This document shows, one piece after another, positions 1 to 58,190 of a stretch of DNA of 58,190 nt (positions within the stretch are counted from its first letter, which is position 1; the number at the start of each line of letters is the position of its first letter). Source of the DNA: Anaerolineales bacterium (GTDB lineage Bacteria; Chloroflexota; Anaerolineae; Promineifilales; Promineifilaceae); contig WTJY01000360.1 of assembly GCA_011524645.1 (NCBI GenBank), positions 1 through 58,190 on the forward strand. The letters run 5' to 3'. The position numbers and the translations under genes were made by a program. The notes below the pieces were generated by a model. That model had not been told where the DNA came from. It saw only the letters and a program-made list of their open reading frames with translations, and did no database searches.

Positions 1-1095
1 GCTCAAAATTGCGCGGCCGTCTCTCGCACCACACAAGAAACGATCAATGTGGCGGTCGAAGGGATCGCCTTGGGCTTTTACACGTTTACCGTCAATGATT
101 TTGCGGGCTCGTTTCCCATTGATGAACCCCGCCTAGAACGCATGGTGATCTATGCCACGGCCGAAGCGGACGCGCGAGCCACCGTCGTGGCCCAAGCGAC
201 CGCAACAGCGGACGCAGTCGCCACAAGGCAAGCCCGCGAGTTGCTCGGCGTAGGTGAAATCGGCGGAGCGATCTGGCACGATGAATGTTTATCCGTCCCC
301 GCGACAAATCAAATCTCGACGGCCGATGAAGCCCTCTCCCCGCCACCAGAAGGCTGTATCAGGCTCGACAATGGCGCAATCGTCGGGGACGGAACTTATC
401 AAGAAGCAGAACTCGGCATCCCATTTGTCACGGTAGAGCTACGTCTAGGTGCCTGCTCCGGCACCGCCGTTGTCGCCTCGACCCAAACCGATGTCAACGG
501 CCGGTTTCTCTTCACGGATGTTCTCCCCGACACATATTGTTTGACTGTGCAAAATACAGACAAAAACGAAAGCTTGCTCGCCGCAGGAATCTGGACCACG
601 GCCGGTAATACCCCCCGCTACACCCAAACGATCGATCTCAATGCGGGAGACCAAATCACCGACATCGCGCTCGGCTGGGACTATGCCACGTTACCCCGTG
701 CCGACATCGCTCAAGGCTGTATCAACAAAGGGTTTTATCTCTTCGATATCACCTATCCACCGGGGGAAACTTTCGCCGCCGGTGAGCTGGTCACCAAACA
801 ATGGCGGGTCCAAAATATCGGCACCTGCCCATGGTCCCCCGACTACGGGCTTGCCTACATCCAAAGCGATGGCACCATCGACCAAGACAATATCGTCTCA
901 CTCGGTAAAACAGTTCTCCCGAACGACACCGGAGATGTCTCCATGCGTATTCGTCTCCCGGAGCGAAGCGGCCGTTTTCGCTGGGGCTATCGTTTAGTTG
1001 ATGAAAATGGGGAAATATTTGGTGTCGGCTTAGCAGAAGACAATCCGCTTTGGTTCGATTTTACCATAGCAGAACAACAGACGAATGACGAATGA
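1..1095 (+). CDS. NBR1-Ig-like domain secreted/surface protein (5' partial)
   Basis: The frame is open from base 1, so the true start lies before the window; the GTG at 49 is only an internal codon. Three parts are visible. First comes an Ala/Thr-rich stretch around codons 50-80. Next is a transthyretin-like SdrD_B/carboxypeptidase-regulatory-type fold around codons 130-200, with VNGRFLFTDVLPDTYCLTV and paired cysteines. The last is a C-terminal Ig-like domain of the NBR1 type around codons 245-350, with KQWRVQNIGTCPW and the conserved Trp/Cys pattern. NBR1-Ig domains are common in Chloroflexota extracellular proteins and are thought to mediate binding or display. The export signal is off-window. 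The stop codon sits inside a GACGAAT tandem repeat. Exact role unknown. Confidence 0.8.
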   Translation, partial: AQNCAAVSRTTQETINVAVEGIALGFYTFTVNDFAGSFPIDEPRLERMVIYATAEADARATVVAQATATADAVATRQARELLGVGEIGGAIWHDECLSVPATNQISTADEALSPPPEGCIRLDNGAIVGDGTYQEAELGIPFVTVELRLGACSGTAVVASTQTDVNGRFLFTDVLPDTYCLTVQNTDKNESLLAAGIWTTAGNTPRYTQTIDLNAGDQITDIALGWDYATLPRADIAQGCINKGFYLFDITYPPGETFAAGELVTKQWRVQNIGTCPWSPDYGLAYIQSDGTIDQDNIVSLGKTVLPNDTGDVSMRIRLPERSGRFRWGYRLVDENGEIFGVGLAEDNPLWFDFTIAEQQTNDE

Positions 1096-1159
1096 CGAAT
1101 GGGGGTCTACGATCTGTCATTCAAACCGTAACGCATGAGTCGTCACGCCACATCTATCA

Positions 1160-1744
1160 TTATGCATTCGTATCACTCGACCATTCTTCCGCCTGCATCA
1201 CATTATTGTTTTCGTCCAGCAATTCAATTCGCTCAACATCCCAACGGCCGGCGCGTGACTCTAAAAATGCACCATTTTCAAGTGATACATGGCTCACCAT
1301 GCCATCGGCCCAAATGACACGCACGGCCATGCCGTTCAAGCTCCGGCCGTAAGCGACCGTATGGCGCGGCGGACCAAAAGGGGACTCAACCACGCTATTG
1401 CCGGTGTAAGCGGCGATAAATTCGTTGGTTTGGCAAGCCACCGATGCGGTATCATGGGTTTGCCATTGATCACCCACGATAGTCAGGTAGGCCGCCACCA
1501 AACAATATTGGCCCGCTTCATTTTGCCAACCATACAAAGCCATTTGCCCTGTCCCGAACGGTTGCTCTTGCAATGTATTGACACCCGATAAATCGACTGG
1601 GGACAAAACGGTCGTGTCATTAGCAATCGCGACTAGCGTCGCAGGTGGTTCTTGTGCGGCAGGGGTACAAGCAGCCGTGAGCCACACCAGCAAAATCGTG
1701 ATTAAAATAGTTACTTGGGGGGAGATTTTTTTGTGAGTAAACAT
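1160..1744 (-). CDS. Uncharacterised lipoprotein
   Basis: A 194-residue protein with a clear lipoprotein signal: basic N-terminus, hydrophobic stretch from about residue 10, and lipobox LTAAC with Cys26 as the lipidation site. A Thr/Pro/Ala linker follows and then a soluble domain of about 150 residues rich in Trp, Gly and acidic residues, ending in a charged tail. I do not recognise the fold. An AAGGAA Shine-Dalgarno-like sequence lies a few bases upstream of the ATG. It converges on the NBR1-Ig gene and is 300 bp from the next gene, so it is probably transcribed alone. Expected location is the outer face of the membrane. Confidence 0.75.
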   Translation of the reverse strand: MFTHKKISPQVTILITILLVWLTAACTPAAQEPPATLVAIANDTTVLSPVDLSGVNTLQEQPFGTGQMALYGWQNEAGQYCLVAAYLTIVGDQWQTHDTASVACQTNEFIAAYTGNSVVESPFGPPRHTVAYGRSLNGMAVRVIWADGMVSHVSLENGAFLESRAGRWDVERIELLDENNNVMQAEEWSSDTNA

Positions 1745-2043
1745 CTTCTTTCCTTACTTCTAGCTTTGGGGTAAATCACTCTGGCTATAAAACGACAAAA
1801 ATAGGAATGAAGTTCCAAAAGCGTACTGATATGGTAAATGTTCTACCAATTCTCAGCGTTTTCTAATTTACAGTTTCGATAGTCTGTTTTTTGCACTTTC
1901 CCTGTCGCGTAAACGGGGCGCAGGTCACAGACGCTGATTTCTCATGCAAAATCACGAACGATATAAGAATATTAAGCGTTTTAGAGGGGGAAAACCTGAC
2001 GGCCGAGCGTTGGTTAAACGTCGATAAACTGACGAAACCTACG
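1745..2043. other. Intergenic region
   Basis: About 300 bp between the lipoprotein start and the HD-domain gene end. It should hold the lipoprotein promoter, but I see no convincing -35/-10 pair. One CGGCCG copy is present near 2001. A short minus-strand open frame here (62 codons) has no family resemblance and is not called. Confidence 0.5.
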
Positions 2044-2670
2044 CTAGACATTGTTTAAGCGGTTAATTTCTTGTTGCAGGTTGTGTCGGGCCTGTTTCTC
2101 CCAGCGAGCGCGGCCGGTTTCGGTGTAGAAAATCTCGGACCGTTGTAAAAATCGCTGCAAGACTTGCACCCGGCCGTGACGATAAGTCTCGGCCTGTACC
2201 CATGCATATTCTTCTCCAATCGATTGTGTGTAATGTTGATATGCCTCTGCATCACTCCCCAGAATCGCTAAATCGGCATCGACAATGATTTGCCCAGCGA
2301 TACTTTGTGGTTGATGCGTCTTTGTGTCTAGAATCAGTGTACTAACAAGCGGTAACAAAGCGGCCAATGAAGCGAATGGGGACAAAATTTCACGCGCCCA
2401 CACAGCACTTTTTTCTTCGTTATCACTCCCCCATGGATCGTAAATAACATCATGGAACCCAATCGCGAGAAAAAGCGCATCTTGTGTCGTCCCATCACAA
2501 GGATGTTTTGCTAATAACTCAACGGCCGTTTCTCTCACATGTAAAACATGTTGCCAATTATGATAAGGTAGCCCGTTGGCATCATAGCGTGCTTGTACCG
2601 TCTGGGCACAAGCAGCTGCCTCTTGCGGCATGACTTGATACCGTTGTAGGATGTCTTCTAAGTTAAACAT
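2044..2670 (-). CDS. HD-superfamily metal-dependent phosphohydrolase-like protein
   Basis: A protein of 208 residues from the ATG at 2670; an in-frame GTG lies nine codons upstream. It shows the hallmarks of the predicted HD-type phosphohydrolase family (COG4339-like): an N-terminal YHNWQHV motif with paired histidines, then IGFHDVIYDP with the His-Asp doublet, and a later Asp in DADLAILG. Together these supply the usual divalent-metal ligands of HD domains. The substrate is unknown; family members are annotated only by similarity. No signal peptide is visible, so it is likely cytoplasmic. It has its own gap on either side and is not clearly in an operon. Confidence 0.8.
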   Translation of the reverse strand: MFNLEDILQRYQVMPQEAAACAQTVQARYDANGLPYHNWQHVLHVRETAVELLAKHPCDGTTQDALFLAIGFHDVIYDPWGSDNEEKSAVWAREILSPFASLAALLPLVSTLILDTKTHQPQSIAGQIIVDADLAILGSDAEAYQHYTQSIGEEYAWVQAETYRHGRVQVLQRFLQRSEIFYTETGRARWEKQARHNLQQEINRLNNV

Positions 2671-2751
2671 GTCACTTTGTTTTGTTATCGCTCTCACCTA
2701 CAAGCCCAAGCGGTCCCCATAGGAACGACTCTACCGCCCCACGTCCAACGA

Positions 2752-3423
2752 TCAGGACAGCTTATCACGCTCGATCAAAACAAGCGTAAAGTCATCTTTA
2801 AAGGGGCCACGGCCGTACGGGCGCGCTTCTTGTTGCAAATGGGCCAGCAACGCGTCCCCTTGAAACCCTTGTACCGCTTTATCAATCGGATCCCAACCGG
2901 TATATTTCCACACCCCATCAGTCATGAGCAATAAGCGATAAACGGTCGGCAACGAACTACGAAACAGCTCTCCTACCGCTTGCCCGCTGCCGATTGGGGG
3001 ATTGGCTCGCTGTTTGGCGGTTAATCGATCCGGTTGTAAATCCGCCGTGTTATACAAGCTAACAGCACTATCACCGACCGATATCCCGATTAATTGCTGG
3101 GGGCGTAAACAAAGCATAGCCAGCGTCGTCATCCCCGCTTGTGGTTCTTGTTTGACCGCCAAATCGGCCGCCTGCAATATCTGATTCCACGGCCGTTCCC
3201 AAGCCAAACGCCACGGCGCAAACGTACCAAAAGCGGCAAATGCGGCCGTGCACGCCACTTCAGAAGCGCATGCACCACCGGCACGCCCCCCTTGACCATC
3301 CGCAACCGCACAAAAAATCAATTCAGGGTCATCTGGGTGTGGCTGAACAAGATAAAAGTCTTCATTGCTCAACTTGATACCGGGACGGCCGCCCGCTTCT
3401 GAAACGGTGAAAATATCAGCCAT
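2752..3423 (-). CDS. PP2C-family serine/threonine phosphatase
   Basis: A protein of 223 residues that should remove phosphate from Ser/Thr residues using two metal ions. The PP2C motifs appear in order: NEDFYLV near the N-terminus, AVADGQGG (the usual DGxGG), GMTTLA, VGDSAV, LLMTDGVWKY, and the C-terminal KDDFTLVLIE. All expected metal-binding aspartates are present. It lacks a membrane segment and sensor domain, so it is a minimal soluble phosphatase. The ATG at 3423 overlaps the end of the upstream GH3-like gene by 8 bp, which indicates translational coupling; an in-frame GTG at 3435 is the alternative start. No Ser/Thr kinase is encoded in this window. Confidence 0.88.
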   Translation of the reverse strand: MADIFTVSEAGGRPGIKLSNEDFYLVQPHPDDPELIFCAVADGQGGRAGGACASEVACTAAFAAFGTFAPWRLAWERPWNQILQAADLAVKQEPQAGMTTLAMLCLRPQQLIGISVGDSAVSLYNTADLQPDRLTAKQRANPPIGSGQAVGELFRSSLPTVYRLLLMTDGVWKYTGWDPIDKAVQGFQGDALLAHLQQEARPYGRGPFKDDFTLVLIERDKLS

Positions 3424-6415
3424 GTCGCAACTCACGTCGGGTTTCCAAGGCCACGCTAATCAGACTTAACAACAGCCCGATTAAACCGCAAACAAATGTG
3501 ACCAACAGACTGCGCCAATTCCCCCAATCGGGCAACCATTCAAAGCCGGGCTGCCCCAATGTGAAATAAATATACCCACACAAGCCCAAAATCCATCCCC
3601 AACTTAAAATTCGGATGCGGATCGTCGGAACCAAGGGAAGTTGCATATTGACCACCAAAAGCAATACCAAGCCCAACAACATCGCCCCGATATGCCAAAT
3701 CTCAGTTAGAGAGATTTGTAGCTCCGGTTCTGTGGCAGAATCATCAAGAACGACAGCGAGTGTCGGTGTGACCGTCGGTGTGACCGTGGGAAGCGGTGTC
3801 GCCGTTTCAGTGGGGGTTGGTGTCGGGGTCGGGGTCACCGGTTCTGGTGTCGGTGTAATCACTACCACCGACCCACCTTCCGCTTCGATCGCGATATCGA
3901 CTTCTTCAGAAGTGGTCGCTTCACCAGAAACGACACGCAAGCGAAATTGCCCCGGCCGATTTTCTAGCACGTAGTCAAATCGAGCCACCCCATCAATCGT
4001 GGTCACCGTCCCGATAATATCAAAGAAGTTCTGCACCCGATCTTCTTGAATAAATTGAACCATCGTGCCATCAGGCACAGGGCGGCCGTAGTGATCCACA
4101 ATCTGACCAGTTTGCAACGCCAACCGATCCCCGGGCTTAACCGGCAATGGCTGACTACTACCCGGCTCTTCGACGGCTTCGCTCTCCCCTTCCAAATCGA
4201 TATTTTGAATAGAGGACAATTCGATAATCTGCTCGGGGTCCGGTTGGACCGCCTTGTTGAGATCATAGCCAAGCACCTCAAGGCTAATCGGGGGCGAGCC
4301 ACTCAGGGTTAAGTCGCGGAACAACGAACGAGCGGCCGCATCGATAAAACTAGGGTGATGATCATATACACCAAAGTACGCGGTCAATTTGCTCACATCG
4401 GTGCTATCTAAATGGACGGGCGAGCCAAAAGCATAGACGATCAGTTTCGTATCTTGCCAAACGGCCGCTTCATTGAGCAACTGTTGCACCACATCGACTT
4501 GGTTATCGAGCAAGACAACAATGATCCAATCGGCCGTATCGAGCGCTTGTTGCACCGCAAACGCCTCTGCCGGTGGGGCAGGGGGCACATTGGCCAGAAC
4601 CCCACGAGATTCAAGCTCCCCCGCTTCGGTCAACACATTGGTGGGGGCGATAATCGGCCGTGGGCTAGCCAAATAAGCCGCTAAATCATCAAGCTGAAAA
4701 CCGCGAATTTGCCCTGCTTCAATTTGCCCACTACCGGATGGGCCATACAAATTAACGATTTGATCCCCCAACTCATCGGGTTCAATTAATCGTTGCCGTG
4801 CACAATCTTGGCACTGTTGTTGTTCCGCCATTTCCGTAAAAATAACTATATCTTCTTGGGCGGTCGGTGGGTTGGGCAATCGCTCTTGCAATTCTTCGGC
4901 CGTGGGAGCCAATAGCGTAATCGCGTCTTGTGCAACACCAAACATCGCCCCATTAATTTCCGGCAATAGCGAAACCCCCTCTTCGTTATCCGCGATAACA
5001 GGCTCTATCGCAGTTGGGAATGCACCTTGATACAGGCTTAACTTTTTCTGCAAAATCCGCAACACCGCTTCATCAACCCGCGCCTGAAACGCCGGATCAG
5101 TCTGATATCGATCTTGGAACCAAGTCAGTGTATCTTCGATATTGGCCAAATGATCCGCACCAGAAGTGCCATCGGCCGTAAAGCTGGCGGTGAACAGCAG
5201 ATCGTTTCCCGCAAATAGCGCATCTTTCGCCACTTGCCGATGAGGGAAATCACCCCCAGAGCTGTCATAAAAGCGCGCCACGGCCGGAACCCCCAACGCA
5301 TCCGACATCATAAGCCCCCCATCTTTACGCCATGACGCGAAATTAGGCAAAGCCAAAAGTGTATTCAACGCTTGTGGATCAAAGCTAAATGGTGGTGTAT
5401 TGGTCCCGATATTCCCTTGTAGACCTTGATAACGTAAATGGCCGCTCATCAAGCCGTCTACCGTTTCGGTCAACACACCACTATGGGTCACGGCCGTGAA
5501 TGGCACCAGTTCATCATTTTCTAATTGGGTGAGTGATTTGCGTACCGTAGCGATCTCATCGTAGGTCGTCCGGTCGCTATACCCGCTACCGGGGAACAAT
5601 CCAGCAATTGTCGCCACATGTCCGTCGCTCCCCGTATGGACACCGGTAATATACCCTTGCCCCATTTGCCCCACCCAGTAGGGATTACCACCCCAAAATT
5701 GGGTCAACGGCCGCTGTGGGGAGACGATTTGCGGTTGCCCCAACACATCAAGCGTTGGCGCCAGCAGTAAATTAAACCCAAGTGCTTCAAGTTGTTCCCC
5801 ATGTAGTTTTCCGATTTTCGTAGCGTGTGCGGGGTCCCAAGTTGCGCCTAAAGACATCGTATTAGGCAAAACGATGGTTTCATCAAGAATCGGTGGTCGG
5901 CCATTCTCTGAACCATAAATCCCCACAAATAGAGGGATCGCTTGATCTTGTGACAGCGGGGTCACAATCGGTTCCGGAATTCGTGTTAGCTCAAGATCCC
6001 CTTCTTCAGGCTCTTCAACCGTTTCGGCGTCTGGATTCGTCTCTAAAATGGTCAGTTGACCTGTGACTGCGAGTTCTTGCAAGGCTCCTGTTAAGCGGCG
6101 TGTTTGTCGGACCACATCTTCGTTATCGGAAAAGTTGTCATTTTCGGCCGTTAACACAACCCCACCTATATGATAATCAGCAATGAGTTGCGCCAAAGGA
6201 GAATCAGCCGTGAGTGTGTCCCCTGTAAATGTAACCACAAAGAGTTGCCCAACCCGCTCTGCGGGGGACATCAAGGTCAGCAAGTCAACCGCTTGCGCCT
6301 GATAGGAACTATCTGCGTTACCGGTGTCTTCTTGCGCCTGAATAGGTTGCACGGCCGTACGGTTGATGAGCAACAAGCAAACAAACAACATCAACCACAG
6401 ACTAACTCTCTTCAT
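3416..6415 (-). CDS. Membrane-anchored glycoside hydrolase family 3-like protein
   Basis: A 999-residue protein from the ATG at 6415, chosen because it places a signal peptide (cut after about residue 27) at the N-terminus; the frame extends 27 codons further upstream. Residues about 40-470 match the GH3/NagZ barrel fold (AERVGQLFVVTF, SLGATWDP, then MMSDALGV with the nucleophile-type Asp near residue 371). The usual KHFPGHGD loop of NagZ is replaced by AGLFPGSGY, without the Lys-His pair or the Asp-His acid/base dyad, so activity or specificity may differ. The second GH3 domain is followed by an Ig/invasin-like domain, a Pro-Thr-rich linker around 3770-3860 and about three C-terminal membrane helices. 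It probably acts on cell-wall or environmental glycans at the cell surface. It is translationally coupled to the PP2C phosphatase. Confidence 0.8.
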   Translation of the reverse strand: MKRVSLWLMLFVCLLLINRTAVQPIQAQEDTGNADSSYQAQAVDLLTLMSPAERVGQLFVVTFTGDTLTADSPLAQLIADYHIGGVVLTAENDNFSDNEDVVRQTRRLTGALQELAVTGQLTILETNPDAETVEEPEEGDLELTRIPEPIVTPLSQDQAIPLFVGIYGSENGRPPILDETIVLPNTMSLGATWDPAHATKIGKLHGEQLEALGFNLLLAPTLDVLGQPQIVSPQRPLTQFWGGNPYWVGQMGQGYITGVHTGSDGHVATIAGLFPGSGYSDRTTYDEIATVRKSLTQLENDELVPFTAVTHSGVLTETVDGLMSGHLRYQGLQGNIGTNTPPFSFDPQALNTLLALPNFASWRKDGGLMMSDALGVPAVARFYDSSGGDFPHRQVAKDALFAGNDLLFTASFTADGTSGADHLANIEDTLTWFQDRYQTDPAFQARVDEAVLRILQKKLSLYQGAFPTAIEPVIADNEEGVSLLPEINGAMFGVAQDAITLLAPTAEELQERLPNPPTAQEDIVIFTEMAEQQQCQDCARQRLIEPDELGDQIVNLYGPSGSGQIEAGQIRGFQLDDLAAYLASPRPIIAPTNVLTEAGELESRGVLANVPPAPPAEAFAVQQALDTADWIIVVLLDNQVDVVQQLLNEAAVWQDTKLIVYAFGSPVHLDSTDVSKLTAYFGVYDHHPSFIDAAARSLFRDLTLSGSPPISLEVLGYDLNKAVQPDPEQIIELSSIQNIDLEGESEAVEEPGSSQPLPVKPGDRLALQTGQIVDHYGRPVPDGTMVQFIQEDRVQNFFDIIGTVTTIDGVARFDYVLENRPGQFRLRVVSGEATTSEEVDIAIEAEGGSVVVITPTPEPVTPTPTPTPTETATPLPTVTPTVTPTLAVVLDDSATEPELQISLTEIWHIGAMLLGLVLLLVVNMQLPLVPTIRIRILSWGWILGLCGYIYFTLGQPGFEWLPDWGNWRSLLVTFVCGLIGLLLSLISVALETRRELRHG

Positions 6416-6583
6416 GCCCAAAGGGCAGGCGTTTGGCGTTAAGCCAATATTCGTTGTGGAAACCGAAAAACACCACGAACCGAGAAACCTCTCCACTCGC
6501 CTGCAATCTTCTTCTCCTAAATTTATGGCGAGGTGTAGCTCAGTTTATGGTGGGATAGATAGGGGGTACCAAAGTTTGACATA

Positions 6584-6592
6584 ATTATAGCA
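6584..6592 (-). promoter_or_regulatory. Extended -10 promoter (TGCTATAAT) for the GH3-like gene
   Basis: On the minus strand the sequence TGCTATAAT reads from 6592 to 6584, a perfect extended -10 element with no good -35 at 17 bp. Transcription would start near 6577, about 160 bp before the chosen ATG at 6415. The same nonamer occurs upstream of nrdR at 28968-28976. Called by sequence match only. Confidence 0.5.
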
Positions 6593-6735
6593 AAAGTTGC
6601 ACACCTTGCGTATAAGATCGATTAAATATGCACGGCTTTTCAATAAAATTCCTGATACTGCCGAATGCGGGTGAAACACGACAGCCGATACTCACTTAGC
6701 CACGCCAAATCCCTCTGGGTGGTGAACCGGCCGAA

Positions 6736-6843
6736 ATGCCAGATGACAAAGCGCAACAAAAACGGGTTTTAGACGCGACCCTCGCCCTACTGGCCCAAGA
6801 TGCCCCGCTCAAACCGGTGATGCTGGACGAAACGATGGAATAA
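6736..6843 (+). pseudogene. 35-codon ORF or gene remnant
   Basis: An ATG-to-TAA reading frame of 35 codons, MPDDKAQQKRVLDATL and onward, with normal local codon use. It lacks a Shine-Dalgarno sequence, and an in-frame TAG lies 13 codons before the ATG. It is followed 35 bp later by a perfect intrinsic terminator, so transcription through it is likely. It could be a real small protein or the leftover 3' end of a lost gene; I favour the remnant because the frame continues upstream of the ATG without a ribosome site. No family recognised. Confidence 0.35.
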
Positions 6844-6878
6844 TTTGGGGATTTCTCCACTTTATCGCAAAATACGAA

Positions 6879-6911
6879 CGAGAGAATGGAATAACATTCT
6901 CTCGCTTTTTT
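6879..6911 (+). terminator. Rho-independent terminator
   Basis: Perfect 10-bp stem (6879-6888 with 6895-6904), six-base loop, followed by a run of seven T. It reads on the plus strand and ends transcription coming from the 6.7-kb ORF, insulating the ACT-domain gene at 6945. Confidence 0.9.
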
Positions 6912-6944
6912 TATTTACTGAATAATCAATCATCAACCATCTCT

Positions 6945-7364
6945 ATGTCCGCAATTACCGATCTAGAAAAGCTATTGGCCCACATGAAGCCAAAACTAAA
7001 TGAGGGCACATTCGTCTTTTGCACCTTCCCCAACAAAAAATATGGGGATCTTGCCGAGCTTAATCCGATCTGTGCATATATGGAAAGTGAAGGGCTCACC
7101 CTCATTTTGCCCCAACTCGAAGCCGACCGAGCCAACATCCCTTATGAAGGCCACTACAGCACCATTACCCTCCAAGTTCATTCCAGCCTCGAAGCGGTCG
7201 GTCTAACAGCGGCTGTGGCCACCCGACTCACACAACACAATATCAGTGCCAACGTTGTAGCCGCCTACTTCCACGACCATATTTTTGTCCAATCCCCATA
7301 CGCGGCCGAAGCGATCAACGCCCTCGAAAAATTGGCACAGGAATATCAGGCGAATAACGAATAA
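6945..7364 (+). CDS. ACT domain-containing protein (COG3602-like)
   Basis: A protein of 139 residues with the two-part plan of COG3602: an N-terminal half with FVFCTF, and a C-terminal ACT-like half around residues 75-135 (STITLQVHSSLEAVGL, then VVAAYFHDHIFVQ). ACT domains usually bind amino acids or other small ligands. This stand-alone form has no catalytic domain, so it is presumably a small-ligand sensor or stabiliser; its target is unknown. No signal peptide, so cytoplasmic. It is followed by a GACGAAT-type repeat and an A/C-rich spacer before the nucleotidyltransferase gene. Confidence 0.8.
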   Translation: MSAITDLEKLLAHMKPKLNEGTFVFCTFPNKKYGDLAELNPICAYMESEGLTLILPQLEADRANIPYEGHYSTITLQVHSSLEAVGLTAAVATRLTQHNISANVVAAYFHDHIFVQSPYAAEAINALEKLAQEYQANNE

Positions 7365-7420
7365 CGAGTGACGATCACCATACGCAAAACCCCAATCCAA
7401 AACCAAAAACCTAAAATTCC

Positions 7421-8212
7421 ATGATTGAACCACACATCAAAAAAGAAATTATGGCCGAAATCGCCAAAATAGAATCTGATTTCGGTGTCAAAGTCCTCTA
7501 CGCCTGTGAATCAGGTAGCCGCGCTTGGGGGTTCCCCTCTAGCGATAGTGATTATGATGTTCGCTTTATCTATGCCCATCCCACAGATTGGTATCTCTCA
7601 GTCAATCTAGAAAAAAAGCGGGATGTCATTGAACGGCCGATCCATGACGACCTCGATATCAGCGGTTGGGATTTACGCAAAGCACTCCAGCTTTACTACA
7701 AATCAAATCCCCCCTTGCTAGAATGGCTCGGCTCCCCCATCGTTTACCAAGAAAAGTTTACGGTGGCCAAGAAAATGCGTGACTTGGCCCCTTCTTTTTA
7801 TAACCCGATTTCCTGCATGTACCATTATCTCCACATGGCCCAAGGAAATTACCGCAGCTATTTAAAGGACGAAACGGTCTGGATCAAAAAATATTTTTAT
7901 GTACTCCGGCCGATTCTCGCCATTAACTGGCTCGAACAAGGGCGTGGTGTTGTGCCGACCGAATTCGGCATCTTGGTCGATCAAATCATTACTGATCCCG
8001 ATTTGCGGCATCAAATCGGCCGTCTTATCGCCGCCAAACGAGCCGGCCAAGAATTAGACAAAGGGGTACGCATACCCGAAATTTCTAATTTCATCGATCA
8101 AGAAATCACCCGCTTAACGGATAAAAAATTCGAGATGAAATTGGAAAAGAAAACGATGGAGCAACTCAACCACTTATTCCGTCAATCACTGGCTGAAATT
8201 TGGGGATCATGA
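7421..8212 (+). CDS. Predicted nucleotidyltransferase (YcgL/RlaP-type)
   Basis: A 263-residue protein starting MIEPHIKKEI. The polymerase-beta-type active site is obvious: SGSRAWGFPSSDSDYDVRF around residues 32-50, where the GS pair holds the nucleotide and the D-x-D pair binds metal. A third acidic residue is expected near DDLDISGWD (about residue 75). The rest is helical and matches the predicted nucleotidyltransferase family of PF10127 (COG3541). The biological substrate is not known; RlaP relatives are linked to RNA repair operons, but no RtcB or ligase is nearby here. Likely cytoplasmic and independently expressed. Confidence 0.85.
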   Translation: MIEPHIKKEIMAEIAKIESDFGVKVLYACESGSRAWGFPSSDSDYDVRFIYAHPTDWYLSVNLEKKRDVIERPIHDDLDISGWDLRKALQLYYKSNPPLLEWLGSPIVYQEKFTVAKKMRDLAPSFYNPISCMYHYLHMAQGNYRSYLKDETVWIKKYFYVLRPILAINWLEQGRGVVPTEFGILVDQIITDPDLRHQIGRLIAAKRAGQELDKGVRIPEISNFIDQEITRLTDKKFEMKLEKKTMEQLNHLFRQSLAEIWGS

Positions 8213-8261
8213 TATTCGCATGATCCTATAATCCAAACATAATCCAACAGGAAAACCTCAA

Positions 8262-8633
8262 ATGATTACCGGTATTCAAGATGTTTATTACAATGTGAGC
8301 GACATGGCGCAGGCCGTTCGTTTCTACACTGAAGTACTCGGTTGCACCGTCAATTTTGGTAACGATTACTGGACGAGCCTCAGTGCCCACGGCATCAATC
8401 TCGGCCTACACGGCACCAACGGCCGGCCCATTCCCACCATCGACCAAGATACACACGGAGCCAATTGTGGTGCCACACTCACCTTCAAATCAGACGATTT
8501 TACGGCCGACAAAACCCACCTCGAAGCGCACAACGCCACCATCGTCAGCGAAGTCATCGCCGACTTCGGCAGCGTTCTCATTTTCAAAGACCCCGACGGC
8601 AACATCCTCAAATTAATGCAACCCAACTACTAA
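8262..8633 (+). CDS. VOC-family (glyoxalase/bleomycin-resistance fold) protein
   Basis: A 123-residue single-module VOC protein. It has the expected beta-alpha-beta-beta-beta arrangement: GIQDVYYNVSDMAQAVRFYT at the start, LGLHG and GATLTFKSDD in the middle, and FKDPDGNILKLMQ at the end, where the final Glu of many family members is replaced (NILKLM rather than NxxEL). VOC proteins use a divalent metal for glyoxalase, dioxygenase or epimerase chemistry, or bind drugs. The exact reaction cannot be read from sequence. A weak AGGAAAA sequence precedes the ATG. Confidence 0.85.
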   Translation: MITGIQDVYYNVSDMAQAVRFYTEVLGCTVNFGNDYWTSLSAHGINLGLHGTNGRPIPTIDQDTHGANCGATLTFKSDDFTADKTHLEAHNATIVSEVIADFGSVLIFKDPDGNILKLMQPNY

Positions 8634-9127
8634 CCAGAAAAGAGAAGGAAATAAAAAGCCACTCCATACAAAATATAAGCCATTCCCTAAATATCAATCC
8701 ACAAAGCCAACAATCTCGTCTCTACCTCCCTTGCTCTTTCTCTGTCTCTCTCTTCCCTCACCCCATGATCTATCTCGCCCTCTTAATTTCTTGGAAGCAT
8801 CTTTTTCTGGCACGAAAAAGCCCACACGCGGCAATATCTCGGCATTATTACCGCGATTGTCGCCCTCACACTCCTCAACCTAGCCTAGCCTGCTCCCTTG
8901 TGTGTGATGCACCAAAGTTAGTGCCCCCTTTTTGTACCATTCTCAGCGTATTTAATCATCCCCGAGCACCCCTTACTTTTGTTCACGTTCTCTTTACTTT
9001 TTACCCTAAATCGTTTACAGTTTAACATAATAATATATCTCTATCGTTTTAAGTTTCATTACCTTTAACCATAAACACACAAGAGTAAAAAAACACACAA
9101 GCAAGGTCTATTCAGGAAATGCTCCCT
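8634..9127 (+). other. Gene-poor spacer before the pilin gene
   Basis: About 490 bp free of intact genes. It is T/C-rich at 8720-8790 and AT-rich from 9000. It contains the relic of a transporter gene (8787-8888) and no CGGCCG copy. The pilin promoter must lie in the 9000-9110 AT-rich part; several TA-rich hexamers are present but none forms a convincing pair. Confidence 0.5.
8787..8888 (+). pseudogene. Relic of an EamA/DMT-family transporter C-terminus
   Basis: Between an in-frame TAA at 8784 and a TAG at 8886 the frame reads FLGSIFFWHEKAHTRQYLG, then a hydrophobic stretch IITAIVALTLLN. This is the characteristic last-helix region of EamA/DMT permeases. No ATG and no upstream portion in frame remain, and the preceding T/C-rich sequence appears frameshifted. 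I interpret it as decayed coding DNA. Non-functional. Confidence 0.5.
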
Positions 9128-9598
9128 ATGAAAAATCAACAAATATCAAATCGCCAATTTAAGTCCGAAGACGGTCAAGGATTGGTTGAATATGCTCTCA
9201 TCTTGGTCGTTATCGCAGTTGCGGTTATCTTATTGCTTAGTGCCTTAAGCAACGGGATCGGTGGCTCTTTGGCTCGCATGAATGCAATTATGTCAGGGCA
9301 AGAAATTGCTGATAGTGGCACAACTGTGGTTATTTTAGATCTACAAGCAACCGTTACCCCACAAGGTGGCGGCGAATGTCGTGTCGAAATTACAGAAGTG
9401 ACGGTTGCCATGTTTGTAGATGGGACACTTGCTACGGAAGGAACCGGCACCGCAGATCTTGTGCTTGATGGTGAAGACATTTCAGAATCCTTTACACTGA
9501 GTGGCAATACCATATCCGTACCCATGAGTGGCGATGAGTCAGGACCGTGTCCCATGTTCGCGACCAATAGTGCCGGATACTCCAGAGGATTTGAGTAA
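9128..9598 (+). CDS. Flp-type (type IVb) pilin-like protein with long C-terminal domain
   Basis: A 156-residue protein from the ATG at 9128, preferred over the ATG at 9119 because AGGAA then lies at a usable distance. Residues about 15-37 are a class III pilin signal: DGQGLVEYALILVVIAVAVI, with the cleavage Gly just before Gln-Gly-Leu-Val-Glu-Tyr and the conserved Glu+5. Flp pilins are normally 50-70 residues. Here about 100 more residues follow, with two cysteines and many beta-prone segments, so this may be a minor pilin or pseudopilin with an exposed head. No prepilin peptidase or Tad ATPase is in the window. It precedes the giant secreted protein by 178 bp, and the two may be co-expressed. 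Confidence 0.75.
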   Translation: MKNQQISNRQFKSEDGQGLVEYALILVVIAVAVILLLSALSNGIGGSLARMNAIMSGQEIADSGTTVVILDLQATVTPQGGGECRVEITEVTVAMFVDGTLATEGTGTADLVLDGEDISESFTLSGNTISVPMSGDESGPCPMFATNSAGYSRGFE

Positions 9599-9776
9599 TT
9601 TCTTAGATCACATACATCGGCTCATAATGTCTATTGTGTTACAACTCAGACAAGAAGCTATTATCGTATTACATTCAAGAGTTTCTCGTGTTGTAATATC
9701 AATCTACACTCACACATGCATCCCCCACACACGATTCAAGCACTAATTATCAAGCGCCAAATCACAAACATTCACT

Positions 9777-12700
9777 ATGTCTATCGATTCATTTGACACC
9801 AATTACAGCCCAAACAGCCTCTACCGTCTATTTACACTCAGCACAATCCTACTTGCTCCGCTTATCTTCCTTGGAATTTTACTGGTGCAGTTCTCTCCAT
9901 CTTCGACCACGGCCGTTCAAGCTGCTGGCAATATCTACTATGTCACCACAGATGGATCAGGAAATATCTGTAGCCTCGCCAGTCCATGTCTATTAGATAC
10001 AGCAATGGGACTTGTTGTCGATAATGATGAGGTTCGAATCGCAGCTGGAGTCTACGCCAACTCTGGCTCAGAGGAAGTGATTCGTGTCAGCCACTCGATT
10101 ACGATTCATGGAGGTTTCAACCCTAGTGATTTAGCGGCCGATCCAGAACCAAGTGCTAACCCCACCATTCTAGACGCACAAGGCAACGGTCGTGTCATCT
10201 ATATCGACGGTTATGTCAACCCCGCAATTATCGGGTTCACGATTCAAAACGGGAACCTAGTTGGCTTCAGCAATGATAATCGTTTAGGTGCGGGAATTTA
10301 CAATGAGAACGGTAGACCTCTTATCCAAGACAATATAATTGACAACAACAATGCAGGGGATCGCCACGGTGGAGGTATTTTTGATGAAGGAGGCGCAACT
10401 ATCATCAACAATACCATCAAAAACAATCAAGCAGTAGCGGGTGGGGGAATCTACATCAATTTGACTACGGCTGTATCAACAACAATCAAAAATAATACGA
10501 TCTTTGACAATATCGGTTCAGAACAAGGTGGGGGAATCGCAGTTATTAAAGGTCAAAGCACCATTGAAAATAATACAATTTATGGAAATGGGGACCCCAA
10601 TAGTACTTATACAAATGATCGTTATGGTGCTATATTTGTGCAATCTGAGGGAGATGTCAATCTCTATAACAATCTTATCTATAACAACTCAGCAAATTTC
10701 GCTGGTGGCGTTGGCGTGTTGGGGACACTCACACTTTGGAACAATACTATTGTCGCCAACACATCGACAGACAATACGTCAGCAGGTGGCCTATATATCT
10801 TCTTTAACACAGCCAATGTTGATCTAAACAATACCATTCTTGCTCTCAATGAAGGGGCAACCAACTTCAGTCAATTAAGTTTAAGTACGGGAGCCTCTCT
10901 AACCGGAACCCACAACAATATCTCCGGCACCACCAATGCATCCACCAGTTTAGACAACACCCTGTTAGGCGACCCCGGCTTCATTAACCCCGACACCTTT
11001 GTGTTCGGCCTCATCACCGGTAGCCAAAACATTGACGCGGCCGCACCCACCACTCCCCCCTTCATCACCACCGACTATGAAGGGCAAGCACGGCCGAACG
11101 GCGCAGGTATCGACATCGGTGCCGATGAATATTACCCCAGCATTCCCAACCTCTCACTGACCCCAGCATCACGCAATGTTTTTGTCGAACGTGGCGAAAC
11201 GGTTAACTTTCTACATACACTTGTTAATTTAGGGACGATCAATGATGTCTACACCATTAGTTGCGCCAACCCACAAACAGACTGGGTGGTCACATGCCCC
11301 GCGCCCAATTCGATTTCATTGGCCCCAGGGGAATCGGCCGACCTCACCACGCAAGTCATCGCCCCACTCGTCGCCAATGCCTATGATCAAGGGGTAACCA
11401 TCATTACCGCCACGTCAACCGTTTCACCCGATCTCTTCGTGCGTGTTACGGCCGTGAGTACAATCGAACCCCAACCGGGCATCGAATTTAGCCCGAACTA
11501 CAGTCAAACCGCCACCCCCGGTGAAGTATTTACCCTCACTCACTTCATCACCAATACAGGAGATTCAAACGACACTTACATCGTTACCCTTCTCACAGAA
11601 GAAAACACAGCCTCATGGGGAGAAGTTGTTCCGGCCGATGGCTTTAGTCTCGAAATCCCCTCCGGCTCCACCCGCGCTGTCCAAGTTCGGATCACAGTTG
11701 CCCCCAATGCAGCCGCAGGTATCCGCAATCTCGTCAAAATCCAAGCCACCTCTAGCTTTACGAATGTAGTAAGTGCCATCGTCACCGACACAATCACCGC
11801 ACGTGCGACAGCAGGTACCCGCTACGTCAGCCCCACACCCGGGCCAGACACCCCGCCCGAAGAAGAAAACAACTGTACCCAGTCTGCCACCCCTTGCCAA
11901 AGCGTCGAACACGCAGTGGGGCAAGCCTCATTCGGCGACGCCATATTAATCCAAGCCGGAACCTATGAAGAATCGACGATCGCCCTAAATGACTCGCTCG
12001 ACATTTCAGGTGGCTGGACAACCGATTTCGCCACCCAACGTGAAAACACCACCACAATTCTCGATGCCAATGGGAATAGTGGGGGCATTTTTAATATCGG
12101 TAGCGGTAGCAGTATACAGCCGACCATTAGTAACCTAACCCTACAAAACGGGAGCGCAAACAGCGGTGGTGCCGTGAATATCGGCTCTAACGCCCAACCG
12201 GTTCTCACCAACATCCGTTTTATTAACAATACAGCCAACAGTGGTGGTGCAATCTATGCGGACCCCAATTCAGTTGTAGAGGTAATCAAAGGGGATTTTG
12301 TCGGCAATGACAGTACCGCCAACGATGGTGGTGGGGCTGTTTATGTCGAAAATGCGGCCGTTTCGATCCTACAATCAACGTTTTTAACCAACACCTCTCA
12401 AAACGGGAATGGTGGCGCGATTTACCACAACCTCGGTTTTCTTGAGGTAAAAAACAGCCTGTTCATGTCAAATACCTCTGGCATCCACGGGGGGGCGATT
12501 TATATCGAAAATGATTCAATCAATACAGAAATCGACAGCAATACGATCATTAGTAATGTCGCGGCCGTGAACGGGGGAGCGATCTATAACGATGCCGGTG
12601 TAGTCGAAATTCGTAACACAAATTTTGACCACAACACCGCCACGGGTGGCTCAGGCAGTGCGGTCTATCAGCTCGCCAGCTCAGGCAGCACCTCGATCAA

Positions 12701-15700
12701 CTACTCAAACTTGTGGCCCAATGGCCCAGCCGAAGCGATTAACACCACCTTCGGCTCTAACAACCTCCAAACAAACCCAGGTTATGCTGATAGCAAACTC
12801 CGTCTCACAACCGAATCCCCCCTGTTAGACAAAGGGGACCCCACCACTAGATTAGTGGTCGACTTTGAAGATGATAGTCGGCCGGCCGATCAAGGGTTCG
12901 ACATCGGCTACGATGAATTAGCCGGTTGTCGCGCCAAACGAGGTGACACAACATTTGGCAGTATTCAAGAAGCGATCGCTTATGATGAAAGTGGCACAAC
13001 CCTAATTCAGGTGGCAGGTGTCTGCCGTGGCGTCGGAACCGATATCATCAATGGGGAAACGCTTAGCCAAACCGTCTATTTGACTAAATCAATGACAATT
13101 CAAGGGGGGTGGACCAGCGATTTTTCAGATCGTACAAAACAACTCACACTTGTAAATCCTCAAGGGTTCGGCCGTGCCTTTTATATCAATGGAGACATCG
13201 ATGTCGTCATCGAAGGGCTCCGGTTCGATAACGGGGATGCAACCGGTCTTGGCGGTGGCATAAGTAATGCAGACGCAGGTGGATCGATCTATGTAGCCAA
13301 CGGCACACTCACTCTAAACGAGATGCTGTTCTACACCAACACAGCCGATATAGGAGCCGCCGTTTATTTCTCTAATACAACTGACTCCTTAATCAGTAAT
13401 AGCGAATTCCACATTAACAAAGCGACTACGGCCGGTGGTGCCATCTACGCCCATAGCGGGGACTTCATTGTCCAAGGTGGCGAATTCGCCAACAACAACG
13501 CGCCAAATGGTGGGGCTATCTACAACCGAGAAGCAGAGATAACGATTGAAAACTTATTTGTCGGGGGCTTTGCGAACCCAACCCATCTACATGAAAACAC
13601 AGCTCTTGACGGGGGCGCGATCTATAATCTCAATGGCCTTTTAGACGTAGATAGTGCGCGCATCTATGAAAATAGTGCCACCACAAGCGGGGGAGCACTC
13701 TACAATAGTGGGCCGATTACCATGGTGAATACGGTCATCTTCTCGAATACAGCCAATCTCGGAGCGGGAATCTATCACAATCTCCCCAGCGGAGACGCTT
13801 TTTACTACCACACCAACTTTATTAGCAACACCGCCACAACCTCTGGCGGGGGCTTTTACAATGCCGGTGTGAGCGACCCTACGATTCGTAGCTCAATCTT
13901 TGAAGGCAACGCGGCCGCCAATCCAGGTGCAGCCATTTTTGCCGAGAATGCAGGCGCAGATTTAGATTATAATTTTTACGCCTATCAAACAACAGCCGAT
14001 GTCTCTGGCGATACAAAAGGGGCCAATAGCATCACAAATAGCCAAGGTTCAGGCTTAGTTAGTCAGGGAATCGACCCTAAACTTGACGATGACGGGCTCG
14101 CCGTTGATGCAGGGGACCCACAATCTCCGATTGTAACCGACTACGAAGGTGGGCTCCGGCCATCTAGCCAAGCCCACGATATCGGAGCGGATGAAGTCGA
14201 GAATTGTTTGGTTCAACTCAACGGAGTGGTCTATGGGAGTATCCAACTCGCTTTACATGATGCGACAGAAGGGGACACGTTACGAGTATCTGGGATTTGT
14301 AGCGGTGTCCATGATGTCGATGTCTCCCTCATCGCCGATGCCGGCTCGTGTGGCGGCACCAACTTCCAAGCCACAACCCATCTAACCAAATCGGTCACCC
14401 TTCAAGGGGGCTGGAAAGCGGACTTTTCTGAACAAGTCGCCACCGCCATCCTCGACGCGGAACAGCTCGGCCGTGCACTCTATGTCGGCCCCAATATCAC
14501 CGTCACCATCGAAAGCATGAGCCTGATCAATGGGAACGTCCCAACCAGTGTCGGTGCAGGTCTCTGTGTCGATGCAGGCAGTCGAGTAACAGTTAAACAA
14601 AGCCAAATCTACAGCAATACAGCCCAAACCGGCTCGGCCGTTTACGGTGAAAACAACGCCGTGACCATTAATGGAAACCATATCTTTAGCAACACCACAA
14701 CCGCCAATGGGACGATTCACTTTGTCACCTCCAGCGGTACGATGAGCAGTACTGTAGAAAACAACTATTTCTATCGCAATACAGCGGCCAATGGTGGCGC
14801 CTTCTACAACGCCAGTGGCGAGCATAAATTCTGGCACAATACCGTTTATGATAATTTCGCCACCAATGGTGCAGGGGTCTATATCGCCACCGGCTTACCT
14901 GTTATTCGTAGCAATGTCTTCCTCAGTAATACAGCATCATCCGGTGCCGATGGGATTCATCGCGTGGGCGGCACGCCAACACTAGGCTACAACAACTTCT
15001 ATGGTCAAACGACCGACAACTTCGGGGTTACCAGTTCTTCCGGCAATATCTTTGCCGATCCGGAATACACCGATCCAAAACAATTTGATTTCACATTCCC
15101 CATTACATCCCCCATTAAAGACACGGCCGATCCCGCGATTTTAACCACAGTCGATATCGATAACGATATTCGGCCGTCTCATCTTGGCCCCGATATGGGT
15201 GCGGATGAAATCGGAGGGTGCTATGCACGGGCGTTATCTGATCCCGCGACCATATATGGTGGCGTCATTTACGCCTATCAAGCGGAACCGGCCGGAGGAA
15301 TCATTCAAGTCTCCGGTATTTGTAAAGGGGCAAAAGTTAATGGTTTAACCACACAACATCTTTATGTTGATAAAGAAATCACTATTGATGGGAATTGGAA
15401 CTTTAATAACGCAGGACTGGGCGTAATTGATGCGGTGGGAACCGGTCGGGCCATCTATGTCGGCAACAGTGGCGACCTCACAACCAACTTACTAACCGTT
15501 CGTAATGGCGATGCCTCTAACGCCGGTGGCGGCACCACTTACGGTGGAAATATCTACAATGAAGGGTTTCTAACCATCAAAAACGAGTCGCTTATCGCCA
15601 ACGGCACGGCCGAGCGTGGTGGTGGCATTTACAACGATGGCACCCTCTCTATGACCCTCAGCTATGTCCGTAACAACGAAGCGGAGCTTGGTGGTGGCAT

Positions 15701-18700
15701 TTACAACAATGACACAGCCGAAATTGTTAACGGCAGCGAAATCAGCGACAATGACGCAACCTACGGTGGTGGCATTTACCAAGGGGACAATGTCATCAGA
15801 GTCCTTAAAAGTCAATTATTCTCCAACTTCGCACCAGAAGACGGAGCGGCAATCTACCTAAACGACAGTGCTGTTTTAGAACCTTACATCGCCAACAACT
15901 TCATCTATCGCAATGAAGCACGCGGTAACGGCGCCGGTATTTACAATGGCAATACCGAAGCATTCATCTATCACAACACCATTATCACCAATACCGGATC
16001 AGGCTTATACAGTGCGGCAACCGGAGCTGACAATATTCAAAACAACCTGATCGATGACAACAGTACAGTCGGCTTACACACAGCTGGATCAAACCATATT
16101 GTTGATTACAACAATGTCATTGACAATGGGATTAATTATGATGGAACTTTTAACACAGCCGGTCCAAATGATATTTCAATCAAACCATCATATGTCGACT
16201 TTAACAACGACAATTTCCGTCTCACACAAGACTCCCCGGGCATCGATTTAGGCACAGCCGATATCCCATCCGGTGTTGATGAAGACTATGATGGGGATCT
16301 ACGGCCGACAAATGGTGGCCCCGATATGGGTGCGGACGAAGTCAGTTCTTGTCTCATTCGTGTCGATGACACTATCTTCGGTGTTGTCCAGTTAGCAATC
16401 GACCATGCAAAAGGTAAATTTCAAGCTGATCCAAGCGTCACGCCCACTCTAGAAGTCGCTCGGGGCGAATGCCGTGGTGTCCAAGAGGTCAATGGGACAC
16501 GACAACTCGGATATATTTCTTTCAACCTAAACATTAGTGGCTCACTCCAACAAAGTAACTTCGCTCAACCGTCTCCGCTTGATCGTGAAAACTCCAATAA
16601 CGGCGGCAGAAATTCATCGCTCTTCGCCGCCGATGGCGAGGGACGTGTCCTCTATATCGAAAATGGCGCAACCGTTAGAATCGCACATTTAGTCTTGGCC
16701 GAAGGAAACGCAACCCAAGCCAATGACGCTAACAATAGCAACGGTGGTGCAATCTATAACAAAGGAGATCTTACTGTCATCGGCTCCGAGATCTGCGAGA
16801 GTAACGCCACATTAGGGGGTGGTGTTTGGGGTGAAAGTGGCTCATATATACAAGCCAGTGGCACAACCATTGGCTCATGCTCCCACGCCATATTCGTAGG
16901 CGATCAATACGATGAAGTCGACAACGACTTTTTTGGGAATAATGCCACCCAAAATGGTGGGGGCATTTACATGGAAGATGGTGCGAGTGTCGACCTAATT
17001 AATAGTGTTCTCTACTCTAATGATGCCGAAAATGATGGGGGTGGCTTGTACAATGAAAGCATCAGCGGTGCGATCTTTATCAATTCATTCTTCTCCAACA
17101 ACGGAGCCAACAATGAAGGTGGTGGCATTTATAACGATGGCGAAATCGAAATCTACCATACCAACATCGGTTTTAACCAGTCTGGCGATAGCGGAAGTGC
17201 CATCTACAATACAAGTTCCTCGATTCTAACGCTCGATAGCTCCCTTATCCGAAACAATCAATCAATCACCCAATCTGGCACGGCCGCTGTACATTCAGAT
17301 GGTGCCAGCATGACAAATGATTACAACCTGCTTTATAACAACTCACCGCAGGACTATCTCAATATCACGCGGGGTGGGAATACGATTGTCAACACGGACC
17401 CTCGTAGCTTCTTTTCTGCGAATGACTTCTCAAGCCTTATTGAATTTGGTAACACAACCACACCTTATGTGATCCATTCGCCACTCATAGACAATGCGAA
17501 TCCAGCTCTCTTATCTCAATCACTCACATTAAAAAATGGAGCCAGATACGAAAATGGCATCGATTTTGATGCATTTCTAAATGACCGGCCGGATGGCACC
17601 ACCGCTTACCCCGGCATTTACAATGACATCGGTGCCAATGAGTACGTCAAAGATACCGGATGTTACATTATCGGTGAAAATCAAATCCAGCAAGTATTCC
17701 CCGGCGACACCGCTACATTTGAAGTACTCATTCAAAATATCGGTAATCCGGTGACCACGCAGGAAAACTCAAATATCAAGTACGGTTTATATGGCTATAC
17801 CGACACCATCACCATTACCTTAGATACAAGCGGTGACAATAATGACTGGGCCACATTTGAAGGTGGTACAACACAGGCGGTTGAACTAGGCTGGAGAGAT
17901 TATACATCTCGCACACTGACAGTCACCGTTCCAGAAAATGCCGCCAGTGGCTTGTTCGACCTTAATATCGTCAATTGTCAATCAACCGCCATTCCTAGCC
18001 GCTCTTTTGCCGCAGAACATAGAGTCAATGTCGGTCAGATCACCGACCTATCGATCTCCCCAGAATATACGGCGACAGCTAAACCGGGGGATGTACTCAC
18101 CTTTACCCATACCATTAGCAATGCGGGGAATGAACAAGACACGTTTGTTATCGTCGGCAACGTCGGATCACAGGCGGTCACTCAAGCCGATCTTGTCAGC
18201 ATAGGTGGTATCACCGTAACCGGCCAAGCTACCATCACCCTAGATCCAGGTGAAATAATTACGGCCGAACTTCGTGTGACCATTCTTGACACCGCCGCCC
18301 CCACGACCGTGAAACCAGCAACTCCAGGACTTGTCGGTTATCCGGTGGACAGCGAGGAAGAAGCCAGCCGCAGTGTCTTAAACCAAATCACCATCGAAGC
18401 GGTATCCGGCACCCGATATCTCGCGCCCAACGGCCGTGACGAGAACAACAACTGTCTCGATCCAACCGATCCCTGCGCCACTCTCAGCCAAGGGCTTGGT
18501 CAAGCAATCAGCGGTGACGAAATGCTTCTTGCTGGTGGCATTTATACCGGCTCCATGCCAGCCACAATCGACGGCAACGCAACCGATCAAGTTATATACC
18601 TCAACAAACAAATCAATCTGCGTGGTGGCTTTACCCCAGATGATCTCTATACCACGGCCGAACCGGTCACCAACACCACAGTCATCAATGCTCAAGGAGT

Positions 18701-21700
18701 CCGTCGCGGTATCTACATCGCCGACGGTCTTGATATTGAGATCAGCGGCCTCAACATCCAAAACGGGACCGCCCATAACGCCAGCAATGGGATCAATGAT
18801 CTAAGCCGCTATGGGGGTGGCATCTACAACAATGGCTCCAACCTAACGATAACCAGTACCCGCATTTCACAAAATAGTGCCAAATATGGGGGTGGCATCT
18901 ATCAAAATGGTGGTGACTTAACCATCGCCAGTTCGATCCTCGACAATAACAACAATTTAGCCGACCCAGACAGCAATGGCGGCCAAGGTGGCGGGATCTA
19001 TGTCACAGGAACAGATTTGTGGCTGGAAAACAATACCTTTGTCAACAATGACACCCAAATCGGCACCACACGGACACCAAACCCAGACAATTACGGCGGT
19101 GCATTGCTCTCAGAAAATGGCACGTTGACCCTACTCAACAATATCTTTAGTACCAACCGCGCTGAAACCGGTAGCTCGGTCTACATTAGTGGCACGACAG
19201 TCAGCACGGCCGATACCAATCTCTATCACAATAACCAAGACAATAGCGGAACAACCAGCAATGTAACCGGCGAAACCAATGTCATAACCAATGATCCCGA
19301 GTTCATTGATAGCAACTATCGTATCCAAATCACCTCGGCCGCTTATAATGCGGGTACCGAAACCGGTTTACGCTTTGGTGCCGGAACAACCGACTTCGAA
19401 GGTGAAGATCGTATCTCTCAAGGCACGATCGACATCGGTGCCGATGAATGGTTCGCCAAACCTGACTTTACCATCACGCCAGCAACCGCCAGTGCGAGTG
19501 TCAACGCAGGTGAACTCATTAGCTATGTCCATGTCTTGCGCAATAGCGGCAACGGCAGCGATAGCTATACGATCAGCCTTGATGATGTGCTGATGCCTAA
19601 TGATCAAGCAGCATGGGAGACAAGCGTAACCCCAGAAACGGTTGCCAATCTCGACCCAAGTGAAGAAATTTCAATTACGCTCTTCATCACGGCCGGATCA
19701 CCGGGCTACATCAATCAAAGCACCATCAGTGTCGAATCCGGCACCGGCCTCGTTGCAGAAGCGGTCGATACCACATCGGTCACAAGCGTTCCGGGCGTAG
19801 AAATCACAGCCAACGAATCTGGATCAGCAGACTCTGGCGAAACGATTACTTATACGCACACCGTCACCAATACCGGCAATGGTCCAAGCACGATCAATAT
19901 TGAAGCGGTTAATGGAACACCCAGCGACTGGCAACTCTCAGTCACCCCTGTTGAACTCCCTTTCCTCGGCATCAATGAATCGGCAACCATAACGGTCACC
20001 GTAACCGTTCCAGACAATGAACCGGCCGGAACAGAACACGCCGTAACCATTCTAGCGACCTCTGGTTCCGCTACGGCCGCCGTGCTAGATACCACCACAG
20101 TGACCGTCCGCTACGATGTCAGCATCACCGATGGGACAGAACAATCCGCAGAATCCGGTGCCTCAGTCACCTACAACCATATCGTCACCAATGACAGCAA
20201 TGTCGCCGAAATATTTGATCTCGCAGTGGTCGGAAACCCCGGCGGATTTAACCCTGTAGTTAACCCCAATTCAGTCACCCTTGGCATCGGCGAAAGTGCA
20301 ACCGTGACTGTGACCGTTTCGGTCCCCGCCGCAACACCCGGCGGTACCGTACACGAAGCGACCGTCACCGCCACGTCACAAGCGGCACCGGCCGTTCAAG
20401 CGTCGGCCATAAACACCACAACCGTCTTGACCCAAGCCGGTGTAGAGGTCACCCCACTCACAGCAGATCAAACCTCTGTCGAGCCAAGTACGACAGTCAC
20501 TTATACCTATCAAGTAGCAAACAGTGGCAATATCAGCGAAACATTCCTGATTAATGTCAGCAATACCAACGGGACATGGCTCGATGAGTCGACTCCTGAC
20601 GAATTATCACTCGACATCGGGGAAACCGGAACCGTCATCGTCACCCTCACCGTTCCTAGCGATGCCACGCCTGCAGATGTCGATACGCTTACGGTGACCG
20701 CTACCGGTGAAACGGAAACAACCGCCACCGACTCAGCACAAAACACGACACGTGTTCGTACTATCTATGGTCTAGAATTCGCCCCGAACAATTCTGTCAC
20801 CACCACGGCCGGCACCGAGGTCATCTTTACCCATACGATCACCAATACCGGCAATAACACAGACACGTATACGATCAATGCCACAAGCAGCAATGGTTGG
20901 CTAATCACCATCCCATCGCCACAGGAAATCGCCCATAACACGGCGCAACAAATCAATATCACCCTCACCGTTCCGGTCACCGCTGGCGGTTTGATCGATA
21001 CCATGAATGTCACGGCGACATCGGTCAACAGCACCACTCTATCGGCCGCAGTGACCAATGTAACAGACGTCGCCCTCGACTCGATTGCGATCTCTGTCAC
21101 CTTAACCCCAGACAACGAAGCGACCACCATTTCTGGCGACCTCGTGACCTATACCCATCAAGTCGAAAATACCGGTTTCCGAACCGAAACATTCGATTTA
21201 ACGGCCGATTCAAGCGAAAACTGGTCAGTTACGCTCAGCCAGAATGATGTCACCTTGGTCGCCTCAGCAAGCGAAACGATCATCGTCAGCGTCACCATCC
21301 CGATCACCGCCACCGACGAAACGGTTGATACAACCACGATCACCGCCACCTCACAACGCTTAACCAGCGTCTCCAGCCAAGCGGTCAATACGACGACAAT
21401 CGATATCGCCAGTGCGCTTGGTCTAGAATTAGGACCCGATCCACAAATCGCAGGGGGTAATTTGGGTGAAGTCGTTACCTTTACCCAGCAGTTAACCAAT
21501 ACCGGCATCCTAACCGACACCTATGACATTACGTCAGCGAGTGATTGGAGTGCCGCCGCCAATATCACGTCAATCGAGTTAGCGCCCAATGAATCAGTAA
21601 CCTTTACGGTTCAAGTCACCATTAATGCGGGCGCCAGCTACGGTGAATCTGAACGGGTTGTCATTACGGCAACATCCCGACTCAAAAACACCGTTTATGA

Positions 21701-23519
21701 CACGGTCGCCAATACGGTCAGCGCGGCACAAGTCGGGATCGATGTCAGCTTGACTCCAGATAATGTCGGTAGCGGCCGCCCCAACACCCAAGTGGTTTAT
21801 ACCCATACACTGACCAATACAGGGGCCACAGCCGAAGATTTCACCATTGCTGTCTTTACCAATGATCTAGATGGCTGGTCGGCCGAAGCCTCCCCCACCA
21901 GTGTCAACTTGGGAGCAGGAATCAGCACGACCGTCATCGTCACCGTCAATATTCCCGCTCTGCCAGATCCGGACGAGCTCCATGTAACCACCGTTCGTGC
22001 CAGTATCGATCGCACCGGAGACGGCGAAACCGCGACCAATAGTACCAGCCCGATTATCGAGTACAGCCTTGAATTGACCCCCGACAACGCCCAAACCGCA
22101 ATTCCGAACCAAGTCGTGACCTACACCCATACGCTCACCAACACCGGTGATCTCACCGATACGGTCAATCTAACGGCCGACTCAAGCCTCGGCTGGTCCT
22201 ATAGCCTCAGCGACAATTCGCTGACGTTAGGGATCAATGAATCGGCCGTCGTAGAAGTCGTTGTGACCGTTCCCAACAATGCCACCAACGCACAGGTTGA
22301 CACCACCACCGTCACCGCAACATCAGTGGCCGGTGGGGTTGAAGTGACAGCCACCAACCAAACAACTGTGGTTGTCACTTACGGTGTAGAAATCGCGCCA
22401 GACAATCAAGGCACGGCCGCACCGGGAACCGTTGTAACCTATACCCATACGGTCACCAATACCAGCAACGTCGCCGATACGATCACCTTAACCTCGACTT
22501 CAAGTCTGGGTTGGACAATCGATCTCAGTCAATCATCACTGATGTTAGGTGTGAATGAAACGGCCGATATCATCGTCTCCGTAAACGTCCCCAGCAGCGC
22601 GAGTGATGGTCAAATCGACACCGCCACCATCACCGCCACCTCAACCGGTGACGGTAGCATCACGGATAATGCGACCGATCAAACCACGGTCGCGGTCACC
22701 TATGGTCTAGAATTCGGGTCCAGCCAATCCCGAACCGGCGCACCCGGTGAAGCGGTTACATACACGCACCGCGTGACCAACACCAGCAATACCACAGCCA
22801 CGATCTCCTTTAGTACGCTTTCTAGCTTGGGTTGGGGGGCGTCAGTTAACCCAACAGCGGTCACATTAGGGCCAAATGGAACGGCCGATATCGTCACCAC
22901 CCAGGTCATCCCCAGCAATGCCGCAGACGCAGCGCAAGACACACTCAGTGTCATCGCTCGCCTCCTCGCCAACGGCACAACCCGCGTTGTCATCAACACA
23001 ACAACCGCTGAACACCCACCAGAAAATGGACCGATCTATCTCCCCTATGTAACCAAAGGGGTGATACCGGTAGCAAGCAATATCGATTTGGTGGTGACCG
23101 GACTAGAAATCGTGCCCAATAACCCAACAGTGGGCACCGCCGTAACCGTTCGGGTCACAATCGAGAACCAAGGCAGTGAAGATGTCCCCTTCGGGAACAA
23201 TTTCTACGTCGATTTCTACGACAACCAAACACCAGATACACTCTTGGGTGGCTCTCTGCAATGGGGTGTTCAAGGTGAAGATTTCACGGCCGGTGCCAGC
23301 GTCACATTCGAAGGAACATACACCTTCACCGGCAATGGCTCCCGCCAGCTCTGGGCCCAAGTCGATACCGACAACACGGTGAATGAGTTCCCGAACGAAG
23401 ACAACAATATCTTCGGCCCACTAACGGTCACAGTTAGCGGTACGCGCAACGCGGATACGCCAGAAGTGCCGCTACACTATGGGCCACGGCCGACCCCGGT
23501 TCCAGTTAACCGGCCGTAG
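9777..23519 (+). CDS. Giant secreted beta-helix / Ig-like repeat protein (4,580 aa)
   Basis: An exported adhesin- or matrix-like protein. An N-terminal signal anchor (hydrophobic residues about 20-40, likely cut after AVQA near 49) is followed by seven parallel beta-helix modules. These are rich in GGGIYN-type turns, and each closes with a D-I/M-G-A-D/N-E-like motif near residues 446, 1042, 1467, 1806, 2182, 2616 and 3218, as in choice-of-anchor Q proteins. Several modules open with a Cys, a (Y/F)GSIQ-like segment and a CRGV-like Cys. Ig-like NEW3/COG1470-type domains lie after modules 1 and 6, and eleven more are in tandem from about 3229 to 4412 (VVTYTHTVTNTGN signature, about 105-110 residues each). 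A YLPYVTK segment, a CARDB domain (about 4434-4558) and a Pro-rich tail end it. No LPXTG motif or C-terminal membrane helix, so attachment is unknown. No clear Shine-Dalgarno sequence precedes the ATG. Confidence 0.9.
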   Translation: MSIDSFDTNYSPNSLYRLFTLSTILLAPLIFLGILLVQFSPSSTTAVQAAGNIYYVTTDGSGNICSLASPCLLDTAMGLVVDNDEVRIAAGVYANSGSEEVIRVSHSITIHGGFNPSDLAADPEPSANPTILDAQGNGRVIYIDGYVNPAIIGFTIQNGNLVGFSNDNRLGAGIYNENGRPLIQDNIIDNNNAGDRHGGGIFDEGGATIINNTIKNNQAVAGGGIYINLTTAVSTTIKNNTIFDNIGSEQGGGIAVIKGQSTIENNTIYGNGDPNSTYTNDRYGAIFVQSEGDVNLYNNLIYNNSANFAGGVGVLGTLTLWNNTIVANTSTDNTSAGGLYIFFNTANVDLNNTILALNEGATNFSQLSLSTGASLTGTHNNISGTTNASTSLDNTLLGDPGFINPDTFVFGLITGSQNIDAAAPTTPPFITTDYEGQARPNGAGIDIGADEYYPSIPNLSLTPASRNVFVERGETVNFLHTLVNLGTINDVYTISCANPQTDWVVTCPAPNSISLAPGESADLTTQVIAPLVANAYDQGVTIITATSTVSPDLFVRVTAVSTIEPQPGIEFSPNYSQTATPGEVFTLTHFITNTGDSNDTYIVTLLTEENTASWGEVVPADGFSLEIPSGSTRAVQVRITVAPNAAAGIRNLVKIQATSSFTNVVSAIVTDTITARATAGTRYVSPTPGPDTPPEEENNCTQSATPCQSVEHAVGQASFGDAILIQAGTYEESTIALNDSLDISGGWTTDFATQRENTTTILDANGNSGGIFNIGSGSSIQPTISNLTLQNGSANSGGAVNIGSNAQPVLTNIRFINNTANSGGAIYADPNSVVEVIKGDFVGNDSTANDGGGAVYVENAAVSILQSTFLTNTSQNGNGGAIYHNLGFLEVKNSLFMSNTSGIHGGAIYIENDSINTEIDSNTIISNVAAVNGGAIYNDAGVVEIRNTNFDHNTATGGSGSAVYQLASSGSTSINYSNLWPNGPAEAINTTFGSNNLQTNPGYADSKLRLTTESPLLDKGDPTTRLVVDFEDDSRPADQGFDIGYDELAGCRAKRGDTTFGSIQEAIAYDESGTTLIQVAGVCRGVGTDIINGETLSQTVYLTKSMTIQGGWTSDFSDRTKQLTLVNPQGFGRAFYINGDIDVVIEGLRFDNGDATGLGGGISNADAGGSIYVANGTLTLNEMLFYTNTADIGAAVYFSNTTDSLISNSEFHINKATTAGGAIYAHSGDFIVQGGEFANNNAPNGGAIYNREAEITIENLFVGGFANPTHLHENTALDGGAIYNLNGLLDVDSARIYENSATTSGGALYNSGPITMVNTVIFSNTANLGAGIYHNLPSGDAFYYHTNFISNTATTSGGGFYNAGVSDPTIRSSIFEGNAAANPGAAIFAENAGADLDYNFYAYQTTADVSGDTKGANSITNSQGSGLVSQGIDPKLDDDGLAVDAGDPQSPIVTDYEGGLRPSSQAHDIGADEVENCLVQLNGVVYGSIQLALHDATEGDTLRVSGICSGVHDVDVSLIADAGSCGGTNFQATTHLTKSVTLQGGWKADFSEQVATAILDAEQLGRALYVGPNITVTIESMSLINGNVPTSVGAGLCVDAGSRVTVKQSQIYSNTAQTGSAVYGENNAVTINGNHIFSNTTTANGTIHFVTSSGTMSSTVENNYFYRNTAANGGAFYNASGEHKFWHNTVYDNFATNGAGVYIATGLPVIRSNVFLSNTASSGADGIHRVGGTPTLGYNNFYGQTTDNFGVTSSSGNIFADPEYTDPKQFDFTFPITSPIKDTADPAILTTVDIDNDIRPSHLGPDMGADEIGGCYARALSDPATIYGGVIYAYQAEPAGGIIQVSGICKGAKVNGLTTQHLYVDKEITIDGNWNFNNAGLGVIDAVGTGRAIYVGNSGDLTTNLLTVRNGDASNAGGGTTYGGNIYNEGFLTIKNESLIANGTAERGGGIYNDGTLSMTLSYVRNNEAELGGGIYNNDTAEIVNGSEISDNDATYGGGIYQGDNVIRVLKSQLFSNFAPEDGAAIYLNDSAVLEPYIANNFIYRNEARGNGAGIYNGNTEAFIYHNTIITNTGSGLYSAATGADNIQNNLIDDNSTVGLHTAGSNHIVDYNNVIDNGINYDGTFNTAGPNDISIKPSYVDFNNDNFRLTQDSPGIDLGTADIPSGVDEDYDGDLRPTNGGPDMGADEVSSCLIRVDDTIFGVVQLAIDHAKGKFQADPSVTPTLEVARGECRGVQEVNGTRQLGYISFNLNISGSLQQSNFAQPSPLDRENSNNGGRNSSLFAADGEGRVLYIENGATVRIAHLVLAEGNATQANDANNSNGGAIYNKGDLTVIGSEICESNATLGGGVWGESGSYIQASGTTIGSCSHAIFVGDQYDEVDNDFFGNNATQNGGGIYMEDGASVDLINSVLYSNDAENDGGGLYNESISGAIFINSFFSNNGANNEGGGIYNDGEIEIYHTNIGFNQSGDSGSAIYNTSSSILTLDSSLIRNNQSITQSGTAAVHSDGASMTNDYNLLYNNSPQDYLNITRGGNTIVNTDPRSFFSANDFSSLIEFGNTTTPYVIHSPLIDNANPALLSQSLTLKNGARYENGIDFDAFLNDRPDGTTAYPGIYNDIGANEYVKDTGCYIIGENQIQQVFPGDTATFEVLIQNIGNPVTTQENSNIKYGLYGYTDTITITLDTSGDNNDWATFEGGTTQAVELGWRDYTSRTLTVTVPENAASGLFDLNIVNCQSTAIPSRSFAAEHRVNVGQITDLSISPEYTATAKPGDVLTFTHTISNAGNEQDTFVIVGNVGSQAVTQADLVSIGGITVTGQATITLDPGEIITAELRVTILDTAAPTTVKPATPGLVGYPVDSEEEASRSVLNQITIEAVSGTRYLAPNGRDENNNCLDPTDPCATLSQGLGQAISGDEMLLAGGIYTGSMPATIDGNATDQVIYLNKQINLRGGFTPDDLYTTAEPVTNTTVINAQGVRRGIYIADGLDIEISGLNIQNGTAHNASNGINDLSRYGGGIYNNGSNLTITSTRISQNSAKYGGGIYQNGGDLTIASSILDNNNNLADPDSNGGQGGGIYVTGTDLWLENNTFVNNDTQIGTTRTPNPDNYGGALLSENGTLTLLNNIFSTNRAETGSSVYISGTTVSTADTNLYHNNQDNSGTTSNVTGETNVITNDPEFIDSNYRIQITSAAYNAGTETGLRFGAGTTDFEGEDRISQGTIDIGADEWFAKPDFTITPATASASVNAGELISYVHVLRNSGNGSDSYTISLDDVLMPNDQAAWETSVTPETVANLDPSEEISITLFITAGSPGYINQSTISVESGTGLVAEAVDTTSVTSVPGVEITANESGSADSGETITYTHTVTNTGNGPSTINIEAVNGTPSDWQLSVTPVELPFLGINESATITVTVTVPDNEPAGTEHAVTILATSGSATAAVLDTTTVTVRYDVSITDGTEQSAESGASVTYNHIVTNDSNVAEIFDLAVVGNPGGFNPVVNPNSVTLGIGESATVTVTVSVPAATPGGTVHEATVTATSQAAPAVQASAINTTTVLTQAGVEVTPLTADQTSVEPSTTVTYTYQVANSGNISETFLINVSNTNGTWLDESTPDELSLDIGETGTVIVTLTVPSDATPADVDTLTVTATGETETTATDSAQNTTRVRTIYGLEFAPNNSVTTTAGTEVIFTHTITNTGNNTDTYTINATSSNGWLITIPSPQEIAHNTAQQINITLTVPVTAGGLIDTMNVTATSVNSTTLSAAVTNVTDVALDSIAISVTLTPDNEATTISGDLVTYTHQVENTGFRTETFDLTADSSENWSVTLSQNDVTLVASASETIIVSVTIPITATDETVDTTTITATSQRLTSVSSQAVNTTTIDIASALGLELGPDPQIAGGNLGEVVTFTQQLTNTGILTDTYDITSASDWSAAANITSIELAPNESVTFTVQVTINAGASYGESERVVITATSRLKNTVYDTVANTVSAAQVGIDVSLTPDNVGSGRPNTQVVYTHTLTNTGATAEDFTIAVFTNDLDGWSAEASPTSVNLGAGISTTVIVTVNIPALPDPDELHVTTVRASIDRTGDGETATNSTSPIIEYSLELTPDNAQTAIPNQVVTYTHTLTNTGDLTDTVNLTADSSLGWSYSLSDNSLTLGINESAVVEVVVTVPNNATNAQVDTTTVTATSVAGGVEVTATNQTTVVVTYGVEIAPDNQGTAAPGTVVTYTHTVTNTSNVADTITLTSTSSLGWTIDLSQSSLMLGVNETADIIVSVNVPSSASDGQIDTATITATSTGDGSITDNATDQTTVAVTYGLEFGSSQSRTGAPGEAVTYTHRVTNTSNTTATISFSTLSSLGWGASVNPTAVTLGPNGTADIVTTQVIPSNAADAAQDTLSVIARLLANGTTRVVINTTTAEHPPENGPIYLPYVTKGVIPVASNIDLVVTGLEIVPNNPTVGTAVTVRVTIENQGSEDVPFGNNFYVDFYDNQTPDTLLGGSLQWGVQGEDFTAGASVTFEGTYTFTGNGSRQLWAQVDTDNTVNEFPNEDNNIFGPLTVTVSGTRNADTPEVPLHYGPRPTPVPVNRP
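19460..23010 (+). repeat. Tandem array of eleven Ig-like (NEW3-type) domain repeats in coding DNA
   Basis: Within the giant gene the same unit of about 320 bp repeats eleven times. Each copy encodes a start such as YGLEFAPNN, then TYTHTVTNTGN, then a segment ending in TVTVPxxA and TxTVTATS. Copies diverge at the DNA level but keep the frame. Such arrays usually serve as stalks and are prone to copy-number change by recombination. Confidence 0.8.
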
Positions 23520-23544
23520 TCCAACCATTCGCACCCAATAACCA

Positions 23545-23602
23545 TAGGGGCTAGGCAAATCGCCGAACAGCCTAAACCCAGCCCCTACCCCACGGCGATT
23601 TG
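23545..23602. repeat. Two interleaved inverted repeats
   Basis: TAGGGGCT (23545-23552) pairs with AGCCCCTA (23580-23587), and CAAATCGCCG (23556-23565) pairs with CGGCGATTTG (23593-23602). The pairs cross instead of nesting, so an RNA of this stretch could form a pseudoknot or two alternative hairpins. It lies in the 3' untranslated region of the giant gene. Confidence 0.5.
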
Positions 23603-23647
23603 TCTCGCCCGCGCAACGACTCATCCCATCCTCATATTAGCAAAAAC

Positions 23648-23687
23648 AAAAGCGTCACATCGGATATTCATTCGATGTGACGCTTTT
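23648..23687. terminator. Bidirectional intrinsic terminator
   Basis: A perfect 15-bp inverted repeat (23648-23662 with 23673-23687) with a 10-base loop; each arm ends in four A or four T, so it works from either side. It separates the giant gene (plus) from the small membrane protein gene (minus). Confidence 0.85.
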
Positions 23688-23754
23688 CGCTTTAATCCAA
23701 ACTCTCTTCTAGTGAGTAATCTATGTAAATCTCATTATCCATTACTCATCTTGT

Positions 23755-23964
23755 CTAATCTTCCTCATTTTCATCATCTTCATCAACAACCTTCTTGAGC
23801 GGATTCATCATTTTAGACGCCACATTTTGAGTCACATCAGATATCCGATTAATTGCGGTTTTAGAAACATCGGCATCTCCATTGTTCATCGCAACAATAG
23901 ACATACAAAACATACCAAAGCTGATAACAATCACAACCAATGCGACAATAATAACTAAATTCAT
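23755..23964 (-). CDS. Small single-pass membrane protein with acidic tail
   Basis: A 69-residue protein. The ATG at 23964 is chosen over the upstream in-frame start because AAGGA lies 6 bases before it. Residues 2-26 form one hydrophobic helix with two methionines and a cysteine. They are followed by a soluble helix-prone stretch and a strongly acidic end (DEDDENEED). No family recognised. It lies 203 bp downstream of the NB-ARC gene on the same strand, in the same AT-rich, CGGCCG-free island. It may be a partner of the ATPase (inference from proximity only) or an independent cargo gene. Confidence 0.65.
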   Translation of the reverse strand: MNLVIIVALVVIVISFGMFCMSIVAMNNGDADVSKTAINRISDVTQNVASKMMNPLKKVVDEDDENEED

Positions 23965-24167
23965 AATAAATCCTTCATTTAGGTGGCCCAAGATCAAATT
24001 CACCAACAAAACCAAGACAAATCATTTAATTGTTTTTACATTATTTGCTTAAAGACTTTGGTGCCAAATGGTTGACCACTCGAATCACTTCCCAAAAAAT
24101 TATCATTCAAATTTTTATTCCAATCTACATAAACCCGCAGAAATCGCTTCTCGCTCATAAATCAATA

Positions 24168-25592
24168 TTACTCTTCTGCTACAGGCCAATTAACAATTTC
24201 TGTCAGCAAAAAACTTCGTGTTAATCTGCTAATACCATACCTTTTTTCACGAATTGAGCCTCGCACCTCAATCAGCGAGTGATTACGTAGCTCCTGCAAT
24301 GCAAACCAAAATTGTTCATCCGCAAGACCTGACAACTCTTTAATCCATATCGTAGTCCCTTCTTTTTCGGCAAGAAGAGGCATCGATTGCAATACAATAC
24401 GGGCTTCTGGTGTTAATATGCGCCAAATTTGCCAATAAATGTGCAGATATAAATTTTCCATTTTCTCTGGCGAAACTAACTGCAAACTTTGTAGCACCTC
24501 ATCTAACGAAAGATAATCTAACAAACTCACGACCATCTTCAATGCCAGCGGATTTCCACCTACAGATTTATAGATCTTCTGAATATCCTCATTCATAATT
24601 TCAGCAGAATCTACACCTAGAATTCCCGCTTGGTGCCGTATCAGGTTGGCTGCATCCGTCAAGTTAAGTTCACTCAGCGAAAAATTATAGACATCAATAT
24701 TTTTCAAGATGCGGGTACGGGATGTCAGCAAAAATTTAGTTGGATTTGCTATGTTGTTAATAGCAACAAGTAAATAAGTAGAATCTAGCACAGCCTCTAA
24801 ATTATCAATAACCACCAAGCAACGATCTTCCTTTAGTGATCTGCGCACATAACTTAATTGCTGTTCATGTGATGATTTATCACCCTCAACCATGCCAAGC
24901 TTCTCGCTTAAATACTGAGTGAGAGCAATGAATGCTGTATGCGGGTTGTGTGAATCTTCACCTGCTACATATGGATCAATACGGTACCAAAAAATTCGTT
25001 CAAAATAATAAGTTTTAAGAACATCTCGGACCACAAAATCTGCAAGGGATGTCTTACCAATCCCGCCAATTCCCACAATAGAAACTATATATGGATTGGC
25101 ATCTCTTAGTAAAGTTTCTTTCAATCTATTTGCAGGCTCATTATGCCCAAACAATGTTGAATAAGTTGATGGCGGAAAAGTAGCCTCCACATATTGCATT
25201 CTTGCCTCGTGTGCTTGTTGCTCTAGGCCATCAATAATAACTGCGAGTTGTTCTAATGCATGTGCTTGCCATCGATTTACAGTACTTTCGCTCACATTGA
25301 GTTGAATCGCAATCTTGCTGAGTTGTTTCTCATCGATAAAACGCAGTTTTATAACTTCAGCGGATTTACTAGCCTGTTGGCTTAGTAACTCAATAGCCTC
25401 TAGTACAACAGCATTAATTACCTGTTTACGAAGATTTGGGTGAAATTTGCGAATAGTTGTTAGCCGGTTTCTGACTAACAACAATTGTGCTAATCCTTGA
25501 TCATCATCAATGTTAGAATCAACTTGATGCCAAGAACGCAATGCATTGTGAATCGATTTTCTCAAAGGTTCTAATTCTTCTATATATTGCAT
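24168..25592 (-). CDS. NB-ARC (STAND) ATPase with sigma-region-4-like N-terminal domain
   Basis: A 474-residue signalling ATPase of the STAND class. Residues about 30-125 are helical and include a helix-turn-helix like sigma-70 region 4 or ArpU (KLRFIDEKQLSKIAIQLNV, then SESTVNRWQAHALEQLA). The NB-ARC core follows: Walker A GIGGIGKTSL near 172, Walker B CLVVIDNLE near 260, sensor FLLTSRTR near 290, GLPL-like GGNPLAL near 350, then a winged-helix region ending YGISRLTRSFLL. No C-terminal WD40, TPR or LRR sensor follows, which is unusual. It could be a ligand-gated regulator or a defence/abortive-infection component; context does not decide. No Shine-Dalgarno sequence is visible. Composition is AT-rich and CGGCCG is absent, unlike its neighbours, pointing to recent transfer. 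Confidence 0.85.
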   Translation of the reverse strand: MQYIEELEPLRKSIHNALRSWHQVDSNIDDDQGLAQLLLVRNRLTTIRKFHPNLRKQVINAVVLEAIELLSQQASKSAEVIKLRFIDEKQLSKIAIQLNVSESTVNRWQAHALEQLAVIIDGLEQQAHEARMQYVEATFPPSTYSTLFGHNEPANRLKETLLRDANPYIVSIVGIGGIGKTSLADFVVRDVLKTYYFERIFWYRIDPYVAGEDSHNPHTAFIALTQYLSEKLGMVEGDKSSHEQQLSYVRRSLKEDRCLVVIDNLEAVLDSTYLLVAINNIANPTKFLLTSRTRILKNIDVYNFSLSELNLTDAANLIRHQAGILGVDSAEIMNEDIQKIYKSVGGNPLALKMVVSLLDYLSLDEVLQSLQLVSPEKMENLYLHIYWQIWRILTPEARIVLQSMPLLAEKEGTTIWIKELSGLADEQFWFALQELRNHSLIEVRGSIREKRYGISRLTRSFLLTEIVNWPVAEE

Positions 25593-25884
25593 TTTATTTC
25601 ATGTCTTGAGGTTTAAGTAGAAAACAATTTAAATGTCACCATAATTCATCACACTCAAAAAAAATACCACACAACACCATTTAAATCAAATAAATATCAT
25701 TAATTACCAAAAATCCCCCAAAACATGTCATCACATACCAAAATCACAAAAAAAAACACCAAGTCTAATCATATATAACATTTCACGACCACGCTTATTC
25801 GCCAGCTGACTCCACCATAATAAAAAGCAAGTTAATTAACGGGAGATACCGTAATATAGTCAAGCCACAATAATACAAAACAAA
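25593..25884. other. AT-rich spacer upstream of the NB-ARC gene
   Basis: About 290 bp, dominated by A-tracts and AT-rich words, with no open frame of note. It must contain the NB-ARC promoter, but many candidate TA-rich hexamers prevent a choice. Together with 23.5-25.6 kb it forms the compositionally odd island. Confidence 0.5.
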
Positions 25885-25918
25885 AACGGCGCATCTGCCA
25901 TAAAACAGATGCGCCGTT
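25885..25918 (-). terminator. Intrinsic terminator after nrdJ
   Basis: A perfect 13-bp stem (25885-25897 with 25906-25918), 8-base loop. On the minus strand it is followed by TTTTGTTTT, ending the nrdR-nrdJ transcript; on the plus strand ATTTTTATT follows, so it may act both ways. Confidence 0.8.
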
Positions 25919-25948
25919 ATTTTTATTCGTTATCAAAAACAGAATCGC

Positions 25949-28261
25949 TTAAATATCGCAATTCCCCGCCGAACATGCCACTTCCTGCGCGGCCGTCGTC
26001 AAATCTTTCTCTTCATAGCGATAAATCTTAGAGAAATCGATCACCGGGAACGCCGCCGCCAATTTGTCATACATCTCTTCTGAAATCTCGACATATGGCA
26101 TCTGGTCATATTGCGCGTCAAACGCAGGCAAGAACGCCATACCGCCGATTTTGTCTTGGTGTTCCCACACCCATTTCACCAAATCGATCACCTCGTTCTC
26201 GCGATAAGTAATCGTCACGCTCGGATTGTGTTCCGTATAGTGGACTTTGTTCTGTAACCAATACTCACACTGCTCAATCGCGGTGCGGTCATTACGAGTT
26301 ACTGAAGTTTCAGGGGCTTTCACAGGGAAATGAGCCACCCAAGTATTCGCATTCTCTACCGTTTGACCATTTTCCGGATCAAGTGGCACACCCGCATCTT
26401 GCAACACGTTCAACACAGGGGTATGTGCTCCCACCCGAACGTTACGGATGTAATAAGGTGCCCAGCGCGCATGCAAACCGGAGGAGCTATCAAGAAGCTG
26501 AGAAGAGTTACCAGATGGCTTAACCGCAGTCACTGAAACCGATTGGTTAATACCCAATTTTTCAGAGTAAATCTTGTTTGTTTCGACCGCGATGTAGCGC
26601 AAGCGAGATTGAACATCAGGGTCTTGGCAAATCGGGCTGTCCATTTGACCATTCAAGTCAACGCCCAACAAGCGTTCTTCTTCACAGTTTTGTTGCCACA
26701 TCGGCCGTAAACCGGGGAAATAGGTCGCCATCGATTGAATCGTCCCCAAAATCGTCGCCAATTCGACTTTTTCTTTCAACGATTCAAAGGTGTCGTCTTT
26801 ACGAGCAACCGCACTGGTCAGGTTACAGAACTGATACGGCCGTAAAATAATTTCCCCACAAGGATTCGTACCGAAATCACGCTCTTTGCGTCGTTCCGGC
26901 CGGTTTTGAATCGCCGCTTTTCGGTTAAAGATGCCCGGTTCACCACGGCCAGATTCCACCATATCCAACACGAAACGGGTGATTTCTTGTTGGCTCAAAT
27001 CCCGTTGCGGCCATACCGCAGAATTATTAGCATTCCAACGTTGGCTATTATTAATCCAGAAGTCACCATCTTTACAATGACGCATCTCATTATCATCATA
27101 ATCAAATAGAGAAATCATCGCGGTGCGACGAACACCACCAGAAACGGCCGCAGCCCCAACCGCACACATAATGTCATGCGCATCTAACGGGTGCATAAAG
27201 CTCCCTTGGCGCGCAAAAATTCGTTCCCGTGCAAAGATCAACATTTGGCGCAATGGCTCTGGGCCAGAAGCGCGCCCCCCTTTGATTTGCAATGGCGCCC
27301 CAGCTGGACGAACCAAAGAGTAATCAAATTCAATATCGCTCCCTTCAAACCACGTATTCAAGCCGGTACGCAACGCATCGGCCCACCCTTCTGATGTGTC
27401 CGCAACCACATGAACCGGCCGTTTGGTCCCGCTTTGGCGACGAATCCGAGGCAATTGCTCAATGTACTGACGCTCAACGCTATATCCAACACCACAACCG
27501 CTCATCGAAATAATCAACGCTTCAACAAAAGAGTCTAAACTGTCAACTGGCAAGTAGGAGCAGTTGTAAATCGCGACATTGTTACGGCGAGCCGCAGGGC
27601 CAGCCATCGCCAACAAACGCATTGAAGGCATCGCTTTCATTTCCAACATCCCCAAACGCAACCGCTCATAAACTTCATCGTCGAGTTTGTTTTCAGAAAT
27701 CTCGCGCAAAAATTCGGTCGCCCGATCAATCGTTTCAATCCATGTTTCACGACGGCCGAGGTCATAATTAAAGCGAGAATATTTATCGTAAAATTGGAAT
27801 TTTTGCAGTTGTGTCGGGAAGTATTGATCCGATTGCGCAAACGCTTCTTTGACCACATTCGGTACAGGACGGCGTTCACGAATTTTCGCATGTTCGGCAC
27901 GATACAAAATATACGCTTTGGCCGCTTCATATTCACCGGCCGCTTGTAGAACCATCTCTACAATATCTTGCACCGCTTCAACGGTTGGCACTTTGTATTT
28001 AGCAGCGACGACATTTACCGCTTGCTCTGCTAATTGCTCAACCGGGATTCTCGGTGTCCGATCAATGCTAGCAAAGCAGCGGGCCATCGCATTGGCGATA
28101 AGGTCCCCTTCGAATGTGGCTACACGGCCGTCCCGCTTAATGATTTGGGTCGGAATCTGGACCGGTACAGTTTCGGCCGTAAATTGATCGACTCGTGTGG
28201 TAGAATTTCCATTAGTTGACAGAATGTCTTCATCCTTGGTGTTCGCTACAGCGTTGAGCAT
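25949..28261 (-). CDS. nrdJ: Adenosylcobalamin-dependent ribonucleotide reductase (class II)
   Basis: A 770-residue enzyme that reduces ribonucleotides to deoxyribonucleotides using coenzyme B12 and no oxygen. Residues about 38-130 form an ATP-cone (QIIKRDGRVATFEGDLI), the allosteric activity site. The body resembles the monomeric RTPR type (MPSMRLLAMAGPA, then YNCSYLPVDS near 232, SGCGVGYSV). The catalytic N-x-C-x-E motif is in GTNPCGEI near 465. The C-terminal CSAGNC pair re-reduces the active site after each turnover. The ATG has a textbook AGGAGG site. It is 60 bp downstream of nrdR and is probably co-transcribed with and controlled by it. No B12 riboswitch seen. Confidence 0.95.
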   Translation of the reverse strand: MLNAVANTKDEDILSTNGNSTTRVDQFTAETVPVQIPTQIIKRDGRVATFEGDLIANAMARCFASIDRTPRIPVEQLAEQAVNVVAAKYKVPTVEAVQDIVEMVLQAAGEYEAAKAYILYRAEHAKIRERRPVPNVVKEAFAQSDQYFPTQLQKFQFYDKYSRFNYDLGRRETWIETIDRATEFLREISENKLDDEVYERLRLGMLEMKAMPSMRLLAMAGPAARRNNVAIYNCSYLPVDSLDSFVEALIISMSGCGVGYSVERQYIEQLPRIRRQSGTKRPVHVVADTSEGWADALRTGLNTWFEGSDIEFDYSLVRPAGAPLQIKGGRASGPEPLRQMLIFARERIFARQGSFMHPLDAHDIMCAVGAAAVSGGVRRTAMISLFDYDDNEMRHCKDGDFWINNSQRWNANNSAVWPQRDLSQQEITRFVLDMVESGRGEPGIFNRKAAIQNRPERRKERDFGTNPCGEIILRPYQFCNLTSAVARKDDTFESLKEKVELATILGTIQSMATYFPGLRPMWQQNCEEERLLGVDLNGQMDSPICQDPDVQSRLRYIAVETNKIYSEKLGINQSVSVTAVKPSGNSSQLLDSSSGLHARWAPYYIRNVRVGAHTPVLNVLQDAGVPLDPENGQTVENANTWVAHFPVKAPETSVTRNDRTAIEQCEYWLQNKVHYTEHNPSVTITYRENEVIDLVKWVWEHQDKIGGMAFLPAFDAQYDQMPYVEISEEMYDKLAAAFPVIDFSKIYRYEEKDLTTAAQEVACSAGNCDI

Positions 28262-28321
28262 ATTGCCTCCTATGCAATTCTTAAAATATAGCTGTGATTT
28301 GTTTGTCTGTTTTTCTTTTTT

Positions 28322-28786
28322 CTACGATCCACTGGTACCCCCTTCTAAGAGTCGATTGATTTCATCTCTTACAGCACCAAGATCGTCTAAACGCAAATAA
28401 ACGGTTGCAAAACGAATATATGCAACCTGATCAAGATCACGCAGTTTACGCATGACCAAATCCCCTACATAACGGCTTGTTACTTCCGCTTTACCTAAGC
28501 GTTGTAACTCAAATTCTGTTTCATTCACGACCCGTTCCACATCAGCGGCAGCGACCGGCCGTTTTTCACATGACAGTCGAATACCTGACATCAATTTCTC
28601 ACGCGAAAATTCTTCACGAATCCCACCGCGTTTAACCACAAGCGGAGTGGCCAAAATCGCACGCTCATGGGTGCTAAATCGCTGCGAACAATTTAGACAA
28701 CTCCGACGACGACGAATACCACCACGCGCATCGTGGGATGTATCAAGAACTCGTGTTTTTTCAAAACCGCAATACGGACATCTCAT
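28322..28786 (-). CDS. nrdR: Transcriptional repressor NrdR
   Basis: A 154-residue regulator of ribonucleotide reductase genes. The start at 28786 gives the invariant MRCPYCG N-terminus; the open frame continues 20 codons further up, but no relative begins there. The zinc ribbon uses Cys3, Cys6 and the later SCLNCSQRFSTHER pair. The ATP-cone covers roughly residues 49-139 (VVKRGGIREEFSREKLMSGI), sensing ATP/dATP. The length is normal for the family. It heads a two-gene unit with nrdJ, a common arrangement in Gram-positives and Chloroflexota, and NrdR-box-like sites lie upstream, so autoregulation is likely. Confidence 0.95.
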   Translation of the reverse strand: MRCPYCGFEKTRVLDTSHDARGGIRRRRSCLNCSQRFSTHERAILATPLVVKRGGIREEFSREKLMSGIRLSCEKRPVAAADVERVVNETEFELQRLGKAEVTSRYVGDLVMRKLRDLDQVAYIRFATVYLRLDDLGAVRDEINRLLEGGTSGS

Positions 28787-28868
28787 AATTTTTTCGGGCA
28801 ACATGAACCGACACATTGAAGGTTTCCAATGCGTCGAGTAAAGCAAATAAAATCTATTTTGGCTAGAG

Positions 28869-28925
28869 ACCTATATATGTGTGCGACTAAGGGGACATCT
28901 CTAAAAAACCGCCATATATACCGGT
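28869..28925 (-). promoter_or_regulatory. Putative NrdR-box pair
   Basis: On the minus strand ACACATATATAGGT (28882-28869) matches the NrdR-box pattern ACA-(W-rich)-TATATA. A second palindromic TATATA-centred site lies at about 28909-28925. The centres are about 41 bp apart, close to four helical turns, fitting cooperative binding by NrdR. Located 83-139 bp upstream of the nrdR start. Confidence 0.6.
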
Positions 28926-28967
28926 CACCCTTATGAATAGAGCATATTTGGGGGTGACAGGGGCGAA

Positions 28968-28976
28968 ATTATAGCA
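28968..28976 (-). promoter_or_regulatory. Extended -10 promoter (TGCTATAAT) upstream of nrdR
   Basis: Minus-strand TGCTATAAT reads 28976 to 28968. Transcription from about 28961 would cross both NrdR-like boxes before reaching nrdR, so repression would act as a downstream roadblock unless a second promoter overlaps the boxes. Same nonamer as upstream of the GH3-like gene. Confidence 0.45.
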
Positions 28977-29305
28977 TGAGGAATCTACACAAACAAGTGT
29001 AATTTGGCGTCTCTTTCACAATTAAAATGGCTGTTTACAATCGCGAATCAAGCACTCTACTACTATAGGAAATCACGCCCAACGATTACACGAAAAGCAC
29101 CCCAAAATTTATCACAAGCCCTTCTACAACACGCATACTCCCTGCTACGGTCACTCGTTATTCGTCACTTGAATCACGTGTGGTCTTAGGGGCAAAACGA
29201 ATGACTACTCCGACCTGCTTCGCAATTCGGCCGTCTTTTCGCCTTCCCTTTACCCCGACATAAATGGTGCGAATGACGAATAATGATCGTCATTCGTCAC
29301 TCGTT
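28977..29305. other. Spacer between the nrdR promoter and ftsZ
   Basis: About 330 bp with no credible gene. It holds the GACGAAT-type inverted-repeat element (29150-29303) and one CGGCCG. The 3' end of the dcw transcript should terminate here, but no classic hairpin plus T-run is present beyond the inverted repeat next to the ftsZ stop. Confidence 0.5.
29150..29303. repeat. Inverted-repeat element of the GACGAAT family
   Basis: TCGTTATTCGTCAC at about 29157-29170 is the near-complement of GATGACGAATAATGA at about 29273-29288; the latter is itself followed by a local palindrome (AATGACGA / TCGTCATT). Related GACGAAT or AACGAAT runs occur at 1079-1100, 7344-7372, 32937-32950 and 44410-44440, always next to gene ends. 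Confidence 0.55.
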
Positions 29306-30622
29306 TTATTTTCGTTTACGCAAAAACGCCGGAATGTCTAAATCATCGGTCCGAAAATTACTCGGCCGGCTCGACGGTTTCGGTTCGCGGGCCGGTGGTG
29401 CCGCCGGTGGCTCCGCTTGTTGTCGCACTTCACGGCGTGGACGGCCACTCATGATCGAAGGACGTGATGATTCAGCCATACGGCTACGGCGACTGTTCCC
29501 AAAACGCTGGTTTGGTGGCGGTGCGCCGTGATCAAAGCCGGTGGCGATCACCGTTATACGAACTTCATCTTCCATGTTCTCGTCGATCACCGCCCCAAAG
29601 ATCAAGTTGACATCGGGATGTGCGGTGCTGCGAATAACAGAGGCGGCCTGATTAATTTCATACAGACTTAAATCATTCCCACCTGTGACATTAAACAAAA
29701 TCCCACGCGCCCCATCGATCGTTACGTCAAGCATCGGGCTAGACAATGCTTGCTCGGCCGCAGCCATCGCCCGATCTTCACCAGAAGCACGGCCGACAGC
29801 CATAAGCGCTGCCCCCCCCAATGACATAATCGTCTTAACGTCCGCAAAGTCCAAATTAATCAAACCGGGCGTGGTAATCAATTCACTAATCCCTTGAATA
29901 CCTTGACGCAACACTTCGTCCGCCAATTTAAAGGAATCGGTCAAAGCGACCCGTTTATCAGCCATTTCCAACAAGCGATCGTTGGGAATAACGATTAAGG
30001 TGTCAACATGTTCCTTGAGTTGGTCTATCCCGTCGGCGGCCGATTGTGCGCGTTTATTCCCTTCAAACATAAACGGCCGAGTCACCACACCGATCGTCAA
30101 TGCCCCTTGCTCACGCGCAATTTTCGCCACAATCGGGGACGCACCAGTACCGGTGCCACCACCCATTCCGGCCGTAATAAAAACCATATCAGAGCCTTCT
30201 AAAAGCTCATACAGATCATCAGAGGATTCTTCGGCCGCTTGTGCTCCCAAGTTAGGGGTGCCACCCGCGCCTAAACCTCGGGTAACCCGCTCACCAATAT
30301 GGAGCCGTTTTCCCGCTTTACTACGAATCAACGCTTGGCTATCGGTATTGAGTACGATAAAGTCAACACCCACAATGCCCGCTTCGATCATACGATCTAC
30401 CGCATTGTTCCCCCCACCCCCAACACCGACCACGCGAATCACCGCCTGGCCTTCAACTGGAGCATAGCTATCTTCAATGGAAGGAGCTGGCGCAGGACGG
30501 CTCGCAGCCGCAGACTGCCGCTTAACCCGTTTCGATTGCCGGCCCCCCTCTTGGGTGGACGACTTCCGTTGATATTCCTCACCATCTCGCTGTGAGTTCG
30601 GTTTACGTGAGTAATTCGTCAT
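29306..30622 (-). CDS. ftsZ: Cell division GTPase FtsZ
   Basis: A 438-residue tubulin homologue that polymerises into the Z-ring. A 60-residue basic, Gln/Ser-rich N-terminal extension precedes the core ([16 protein letters not shown] near 65). The tubulin signature [13 protein letters not shown] is near 155, and the synergy loop follows around [12 protein letters not shown] Pro/Arg-rich linker leads to the conserved C-terminal peptide [12 protein letters not shown] that binds FtsA and partners. Strong AGAGGAAA site before the ATG. Last gene of the dcw cluster, 92 bp after ftsA. The long N-terminus is unusual; FtsZ usually starts 10-15 residues before the GTP-binding glycine loop. Confidence 0.97.
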
Positions 30623-30714
30623 ATTGTTTCCTCTCTAATCTGCCATGCGTAGCGCAGATCTTTAAATAACTAGATAGCACAGCGTGTTTCCAACTAGCTA
30701 CTAATCAATCATCA

Positions 30715-31929
30715 CTAATCCGGAAGCAATGCCCGGAAAAAACTAGTCAATCTACTAACAAATTCGGTACGACTACTATTCGGTCGATACACATTATGAT
30801 CACTGACCGCCCAGCGCAATAATCCAACGCTGGTCGCATATGAAGGGTTGTGTAAATTATCGACCAACCCTTTCAAGTTTCGAGGGGCGGCCACACGCGC
30901 TGGAATACCCAACACGCGATTCGCTACGTCAGCAATCCCTTTTAATTGAGCACCACCGCCGGTCAATACGATTCCGGCCGGTAACAACCCAGAAAATCCG
31001 GAACCTTTGATCGCATTCGAAATCAAATGGAACGTCTCTTCAGCCCGCGCTTCAACAACCATCGCTAAATCACGATGCCCCACTTCGATCTCTTCCCCAC
31101 CAAAGGGTTCGACCCGAAATGAACTATGAGCTGGAATACTATCGGGTAAGCAACTCCCATGCTTAATTTTGACTTCTTCCCCAACTTCAAAGGGAACACG
31201 AAGCCCAATCGCAATATCATTGGCGATATGAAACCCACCAATCGGCAAAGTTTGTGTGTGCCACGCCGTCCCACCTGAATAAAGAGCTAAATCGGTGGTC
31301 CCACCGCCTAGATCGGCCACAATCACACCCATATCTTTTTCGGCCGGTGTTAATACAGCTTCAGCAGCAGCCAAGCTATTCAGCACCAATTCTTCGGCAC
31401 GAAGCCCGACCGCATCAGCACAGCGGTGCAAATTTTGCACGGCCGGTGTCGCCACCGTCACCAAATGGGCTTCAACTTCTAAACGAAACCCATGCATCCC
31501 CAGCGGATTCCGCACCCCGTCTTGATTATCTAAAACATAATTGCGCGGTAGTAAATGCAATAGCTCTCGATTATGGGGAACAGGAACCGCACGCGCCGCA
31601 TCAAGTGCACGAGAAATATCTTCGGCCGATACCCCTCCCTTTTTATCGCCAACAGCGACCGCCCCCTTGTTATTCTGCGAGTTAACATGCTCTCCGGTAA
31701 TACTCAAATACCCATTGGATAAGCGATACCCAGAGGTCTGCTCCGCCTGATCCACGGCCGCAGCGATCGCCTGAGCGGTGCTCGCCACGTCCACAATCAT
31801 TCCTTTACGCAATCCGCTAGCTGGCGCCTGCCCGACACCAACGATACGTAAATCGCCTGCCATGACTTCGCCAACCAACGCACACACTTTTGTTGTACCA
31901 ATGTCTAAACTAAAAACAACGCCATCCAT
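30715..31929 (-). CDS. ftsA: Cell division protein FtsA
   Basis: A 404-residue actin-like ATPase that tethers FtsZ filaments to the membrane. The ATG at 31929 gives the typical MDGVVFSLDIGTTKVCALVG start; an in-frame GTG lies five codons upstream. The SHS2/1C region (GYLSITGEHVNSQNNKGA) and phosphate-binding ADLGGGTTDLALY are clear, and VLTGGGAQLKGI closes the nucleotide site. The C-terminus SRLTSFFRALLPD is a short amphipathic helix, the usual membrane-targeting sequence. Located between ftsQ and ftsZ as in many bacteria. Confidence 0.96.
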   Translation of the reverse strand: MDGVVFSLDIGTTKVCALVGEVMAGDLRIVGVGQAPASGLRKGMIVDVASTAQAIAAAVDQAEQTSGYRLSNGYLSITGEHVNSQNNKGAVAVGDKKGGVSAEDISRALDAARAVPVPHNRELLHLLPRNYVLDNQDGVRNPLGMHGFRLEVEAHLVTVATPAVQNLHRCADAVGLRAEELVLNSLAAAEAVLTPAEKDMGVIVADLGGGTTDLALYSGGTAWHTQTLPIGGFHIANDIAIGLRVPFEVGEEVKIKHGSCLPDSIPAHSSFRVEPFGGEEIEVGHRDLAMVVEARAEETFHLISNAIKGSGFSGLLPAGIVLTGGGAQLKGIADVANRVLGIPARVAAPRNLKGLVDNLHNPSYATSVGLLRWAVSDHNVYRPNSSRTEFVSRLTSFFRALLPD

Positions 31930-31980
31930 ACAGTTACGCCACACGATATGCGAGTCATACTTCTAGCTCGCTAGACAAAA

Positions 31981-32928
31981 TTAACTTTGCTCGGCCCCTT
32001 CATTTACCCGATAAAACGGTTTGGCAGGATTGCTCACATCGATATAAAGCGGGGTTAATCCTTGGGATGCTAATTCATCAACCAAAGCGTTATACACCGC
32101 TAACTTCTGTGACATGTCAACACCCACACCCAAATAGACATCCCAGCCCCGCTCGTCTTCAAAGCTAAGCCCTTGCCCTGGCTGATAAGCCAGTCGATTT
32201 AACTCTTGCCCGTTCGGGGACAGTTTTTTGAGCAAAAATGCGCTCTCAATCAATTCTTCAGGCACAGCCCCCACGTCAAATAAACCGATCTCGCCTTCGA
32301 TCTCGGCCGCTTCATTCTCGCTCATCGTCCCTAAAATCGCATCAGGGTAGTCAGTATGAATCCGCAACAGACCCGGCACATTGATCCGCGCTGGAAACAA
32401 TGCACCACTTTGGTTCACCCAATAGGGAACCCCTTGTTGCTCCCAAATCGCCACCGGTTGATCTTCTTTAATTTCAATCGAGACCTGATTCGGCCACGTT
32501 ACACTCACAGATGCACCCAAGACGCCGGGAGTCGCCGCAATCTTTTCGGCCGCGACTTCAGGATCAACCGCAAATACATGCTGTCCCGCCAATCCACTCG
32601 TGGTCACAATTTCATCCGGTGTAATTGAAAAAACACCCTGAACCGGAATCTTCGTAAAGTAATAGTCTGTTTGGCTACCCACAAAGTTCAGCGTGTACAA
32701 ACAAAGCAACAATATCCCTAAACTGACCCAGCGTGGCGATGCCAAAGCCCCCATCACCGAGGCGGTCGGGAATTTAAAGGGTTGCCGGTTGCGACGACGG
32801 CGACGAGCGACCACACGAGGCACCACCGTTGAGGGGATAGGGGTCGCTAAAGCATCGACGCGCCGTAATTTAGGCTGTCGTTTTAGACGTCGGTTGCGTT
32901 GAGATTTTTGAGAGCGTCTTTCGGACAT
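31981..32928 (-). CDS. ftsQ: Cell division protein FtsQ/DivIB
   Basis: A 315-residue bitopic septal protein. A very basic cytoplasmic tail (residues 1-65, many Arg) precedes one membrane helix (about 66-85). Then comes the POTRA domain (FTKIPVQGVFSITPDEIVTT, GVLGASVSVTWPNQVSIEI) and a beta-domain ending near residue 300. It links FtsL/FtsB-type proteins to the divisome from the outer face of the membrane. 60 bp from ddl and 51 bp from ftsA, in the conserved ddl-ftsQ-ftsA-ftsZ order. The first spacer contains an AACGAAT repeat and a GATCTC/GAGATC hairpin. Confidence 0.92.
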   Translation of the reverse strand: MSERRSQKSQRNRRLKRQPKLRRVDALATPIPSTVVPRVVARRRRRNRQPFKFPTASVMGALASPRWVSLGILLLCLYTLNFVGSQTDYYFTKIPVQGVFSITPDEIVTTSGLAGQHVFAVDPEVAAEKIAATPGVLGASVSVTWPNQVSIEIKEDQPVAIWEQQGVPYWVNQSGALFPARINVPGLLRIHTDYPDAILGTMSENEAAEIEGEIGLFDVGAVPEELIESAFLLKKLSPNGQELNRLAYQPGQGLSFEDERGWDVYLGVGVDMSQKLAVYNALVDELASQGLTPLYIDVSNPAKPFYRVNEGAEQS

Positions 32929-32988
32929 AATAGTTCGGTGTAACGAATAATGATCACGATCTCAGAACCGAGATCACAGGGTCGTCTT

Positions 32989-34104
32989 TTAATTAAAGTC
33001 TCTTTTCAAGGCCGCTTTGGCGCGGTGTCTATCAACCGCCAGTGTCAACAAACGATCGAGCAGATCGCTATACGACAAACCGGCCGCTTCCCATAATTTG
33101 GGATACATCGAAATACTTGTAAATCCAGGCAAGGTGTTAACCTCATTGATATAAACGCGGTTCGTCTCGACATCAAGTAAAAAGTCGACACGGGCCAATC
33201 CAGCACAATCAACCGCTTCATAAGTTTGAATCGCCAACTGCTGAATCTCGGCCGTTAACACCTCATCAATCGGCGCTGGGATCAAAAGTTCGGAATCATC
33301 CGTAATATATTTCGCTTCGTAATCATAAAAAGCTCGCTTCGGCCGGATCTCACCCACCACGCTAGCAACCGGGTCTTCATTCCCCAATACGGAAACTTCT
33401 AGCTCACGAACATGCACCCCTTGTTCAATTACCAAACGCAGATCATAGCGAGCAGCATCGATCAAACCGGCCACTAATTCGGTCGCATCTTCACATTTAC
33501 TAATCCCGACGCTCGATCCTAAGTTCGCGGGCTTAACAAACATAGGGTACGCTAATTTCGCTTCAAGCTGAGTGACAACCCCGTTAACATCGGCCGTTAC
33601 CGCCGCGCTCAACACCAATTCCCAAGGCAATAAGGGAATCCCATTGGCCGCCATCACATACTTAAATATCGCTTTATCCATCCCCACGGCCGAGCCAACA
33701 ACACCAGAACCGACAAAAGGAATATCCGCTAATTCAAAAAGACCCTGTAGCGCGCCATCTTCACCATAGGTACCATGCACAATCGGGAAAACCACATCAA
33801 GGGTCTGGACCATGCCCCCAGCGTCACCGCTTGACGCAACAGGGACCAAGCCCGGTTCGTCTTGAGGTGCAGGATATAAAATCACTTCACCCGATTCTAA
33901 AGAAGGAACCGCGCCAGAATCAGACAACAGCAACTGATCCCCAGTTAGCCAGCGGCCGCTCTTATCAATCCCGATCGGGACCACATCATATTTTGTTTTA
34001 TCTAAGGCCTGAATAATCGATCTTGCCGATCTAACAGAAACTTCATGTTCTCCAGACCGGCCGCCAAAAACTACTCCGACGCGAATTTTCCTAAAATCGC
34101 TCAT
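32989..34104 (-). CDS. ddl: D-alanine--D-alanine ligase
   Basis: A 371-residue cytoplasmic ATP-grasp enzyme that joins two D-Ala to make the terminal dipeptide of peptidoglycan precursors. The N-terminal lobe has VGVVFGGRSGEHEVSVRSA; the middle lobe has FVKPANLGSSVGISK (ATP loop). The active-site loop FYDYEAKYI keeps the Tyr-Lys-Tyr arrangement of D-Ala-D-Ala (not D-Ala-D-Lac) ligases. RVDFLLD and EVNTLPGFTSISMYPKLWE supply metal ligands. Normal length. Lies between murB and ftsQ. Confidence 0.95.
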   Translation of the reverse strand: MSDFRKIRVGVVFGGRSGEHEVSVRSARSIIQALDKTKYDVVPIGIDKSGRWLTGDQLLLSDSGAVPSLESGEVILYPAPQDEPGLVPVASSGDAGGMVQTLDVVFPIVHGTYGEDGALQGLFELADIPFVGSGVVGSAVGMDKAIFKYVMAANGIPLLPWELVLSAAVTADVNGVVTQLEAKLAYPMFVKPANLGSSVGISKCEDATELVAGLIDAARYDLRLVIEQGVHVRELEVSVLGNEDPVASVVGEIRPKRAFYDYEAKYITDDSELLIPAPIDEVLTAEIQQLAIQTYEAVDCAGLARVDFLLDVETNRVYINEVNTLPGFTSISMYPKLWEAAGLSYSDLLDRLLTLAVDRHRAKAALKRDFN

Positions 34105-34161
34105 AAATTTATTCTAAACTTTAGATCAATACGTTTAATCAAAAATCCAAAACCTAAAATG

Positions 34162-35118
34162 CTAATAATCCCAATCGCCAACCAGCTCAACTTCTAATTC
34201 CATTTCGACACCAAATCGGTCCCGCACCGTATGCCACGCTTCCGCAATCAGGGCGCGAATATCTTCGGCCGTTGCGGTCCCATCATTCAAAAAGAAGTTA
34301 GCATGTTTTTCCGAAATAGAAGCGCCACCACAACGAAACCCTTTTAGACCGGCCGTTTCAATTAAATAGCCCGCATAATAGTTCTCGGGATTCTTAAACA
34401 TCGATCCCATCGTGGCACCACCCGGTTGGGATTTCTTGCGCTTTTCATTAAATTCATCCGCCCGTGCCATTATCACGTCGGTCGAACCCGGCTTAAATTT
34501 CAGATCGGCCGACAAAACCACGCGACGCAACTTAAATTTATTCCCTTGCTCTCGCTTAAATACGCTGTTCCGATACTCATATTGCATATCTTCTAAGCTA
34601 TAGGTACGAACCCCACGGCCCGGTTCCCAGACCGTCGCGAGAAGCAGATTATCGTTCATATCGCCACCGTGTGCGCCAGAATTACCGACCACCGCACCAC
34701 CGACTGTTCCTGGAACGCCAATCGCCCATTCCAAACCACCCAGCCCTTTTGAAATACACATTCGAGCCAGCGAGGATAAGTTCATACCAGATTCGGCCGT
34801 GCAAATCACACTAGCACCACTATGACGGAACTGAACTTGTTTCGCTTTGTTAAAAATGACTAGCCCGCGCACCCCGCGATCAGACACAAGGATGTTTGAA
34901 CCACCACCAATAATGGTATAACGAATATTGGCCGCACAAGCCAGCTCGACCGCTTTCTGTAAGTCGGCCGCGCTTTTTGCGATCAACATCATTTCAGCCG
35001 ACCCCCCTACCCGAGCAGAGGTGTATTTTGAAATCGGCACATTTACTTGAAAGGATTCTCCAAACGCATCGGCAAAACGCTGCGCGGTTTGCGTATACAC
35101 GGTTAAGTCTGTTGTCAT
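34162..35118 (-). CDS. murB: UDP-N-acetylenolpyruvoylglucosamine reductase MurB
   Basis: A 318-residue FAD enzyme reducing UDP-GlcNAc-enolpyruvate to UDP-MurNAc with NADPH. The ATG at 35118 is preferred; an ATG 11 codons upstream (35151) is also in frame and has AGGGA between, so the start is uncertain. FAD-binding: IIGGGSNILVSDRGVRGL and VPGTVGGAVVGNSGAHGGD. The catalytic Ser is in GATMGSMFKNP and the final Glu probably in SISEKHANFFLN. The loop pattern suits the shorter type II MurB. Second wall gene after murC, 127 bp apart with this start. Confidence 0.94.
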   Translation of the reverse strand: MTTDLTVYTQTAQRFADAFGESFQVNVPISKYTSARVGGSAEMMLIAKSAADLQKAVELACAANIRYTIIGGGSNILVSDRGVRGLVIFNKAKQVQFRHSGASVICTAESGMNLSSLARMCISKGLGGLEWAIGVPGTVGGAVVGNSGAHGGDMNDNLLLATVWEPGRGVRTYSLEDMQYEYRNSVFKREQGNKFKLRRVVLSADLKFKPGSTDVIMARADEFNEKRKKSQPGGATMGSMFKNPENYYAGYLIETAGLKGFRCGGASISEKHANFFLNDGTATAEDIRALIAEAWHTVRDRFGVEMELEVELVGDWDY

Positions 35119-35245
35119 ATCCTCAATAATTCCCTGCCAGTTTTCGCACACAACCCATTCAGCCCAAAAAGATAGCTCATGGCCAATCGTGAAAAGCGGT
35201 TATCGCAAATAAAGAGCTTATTTACAATATGCCATTCTAGATTCC

Positions 35246-36760
35246 TTATTCTTCCTGCAACTTCGCCATCAAGCGGCGTACTTGCTCGGCGGTCGCATCC
35301 AACTGGGCTTGCTGGTGCTTGGGTGGCTCGGCCGCTTCACTAAAGCTATCGCTCGCCATTTCCCGCAATCCATCAACCAGCCATTCACTCATCGCAAATG
35401 CATCCCCTGCATTTAGCGTAATGACCACATCATTGGGTTCTAAAATCTGTAGCAATTTCTGCGTTGCTTGGGCCATTTGCATCGTAAATTCGACATGGCC
35501 ATGCTGAATTTGCCCAACTAAATTCTTCAAATCAAGCTTCTGATCCGCTTCACGACTACGATAAACATCTAGCACGATCACCCGATCCGCCTGTTCAAAA
35601 CAGGTCGCAAAATCATCTTTAAATGCTTCAATTCGGCTAAACGTATGGGGTTGCCAAACCGCCCAAATCCGACTGGTTGGATATTGATCCCGCGCGGCCG
35701 CGAGCGTCGCCCGAATTTCGGTCGGGTGATGTGCATAGTCGTCAATCACCGAAATTCCATTAACCGTCCCTTTTAATTCGAAGCGGCGGCCGACACCGGA
35801 AAATGTCGAAAGCGTATGGCTAATATGCTTATAGCCAAGCCCTTCATACAACGCCATGGCAATCGCCGCCAAAGCGTTTAACACATTATGACGGCCGGGT
35901 ACGCGCAAACGTGCTGGACCAAGCTTTTTACCATTCAAGCTCACTTGGAAGTCGTAACCACCAAATTGATTGATCGCCAATCCTTGCGCGCGCAACACAT
36001 TAACACCCGGCAAAGAGGGAACCCCTTCACCGATACCATAAATCACTTTTTGCACGCCGGTCGGTACCGCATTCAACAAGGTCAACGCCCCGCGATCTTC
36101 ACCACACAAAATGATCCGGCCGCCATTTTCCGGCAAAAGCTTTACAAATTGATTAAAAGCATCGCGATACACTTTTTCCGATTCAAAAATATCAGGATGA
36201 TCGTACTCAACATTGGTCACCACCGATATTTTCGGCCGTAATCCTAAAAACATCCGATCATACTCATCCGCTTCGACCACAAAATGATGCCCTTTGCCCG
36301 CATACCCATTTGAACCGAGGCTGGGCAAATGCCCTCCTACGATCACGCTGGGGTCTAAGCGACATCTGAGCAAAATATGGGCGATCATACCGGCCGTTGT
36401 GGTTTTACCGTGGGTTCCGGCAACCGCAACCCCCACATTATCAGCCATCAAACTGCCCAAGAACTCAGCCCGTTTCAAAGTCGGAATCCCCGCCTCATTC
36501 GCCGCCACTACTTCAGTATTGTCATCGGGCACGGCCGAAGAACGAACAATTAAATTCGCTCCAGCTACATGCTCCGCCTTATGGCCTTCATAAATTTTCG
36601 CCCCTTCTGCTTCCAAATTCTTGGTTAATTGGTTGGGTTGTTGATCAGACCCGGATACAACAAAACCGCGTCCCAGCAAAACGCGGGCAATCGCAGAGAT
36701 CCCCGCACCGCCGATGCCGATTAAATGAATATGTCTACCTGTTTTGCGTTGTAGTGGCAC
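35246..36760 (-). CDS. murC: UDP-N-acetylmuramate--L-alanine ligase MurC
   Basis: A 504-residue ATP-dependent ligase adding L-Ala to UDP-MurNAc. The frame could start at a TTG at 36799, but a GTG at 36760 has AGGAAG seven bases upstream and gives a normal N-terminus, so I choose it. Motifs: HLIGIGGAGISAIARVL (UDP-binding), GTHGKTTTAGM (ATP P-loop), VEADEYDRMF, and IDDYAHHPTEIRATL. The C-terminal 35 residues add a charged, coiled-coil-like tail not seen in all MurC. A 567-bp spacer separates it from the cvpA-like gene, so it probably has its own promoter. Confidence 0.95.
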   Translation of the reverse strand: MPLQRKTGRHIHLIGIGGAGISAIARVLLGRGFVVSGSDQQPNQLTKNLEAEGAKIYEGHKAEHVAGANLIVRSSAVPDDNTEVVAANEAGIPTLKRAEFLGSLMADNVGVAVAGTHGKTTTAGMIAHILLRCRLDPSVIVGGHLPSLGSNGYAGKGHHFVVEADEYDRMFLGLRPKISVVTNVEYDHPDIFESEKVYRDAFNQFVKLLPENGGRIILCGEDRGALTLLNAVPTGVQKVIYGIGEGVPSLPGVNVLRAQGLAINQFGGYDFQVSLNGKKLGPARLRVPGRHNVLNALAAIAMALYEGLGYKHISHTLSTFSGVGRRFELKGTVNGISVIDDYAHHPTEIRATLAAARDQYPTSRIWAVWQPHTFSRIEAFKDDFATCFEQADRVIVLDVYRSREADQKLDLKNLVGQIQHGHVEFTMQMAQATQKLLQILEPNDVVITLNAGDAFAMSEWLVDGLREMASDSFSEAAEPPKHQQAQLDATAEQVRRLMAKLQEE

Positions 36761-37036
36761 AGTATTTCTTCCTACTACTAATTTAATGAACGAATCCAAA
36801 GCGTTGTTTAGATCTGGTTACACACTGCTTCTCCATATATCATACCAAAGTTAGACGCAATCACGAACCGATAACCTGAAAAATCAATAATTCTCAATCT
36901 AAAATCGATTTTAGCTGTCAAAATCAACAAATTCAGTCCCTCAGTGCCGATTGTTGCGCCTTCGCCGCCGAAACACCCTTTTGAGATAACAGTCACCTAC
37001 AATACCTTCGCCAATGTGGATCGTCTGATTGGATTT

Positions 37037-37115
37037 GCTCCCCTCCTATGAGGAGGGGTTGGGGGAGGTGGATTACCCCTCTCCCCCAGCCCCTCTCCCA
37101 ACGGGAGAGGGGAGC
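37037..37115. repeat. REP/MITE-like palindromic element
   Basis: Begins GCTCCCCT and ends AGGGGAGC (8-bp perfect terminal inverted repeat) and contains two hairpins: 37040-37058 (CCCCTCC/GGAGGGG) and 37090-37112 (CCCCTCTCCC/GGGAGAGGGG). Sequences of this CCCTCTCCC type occur between genes in many bacteria. A degenerate related stretch (CTCATGAGGAAAGGTTGGGG) lies near 51920. Confidence 0.75.
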
Positions 37116-37233
37116 TTTTGATTCGATGCGAATTAAAAATAATTAAGCGATCAACCCGAGATATTTTTAATTCAATGAACAAATTTGCCTTAAAGGGAAA
37201 TTATTTGTCACAGAGGTGTAAAAATGGCGAAGA

Positions 37234-37256
37234 TATTGTCACCTACGGTGACAATA
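37234..37256. promoter_or_regulatory. Perfect operator-like palindrome
   Basis: TATTGTCACC (37234-37243), three bases, GGTGACAATA (37247-37256): 10-bp perfect arms with a 3-base centre. A partial second copy (TTGTCACAGAGGTG) lies about 27 bp upstream. It lacks a T-run, so a protein-binding site is more likely than a terminator. The regulator is unknown. Confidence 0.45.
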
Positions 37257-37327
37257 AAAAGCGATTCCTTTGGTTCAAATTGAGAATTACTGCTGAAAAG
37301 TAATAAACTGAACCCATTTAGCTCAGA

Positions 37328-37924
37328 CTAAATCAGGGCGATAATCACAATAAAGAATGAAATAAAGAAGAAAACAAGCCAAATCGCCGGACTAAACATG
37401 GCGAATGGCAGATAACTCACCACATCAAATGCGGTCGGGTCAGTAATAAGGGGGCGTTGCACAACCTCTGGGGAAAAAAAGTATTGCACACCGGGTGCCA
37501 ATCGTTCATACCCACCCAAAGTCAAGCGAAATTCTAAGAAACACCACAAGCCACCAACAAGTAGGTAGCCATTGATGCCGCCTAGACAGCCACCGATAAA
37601 ACGACGCTGAAAGTTAACCCGGAGCCGATCCCCAAATTTCGCACCGGGTGCCCGATCAGCTAGTCGGGCAATAACCTGATAGCTAAAAAAGGCAACCACG
37701 ATATGAAAAACAAACTGAACCCAAAAGAATTGTATGTCTAGCGATGCTTCGCTAGTCAAAACGAGCTGTATCGCGTTGGCTAAGGGATAACCGAAACTAT
37801 TCAAGGCCGCAATCGAGCCAAGCAACCCAGCCATCGCAATGATCTCTCTTTGCCAACCACGGATCGCTCCGATCAAGCCAAAGAAAAGAATTAAGAGGTA
37901 AAACATCCATTCAAGACTAATCAT
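37328..37924 (-). CDS. CvpA-family-like membrane protein
   Basis: A 198-residue integral membrane protein with about four to five hydrophobic helices. The first contains GLIGAIRGWQREIIAMAG and a later segment has RRFIGGCLGGINGYL, which fit the G-x-x-R-G-x-x-x-E and R-x-x-G-x-x-x-G patterns of CvpA. CvpA relatives have been linked to colicin V production and envelope homeostasis, but the exact role is unclear. Located between murG and murC, an unusual resident of a dcw cluster, so a wall-related function is plausible (inference). 57 bp separate it from murG, filled by a GTGGTTAGTGATTAG-like repeat. Confidence 0.65.
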   Translation of the reverse strand: MISLEWMFYLLILFFGLIGAIRGWQREIIAMAGLLGSIAALNSFGYPLANAIQLVLTSEASLDIQFFWVQFVFHIVVAFFSYQVIARLADRAPGAKFGDRLRVNFQRRFIGGCLGGINGYLLVGGLWCFLEFRLTLGGYERLAPGVQYFFSPEVVQRPLITDPTAFDVVSYLPFAMFSPAIWLVFFFISFFIVIIALI

Positions 37925-37981
37925 GTGAAAAAAAGTGGTTAGTGATTAGTGGTTTGTGGTTATTAAATCCTGATCTAGCCA

Positions 37982-39091
37982 CTAATTACTTAATTCAAGC
38001 ACAGCCTGTGCTAATTTTTGTGCCGCATCGGCCGTTTCCAGCGCAGCACATGCAACCGACATTTCTGCCAGCGTCGTATCATTATGAAGCAAATCGACAA
38101 GCAACGGCTGTAATCCGGTCGCAAGCTCTTCATCGTTTAAGCGGATCGCGGCACCGCGATCCGCCAAATAATCGGCATTTACTTTCTGGTAACGCCAAGC
38201 ATGAGGATACGGAACGATGACGGCCGGTAAGCCGAACAGCGGACATTCACCCAACATACTGGCACCACCGCGCGCCACGACTAAATCGGCCGCGCGAAAC
38301 GCCGCCCCCATCTCTTCATGCAAATAGGGGTACGGCCGATAGTTTACTCTTAATTCCGGCGCCAATTGTTGCGCAAATATTTCAATTTTATCCCAAGTCA
38401 ATGTGCCACTGACATGAATCACTTGGGTATCAACCAATAAATCGGGCAAAATCTCCATCAGGGCTTGGTTGATACTCCAAGCACCGCGACTACCACCAAA
38501 CACAAAAAGGGTTTTTCGCTCTGGCTGTAAATCAAATTGAGCCAGTGCTTCTGCACGCGGTCGTTCTGCCCAATCACGTAGCGCCGCCCGCACCGGATAC
38601 CCCGTTTCGACAAATCGTTTCCCTTGGGGCAAATATTCCGTTGTCGCCCCAAATGTGGCAGCCACGCGGGTATTATCCCAGCGCATAATCGTTTTAATAG
38701 CCGAACCCGGTTCAATATCTGGCACAAAAGCGATAGCCGGAATTTGTCGCCATGAGGCGGCTAATGCCACAGGGACGCTCATATAGCCACCGGTCACCAG
38801 CAACACATCCGGCCGGAAACGGGCCATATGACGGCCACTTTGCACCACCGCCCAGCCTAATTTCGCCAGACTCTGCATCTGTTTTATTCGCGAGACACCT
38901 GCGATTGGGCCACCCGTAATCGTTTCTAAACGAATACCGGCACGTGGCACAATGTTTTCTTCCATTTCGCCACGTACCCCCAACCACAAAATATCTTCTT
39001 TAGCGACGCCCAGATCGGCCATTTCGTCGACGGCCGCGAGCGCCGGATAAATTCCGCCGCCGGTCCCGCCGGCGCACACTAAAATGCGCAT
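37982..39091 (-). CDS. murG: UDP-N-acetylglucosamine transferase MurG
   Basis: A 369-residue peripheral membrane glycosyltransferase that adds GlcNAc to lipid I to make lipid II. The N-terminal glycine loop reads GGTGGGIYPALA, whereas the family has a conserved His in GGTGGHxxPA; here it is Gly (codon GGA). The second glycine loop GGSRGAWSIN and the UDP-GlcNAc pocket ARGGASMLGE, VPYPHAWRYQ are present. A strong GGAGG site six bases before the ATG fixes the start. The gene overlaps the end of ftsW by 92 bp. As the only MurG in the cluster it is presumably functional despite the substitution. Confidence 0.9.
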   Translation of the reverse strand: MRILVCAGGTGGGIYPALAAVDEMADLGVAKEDILWLGVRGEMEENIVPRAGIRLETITGGPIAGVSRIKQMQSLAKLGWAVVQSGRHMARFRPDVLLVTGGYMSVPVALAASWRQIPAIAFVPDIEPGSAIKTIMRWDNTRVAATFGATTEYLPQGKRFVETGYPVRAALRDWAERPRAEALAQFDLQPERKTLFVFGGSRGAWSINQALMEILPDLLVDTQVIHVSGTLTWDKIEIFAQQLAPELRVNYRPYPYLHEEMGAAFRAADLVVARGGASMLGECPLFGLPAVIVPYPHAWRYQKVNADYLADRGAAIRLNDEELATGLQPLLVDLLHNDTTLAEMSVACAALETADAAQKLAQAVLELSN

Positions 39092-40370
39092 CAGCGACCT
39101 CCTTATTCATTGTTTGAGGCACCGCTTCCGTAGAAATAACGGTCGGGGTGCGTGGTTCACGGCGCGCCGACGCGCCACCGCTAACAACCGATGGCTGCAA
39201 CGGCATCTGCGGCCGCCTTTCTTCACGTGCTAGCGTTTTACCAATCGCCGCATCGCGCGAAATATTGAGCAAAATCCCTACCGCTACCAGCGTAATCGCC
39301 AATGATGTCCCACCATAGCTTAAAAATGGGATCGGCATCCCGGTAAAGGGAATAACGGCCGTGATCACCGCCAAATTAATCAATGCCTGATAACAAAGCC
39401 AGCAAGTAATGCCCAAAGCGAGTAACGAGCCATAGCTATCCCGCGCATGTTTCGCGGCCAAAAAGCCACGCCACGCCAAAATCACAAAGAGAACAATGAC
39501 AGTCATCGATCCGATAAAGCCTAATTCTTCACCGATCACCGCCATCACCCCATCTGTATGGGCAAAGGGCAACGGCCCAAATTTCTGGGTACTCCGTCCC
39601 AATCCTTCACCAAACCACCCCCCTGTGCCCAGAGCGATCAAGGATTGTTGCACATGCCAGTGCGCTTGGCTCGGGTCCTGCAATGCTGTGGTATAAGCAT
39701 CCACACGGCCGCGTGCATGGGGTAGGGTAAACATCAAAAAGATAAAGGCGGTTCCCCCCACCAAGCCGGCTAATGCGAACTGACGCCAATCCGCTCCGGC
39801 AATAAAAAAGACGGTAAAGCTGGTCAAAGCGATCAATATCGCCGTACTCAAGTCGGGCTGACGCACGATCAACGCGCAGACGGTACCGGTAATCACCGAA
39901 AAGGGTAACAAGCCATACGTGATGTCTTTAATCCGATCCCCTTTGCTCGATAGCCAATGGGCGATATACATAACGGTTGCCAACTTTGCCAATTCGGAAG
40001 GTTGATAAGAGCCGCTGGCTAAACCGCGTACCGCACCCTGTAACTCTTCCCCCGTAAACAAAACAACGCCGAGCAAAACAAAGGTTCCTAATAAAAAGGG
40101 AACAGAAACGCGCCGCAAAATACGATAATCAAATTGCATGATGACCAACATTGCGCTTAAACCCAAACCGGCCGCGACCATTTGCCGCTTAAAGTAATAT
40201 TGGCTGTCATCTTTAAAACGCCAGCCATAATCAAATGTGGTGCTATAGACCATCAGCAGCCCAAAAATGAGCAAAGCGACAACCGTCAACAACATCCAAT
40301 AATCAAATTGGAAGCGCAGGGACGGCCGGATTCGATCGGTTTGACGACGAATTACGTTGATTGTTTCCAT
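39000..40370 (-). CDS. ftsW: SEDS glycosyltransferase FtsW
   Basis: A 456-residue polytopic protein with about ten membrane helices that polymerises lipid II at the septum with the class B PBP. Family marks: YSTTFDYGWRF after the first helix, SYQPSELAKLATVMYIAHWL, RQPDLSTA, FAHTDGVMAVIGEELGF with the key Asp, and the PFLSYGGTSL signature near residue 370. The C-terminal about 85 residues are cytoplasmic and Arg-rich. The last 30 (DAHFSVRRRDRRRN and onward) are encoded by the first 92 bp of murG in another frame. Starts 4 bp after murD ends, so coupled. Confidence 0.93.
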   Translation of the reverse strand: METINVIRRQTDRIRPSLRFQFDYWMLLTVVALLIFGLLMVYSTTFDYGWRFKDDSQYYFKRQMVAAGLGLSAMLVIMQFDYRILRRVSVPFLLGTFVLLGVVLFTGEELQGAVRGLASGSYQPSELAKLATVMYIAHWLSSKGDRIKDITYGLLPFSVITGTVCALIVRQPDLSTAILIALTSFTVFFIAGADWRQFALAGLVGGTAFIFLMFTLPHARGRVDAYTTALQDPSQAHWHVQQSLIALGTGGWFGEGLGRSTQKFGPLPFAHTDGVMAVIGEELGFIGSMTVIVLFVILAWRGFLAAKHARDSYGSLLALGITCWLCYQALINLAVITAVIPFTGMPIPFLSYGGTSLAITLVAVGILLNISRDAAIGKTLAREERRPQMPLQPSVVSGGASARREPRTPTVISTEAVPQTMNKEVADAHFSVRRRDRRRNLSGARGRRRNGRSGRR

Positions 40371-40374
40371 GAAG

Positions 40375-41742
40375 TCAATTCATTCCTTGAACCAGCTGGC
40401 GAAATAAATCGCCTCGTTCCGCAAAATCTTTGAACGCATCAAAGCTTGTCCCACCGGGGGACAGCAAGACCACATCGCCAGCGGCCGCTTTGGCTCGTGC
40501 CAAAGTCACCGCTTCCGCTAGATCGGCCGCACGGGTCAATCCAGCCACTCGCCCCACCGAGAGCAAGCGGTCATGCAACATCGGGGCTAAATCCCCGAAT
40601 AAAATAATCTCTTTCGCTTGGGCGTTAACCGTTTCGGTCCACACGTCCCAATCCATTCTCTTATCGCGGCCGCCCGCTAACAAAACCAACGGTTCCTGCT
40701 CAAACGCGGAAATCGCGGCCAAGGCCCGCTCCGGCGCGGTCGCAATCGAATCGTTGATATAACGCACACCATTTTTGATACCGACCGTTTCCAACCGATG
40801 AGAAACGCCACGAAATTCTTGGATCGCCCGTTTCATCGCCTCGGCCGGTATACCGGCCGCATCAGCCAAAACGGAAGCTGCCAAGACATTAGAGACGTTA
40901 TGGGTTCCGATCAATTGAATATCACTCAACTGACAGACAACCGTCTCGGCCGTTCCATCGCGTAACACGATATCCTCACCGCGTACAAATGCGCCATCGT
41001 CTACCTCGCGCAAGCGACTAAACAGACGCAAACGGCCGTTGACTTGATCCCGTAACCCGAATGTGATCGGGTCATCCGCGCTCAACACGGCCGTGTCTGC
41101 GGCCGTTTGGGCCTGCAAAATACCGGCCTTCGCGGCGGTATACACCGCCATCGTCTTGTGTCGATCCAAATGATTCGGTGTGATGTTCAAGATCGCCGCA
41201 ATCGGTGGACTTGCATCCCAGATTTCCAATTGAAAACTAGAAAGCTCTTGTACGACAATATCGTCGGCCGTTATCTCCGCCAAATCAGTCAGCAACGGAT
41301 AGCCGATATTGCCACCGACCCAGGTAGCCACACCGGACGCACGTCCCATCGCCCCAACAAGTGAAGTGGTGGTCGTTTTTCCGGCCGAGCCGGTCAGCCC
41401 AACCCAACGCCGAGTCGGACAGCGGCGCGCAAATTCTAACGAATCATTGGTCAGAGAAAGCCCTTTATCACGGGCACACCGTACAAACGGGGCCTCAAAT
41501 GGCACACCACCACTCAGGGCGACCATGTCCGCCTCTTCCAATAAAGAATCGGGATGCTCACCCAAAACGAAGCGAATCGGGCAATCACTGAGTTCGGCCA
41601 CATCGGCCGCCAATTTTTCCGCTGATCCCAAATCGGAAACGGTCACCTCCGCCCCAGCGGCCGATGCAAAACGAGCCAGCGCTTTTCCTTGCCGCGCTAA
41701 CCCTAAAATTAGAACCCGTTTTCCTGCGAATGAATCAACCAT
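40375..41742 (-). CDS. murD: UDP-N-acetylmuramoyl-L-alanine--D-glutamate ligase MurD
   Basis: A 455-residue cytoplasmic ATP-dependent ligase adding D-Glu to UDP-MurNAc-L-Ala. ATG at 41742 chosen; an in-frame TTG lies three codons upstream. KRVLILGLARQGKALARF is the UDP-binding start, and GLTGSAGKTTTTSLVG the P-loop (the usual GTNGKT varies to GSAGKT). QELSSFQLE, ITPNHLDRHKTM, YINDSIATAPE and LLAGGRDKRMDW match Mur ligase motifs; SPGGTSFDAFKDFAERGDLF is the typical MurD end. Located between mraY and ftsW. Confidence 0.94.
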   Translation of the reverse strand: MVDSFAGKRVLILGLARQGKALARFASAAGAEVTVSDLGSAEKLAADVAELSDCPIRFVLGEHPDSLLEEADMVALSGGVPFEAPFVRCARDKGLSLTNDSLEFARRCPTRRWVGLTGSAGKTTTTSLVGAMGRASGVATWVGGNIGYPLLTDLAEITADDIVVQELSSFQLEIWDASPPIAAILNITPNHLDRHKTMAVYTAAKAGILQAQTAADTAVLSADDPITFGLRDQVNGRLRLFSRLREVDDGAFVRGEDIVLRDGTAETVVCQLSDIQLIGTHNVSNVLAASVLADAAGIPAEAMKRAIQEFRGVSHRLETVGIKNGVRYINDSIATAPERALAAISAFEQEPLVLLAGGRDKRMDWDVWTETVNAQAKEIILFGDLAPMLHDRLLSVGRVAGLTRAADLAEAVTLARAKAAAGDVVLLSPGGTSFDAFKDFAERGDLFRQLVQGMN

Positions 41743-41782
41743 TTTTTTCAAATTTGATTACAAACTACGATTTATAAAACGT

Positions 41783-41911
41783 AATCGGAAACAACTTTAC
41801 ACAAAGTTCTTAGACCACATTGGACCAAGATAGACATAGAGGAATCATCTCTACAAAGGCTCATCCCTATCTCTATCACTCGTCTCTATCGCTTTCCTTC
41901 TACGAAAGCTT
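41783..41911. repeat. MITE-like repeat, copy C
   Basis: Third member of the element family seen at 52984-53111 and 56134-56251. It shares ATCGGAAACAA near its left end, an AGATAGA segment, then the CTCATCCCTATCTCTATC / CTCGTCTCTATCGCTTT region, ending in GAAAGCTT. The left terminal repeat is eroded. It fills the murD-mraY spacer right up to the mraY stop codon. Confidence 0.6.
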
Positions 41912-41912
41912 A

Positions 41913-42896
41913 TTAAATCAGCGCCAATGAAATGCCGATCATCGCGCCTAAAACACTAATCAACCACCAGCGTTGCACAATCTGGGTTTCACTCCAACCC
42001 AACAGCTCGAAATGATGATGAAGCGGTGCCATCCGAAATAATCGTTTGCCACCAGTCATTTTGAAATAGCTAACCTGTAAAGTCACTGACAAGGTTGTAG
42101 CCACCGGAATAATGCCGATAATCGGCAAAATCAACCATTGATTGGTCATGAGAGCCACAACCGCCAACAATCCGCCTAAGGCTTGGGAACCGACATCACC
42201 CATAAACATTTGGGCCGGTTTGGCGTTATACCACAAGAAAGCGAAACAACCGCCAACCGTGGTAAAACAAAGCACGACTAGAAATTGCTGGTCCTGCATA
42301 AAAGCGATAATGCCGTAAGCCAGAAACGCCGAAGAGGTTGTTAGTCCCGCTAAACCGTCTAAGCCATCGACCAAATTAACCGCATTGGACACGCCGGTAA
42401 TGATAAATGCAGCGACCGGAATAAAAAATATCCCTAGATTGAGCAAGACCGGCACGGTGGGAACCGCGACCAAGCCTCGCTGTTCATTCACGACATAAAG
42501 CGCAACAGAAGCGACAAGCGCGATACCGACTTGATACCAAATCTTGTGCCGCGCCAACATGCCAACACCCGGCCGTGTGCGAAACCCTTGATAGTCATCA
42601 ATCCCACCCAATATCGAGTAGGCCAACATAACCCCCAAGGGAATAATGACGCTTTCGGCGATTTCTAAATTTTGCAGAATCGAAACCCCATTGACCATCA
42701 AACTACTAATCAGCACCCAACCAACAATCAAAATGCCCCCCATAGCGGGAGTCCCCATCTTGGTCATGTGAGATTGAGGTCCATCAATGCGAATGTTTTT
42801 GCCCATTTTCAGACGACGCATCAATTCAACAAATGGGCTTCCCCAAATGAGGGCCATCAAAAATGTGACTGTACCGACAGTGATTGCAAATACCAT
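41913..42896 (-). CDS. mraY: Phospho-N-acetylmuramoyl-pentapeptide transferase MraY
   Basis: A 327-residue integral membrane enzyme (about ten helices) transferring phospho-MurNAc-pentapeptide to undecaprenyl phosphate to form lipid I. Catalytic motifs: DDYQGFRTRPG (the DD pair), NAVNLVDGLDGLAGLTT, FMGDVGSQALGG, and the cytoplasmic His loop MAPLHHHFELLGWSE. RIDGPQSHMTKMGTPAMGGIL near the N-terminus is also typical. Normal length. Lies between murF and murD. Confidence 0.96.
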   Translation of the reverse strand: MVFAITVGTVTFLMALIWGSPFVELMRRLKMGKNIRIDGPQSHMTKMGTPAMGGILIVGWVLISSLMVNGVSILQNLEIAESVIIPLGVMLAYSILGGIDDYQGFRTRPGVGMLARHKIWYQVGIALVASVALYVVNEQRGLVAVPTVPVLLNLGIFFIPVAAFIITGVSNAVNLVDGLDGLAGLTTSSAFLAYGIIAFMQDQQFLVVLCFTTVGGCFAFLWYNAKPAQMFMGDVGSQALGGLLAVVALMTNQWLILPIIGIIPVATTLSVTLQVSYFKMTGGKRLFRMAPLHHHFELLGWSETQIVQRWWLISVLGAMIGISLALI

Positions 42897-42905
42897 AGTT
42901 ATCTA

Positions 42906-42970
42906 GAAAGTATGGGAAATGAAGCATAGCGCATGAACCGATTTTCATACGTCATACTTCATATTTCATA
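42906..42970. repeat. AGTATG/CATACT inverted-repeat element
   Basis: AGTATGGGAAATGAAG near 42909 is the imperfect complement of CATACTTCATATTTCATA near 42953. A related, larger element lies at 47856-47985. Both sit in dcw spacers. No coding potential. Confidence 0.5.
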
Positions 42971-42973
42971 TTT

Positions 42974-44398
42974 TTATACCTGCCCTTTCAAGCGAGAAAG
43001 CGCGGTTACGATACGATCCATTCGCGCCCCGAACGACCCTTTTACCAAAATAATATCATTCGCGGTGATTTGTGCTTGCAAAAGTTCGGTCGCTTCGGCC
43101 GTGGTCTCACAAATAAATACGGCCGTTTCAGCCATGCCCGCTTCTAGTGCTTCTTCGGCGATAATCCGGCCACGCTGTCCAACAGCAACCAATAAATCGG
43201 CCACAGCCATCGCCCGACGGCCGACCAGTCGATGGGAAATCTCTTCGGCGGAACCCAATTCCAGCATGTCACCCAACACGGCGATACGGCGACCATCTAA
43301 ATCGTCTAACAAATTTAACGCCGCAATGACTGAATCGGGACTCGCGTTATAGGTGTCGTCTAAAATCAGCGAGTTATAGGGGCCGCGAACCGTCACCAAC
43401 CGCAATTGAGCTTGTTGACCACGTAACCCGCGAAAAATTTCAGTCCAATTCAAATCGAAATTCAGCGCAATCGCAGCCGCCCGTAAACAGGTATGGACGC
43501 TATGGCGACCCAATAAGGGGACCGAAACGGGCCAAGACTCGCCTCGATAGTGGAAAATAAAGCGAATGCCTTCCATTCCCATCGATTGAATGTCACTCGC
43601 CCATAAATCGGCCGAGTCGGTCAATCCATAAGTAAACAACTGCGCGGCCGTGTGATCCGCCATGCTCATCACACGCGCATCATCTTGGTTCAAAATCGCA
43701 ATGCCATCCGGCATCAGTGATTCGACCAATTCTCGTTTCGCTTCCACAATCGCTTCTACACTGCCCAAACGGGACATATGGACCGGACCGATATTGGTCA
43801 CAACCCCCATTTGCGGCCGAGCGATATCACACAACAAAGCGATTTCCCCTTTATCGTACATCCCCATTTCCAGCACCGCATGGGTATAGTCACCCGTTAA
43901 TTGCAGGACCGTCAAAGGTAGTCCGATTTCATTGTTGTAATTTTTAGGTGTCTTGAGCGTAACAAATCGTTCCGACACAACGGCATGGGCCAACTCTTTG
44001 GTTGATGTCTTGCCCACGCTGCCGGTAATCCCCACGATTTTTATGTCGCTCAATAGGGATCGCCAATAGCGGGCCACGTCTTGTAGCGCACGTTCGGTGT
44101 TTTCGACCACAATACAAAACGGCCGACTCGGGTCAAAACCGGCCGGAACCTGCCCATCGACGATTTGCATATCGGCCAAGCTGAGCGGCCGTTCGAGCAA
44201 CGCCAAGCACGCCCCCGCCGCAAACGCGGCTGAAACATAGTTATGCCCATCAGCCTGCTCGCCAACAAACGCCACAAACACATCACCAGCCCCGACTTCA
44301 CGGCTGTCAATTTGCACTCGCTCAACCGATGGTTCCAAGCCCGTCAACTCATAGCCATCAATCAATGCGCTTAAAAAATGTCCTACAGATAACTTCAT
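42974..44398 (-). CDS. murF: UDP-N-acetylmuramoyl-tripeptide--D-alanyl-D-alanine ligase MurF
   Basis: A 474-residue cytoplasmic ATP-dependent ligase adding D-Ala-D-Ala to the UDP-MurNAc-tripeptide. The N-terminal domain has VQIDSREVGAGDVFVAFVGE; GITGSVGKTSTKELAH is the P-loop; LEMGMYDKGEIALLCDIARP and ILDDTYNASPDSVIAALNLL are diagnostic for MurF and distinguish it from MurE. ALGD-like VLGDMLELG follows. Next gene after ftsI, where many clusters have murE in between; no murE is in this window. Confidence 0.95.
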   Translation of the reverse strand: MKLSVGHFLSALIDGYELTGLEPSVERVQIDSREVGAGDVFVAFVGEQADGHNYVSAAFAAGACLALLERPLSLADMQIVDGQVPAGFDPSRPFCIVVENTERALQDVARYWRSLLSDIKIVGITGSVGKTSTKELAHAVVSERFVTLKTPKNYNNEIGLPLTVLQLTGDYTHAVLEMGMYDKGEIALLCDIARPQMGVVTNIGPVHMSRLGSVEAIVEAKRELVESLMPDGIAILNQDDARVMSMADHTAAQLFTYGLTDSADLWASDIQSMGMEGIRFIFHYRGESWPVSVPLLGRHSVHTCLRAAAIALNFDLNWTEIFRGLRGQQAQLRLVTVRGPYNSLILDDTYNASPDSVIAALNLLDDLDGRRIAVLGDMLELGSAEEISHRLVGRRAMAVADLLVAVGQRGRIIAEEALEAGMAETAVFICETTAEATELLQAQITANDIILVKGSFGARMDRIVTALSRLKGQV

Positions 44399-44447
44399 AT
44401 TACTTCGCTATTCAGTCTACTCGTCACTCGTCGTTCGTCTCTCATCC

Positions 44448-46151
44448 CTACTCTTCTTCCGCTCTCGCCGCCATAATGTCCGCCTTTAAACGAATCGTGT
44501 CTGGGGGAATATCCAACAAGACAACTAGTTCATTCGCTAGTTCCGCAAATGTTGGCGCGGCCGTTTCTGATCCCCAAGGTGAAACGGTCGGCCGGTCAAG
44601 TTTAATCAGGACAGCTACCTCTGGCGCATCGGCCGGTAGCCATCCAACAAAAGAGGCGATCGTATCGGTCGGATGATAAATCCCGTTTTCCGGAATCTGC
44701 GCTGTTCCCGTTTTCCCCGCAACTGTGTAGCCGGGCAATTGCGCCCGCCAAAGCTGGGTATTAATCGCATACACCGCCATCGCGCTCACTTGCTGGGCCG
44801 CTTCGGCCGAAACCGGCCGGCTTAAAACCTTGGGGTCATGGACAAAAACATCATCCCCAGCATGAATCTCTTGCACCACATATGGCTGCATCAAATACCC
44901 ATCGTTCGCTAACGCCGAAACCGCCGAAATCATTTGCAACGGGGTAACACTCATCCCCTGCCCAAAGGAATTGGTCGCCAAAGATGATTCTGTCCAATAG
45001 GCACTACCGGGCAAATGCATCTGACCCGCCCCTTCCGCCAGCAATTCAATACCGGTCCGCCTGCCAAAGCCGAACCGTTCCATATAGTTATAAAACGTAT
45101 CTGTCCCTGTTTCGACCGCCAGATGGGTCGCCCCGACATTCAAAGAGCGAGCGATCAATGTCTTCATATCGGTATCGCCGGGGCCACTTTTATCAGAGTT
45201 ATAAACCCGAGCCCCACCCAATTCATAAACGCCCGAATCATAGTAGGTCGATTGTGGGGAGACAGTCCCTGAATCAAGCGCGGCCGCCATTGTAACCAAC
45301 TTCATGACAGAACCCGGTTCGTAAAGCTGAGTCACACTCGGGTTGATGAGCAAATCAGCCTCTGTTTCAAAATAACGATACGGGTCATAACATGGATGGT
45401 TGGCCATCGCCAAAATCGCCCCCGTCTTAGGGTCCATCACGATAATGGTTCCCCCTTCAGCCCCATACGCCCGCACAGCTCGCGCTAAATGTTCTTCAAC
45501 CAAATATTGCACCGAACGATCGATCGTTAACACCAAATCGACCCCTTCCCGAGCTAACACCGTTTCTTGCTCTTCTAGTGGCGAAATGTTGACATAGGCA
45601 CTCGCCATCTCCCCCGCTAAATCAGCTTGATAAAACCCTTCCAAGCCGCTTCCCCCAACATTATCAAGATCGGTATACCCAAGGGTATGACAAAGCAATT
45701 CCCCTTGTGGATAAATGCGGCGTGGCAAACTATCGATCTGAATCCCATCATAATCCAACGCACGGATCGCGTCCGCTATATCGCTAGACACACGGGTTGA
45801 AAGCAAAACAAACGGCAAGCGGGATTCAAGCTGCGCTAGAATTTCATAGCGAGGCACTTGTAGAATCGGGGCCAATGCGGTGGCCGCTTCGGCCGGTGCG
45901 ACCACCAAAGATGGAGAGGCGCCAATTTGATAATCAGCCCCGTTGGCGGCCAGTACCGCATGGTTCCGATCATAAATCAAACCGCGATCCGGCCGTGCAA
46001 TGACCTCCAAAACCTGCGTATCACGCCCTCGTTCTTCCCATTGGCTACCTTGTAATAGCTGAAAAACGACCAAACGGCCGCTAATCACCAATGTTATTCC
46101 TATTAAACCGGCAATGACAAACCAAAGACGGCCGTTTTGATTGGTATTCAT
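44448..46151 (-). CDS. ftsI: Class B penicillin-binding protein FtsI/PBP2-type
   Basis: A 567-residue septal transpeptidase cross-linking peptidoglycan with FtsW. One N-terminal membrane helix (about 10-30) is followed by the dimerisation domain (RPDRGLIYDRNHAVLAANG). The transpeptidase domain has YEPGSVMKLV (active Ser near 282), SLN near 335 and KTGTAQIP near 480. No PASTA repeats at the C-terminus. Six bases downstream of the ftsL-like gene, so translationally linked. The position after rsmH-ftsL identifies it as the division PBP rather than an elongation one. Confidence 0.94.
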   Translation of the reverse strand: MNTNQNGRLWFVIAGLIGITLVISGRLVVFQLLQGSQWEERGRDTQVLEVIARPDRGLIYDRNHAVLAANGADYQIGASPSLVVAPAEAATALAPILQVPRYEILAQLESRLPFVLLSTRVSSDIADAIRALDYDGIQIDSLPRRIYPQGELLCHTLGYTDLDNVGGSGLEGFYQADLAGEMASAYVNISPLEEQETVLAREGVDLVLTIDRSVQYLVEEHLARAVRAYGAEGGTIIVMDPKTGAILAMANHPCYDPYRYFETEADLLINPSVTQLYEPGSVMKLVTMAAALDSGTVSPQSTYYDSGVYELGGARVYNSDKSGPGDTDMKTLIARSLNVGATHLAVETGTDTFYNYMERFGFGRRTGIELLAEGAGQMHLPGSAYWTESSLATNSFGQGMSVTPLQMISAVSALANDGYLMQPYVVQEIHAGDDVFVHDPKVLSRPVSAEAAQQVSAMAVYAINTQLWRAQLPGYTVAGKTGTAQIPENGIYHPTDTIASFVGWLPADAPEVAVLIKLDRPTVSPWGSETAAPTFAELANELVVLLDIPPDTIRLKADIMAARAEEE

Positions 46152-46157
46152 ATCGCC

Positions 46158-46850
46158 TTACTCACTCGTCCCAGAAGTCAAGCCACGTACGACTTGATCA
46201 ATTTCCAACTGCAACGCTTCACGAAAGGTGTCGATCGGCACGGCTGTAGGGGTCGGTTCAGGGGTAAACACCTCAACCTCGACCACTTCGGCCGGATAAT
46301 CGGGCACCACAACATAATCAATATCTTCGGGGTCTGCTAAGACAAATCCCATTTGTTCCGCCCGCGTCTGCAAATAATCAAGCGTTTGTGCCTCCGCAAT
46401 CAAACGCTCCATTTGCCCATTTTCTCGCTTTAAATCGGCTAGATCATTTTGCAAAATTTGCACCCGTCGGCCGATTTCCGCCATACGACTCGCCTGAGCC
46501 AAATAAATCGTTCCGATTAGCGTACCGACGACTAAAATAATCCCCCAACCGAGCGCAACCTGTGCTTCAGACAGCTTTAGGAAACGGCGAATTTGCCCGC
46601 GCCAGCGGGGCAACGATTCACGCCATAGATCACGGGTTCCTTGTGTTGTCGTTTCCGGTTGTGGGTCACTTTCGACAGCCTCTTCGTCAGTCGTCTCTAT
46701 TTCTTCTATTGATTCGCTTTCGGGTTCGCTTTCATCGCGTGTATCAATAGGTAACGAGCCCGAAGAAATCACACGTGGGGTGGTCTCTTCAGCGGCCGTT
46801 TCTTCAACGTCTTCCGGCTGTTCGTCCTCATTAGGTATGTCTTCCATCAT
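46158..46850 (-). CDS. FtsL/DivIC-like septum protein
   Basis: A 230-residue bitopic protein. An unusually long acidic cytoplasmic N-terminus (about 75 residues, mostly Glu, Asp, Ser, Thr, Pro) and a basic RRFLKLS patch precede a single membrane helix (about 97-118). A coiled coil with heptad-like spacing (MAEIGRRVQILQNDLADLKR and following) comes next, then a short beta region and a Pro-Thr linker. The position between rsmH and ftsI and the helix-plus-coiled-coil plan are those of FtsL, but the YLQTRAEQMGFV segment also matches the DivIC/FtsB family, so I leave the symbol blank. Confidence 0.8.
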   Translation of the reverse strand: MMEDIPNEDEQPEDVEETAAEETTPRVISSGSLPIDTRDESEPESESIEEIETTDEEAVESDPQPETTTQGTRDLWRESLPRWRGQIRRFLKLSEAQVALGWGIILVVGTLIGTIYLAQASRMAEIGRRVQILQNDLADLKRENGQMERLIAEAQTLDYLQTRAEQMGFVLADPEDIDYVVVPDYPAEVVEVEVFTPEPTPTAVPIDTFREALQLEIDQVVRGLTSGTSE

Positions 46851-46859
46851 GAGATTGGT

Positions 46860-47798
46860 CTACTTATCCTCAGCTTTCTTGGCAATTTTTTCCGCCACAC
46901 GGAGCTTCGCACTCCGACTACGTGGATTCGCGGCAACTTCGGCCGCGCTAGGGGCGAGCGGTTTACGGGTAATTCGCTTCAACACGATATGGCTCTCATC
47001 GACATGTAACACATGGCTGGGCACATTGTAATAAGGGTCGCTTAATTCCCGCATAAAATGTTTTACGATCCGGTCTTCAAGCGAGTGGAAGCTAATAATC
47101 GCCAAACGGCCGCCCGGCCGAAGCAGATCCACGGCTGCGCGTAGCCCGCGTTCTAGCTCGTCCAACTCCCCATTGACCGCAATGCGTAGTGCTTGAAAAA
47201 TCTTGGTAGCGGGATGAATCTTTTTCTTGCCCCGAGGCAATTTAACCACCCGCTTGATAAGGTCCGCCAGCTCTTTCGTGGTATAAAGTGGCCGGTTTTC
47301 CACGATGATACGGGCCAACTTACGGCTCAATCGCTCCTCCCCATAGCGAAAGAAAATATCCGCCAGTTCATCGGCCGACCAGCTATTGATCAAGTGCGCG
47401 GCCGTTTTCGTCTGGCGCATGTCAAACCGCATATCGAGTGGGGCATCGTACCGAAAAGAAAATCCCCGCTCGGGGTTATCCAACTGGCGCGAAGACAAGC
47501 CCAGATCCATCAAAATACCGTCAACCTGAGCAAATCCTTTTTGCGGCGCCACCTCCCCCATCGAGCCATAGCTGGCATGGGCAAAACGAACTTGCTCCCC
47601 ATAATCAATCAGTTGTTTACTGGCAAAATCGATCGCTTCGGCATCCCAATCAAACGCCAGCACGCGGCCGCCTCGCTCCATAATACCGGCCGTATGCCCC
47701 CCAGCACCCAACGTTCCATCAATGTAAAGTAGGTTTTCGCGTATGTTTAGCGCATCTAGCGCTTCTTCATATAAGACGGAAATGTGTTCGTTGGTCAT
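46860..47798 (-). CDS. rsmH: 16S rRNA (cytosine1402-N4)-methyltransferase RsmH
   Basis: A 312-residue SAM-dependent methyltransferase (MraW) acting on C1402 of 16S rRNA. HISVLYEEALDAL at the start, DGTLGAGGHTAGIM as the SAM loop, FDWDAEAIDFA for the ribose-binding acidic residue, GILMDLGLSSRQLDNPERGF, and later IISFHSLEDRIVKHFM, all highly conserved in RsmH. Normal length. Standard second gene of dcw clusters, 9 bp before the ftsL-like gene and 193 bp after mraZ. Confidence 0.97.
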   Translation of the reverse strand: MTNEHISVLYEEALDALNIRENLLYIDGTLGAGGHTAGIMERGGRVLAFDWDAEAIDFASKQLIDYGEQVRFAHASYGSMGEVAPQKGFAQVDGILMDLGLSSRQLDNPERGFSFRYDAPLDMRFDMRQTKTAAHLINSWSADELADIFFRYGEERLSRKLARIIVENRPLYTTKELADLIKRVVKLPRGKKKIHPATKIFQALRIAVNGELDELERGLRAAVDLLRPGGRLAIISFHSLEDRIVKHFMRELSDPYYNVPSHVLHVDESHIVLKRITRKPLAPSAAEVAANPRSRSAKLRVAEKIAKKAEDK

Positions 47799-47855
47799 GA
47801 GAAAGCAAAAAAACTTGAGAAATGAAAAATAAATAACGGCCGTATAAATACCAAA

Positions 47856-47985
47856 GTATGATTGATGAAATATGAAAAAAAAGGTCCACCTGCAATCCGA
47901 CTTGCAAAGATGAGTTCATACTTCACATCCCATACTTTATATTTTTTCAAATTCGGACATTTTTATATTTCATATTCCTGAGGGT
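47856..47985. repeat. AGTATG-type repeat element in the mraZ-rsmH gap
   Basis: AGTATGATTGATGAAATATG near 47861 and, in the other direction, CATACTTCACATCCCATAC near 47921 and TTTATATTTCATATTCC near 47962 give several GAAATATGAAA-type words in both orientations. Similar to the element at 42906-42970. One CGGCCG copy (about 47838) lies just beside it. Confidence 0.45.
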
Positions 47986-47991
47986 TTCGTT

Positions 47992-48417
47992 CTAGATCCC
48001 TAGATCACCCCAGCGTGTCGCATCGTCATTGTTTTCGATGCTCTCTTTAATTTTGGCCCACTCGCTCGTCGACCAAATTTCGAGCGAGCTAAACATCCCC
48101 GCGATAACTACTTCGCCCTCAATACCAGCGAATTCGCGTAAATAAGCAGGAATCAAAATTCTTCCTTGGCGATCCGGTTCAATATCAACCGCACCAGAAA
48201 AAACGCGCCGACGGAAATCACGAACCCGCTGATCAGAGATCGGCCGAGCCAAAATATCTTTTGCCACCGCTTTCCATTCTTCCATGGGATAAACAGCCAA
48301 ATTGCGATCAAGCCCACGTGTCACGACCAAACCGGCCGCCAACTCCCCACGAAACTTCGCGGGGACAGTAAGCCGACCTTTATCATCAATGGTGTGGGTA
48401 TATTCGCCAAGAAACAT
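47992..48417 (-). CDS. mraZ: Transcriptional regulator MraZ
   Basis: A 141-residue AbrB-fold protein with two DxxxR-type half-domains: MFLGEYTHTIDDKGRLTVPA at the start and VDIEPDRQGRILIPAYLREF in the second half, both with the DNA-contacting Asp-x-x-Gly-Arg pattern. The ATG at 48417 gives the conserved start; the frame runs on 44 codons upstream, but that part overlaps the promoter and boxes and is not coding. MraZ rings bind repeated GTGGG boxes in their own promoter and repress the dcw cluster; four such boxes are present at 48501-48540. Confidence 0.95.
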   Translation of the reverse strand: MFLGEYTHTIDDKGRLTVPAKFRGELAAGLVVTRGLDRNLAVYPMEEWKAVAKDILARPISDQRVRDFRRRVFSGAVDIEPDRQGRILIPAYLREFAGIEGEVVIAGMFSSLEIWSTSEWAKIKESIENNDDATRWGDLGI

Positions 48418-48500
48418 GTGTTTTCGCTTGCAGAGAAATAGAACATTTGTTTCAAATCCCCCATTTGGGATCAATTTTGGAGCCAAAGTTCGGTTTTTCG

Positions 48501-48540
48501 CCCCACTTTGTCCCACTTTTCTCCACTTTTCCCCCAAAGT
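48501..48540 (-). promoter_or_regulatory. Four MraZ boxes at 10-bp period
   Basis: On the minus strand four consecutive 10-mers begin TTGGG/GTGG-like: 48540-48531 (ACTTTGGGGG), then 48530-48521, 48520-48511 and 48510-48501, with GTGGA, GTGGG and GTGGGG cores spaced exactly 10 bp. This matches the known MraZ operator of repeated TGGG(N) boxes on one helix face. The array covers the predicted start point of the dcw transcript, fitting repression by MraZ. Confidence 0.85.
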
Positions 48541-48566
48541 ATACAACAAACCCCAAGCAGTGTGAA
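48538..48566 (-). promoter_or_regulatory. dcw (mraZ) promoter
   Basis: TTCACA (48566-48561), 17-bp spacer, TATACT (48543-48538) on the minus strand, one mismatch each from the sigma-70-type consensus. Transcription from about 48531 falls within the first MraZ boxes and leaves a leader of about 115 bases before the mraZ ATG. Confidence 0.75.
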
Positions 48567-48667
48567 GCCTAGCTCATAAATACTGAGTGTAAACAACTTG
48601 GTCTACGAGGTTCATCTTACCCGTAAAAATCGCGACATTCCGACCGCTTGTGATTAAAATAGTCGCT

Positions 48668-49477
48668 ATGTCTGAAATCAAAATCTCTCAACTCAGTATC
48701 TATCCAATCAAATCAACGACCGGTATCTCTGTAGAATCGGCCGTGGTTGAACCCCGTGGGCTACAATATGACCGTCGCTGGGGTGTGTTTGATCGCAGTG
48801 GACAAGTCATCACGGCACGCGACTTTCCACAATTGCTAGGCGTAAAAACGACCATAACGGCCGAAGGTTTACAAATCATCGCCGGAGCGGACAGTTTTAC
48901 CGTTCCGTTTACACCATCAAATGACACATTACAAGATATTCGTGTCTTTAGTGAAGAGACCGCAGGGGTTGAAGTTAATTCGGCTCTGAGTGATTGGTTC
49001 TGTGAATATCTGCAAACCCATTGTCGCCTCTTATATATGAACAGTGCCAGCCATCGGCCGGTAGCCACCAAGCGAGGTGGTCAATTTGGCGATGTGGTCA
49101 GCTATGCCGACGAGTGTCCCATTTTGCTGATTTCAGAAGCGAGTTTGGCAGACTTAAACGGCCGTCTTGAAACCCCTGTCACGATGGCCCATTTCCGCCC
49201 CAATATCGTGGTCTCTGGGTGCGCACCTTTTGCGGAAGACCAATGGTCGGCCGTGCAGATCGGCGAAACCACTTATGATGTCGTACAAACTTGTAAACGA
49301 TGTGTCTTTACTACCATCGATCCGATTACCCAACAAAAATCCCCCACACAAGAACCGCTTCGTACGCTGACCACCTATCGCCAGTGGGATAAAGGTATCC
49401 ATTTCGGGGTTCACCTGATACCGCGTCAAACCGGCACGATTCATACAGATCAAACGATTACAGTCACAAATAAATAG
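48668..49477 (+). CDS. MOSC domain-containing protein (molybdenum-cofactor sulfurase-like)
   Basis: A 269-residue protein from the ATG at 48668 (an in-frame GTG lies six codons up). The N-terminal beta-barrel (residues 1-115) starts with ISQLSIYPIKSTTGISV and RRWGVFDRSG. The MOSC domain follows with FRPNIVV and the Cys cluster TCKRCVFTTIDP near 208, where the cysteine can hold a persulfide or the molybdenum cofactor. Stand-alone MOSC proteins carry sulfur to metal cofactors or detoxify N-hydroxylated bases (YiiM/mARC-like). The reaction here is not determined. Divergent from mraZ; the gap of about 100 bp beyond the dcw promoter must hold its own promoter. Confidence 0.88.
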   Translation: MSEIKISQLSIYPIKSTTGISVESAVVEPRGLQYDRRWGVFDRSGQVITARDFPQLLGVKTTITAEGLQIIAGADSFTVPFTPSNDTLQDIRVFSEETAGVEVNSALSDWFCEYLQTHCRLLYMNSASHRPVATKRGGQFGDVVSYADECPILLISEASLADLNGRLETPVTMAHFRPNIVVSGCAPFAEDQWSAVQIGETTYDVVQTCKRCVFTTIDPITQQKSPTQEPLRTLTTYRQWDKGIHFGVHLIPRQTGTIHTDQTITVTNK

Positions 49478-49519
49478 TCACGACAAGATCATACTATCTA
49501 TCCTTGTCGTGACTATTTA
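49471..49519 (+). terminator. Hairpin terminator of the MOSC gene
   Basis: A perfect 17-bp stem (49471-49487 with 49503-49519), 15-base loop. The TAG stop codon lies inside the left arm. The following T-tract is weak (ATTTATAG), so it may stall or protect the 3' end rather than terminate efficiently. Confidence 0.65.
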
Positions 49520-49611
49520 TAGTTCTCTTATGTAAGGTTTCTATCCTATTCCCCATCAATAAGATAACAACGAAAACAAACAAGCGACTCGCTCGATAAC
49601 AAGGAAACATC

Positions 49612-49932
49612 ATGCTTAACAACATTTTCAACAAAAAAACAGAACGTTCATCTGACCAACAAGCCACGATTGATTCACAAACCGCATCGCTCGCCCTATA
49701 CCATTTTCAATCATGCCCTTTTTGCGCCCGTGTGCGCAATGCGATTGACGGCATGAACCTCAATATCGAGCAGCGCGATATCCAGATCGACGCACAACAT
49801 CGTCAAGCTCTATTGGCCGGTGGCGGCAAGACGCAAGTCCCTGCTCTGCAAATCACCCATGATGATGGCACGGTCGAATGGATGTATGAATCGATGGACA
49901 TCATCAATTATCTCAAGAAACGTTTCGTCTAA
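49612..49932 (+). CDS. Glutaredoxin-family thiol oxidoreductase
   Basis: A 106-residue protein. After about 28 polar residues the glutaredoxin fold begins LALYHFQSCPFCARVRNAID with the CPFC active site near 35-38. KTQVPALQI supplies the cis-Pro of the glutathione site, and the C-terminal helix is DIINYLKKRF. It should reduce disulfides or glutathionylated proteins in the cytoplasm; Chloroflexota may use another low-molecular thiol. AAGGAAACATC precedes the ATG. It has its own terminator 36 bp downstream. The charged N-terminal extension is slightly longer than usual. Confidence 0.88.
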   Translation: MLNNIFNKKTERSSDQQATIDSQTASLALYHFQSCPFCARVRNAIDGMNLNIEQRDIQIDAQHRQALLAGGGKTQVPALQITHDDGTVEWMYESMDIINYLKKRFV

Positions 49933-49968
49933 AGTTTTTCAAACGACCATTCTCTTTTTTCTCCTTAC

Positions 49969-50004
49969 AAGCGCACCTATTTATGATGGGTGCGCTTTTT
50001 TTGT
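49969..50004 (+). terminator. Rho-independent terminator after the glutaredoxin gene
   Basis: A 9-bp perfect stem (AAGCGCACC 49969-49977 with GGTGCGCTT 49989-49997), 11-base loop, then a run of seven T and TTTG. Classic form on the plus strand. Confidence 0.88.
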
Positions 50005-50119
50005 TTGTGTGTAAAGGTAAATAGGTAAATAAACATAGTTGCTCAATTCCCCATTTTGTTCAACAATAACGAGAAGCTTACACCACACAAATTTCGCAAA
50101 ATCAATAGGACTATCCTTT

Positions 50120-51112
50120 ATGAAAGATTTAATCAAAAAATTGACAGAAGCCTACGGCCCTTCCGGCTTTGAAGATGGTATCCGTGACATGGTTCGCGCT
50201 GAAATCGAAGGGCATGTGGATGAATTGTCGGTCGATGCGATGGGAAATCTAGTCGCCTTCAAAAAGGGGGATGGCACCGGCCGTAAAGTCATGATCGCCG
50301 CCCATCTCGATGAAATCGGCGTCATGGTGACCCATATCACCGAAAAAGGGTATCTACGTTTCACTAATATCGGTGGGGTTCACGCCAAAACACTACTCGG
50401 TAGCCGCGTGCAGTTCGCCGATGGCACAATCGGTGTCATTTACAGTGACAAAAATGGTGATCGGCACAAAGTGCTCCCTATCGACAAACACTATATCGAT
50501 GTGGGTGCAAGCAGCCGAGAAGATTGCCCTGTCCAAGTCGGAGACGCAGCCGGATTTGTCGATACCTTCTTCGAAAATGGCAACCGCATTGTGGCAAAAT
50601 CGATGGACGACCGAATCGGTGTCGTCATGGGGATTGAAATTCTACGGGCAGGCTACCGGCCGATGCATGATCTCTACATGGTGTTTAGTGTGCAAGAGGA
50701 AGTCGGGGTTCGTGGTGCTCAAGCGGCCGCCAATTATATTCAACCAGAGGTCGGTATCGCTATCGATGTGACCTCAACCGGCGATATGCTCAACGGCCCA
50801 GAAATGGCGGTCGATCTCGGTAAAGGGCCAGCCATTAAAGCGAAAGACAGCGGCATGATTTCACATGTTGGATTGGTTCGCCTCATGAAAAAACGGGCGG
50901 CAGATGCCGGTATTCCTTATCAAATTGAGGTGTTGGTGGGTGGCTCGACTGATGCACGAGCCATGCAATTGGCAGGCCCCGGTAGTATCGCAGGCTGTGT
51001 TTCTGTCCCTTGCCGGTATGTCCACTCCCGCAGTGAAACGGCCGATATCCGCGATGTCGAAAACGGAATTAAGCTATTCCGTGAAATCTTAACCAAGCCT
51101 ATCGACCTATAG
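50120..51112 (+). CDS. M42-family metallopeptidase (FrvX/cellulase-M type)
   Basis: A 330-residue cytoplasmic aminopeptidase of the TET/M42 family that releases N-terminal residues using two metal ions. The ATG at 50120 gives the normal MKDLIKKLTEAYGPSGFEDG start; the frame is open 27 codons further up. Metal and catalytic residues: His and Asp in IAAHLDEIGVM, Asp in AKSMDDRIGVVM, the Glu pair in VQEEVGVRGA, Asp in AIDVTSTGD, His in RYVHSRSE. The regulatory beta-domain is inserted between the first two metal sites. M42 enzymes usually form large tetrahedral dodecamers. Stands alone between a terminator and the convergent YtxH gene. Confidence 0.93.
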   Translation: MKDLIKKLTEAYGPSGFEDGIRDMVRAEIEGHVDELSVDAMGNLVAFKKGDGTGRKVMIAAHLDEIGVMVTHITEKGYLRFTNIGGVHAKTLLGSRVQFADGTIGVIYSDKNGDRHKVLPIDKHYIDVGASSREDCPVQVGDAAGFVDTFFENGNRIVAKSMDDRIGVVMGIEILRAGYRPMHDLYMVFSVQEEVGVRGAQAAANYIQPEVGIAIDVTSTGDMLNGPEMAVDLGKGPAIKAKDSGMISHVGLVRLMKKRAADAGIPYQIEVLVGGSTDARAMQLAGPGSIAGCVSVPCRYVHSRSETADIRDVENGIKLFREILTKPIDL

Positions 51113-51122
51113 TCTCCCCCAA

Positions 51123-51176
51123 AGTGGTCCAATTTAGCATAGTGTCAATTAAATCGGACAAACAAACTGGACCACT
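51123..51176. repeat. Inverted repeat between convergent genes
   Basis: AGTGGTCCA (51123-51131) and TGGACCACT (51168-51176), perfect 9-bp arms separated by 36 AT-rich bases. It sits between the M42 peptidase and the YtxH gene, where a shared terminator would be expected, but the T-tract is missing. Confidence 0.5.
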
Positions 51177-51188
51177 CAATTGAGCCTA

Positions 51189-51419
51189 CTACACTCTTTT
51201 ATCTGAATCAATTTGAATGCCCAGCAAACCCGCCTCTTGACGGAGTCGGCTTTCTGTCGCTTCCCGTTCACGCTTCGCCTCTTCAAAGACTTGATCGATC
51301 CGGCCGCGTACCTCTTTCTGCATTTGTTCTCCAGATGCCGGTGTATATAGTAGAGCCAACACAGCCCCAACAGCCAAACCACACAAAATCCCGACCCAAA
51401 AACTCATTAATTTCTTCAT
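51189..51419 (-). CDS. YtxH-domain small membrane protein
   Basis: A 76-residue protein with one N-terminal glycine-rich membrane helix (FWVGILCGLAVGAVLALL), then the YtxH hallmark YTPASGEQMQKEVRGRIDQV and a charged helix to the end. YtxH proteins are small general-stress-related membrane proteins of unknown mechanism. A single-gene unit converging on the M42 peptidase; a TATAAT lies upstream at 51465-51470. Confidence 0.85.
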   Translation of the reverse strand: MKKLMSFWVGILCGLAVGAVLALLYTPASGEQMQKEVRGRIDQVFEEAKREREATESRLRQEAGLLGIQIDSDKRV

Positions 51420-51464
51420 AGCAATACTCTTCTATCACGATGTTCTATAAACAAGGACAGCGAC

Positions 51465-51470
51465 ATTATA
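51465..51470 (-). promoter_or_regulatory. Possible -10 element (TATAAT) for the YtxH gene
   Basis: Perfect TATAAT on the minus strand, 51470 to 51465, giving a start point near 51458 and a leader of about 40 bases. No good -35 at 16-18 bp; TTGCCC lies at 19 bp. Confidence 0.4.
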
Positions 51471-51541
51471 ACACTCACCGGCTCAAACAGGGCAATTTGT
51501 CTACTCCTTTCAGATTTGGTGGGAGTTGATCAATTAATGGT

Positions 51542-51610
51542 TGTCATTCCCACGAAGGTGGGAATCCAACTCTATTTGAGCGGTGGATCCCCGCCTACGC
51601 GGGGATGACA
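51542..51610. repeat. REP/MITE-like element with paired hairpins
   Basis: Begins TGTCATTCCC and ends GGGGATGACA (9 of 10 complementary) and contains two hairpins, ATTCCCAC/GTGGGAAT and TCCCCGC/GCGGGGA. This TCATTCCCGCGAA / CTACGCGGGGATGACA pattern is common between genes in many bacterial phyla, so it is probably a widespread mobile palindrome rather than a local feature. Confidence 0.75.
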
Positions 51611-51732
51611 GCCCTGTAAATCGACTATTTTTGAACGATTTATGCTTATCCCACCAAATTCGGCAGTATCAGCAATTTGTGAGGCGATTTGTATCCCCCA
51701 TCAAGAAACCGAAAATTTGTTCGAAAAAACAA

Positions 51733-51885
51733 TTGACACAACAGAACACGTGTGCTACTCTCTAGATCAGAACACCCGTTCGAAATGTTCTATAGAGATC
51801 AGACCTCTTCAGGGCCAAATGGACCGCCAAACCCAATCCTCTCTTTTCACCTGAGAGGTCATCTCTTTCTCTTTCTTTTTCGTAA
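51733..51885 (+). ncRNA. Candidate small RNA or attenuated leader
   Basis: A near-perfect promoter: TTGACA (51733-51738), 17 bp, TACTCT (51756-51761) preceded by TGC. Downstream, GACCTCTTCAGG (51802-51813) can pair with CCTGAGAGGTC (51850-51860), and the same right arm can instead pair with CCTCTC (51838-51843) in a tighter hairpin. A T-rich tract follows (51861-51884). Two exclusive folds sharing one arm suggest either an attenuator for the membrane-protein gene at 52043 or a free-standing RNA of about 115 bases. No known RNA family recognised. Confidence 0.4.
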
Positions 51886-52042
51886 TTATTTAGCTGTGGT
51901 TCACTTTATTTTTCACCCACTCATGAGGAAAGGTTGGGGGAAATTTATTAAACAACCATCTCTCCATATTTGAGCATATGGGTTTAGGCATTGGCTGAAT
52001 ATTTACTCTTTTTCTAGGTGCAGATAGCACATTGAGGACACA

Positions 52043-52942
52043 ATGGCAGTGAGGAATATTTTTTCAAGGAAAGGAAAAAGGCGCAGCAACAAACAGAGCA
52101 TCCTTAATCGAATTGCAACGCAGGTCGGGGCACAAGACCCTCGCCATGTGGTCATCGGTATTATTCTACTTACCGCATTGATCGCTTTCGAAATTTTTAA
52201 CTTTGATACGACCCGTTATGCCTTAAACAGTTTATTGGGTGAAATCACATTTGTCCGTCTGAGCTGGGCAACTATTTTAGCGATCGCTTTTTGTGCGATC
52301 GACTTTGCGGGGCTTGCCCGCTTGTTTACTCCACAAAAAGGGGAAGATGAACCGAAGGAAGTTTGGTATTTAATGGGGGCTTGGTTACTCGGGGCCACCA
52401 TGAATGCGGTAATGACATGGTGGGCGGTATCCATCACACTATTGAACCATCAATACTTGGGGAATGAAATTCTTGATCGTGAGCAGCTCTTGCGTTTCGT
52501 CCCGATTTTTGTTGCGGTTCTCGTTTGGTTAACACGCATCCTGTTTATCGGTTCTATCACCGTTGCCGGTGAGCATATGTTTGATTTTCATGGTACAGCA
52601 GACACCGCAAACGGCAAAGCGAAAGGGAAAACAACCCCGCGCAAGCCAAACAATCAAACCGGTTCTAACCGTAATACGGCCAACAACTCCAATCGTCGCC
52701 CACGGCCGGCCGGTGCCATGAGCTTTAGTGAAGGACCCAATGCTTATCACCAACCGGTCAACGAGCCATCTCCACCATATAACAATCAAGGCTATGGCAT
52801 GTACGCATCTTCGCCCGAACCGGTTCGTCAAGAGCGGTCACACAGTGCTCCCCCCACGAGTCGGGTACGCCGCCGTCCACCATCAATTAATGGGGTCAGC
52901 CGTGGCATGCCAAATTCAGGTATGCATGCGAAAGGCAAATAG
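52043..52942 (+). CDS. Uncharacterised membrane protein with disordered C-terminus
   Basis: A 299-residue protein. A basic N-terminus (about 35 residues) is followed by four hydrophobic helices: IGIILLTALIAFEIF, SWATILAIAFCAIDFAG, MGAWLLGATMNAVMTW and VPIFVAVLVWLTRILF. Then comes a 110-residue low-complexity tail rich in Asn, Pro, Ser and Arg. No family recognised. GAGGA lies five bases before the ATG. It is 352 bp upstream of a membrane-bound lytic transglycosylase that has the same style of disordered tail, so the two could form a wall-associated complex (inference only). The first half lies in a CGGCCG-poor stretch. Confidence 0.75.
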   Translation: MAVRNIFSRKGKRRSNKQSILNRIATQVGAQDPRHVVIGIILLTALIAFEIFNFDTTRYALNSLLGEITFVRLSWATILAIAFCAIDFAGLARLFTPQKGEDEPKEVWYLMGAWLLGATMNAVMTWWAVSITLLNHQYLGNEILDREQLLRFVPIFVAVLVWLTRILFIGSITVAGEHMFDFHGTADTANGKAKGKTTPRKPNNQTGSNRNTANNSNRRPRPAGAMSFSEGPNAYHQPVNEPSPPYNNQGYGMYASSPEPVRQERSHSAPPTSRVRRRPPSINGVSRGMPNSGMHAKGK

Positions 52943-52983
52943 CTGTTTCGTCGGGGTAAACTAATGTGATCTCTCTAAACAAC

Positions 52984-53111
52984 GCTTTATCGGAAACAAT
53001 CTTGTATCAACCGTTTAAATCGTGATAAAAGATAGAGATCGAAAAACGATCTCAGCCAAGATTCCTCTCTATCCCTATCTTTCATCTCTATCCCTCTATT
53101 TCCGATAAAGC
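52984..53111. repeat. MITE-like element, copy B (best preserved)
   Basis: Perfect 13-bp terminal inverted repeats, GCTTTATCGGAAA (52984-52996) and its complement (53099-53111), enclosing 102 bp. The inside contains a small hairpin (AGATCG/CGATCT) and CTATCCCTATC / CATCTCTATCCC words. Two relatives lie at 56134-56251 and 41783-41911. No ORF. No clear target-site duplication. Confidence 0.7.
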
Positions 53112-53294
53112 TTACTAAGTAAGACCATAAATCGATTGCCCTCACAGCACAATATGACCAAAATTGTGTAAAAAGAAAAGCGGCTCTAGCATAGCCCTCG
53201 ACGTTTGTTTTAGATAACATACTTCGGGGGTTTTGCTAGTCAGTGCCACAACAACTAGTCGCAGTTGTTGATTATCCTAACAGGTGTAAATGTT

Positions 53295-54638
53295 ATGACC
53301 CAATACGACAGCAAAAACCCCAAACGGCAAAATCGTCGCCGTCCCCCCACACCTGTTCAGCGGGTCAAACCGCAACAACAGGCCGCTGAAATTCGTCAGC
53401 CAAACCAAACAGCCAATCGAATCCAAGCCCCTCAATCAGGCCCCAACAGTGGCGGATATCAAGCACGATCAAAAACAAGCAATCGCCCCACACTAACACA
53501 GCCACCAAAGCCAAAACCGCCCCCAGCAACACCACCAAAGCCCCAACAACGGCCGACCGTCACGCCTCTGTCTCATCACCGCCAAACCACCACCCCACAG
53601 AAGCAAAATCGTCCTAACAATTCATATAGCTCAGATTTCGATGAAGATGATATTTACGAAGAAGAACTAACCTATGAATTTGACGAAGACAGTGAATATA
53701 TTGAAGATGATTGGCCTTCGGTCAAAGTCGCCGCTCCGAAAAAGAAACCGCAACCAAAACCGACGCAACGCAAGACCAAACCGGCCGTCAAACGCCCCAG
53801 CCGGCCGCCGCAGCAACAAACATATGCGGTGCCACAGCAGCAGCAACATCAATACGCGGAAGAACAATATTACTTCGAAGAAGAAATCGAAGAAGAATGG
53901 GATGAATACGAAGAGCGGGAACCCCTTATCAACTGGGGAGGGTTGTTTAGTCGGCGCGATATTCCGATGCCGGAGCAACCGTCTATGGGATTGGTCCTCG
54001 GCACGGTCGGGGCGATTATCTTCAGCCTTCTATTGTTAGGGACGTGGTTCTTGAGTAGCTTCTTTGCCAATATCGGCACTACATCACCGACGACAAACCG
54101 TGTTCAAGTCAATAATCCCAACGTGATTATCGCCAGCAGTGGTCAATTAGCACCCTTCTTCGCCCCATCCGTTCTCTATTGGGAACCGCAAATTCTACAT
54201 TGGTCGGAACGTCATCAGCTTGACCCCAATATGATCGCCACGATCATGCAAATTGAATCGTGCGGTGATCCGGGGGCGCTTTCCGGCTCGGGCGCACAAG
54301 GTTTATTCCAAGTCATGCCGTTTCATTTCCAAGATGGAGAAGATGCCTTTGACCCAGACACAAATGCCTTACGGGGCATGAACTATTTCGCGGAACGATT
54401 ACTACAAACGAAAGGGGATATCGGCCGTGCCTTTGCCGGATACAATGGCGGCCATGTCGCTTCGGCCGGTGGTTGGAACGACTGGGCCGATGAAACACAA
54501 CGGTACTTTACTTGGAGCACCGGCATCTATGGCGAGGCACTCGAAGGTAATCAAAACAGCGAAACCCTTAACCAATGGTTAGCGGCCGGTGGTGTTAACT
54601 TGTGCAATCAGGCGGAAGAGCGTTTAGGCATGCGTTAA
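53295..54638 (+). CDS. Membrane-bound lytic transglycosylase (SLT domain)
   Basis: A 447-residue protein from the ATG at 53295 (AGGTG upstream; ten more codons are open before it). Residues 1-110 are Pro/Gln/Arg-rich and disordered. Residues about 115-215 carry two Glu/Asp/Tyr patches around a basic, Pro-rich stretch. One membrane helix follows near 235-258, so the catalytic part is outside. The SLT domain (about 296-435) has IMQIESCGDPGAL with the catalytic Glu near 321, GAQGLFQVMP and AGYNGG. It cleaves the MurNAc-GlcNAc bond, forming 1,6-anhydro ends. The long cytoplasmic tail may bind partner proteins. No division or secretion system genes adjoin it. Confidence 0.85.
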   Translation: MTQYDSKNPKRQNRRRPPTPVQRVKPQQQAAEIRQPNQTANRIQAPQSGPNSGGYQARSKTSNRPTLTQPPKPKPPPATPPKPQQRPTVTPLSHHRQTTTPQKQNRPNNSYSSDFDEDDIYEEELTYEFDEDSEYIEDDWPSVKVAAPKKKPQPKPTQRKTKPAVKRPSRPPQQQTYAVPQQQQHQYAEEQYYFEEEIEEEWDEYEEREPLINWGGLFSRRDIPMPEQPSMGLVLGTVGAIIFSLLLLGTWFLSSFFANIGTTSPTTNRVQVNNPNVIIASSGQLAPFFAPSVLYWEPQILHWSERHQLDPNMIATIMQIESCGDPGALSGSGAQGLFQVMPFHFQDGEDAFDPDTNALRGMNYFAERLLQTKGDIGRAFAGYNGGHVASAGGWNDWADETQRYFTWSTGIYGEALEGNQNSETLNQWLAAGGVNLCNQAEERLGMR

Positions 54639-54749
54639 TCCCCCCACTTCCTACCATTTTTATAACATTCTATTGCGTCTTCGCCACAATGCGAAGACGT
54701 TTTGTTTTTCAAATGGCCCCCCATTTGTTTTGTAACCCAAGGAAACCCG

Positions 54750-56129
54750 ATGTCCCCTTACTTCCGCCGTGTCTTGTGGCCCTGCCTGATCTTTGTCCTA
54801 CTGACGCTCGTCGCTTGTAGCGGCAACTTCGACTTCCCAGCCGATTTAATCCCCGATGCCATTGTAACAACACCTGCCCCCACACAGATTCCCAATGTAG
54901 AACAAACCAATACAACGGATCCCAGCCTTGAAAGTGAATCAGCAAACCAATCTGACGTTGAAATCACGCCAGAGGTCGAACAAGTCGATGATGGATCGAT
55001 CCAAGGGCGCTTAGCGATTGTGAACCAAAACGGCCGTCTCATGACTATGTCGGCCGACGGCTCAGAATCGCGCCAAGTAAGCACCGGCCGAGATATCTAT
55101 CGCTTCCCGTCATGGTCTCCGACCAGTGATCAAATCGCCGTTATCGGTGAATACAACCAAGATGTTCGGCTCTTGGTTTTTGATGATGTAGAAGAAAACG
55201 AGCCGATCGTCCTTTATGATCAACGTGGGCTCGCCCCGATTTATCTCTATTGGCATCCAGAAGGAGAAAGTGTGAGCTTTATCGCCAACTCCCCTTCAGG
55301 ACTCGCTTTTTATCTCGAACCGGCCGATGGTAGCGGGTCATCCACCCCACTCAATCGCGGTCAGCCATTCTATTGGCAATGGCTCGCCAATGGCAAGCAA
55401 GCGCTCGTTCATGTCGAAAACGAACGTCTCGCCTTTATGGATTTAGCGGGAGAAGAATCAATCACTGGGCTGGGCAGTCGCGGCTCCTTTCAAACCCCAG
55501 CTTTATCGAGCCGTAATCGCTACTTAGCATATCAAGAGCTTCGTGAAAACGGCCGGTTTATCACCATCAAAGACCTGCACGAAGATCAAATCGCCCTACA
55601 AACCAACCACCAAGGGTTTTTATCAATGGGCTGGAACCCCAACACCTCGCAACTCGCCTATGTCAGCCCACGAAGTGACCGCAGCAGCTTTGGTCCTCTG
55701 TTCCTTTGGGATGCAACGGTCGGGGAAGAACAACTTTTAACCAATGATGATGTGATCGCGTTCTTTTGGTCACCAGACGGCCGTACACTCGCCTATCTCA
55801 CCGCCCAGCCCAACAGTGGACCACAAGCAAAAGTCGGTGGCGCAGTCAGTCAACAGCGTCAATTTATCACCCTCGCCACAATCGATATCGAAACCGGTGC
55901 CCAACGATACATCGCCACCTTCGAACCCAATCCTATATTTGTCAGTCAATTCCTTCCCTTCTTTGAACAATATGCGCTCAGCCATCGCATCTGGTCACCC
56001 GACAGCCGCGCCCTTGCAATACCGGTCATCAATAATGAAGGAGAACCTGAAATCTTGATCACCCCCATTGACGGACAAGATTCATACAGAGTTTCTGATG
56101 GGTTTCTCGCCTTTTGGAGCCATCAATAA
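54750..56129 (+). CDS. Lipoprotein with TolB-like beta-propeller
   Basis: A 459-residue protein from the ATG at 54750, supported by AAGGAAACCCG just upstream; the longer frame start at 54702 lacks this. Lipobox LVAC with Cys23, then an acidic, Thr-rich linker to about residue 80. The rest is a WD40/TolB-like propeller with repeated RFPSWSPTSDQIAV, FFWSPDGRTLAYL and IWSPDSRALAIPV blades. Such domains bind proteins or peptides on the cell surface. No Tol-Pal partners nearby, so it is probably a surface sensor or scaffold. A single-gene unit between the transglycosylase and a repeat element. Confidence 0.82.
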   Translation: MSPYFRRVLWPCLIFVLLTLVACSGNFDFPADLIPDAIVTTPAPTQIPNVEQTNTTDPSLESESANQSDVEITPEVEQVDDGSIQGRLAIVNQNGRLMTMSADGSESRQVSTGRDIYRFPSWSPTSDQIAVIGEYNQDVRLLVFDDVEENEPIVLYDQRGLAPIYLYWHPEGESVSFIANSPSGLAFYLEPADGSGSSTPLNRGQPFYWQWLANGKQALVHVENERLAFMDLAGEESITGLGSRGSFQTPALSSRNRYLAYQELRENGRFITIKDLHEDQIALQTNHQGFLSMGWNPNTSQLAYVSPRSDRSSFGPLFLWDATVGEEQLLTNDDVIAFFWSPDGRTLAYLTAQPNSGPQAKVGGAVSQQRQFITLATIDIETGAQRYIATFEPNPIFVSQFLPFFEQYALSHRIWSPDSRALAIPVINNEGEPEILITPIDGQDSYRVSDGFLAFWSHQ

Positions 56130-56133
56130 ATAG

Positions 56134-56251
56134 GCTTTACCAGAGCCAAATTTCTAGACCTCGATATAAGATAAAGATGAAGAGATCGCCTCAGCAAAGT
56201 GCTCATCCCTATCCCTATCATTCGTCCCTATCGCTTTATTTTCCATAAAGC
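56134..56251. repeat. MITE-like element, copy A
   Basis: 118 bp between the TolB-like and epimerase genes, bounded by GCTTTA and TAAAGC. It shares with copies B and C an AGATAAAGAT segment, GAGATCGCCTCAGC, and CTCATCCCTATCCCTATC / CATTCGTCCCTATCGCTTT. It ends in ATAAAGCTTA like copy B. Confidence 0.65.
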
Positions 56252-56335
56252 TTAACCGGTATCAGTTGCGACCAAACTTTGATGGTGTCAAAATAGGTCA
56301 TTCAATTCAATCTATCAAACGAGCAAGTATCTTCT

Positions 56336-57427
56336 ATGAAAGCATTTGTCACAGGTGGTAGTGGCTTCCTCGGCCGTAGTGTCGTACAAAAATTATGTAC
56401 ACAAGGACATGAAGTCATCGCCCTCACTCGCTCGGCCGACAGTGCCGCAAAATTGATCACCTTAGGAGCCACCCCACTGCTAGGAGACATCACCAACCGT
56501 GAATCGATGCGTGATGCGATGAGCGGTGCTGATGTCGTTTTCCATTTGGCGGCTTGGCATGAAATGGATAACAAACATTGGCGTACAGCGGAGCTAACCA
56601 ACGTCAGTGGAACACGCAACGTTTTGTCTCTCGCTCACGAAGTCGGTGTACCGCGTATTATCTATACCAGCACCATCGAAATTTTCGGCGACACACAAGG
56701 TGCCATTGCCGATGAAACATACTACACCGAGCAACCGCTCACCAATCACTATGAGCGCACCAAGTGGCAAGCCCATTATCAAGTCGCCCTGCCTCTGATT
56801 AAAAAAGGTGCCCCAATCACCATTGTCATGCCGGGACTCATTTATGGGCCAGATGATCCTAGCGTTTTGGGTGATTTGATGTACCGCTTCTTCTATGATT
56901 TGCCTCCCTTCCCGCTATTGCCCGGCCCACATACTAAATTCGCATACACTCACGTCGATGATGTGGCGGACGGTCATTTACAAGCTTGGGAGAAAGGTCA
57001 AATCGGTGAAAGCTATATTCTGGCCGGTTCTGCGGTTTCATTAGGAGAAATGGTTGAATTTTGGGCCCGTTTATTGGGCAAGCGCCCCCCATTGATTCAC
57101 CTCACTCGCTCATTTTTACAGCCGGTTTCGCCACTTTTATCTCAAATGGCCCATCTGTTTGACTTGCCACCGATTTTAACGGCCGAAGCCACCGAAATCA
57201 TGGGGGCAACACATAGTGTCATCGCCAATAAGGCGAAGCAAGAACTGGGCTGGAATCCGCAACCTTTACAGGTTGGAATGCTAGACACATTTAAACATAT
57301 CGAGGAGAAAATGCCCCCGCCGCCCCCCTCTCGGCCTCCAGAGCAAACGGTTGCGATCATGGCCTTGGTCACAGCGGCCGCTTTGGTCACATTTTGGGCG
57401 CTCGGGCGCCTGTTCCGGAGAAAGTAG
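56336..57427 (+). CDS. NAD(P)-dependent epimerase/dehydratase with C-terminal membrane anchor
   Basis: A 363-residue short-chain (extended SDR) enzyme. TGGSGFLGRSVVQKL is the Rossmann nucleotide loop, HLAAWHEMDNKHW the adjacent segment, and the active site is HYERTKWQAHY (Tyr-x-x-x-Lys) with TSTIEIFGD upstream. It probably oxidises, reduces or epimerises a sugar-nucleotide or hydroxysteroid-like substrate. After a Pro-rich linker (MPPPPPSRPPEQ) a final helix (residues about 337-358) and basic end form a tail anchor, not usual in this family, placing the enzyme at the inner membrane face. Followed 50 bp later by a membrane-protein gene, possibly in one operon. Confidence 0.88.
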   Translation: MKAFVTGGSGFLGRSVVQKLCTQGHEVIALTRSADSAAKLITLGATPLLGDITNRESMRDAMSGADVVFHLAAWHEMDNKHWRTAELTNVSGTRNVLSLAHEVGVPRIIYTSTIEIFGDTQGAIADETYYTEQPLTNHYERTKWQAHYQVALPLIKKGAPITIVMPGLIYGPDDPSVLGDLMYRFFYDLPPFPLLPGPHTKFAYTHVDDVADGHLQAWEKGQIGESYILAGSAVSLGEMVEFWARLLGKRPPLIHLTRSFLQPVSPLLSQMAHLFDLPPILTAEATEIMGATHSVIANKAKQELGWNPQPLQVGMLDTFKHIEEKMPPPPPSRPPEQTVAIMALVTAAALVTFWALGRLFRRK

Positions 57428-57477
57428 GGCATTTCCGTTTTATCTAATATCACAAATCCCTTTACTGGAGGAATTTT

Positions 57478-57888
57478 ATGGAGACATTCATAACAATCAT
57501 TCGCGAATCACACTCAGGGGTTCGCTGGCTTGTTGTTTTACTGGGATTGATCATCATCATCAAACATAGCATCGGCTGGGCGATGAAAAGTGAGTACAGC
57601 GCGCTAGACCGGCGCTTGGTCTCGATCTTTTCTGCGGTCTTCGGCATTCAATTTTTGCTAGGCTTGTTGATGACTGTCTTATATCTGATCACCGGCCGTT
57701 TTGTCATGGCCACCAGCGGGGCACATCTCGTCATCATGCTCATCGCCTTCTTCGTCGCGATGCGCACCTCAAAATGGAAAAACGCGGAGGGGGTGATTCC
57801 GTTTCGGAACAATGTCATCGCCTTAGTTATTGCTGGGTTGTTAATCTACGTCGGCGTTCTCGGACTTCCTGTAGGCTGGTCAATTTAA
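57478..57888 (+). CDS. Four-helix membrane protein of unknown function
   Basis: A 136-residue protein with four hydrophobic helices and histidines in HSGVRWLVVLLGL (near 12), KHSIGWA (30) and AHLVIMLIAFF (about 82). This is a layout reminiscent of small heme-binding or quinone-linked membrane proteins, though no family is recognised with certainty. GGAGG precedes the ATG at good spacing. It follows the tail-anchored epimerase by 50 bp and is closed by a strong terminator. Confidence 0.75.
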   Translation: METFITIIRESHSGVRWLVVLLGLIIIIKHSIGWAMKSEYSALDRRLVSIFSAVFGIQFLLGLLMTVLYLITGRFVMATSGAHLVIMLIAFFVAMRTSKWKNAEGVIPFRNNVIALVIAGLLIYVGVLGLPVGWSI

Positions 57889-57890
57889 GC

Positions 57891-57941
57891 AAAAAATCCC
57901 GCTTCGTGGCTATCCGCATAAACCACAAAGCGGGATTTTTT
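57891..57941. terminator. Bidirectional intrinsic terminator
   Basis: A 19-base near-perfect stem (57891-57909 with about 57923-57941, one mismatch) whose outer ends are A6 and T6, so it can stop transcription from both sides. It lies between the convergent 57478 gene (plus) and the membrane protein at the right edge (minus). Confidence 0.9.
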
Positions 57942-57956
57942 ATGATCTGACGACCA

Positions 57957-58190
57957 CTATCCGATCTGGTAGGAAGCCAAACGGGATTCCAGCCAATCCT
58001 TGGCATATCGCTGATACCAAACGGCCGAGAAAATAATCAGTAATCCGACAAGGGCCAAACCAAATGTGAAGCCTAGCACACCAAGTAACGTAAACGCGAA
58101 GTAACATACATAACCATATATCCCAATCGCACCAAACACCAGAAAAACACGCCGTTGTAACCAAACACTTCCTACCACAAACAGCAAATA
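57957..58190 (-). CDS. Multi-pass membrane protein, C-terminal part (5' end beyond the window)
   Basis: The frame is open to the right edge of the window, so only the last 77 codons are seen. It contains three hydrophobic stretches (VVGSVWLQRRVFLVFGAIGI, YVCYFAFTLLGVLGFTFG, LALVGLLIIFSAVWYQRY) and a short charged cytoplasmic tail. Resembles the final helices of large uncharacterised bacterial membrane proteins; family not assigned. Confidence 0.65.
   Translation of the reverse strand, partial: YLLFVVGSVWLQRRVFLVFGAIGIYGYVCYFAFTLLGVLGFTFGLALVGLLIIFSAVWYQRYAKDWLESRLASYQIG

Follow-up and report, generated by a model that had tools for sequence, protein, structure and literature searches.

What keeps one six-base palindrome at high density in genes and spacers alike is the question raised by the window, the whole stretch of 58,190 nucleotides analysed here, in which CGGCCG occurs 215 times against expectations of 12.0, 20.5, 34 and 59 under models of order 0, 1, 2 and 3, respectively, and is the top over-represented 6-mer under both the order-1 and order-3 models. 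An earlier note on this DNA had placed a copy every 150–300 bp, in line with the mean spacing of 271 bp, and had put the excess at about twenty-fold, a figure that stands against base composition alone (18-fold) and falls to ∼14-fold genome-wide when the motif is masked from the background model (1141 observed versus 80–84 expected in a 339 kb sample).

A frame-independent frequency outlier

Genome-level statistics were computed on stretches totalling ∼340 kb of the window's genome; across the full 5.81 Mb, CGGCCG is found 19,906 times and the reversed word GCCGGC 768 times, upholding the excess genome-wide. Both strands, all codon frames and the spacers carry the word, as the earlier note had claimed, with 40, 125 and 39 copies in codon phases 0, 1 and 2 of genes on either strand of the window and 11 in spacers. 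Shuffling synonymous codons within genes of the genome sample leaves 164 ± 12 copies where 1026 are observed, an excess of 6.1–6.4-fold in every codon phase. Enrichment is not general to GGCC-containing 6-mers, the other NGGCCN words reaching at most ∼1.2 times their masked expectation (GGGCCC 0.25, AGGCCT 0.45 and TGGCCA 0.80), and these control words rule out a general excess of GGCC or of GC. CGGCCG is the sole strong outlier among palindromes, CGATCG, the inner hexamer of HIP1, being no strong outlier; CCGCGG, CCCGGG, GGATCC and words containing CCWGG are avoided in the window's genome. A restriction-modification target was rejected as an identity for CGGCCG, since a recognition word should be avoided and this one has accumulated. 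The word thereby shows the features of the highly iterated palindrome (HIP) class of Elhai (2015): a GC-rich palindrome, a strong genome-wide frequency outlier, present in coding and noncoding DNA and independent of frame.

Table 1. CGGCCG sites and associated features of the window
Feature	Position	Strand	Detail
CGGCCG, 215 copies	1..58190	no strand	counted; first at 14, last at 58022
CGGCCG outside listed genes	14..19		
Spacer CGGCCG	2000..2005		
Spacer CGGCCG	6728..6733		
Spacer CGGCCG	7303..7308		
Spacer CGGCCG	8420..8425		
Spacer CGGCCG	8503..8508		
4580-aa repeat protein gene	9777..23519	+	45 CGGCCG at 91 permissive positions
Longest CGGCCG-free gap, 2479 bp	23517..25989		between sites at 23511 and 25990
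ATPase-like gene filling most of longest gap	24168..25592		2 permissive positions only, 0 filled
Spacer CGGCCG	29228..29233		
Division/cell-wall cluster	29306..48549	-	ftsZ, ftsA, ddl, murB, murC, murG, ftsW, murD, mraY, murF, mraW, mraZ-like; conserved region on which relatives were compared
murD, densest gene	40375..41751	-	13 CGGCCG at 20 amino-acid-permissive positions, 9.4 per kb
Spacer CGGCCG	47837..47842		
Spacer CGGCCG	51301..51306		
Spacer CGGCCG	57693..57698		
Spacer CGGCCG	58022..58027		

Lineage dialects of a shared core

A Chloroflexota order, probably Promineifilales, carries a highly iterated palindrome resembling HIP1, and CGGCCG is its core. About 50 genomes of related bacteria (families f1 and f2) share this core, and its enrichment is absent from 12 other sampled families of the class and from the rest of a 250-genome sample of the phylum. 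Beyond what the earlier note had described, the six bases form just the centre of 8-mers that differ by lineage, their flanks yielding ACGGCCGT, TCGGCCGA or GCGGCCGC according to lineage, with no flanks in the window's genome. Placed on the tree, these dialects are fixed in whole clades. One genome, G014, has swapped its motif, holding 14 copies of ACGGCCGT and 3665 of TGCCGGCA. As in the HIP class, one-off variants of ACGGCCGT deviate mainly at outer positions: in coding DNA those at position 1 stand at 1.8–6.3 times expectation, and most inner ones at or below 1.5 times.

Saturation and conservation of sites

Where the amino acids allow the palindrome, termed here a permissive position, it is usually present: 1050 of 1746 such positions (60%) are filled in the window's genome, against an expected 5–8%. 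Saturation is higher still in species carrying ACGGCCGT, where Thr-Ala-Val is coded ACG GCC GTN in 705 of 734 cases (96%; ∼15% expected) and [YHND]-Gly-Arg is coded NAC GGC CGT in 396 of 443. The Thr-Ala-Val tripeptide is itself six-fold enriched in these species (712 versus 118 expected), with its permutations at their expected frequency; protein sequences are altered to accommodate the palindrome. Whether in coding frames, in spacers or in phage-like contigs, the bias towards the palindrome is alike at ∼100–200-fold, with log odds of 4.5–5.5 in most frames and genera, 4.97 for pooled noncoding DNA and 5.2–6.7 for contigs resembling phages or mobile genetic elements (MGEs). Gene-to-gene overdispersion of site filling is just 1.12. 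At near-saturation, site density is 1.5–3.4 per kb, and spacing is Poisson (CV 0.99–1.02) with a mild shortage of very short gaps; no fixed spacing or periodicity was found in the spacing analysis.

Substitution data come from the relatives carrying ACGGCCGT, the window's own genus having no close pair. Synonymous losses of the 8-mer are strongly suppressed (13 observed versus 211 expected), and in the same genomes CGGCCG without the flanks decays near-neutrally (60 losses versus 68 expected). Suppression is not limited to the C-to-T class of losses. It is weaker for non-synonymous losses (6 versus 21.5 expected, small numbers), a difference not predicted by a pure repair bias. The synonymous loss ratio of 0.061 has a Poisson range of about 0.033–0.105, and uniform-strength selection at 2Ns of about 5 predicts a nearly equal ratio, 0.034. 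Gains of the 8-mer, 1 against 0.2 expected, are too few for a real test. Strong conservation at synonymous positions in relatives bears out the earlier description of a DNA-level, HIP1-like signal, which is also frame-independent, order-wide and near-saturated like cyanobacterial HIP1.

Phage-like and mobile contigs

Some viruses of these uncultured Chloroflexota apparently share the palindrome saturation. Over 21 kb, a phage contig encoding terminase, portal and head proteins carries 70 copies of ACGGCCGT; in phages whose head or portal proteins are homologous to its own, CGGCCG is found just 0–5 times. Phage- and MGE-like contigs reach 3.0 sites per kb against 0.9–2.2 in hosts. Viral contigs matching the TCGGCCGA and TGCCGGCA dialects carry few copies, in numbers that do not clearly exceed chance, and were set aside. 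Host and virus differ in population size and show the bias at equal strength, which favours a molecular bias over site-by-site selection.

Search for a responsible protein

Across 56 genomes of the order, no family of cytosine methyltransferases, Vsr or DndE is conserved with the motif, and no responsible protein was found among the families examined. The C5-cytosine methyltransferase family PF00145 is present in 26 of the 56. G003 (94% complete, 25,568 sites) and G066 have zero matches to PF00145 or PF01555; G044 (97% complete), G048 (95%), G006 and G065 lack PF00145 and match PF01555 only weakly (E 6e-5 to 5e-4), and matches in G022, G057 and G064 are modest. The association reported for the HIP class, a genome carrying its cognate methyltransferase, is thus not found here, several near-complete motif-bearing genomes having no good match to either family. 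The motif-swapped G014 (62% complete) has no C5-methyltransferase and eight PF01555 matches, their specificity unassigned.

Six C5-methyltransferase matches were found in the window's genome, one of them beside dnaE with no nuclease gene nearby. The solitary methyltransferase P0001, of the Dcm superfamily, was rejected as a HIP-type orphan driver because nothing in its own genus matches it above 54% identity and its family is patchy. N4-cytosine methyltransferases were set aside with PF01555 patchy and absent from G003, Vsr with its presence in only 8 of 56 genomes, and phosphorothioate (Dnd) modification at GGCC with DndE in only 3 of 56.

Explanations for maintenance of the palindrome

The explanation we prefer, at a probability approaching even, is that the palindrome is maintained by a form of drive: biased repair that is directed by sequence and reaches all of the cell's DNA. 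The agent would be a protein, probably dimeric, that binds or nicks DNA in a sequence-specific manner and biases mismatch repair or conversion such that palindrome-creating mutations are retained and palindrome-breaking ones reverted, by ∼100–200 : 1 in the ACGGCCGT lineages and ∼20 : 1 in the window's genome. Any DNA residing in the cell would be subject to this bias, individual sites would need no function of their own, and dialects could arise from shifts in the outer-base specificity of the driver protein. Among the roles listed in the earlier note, a repair signal fits best. A broader proposal, put forward tentatively and with somewhat less confidence, is that chromosomes, plasmids and phages are all rewritten towards one palindrome by a sequence-directed system of repair or self-marking that needs no methylation. 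Such a system would fill nearly all permissive positions, change proteins in doing so and evolve in specificity as dialects, and HIP1 would be one case of a wider bacterial palindrome drive.

The palindrome might instead label self DNA, for transformation as DUS and USS do or for protection from nuclease as Chi does, spreading by selection or biased uptake with dialects as species labels. Lineage dialects around a fixed core resemble those of Neisseriaceae DUS, and the greater site richness of phage- and MGE-like contigs would be expected if a host tag were required; the spacing, however, is random, where an uptake sequence would be expected to lie more evenly than chance, and the benefit of an extra tag should vanish once each fragment is tagged, yet nearly all permissive positions are filled. 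We know of no uptake signal that is palindromic, nor is Chi, and overall we regard a self tag as unlikely. Less probable again is a binding site for an abundant sequence-specific nucleoid protein, selected everywhere for chromosome organisation, as the earlier note had offered: strong synonymous-site conservation and wide conservation across the order would suit it, but random spacing, equal filling of all genes and spacers, denser phage- and plasmid-like contigs and enrichment that changes amino acids are better fitted by position-independent filling.

We hold similarly improbable the scheme proposed for cyanobacteria (Elhai 2015), in which mismatch repair is directed by a solitary cytosine methyltransferase that recognises the core. 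In its favour, predicted cognate methyltransferases go together with HIP1 and alternate HIPs (PMC4390886), the C5 matches in the window's genome include the solitary one beside dnaE, and among decay products of CGGCCG in that genome the C4-to-T one-off (CGGTCG/CGACCG) is found most often (1.59-fold). The six-base core contains no A, however, so only cytosine methylation could mark the flankless genomes, and the patchy record of PF00145, the genomes without either family and the isolation of P0001 within its genus disfavour the methyltransferase-target role that the earlier note had raised. The remaining possibility, that preferences for codons or amino acids, or else binning or assembly, produced the signal, has only the word's richness in G and C to recommend it and a negligible probability. 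Synonymous shuffling refutes it, as do the control hexamers and the enrichment in noncoding DNA, and the signal is present within single contigs of ∼50 genomes, each assembled independently, and in viral contigs as well.

Relation to known systems and significance

HIP1 has gone unexplained for some thirty years, and its methyltransferase link is a correlation within one phylum. An independent HIP-like case in a second phylum makes the methyltransferase explanation directly testable through dialects fixed by clade, both a swap and a loss of the motif, genomes that lack cytosine-methyltransferase families, and phage contigs sharing the bias. If drive is true, codon and even amino-acid choice would be set partly at the DNA level, affecting analyses of codon usage, dN/dS and protein evolution. 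Dialects would also be of practical use as tags that link phages and plasmids to their hosts.

Uptake sequences (DUS, USS) are similar in being short, in having built up through drive and in forming lineage dialects; they differ in being non-palindromic and at about 1 per kb, where the Chloroflexota motif is near-saturated and randomly spaced. DUS dialects are known in Neisseriaceae (PMC3630211). Very short patch repair by Dcm/Vsr is likewise a repair bias that makes a recognition word more frequent, and differs in the rarity of Vsr in this order and in the suppression of losses beyond C-to-T.

The closest likeness is to HIP1 of cyanobacteria, GCGATCGC, for which outer-base variants exist (TCGATCGA; PMC4390886): both are GC-rich palindromes with a 6-bp core plus outer bases, present in genes and spacers. 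The Chloroflexota palindrome differs in sequence and phylum, and its clade-fixed dialects come without a conserved cytosine methyltransferase. Single cyanobacteria carry alternate HIPs (GGCGCC, rCCGGy, GCsGC and GGGATCCC; PMC4390886), which according to Elhai come with a matching methyltransferase (PMC4390886); G014 has similarly replaced one palindrome wholesale by another, in its case with no C5-methyltransferase seen. In cyanobacterial plasmid samples, located by protein search, HIP1 is near-saturated as well; its density there is 0.3–1.1 per kb, compared with up to 3.4 sites per kb in Chloroflexota, and the codons of Ala-Ile-Ala spell HIP1 in 53–89% of cases (2–7% expected), the tripeptide itself being up to five-fold enriched.

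Specificity of the excess

The window contains 215 copies of CGGCCG in 58,190 bases, with 12, 20.5, 34 and 59 expected under models of order 0, 1, 2 and 3, respectively; the twenty-fold excess first claimed from the sequence stands against base composition only, the earlier note's description being otherwise correct. Enrichment itself held genome-wide, with 19,906 copies across 5.81 Mb, or one every 292 bp, compared with 768 of the reversed word GCCGGC, and 1141 in a 339 kb own-genome sample against 80–84 expected when the motif is masked from the background. In that sample and against that background, other NGGCCN words lie near or below expectation, which, together with the near absence of CCGCGG, indicates that the excess is specific to CGGCCG and does not reflect GC richness or GGCC content in general. 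The earlier note's placement of the palindrome in all codon frames and in spacers was borne out: coding DNA holds 1026 copies against 164 predicted by shuffling synonymous codons within genes, a six-fold excess equal in every codon phase, and spacers carry 1.9 per kb against 0.05 per kb for GCCGGC.

CCGCGG is absent from the window and occurs three times against ∼85 expected in the 339 kb sample (L007–L026); strong avoidance in both also affects CCCGGG, GGATCC, GGGCCC and words containing CCWGG, as expected of restriction pressure. Mild over-representation in the own-genome sample was observed for ACCGGT (1.85-fold) and ATCGAT (1.4-fold).

Located genes in the window and its genome
Stretch	Position	Strand	Feature	Remarks
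L001	1366-2427	-	P0001, Dcm-superfamily C5-methyltransferase	Between dnaE and a sulfotransferase-like gene
Window	9777-23519		Single 4580-aa open frame	Repeated domains resembling secreted/surface beta-helix and DUF11-like repeats

Distribution and dialects

CGGCCG is enriched in nearly all 56 genomes compared from the order, probably Promineifilales (grouped with Ardenticatenales in class Ardenticatenia, Chloroflexota, in the NCBI taxonomy), and ranks first among palindromes in 20-kb samples from every genome of the order but G012, G014 and G053. Enrichment was found in none of 12 other families sampled in the class, nor in most of the named Anaerolineales-type loci examined. Among 250 genomes of the phylum, including genomes up to 8.3 Mb, more than ∼500 copies of the flanked 8-mer ACGGCCGT occur only in the window's own genome and in family member G007 (646).

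The bases adjoining the core are fixed in most genera, with ACGGCCGT making up ∼60% of sites in g36, g5 and g2, TCGGCCGA dominant in genomes G010 and G046 (89% T flank), and GCGGCCGC in G017 (91% G flank), while no flank is required in the window's genus, g4, G020 and family f2. The window's genome weakly prefers A as flank, consistent with mixed or ancestral flanks. Genome G014 has 3665 copies of a swapped motif, TGCCGGCA, and 14 of ACGGCCGT, in contrast to G043 (183 and 15,176, respectively). In a tree built from eleven division and cell-wall proteins, the flankless core is basal in the order, and ACGGCCGT occupies a single large clade, within which g4 has reverted and G053 has lost the motif; the remaining dialects fall on separate branches. 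G017 avoids GCCGGC to an extreme degree (51 in 8 Mb), and its dominant iterated palindrome, GCGGCCGC, is the NotI site.

Conservation and saturation

Losses were counted in codon-aligned sets of three species, each made up of two relatives and an outgroup, with expected numbers from a substitution model that conditions on codon, position, neighbour and synonymy; the result was 72 losses within CGGCCG against 205 expected, with loss ratios for control hexamers mostly 0.6–1.7. Separating true 8-mers from bare cores is decisive: ACGGCCGT shows 12 core changes against 136 expected and one flank change against 76, whereas, in these genomes, CGGCCG without those two flanking bases shows 60 against 68. 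Alternative conditioning yielded 13 synonymous losses of ACGGCCGT against 211 expected, and pairs 83–95% identical keep 87–99% of ACGGCCGT sites, against 23–67% for eight independent bases.

Positions at which the protein permits ACGGCCGT are nearly always filled: Thr-Ala-Val is spelled ACG GCC GTN in 705 of 734 cases (∼16% predicted by codon usage), and [Tyr/His/Asn/Asp]-Gly-Arg is spelled NAC GGC CGT in 396 of 443 (∼5% predicted). The tripeptide Thr-Ala-Val is itself enriched (712 against 118 expected) and its permutations are as frequent as expected; genomes of the TCGGCCGA dialect enrich Ser-Ala-Asp/Glu in its place (40 against 7.8). The window's genome has CGGCCG at 1050 of 1746 permissive positions (5–8% expected). 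Filling across genes is almost binomially uniform (overdispersion 1.12), site spacing is Poisson-like (CV 0.99–1.02), and noncoding DNA is enriched 144-fold (197 against 1.4 expected).

Comparison with HIP1 and methyltransferases

Across five 50-kb stretches (L299–L303) from four plasmids of cyanobacteria, HIP1 is likewise near-saturated, spelling Ala-Ile-Ala in 53–89% of cases (2–7% expected), and that tripeptide is likewise enriched, features of which no description was found in the available portions of the HIP1 paper; the two palindromes work alike. They differ in sequence, and in the methyltransferase association, which fails for CGGCCG. This palindrome is filed as a distinct variant of HIP type, and a literature search, with most subscription journals outside its coverage, returned no earlier Chloroflexota HIP.

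Elhai (PMC4390886) reports that all cyanobacterial genomes bearing HIPs encode a methyltransferase whose predicted recognition covers part of the palindrome. Subject to single-assembly incompleteness and unknown enzyme families, among the order's 56 genomes PF00145 occurs in 26, PF01555 above cut-off in 45, Vsr in eight and DndE in three; neither PF00145 nor PF01555 was matched in G003 (94% complete, 25,568 CGGCCG) or G066, while G044, G048, G006 and G065 lack PF00145 and match PF01555 only weakly, and in G022, G057 and G064 the only matches are modest ones to PF01555. Because adenine is missing from the flankless core, any mark there would have to be on cytosine. P0001 has no nuclease gene nearby; the avoidance of CCWGG would fit a Dcm-like specificity.

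Phage-like DNA and mechanism

Searching viral contigs for three closely spaced copies of the motif recovered five contigs saturated with ACGGCCGT (3.0 sites per kb), candidate free phages, prophages or plasmids. One (IMGVR_UViG_3300048592_001391) has genes for terminase, portal, head morphogenesis and major head proteins, and two carry FtsK-like and partition-like genes. The log odds of the five contigs (5.2 noncoding, 5.5–6.7 coding) are as high as or slightly higher than in host genomes (∼4.5–5.5), whereas phages whose head or portal proteins are homologous carry 0–5 CGGCCG in 5–21 kb; the bias thus appears to belong to the host cell rather than the chromosome, the contigs' host being assigned from the motif. 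L306 and L321, from the viral collection, have FtsK-like genes, partition genes (ParA-like, actin-like) and 2.5–3.7 ACGGCCGT per kb, and may be plasmids or phage-plasmids from this group of bacteria.

Site-specific function at individual palindromes predicts variation between sites and regular spacing, against which stand the uniform filling and Poisson-like spacing, and selection acting on the sites would be expected to act differently in hosts than in viruses, which share the bias. A molecular repair or conversion bias, in which a palindrome-recognising protein would make mismatch repair or conversion favour the palindrome, would account for the uniform filling, the loss rate, the bias shared with phage-like DNA and the dialects. 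A uniform selective or uptake drive is a possible alternative, since its predicted loss ratio is nearly that of a molecular bias. A single bias of ∼100–200 : 1 (log 4.5–5.5) describes both the loss rate and the filling in three frames, spacers and phage-like DNA; in the window's genome the bias is ∼20 : 1 (log ∼3).

Follow-up and report, generated by a model that had tools for sequence, protein, structure and literature searches.

A Chloroflexota MurG with glycine in place of the histidine described as invariant

The window analyzed here is a 58,190-nucleotide stretch from an Anaerolineales bacterium (contig WTJY01000360.1 of GenBank assembly GCA_011524645.1). On its minus strand it carries a Gly-type murG, the gene for UDP-GlcNAc:lipid I GlcNAc transferase, which runs from an ATG at 39091 to 37982 (37982..39091) and encodes 369 amino acids. 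Both GT28 Pfam domains were found above cut-off (PF03033, 78.1 bits; PF04101, 99.6 bits). The TIGR01133 score of 224.1 bits lies below the equivalog cut-off of 250.25; some Gly-type relatives, such as those at loci L150, L158 and L159, do exceed it. The gene's position in the dcw cluster is that of a MurG, since it adjoins ftsW (39000..40370, minus strand, above its NCBIfam cut-off). The neighboring murB, murC, murD, mraY and murF each score over their own NCBIfam cut-offs, which indicates that the lipid II pathway is present; for the frame between murG and murC, an NCBIfam search yielded no name. Only one murG was found in the query genome (5.8 Mb, 534 contigs, 94.8% complete). A TIGR01133 search of that genome found no second, His-bearing MurG, the other match being a weak fragment (E 0.0018), so that no His copy is seen that could act as a backup.

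The predicted structure supports the identification. An AlphaFold2 model built from 72 sequences, the window protein and 71 homologues, had a mean pLDDT of 96.3 and a pTM of 0.93, and residues 11-20 had a pLDDT of 95. The closest structures to this intact GT-B fold were those of MurG: ranks 1-4 were taken by 3s2u, 1nlm, 1f0k and 7d1i, with Z from 38.3 to 35.0, followed by the next structure at 30.0, and Foldseek also placed MurG on top.

The glycine loop of this protein, GGTGGGIYPALA, comprises residues 8-19 (39035..39070, minus strand). Its codon 13, GGA (39053..39055, minus strand), encodes glycine and aligns opposite H18 of E. coli MurG (taken from NC_000913; H19 in the numbering of some papers), so that GGTGGH18 of the E. 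coli enzyme corresponds to GGTGGG in the window MurG. The loop therefore departs from the published motif GGTGGH with its invariant histidine. The initial annotation had recognized this replacement, and had located it in the right stretch, although its interval of 39040-39075 is shifted by about five bases from the loop itself.

It had also called the change unexpected in an essential enzyme, close to the catalytic center, and the published structures and descriptions of the histidine agree with it on both counts. In the available excerpts of the literature, this residue is called invariant (PMC8993221), and a review lists T16, H19 and Y106 as invariant in other MurG homologues (PMC4790310). 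The conserved residues are placed near the donor (PMC8993221), and H15/H19 is described as very close to UDP-GlcNAc and pointing to the proposed lipid I site (PMC5039524); according to the same excerpts, no lipid I-bound MurG structure has been published (PMC8993221, PMC5039524). Alanine at this position reportedly leaves MurG activity extremely low or undetectable and abolishes complementation (PMC8993221, citing Hu 2003 and Crouvoisier 2007), and in archaeal Agl24, which is related to MurG, the H14A mutant is described as inactive (PMC8993221). Our own statement that the histidine is invariant elsewhere is based on these papers, on E. coli and on three MurG sequences from the PDB.

We asked how far the substitution extends among relatives. 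From 182 loci with a murG match, we left out six proteins under 280 aa and one Gly-type locus (L043) and merged 16 identical-sequence copies, giving 159 rows in which the query and E. coli stand for L001 and L102; leaving L023, L100 and L168 out of the tree gave 156 aligned rows. The loop residue in these, query and E. coli included, was glycine in 77, histidine in 70, serine in six and unreadable in three. Glycine recurred often when murG was read in 30 related genomes and at 44 named loci; the Gly rows span families f1, f29, f47, f49, f54 and f55 as well as named MAGs, and family f1 mixes the two types, with 13 Gly and five His rows. The initial annotation had left room for a read error or a peculiarity of one genome, and had proposed examining homologues for the same codon. 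That comparison shows glycine at the same site in dozens of assemblies, encoded by different codons: in 76 of the 77 Gly rows the codon could be read, and was GGC in 39, GGA in 25, GGG in 10 and GGT in two. Use of all four glycine codons is expected if selection keeps the amino acid. Although the query assembly is a draft in 534 contigs, this recurrence makes it a negligible prospect that the glycine of the window arose by a sequencing, assembly or frame error. The substitution is thus a recurrent natural exception to an "invariant" residue, and larger than the initial annotation had supposed.

Pattern searches of genomes gave a similar picture. The glycine-loop pattern was matched in 158 of 199 genomes of the class. 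Among the matches listed, glycine appeared in at least nine from f29, at least six from f1 and at least one each from f47 and f49; the rest of those listed were histidine, except for one extra Arg-coding match in G082, a genome whose other match was histidine. In a survey of 400 genomes of the phylum, using Gly and His patterns that differ slightly before the proline, the Gly pattern occurred in 39 genomes, in 36 of which it lay in a MurG frame. The remaining matches, outside the class in G291, G321 and G402, fell in frames of 32-47 aa that are not MurG. The His pattern occurred in 210 of the 400 genomes, none of them among the 36 Gly-type genomes, and 154 had neither pattern, a group that includes genomes without murG and Ser types. 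Among the coded genomes, glycine was confined to the class; among named loci, L059 (Candidatus Aquidulcis, of the class Limnocylindria by name) has it too, and lies inside the large Gly clade.

The same survey of loci turned up other variation. The six Ser rows (L165, L166, L176, L179, L180 and L182) read GGGSGGS and are a second, independent loss of H18. Single departures from the loop were GGTAGH in L008 (family f5), GGTAGG in L062 and GASGGG in L069. A murG match at 1e-20 was absent from 14 of 111 genomes, among families f62, f63 (one genome), f80, f82, f87, f91 and f94. Loss of dcw genes in Dehalococcoidia is described in the available text of PMC10608941, and may lie behind part of these 14 genomes.

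To follow the history of the residue, trees were built without column 13, a quick one from all 156 rows and a careful one from 98 of them. On both, glycine versus the rest requires at least four changes, which are forced by well supported branches, and in the careful tree the count was four across the 5-95% bootstrap range. A single clade uniting L024 with every Gly row in the careful set was rejected with a p-AU of 1.43e-5, a value weakened by the fact that this group was chosen after the first tree had been seen. L024 itself is a His type nested within a Gly clade. The change counts do not distinguish gain from loss; if histidine is taken as ancestral, parsimony yields three gains of glycine and one return to histidine, in L024. 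Serine is a fifth, separate change in one clade (support 99 in the quick tree and 100/99 in the careful tree).

Because codon 13 lies inside the 92-nt overlap between the end of ftsW and the start of murG (39000-39091), the initial annotation had suggested that codon choice is constrained there. The overlap is real, and many of the loci read have one of 59-128 nt, always in a single phase, although these lengths may be off by threes because start codons were set mechanically; the glycine loop of MurG is thus read in two frames. Overall, ftsW is present at the locus in 135 rows and contains the codon in 96 of them. One locus (L108:319-2592, genome G376) has ftsW and murG in a single open frame of 757 aa, which may be a genuine fusion or may result from an indel in the overlap of that assembly. 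The idea that the overlap forced glycine onto MurG fits the position of codon 13 here and, among the 76 Gly rows whose locus includes ftsW, the 58 in which the codon lies within that gene. However, 17 of these 76 rows have the codon outside ftsW (the remaining one is the fused row), and the histidine codon is also inside ftsW in 38 of 59 corresponding His rows, being outside in 21, E. coli among them. The Gly and His rows do not differ significantly (58:17 vs 38:21, fused row excluded; Fisher p 0.12), and a constraint imposed by ftsW is a highly improbable cause of the substitution.

We then compared the rest of the active site, using E. coli positions that we take to be the invariants tested by Crouvoisier et al. 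In E. coli numbering, the window MurG retains T15, Y105, S191, N198, R260, E268, Q288 and N291, and is changed at H18 (to G), H124 (to F), E125 (to V), N127 (to D) and N134 (to I). Two stretches stand out. FVPDIEP, residues 122-128 (38708..38728, minus strand), replaces H124-E-Q-N127 of E. coli and the next three residues, and WRYQK, residues 299-303 (38183..38197, minus strand), places its glutamine opposite Q288. In all 77 Gly rows, HEQN has become [YF]-x-P-D-x-E and the second stretch reads W-x-Y-Q, ending in the conserved glutamine. D125, E127, W299, Y301, E282, Q302 and N305 of the window protein are present in 77 of 77, as are Q288, N291, E268 and R260 of E. coli. A conserved glutamate, E122 in P. 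aeruginosa, is described as near the GGxGGH motif in the available text of PMC8993221, which would have the replaced loop facing residue 13.

These features extend beyond the Gly rows. D125, E127, W299 and Y301 also occur in each of the 16 His rows that fall within the clade enclosing every Gly row; in the 54 His rows outside it, D125 is found in 44, E127 in 17, and W299 and Y301 in none. Nor are losses of H124 and E125 confined to Gly rows: among the 70 His rows, E. coli included, 17 have the histidine and 10 the glutamate. As D125, E127, W299 and Y301 are fixed in the clade's His rows too, we regard them as a permissive background rather than as partners in the swap. His 258 was considered as a substitute; although 76 of the 77 Gly rows have it, so do 13 of the 16 clade His rows, which leaves it no stronger a candidate than D125 or E127. 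Among the columns compared, no residue was found to switch in step with glycine and histidine, either across the 95-row clade or within family f1.

That last result bears on a simpler explanation, in which H18 is not catalytic in any MurG but tunes acceptor binding, so that glycine or serine costs little and needs no substitute. The repeated changes on the trees, the histidine of L024 within a Gly clade, and the rise of serine in a separate clade that keeps a histidine at the H124 site are all in keeping with this. On the other hand, the mutants of E. coli MurG and archaeal Agl24 are reported inactive or nearly so (available text of PMC8993221), and glycine is seen only together with W-x-Y-Q and PDxE, which suggests that this context is needed. 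We consider a dispensable H18 rather unlikely.

Another proposal is that Gly-type MurG has changed its substrate, using another donor sugar or a modified form of lipid I, and not its mechanism alone. HEQN and N134 have been lost as well, and there is a precedent in the archaeal MurG-like proteins of pseudomurein makers, which more often have D and L at the two conserved positions, a difference that is proposed perhaps to suit a different acceptor (available text of PMC8993221). But the presence of Gly and His types side by side in family f1 would then mean repeated changes of wall chemistry, and Q288, N291, E268 and R260 are kept in every Gly row. A change of substrate is very unlikely.

Instead, we think it reasonably likely, judging from sequence comparison and the predicted fold, that the window encodes a true and functional MurG of an Anaerolineae type within Chloroflexota, one in which the acceptor site does without H18 and the role of that residue would have passed to an acidic loop. 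That so many relatives share the change implies that the enzyme probably works without H18. The nesting of the trees suggests an order of events. First, (Y/F)xPD would have replaced the HEQN loop across much of the phylum; next, the residues leading up to the conserved glutamine would have changed to give W-R-Y-Q in one clade; and solely within the W-R-Y-Q clade would H18 then have given way to glycine, by parsimony in three lineages and with a single reversion to histidine. The diphosphate would still be cradled by the backbone of the glycine loop. The work of the lost imidazole, which may be to hold the lipid I diphosphate or to help deprotonate the MurNAc 4-OH, could be taken over by the facing acidic loop, D125-x-E127, helped by W299-R300-Y301. 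The PDxE loop and the W-R-Y stretch are thus the best candidate substitute for H18. More tentatively, they may form a rebuilt acceptor site of Anaerolineae type that both binds the acceptor and removes its proton, in which case the general base would not be His18 and would depend on lineage.

The variant MurG with glycine for H18 is new; in the titles and abstract openings that our literature search covered, we found no earlier report of a MurG lacking this histidine. MurG is an essential enzyme and a target for drugs, and the occurrence of glycine, histidine and serine at a key position among relatives is a natural experiment on what the histidine does. These data argue that the histidine of GGTGGH is not a defining feature of MurG, and caution against relying on it to recognize the enzyme or to design inhibitors meant for all bacteria.

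Among known systems, the best structural match to the window MurG is that of Pseudomonas aeruginosa with UDP-GlcNAc (3S2U; Z 38.3, rmsd 2.4 over 327 residues), which carries H15 and E122 where the window protein is changed (available text of PMC8993221). E. coli MurG (1F0K and 1NLM, Z 37.3 and 37.5) shares the GT-B fold, and its gene also follows ftsW in the dcw cluster, but with an overlap of 4 nt rather than 92 nt. The Ser-type MurG of Chloroflexota (families f61, f81, f84, f89, f104 and f114) likewise lacks H18, with GGGSGGS in the loop, but differs in forming a separate clade and in keeping a histidine at the H124 site, as HQQD. Finally, the MurG-like GT28 proteins of pseudomurein-making archaea, which we liken to the window MurG by their description in the available text of PMC8993221, are also without the loop histidine and the facing glutamate; they more often have D and L instead, and serve a different wall polymer.
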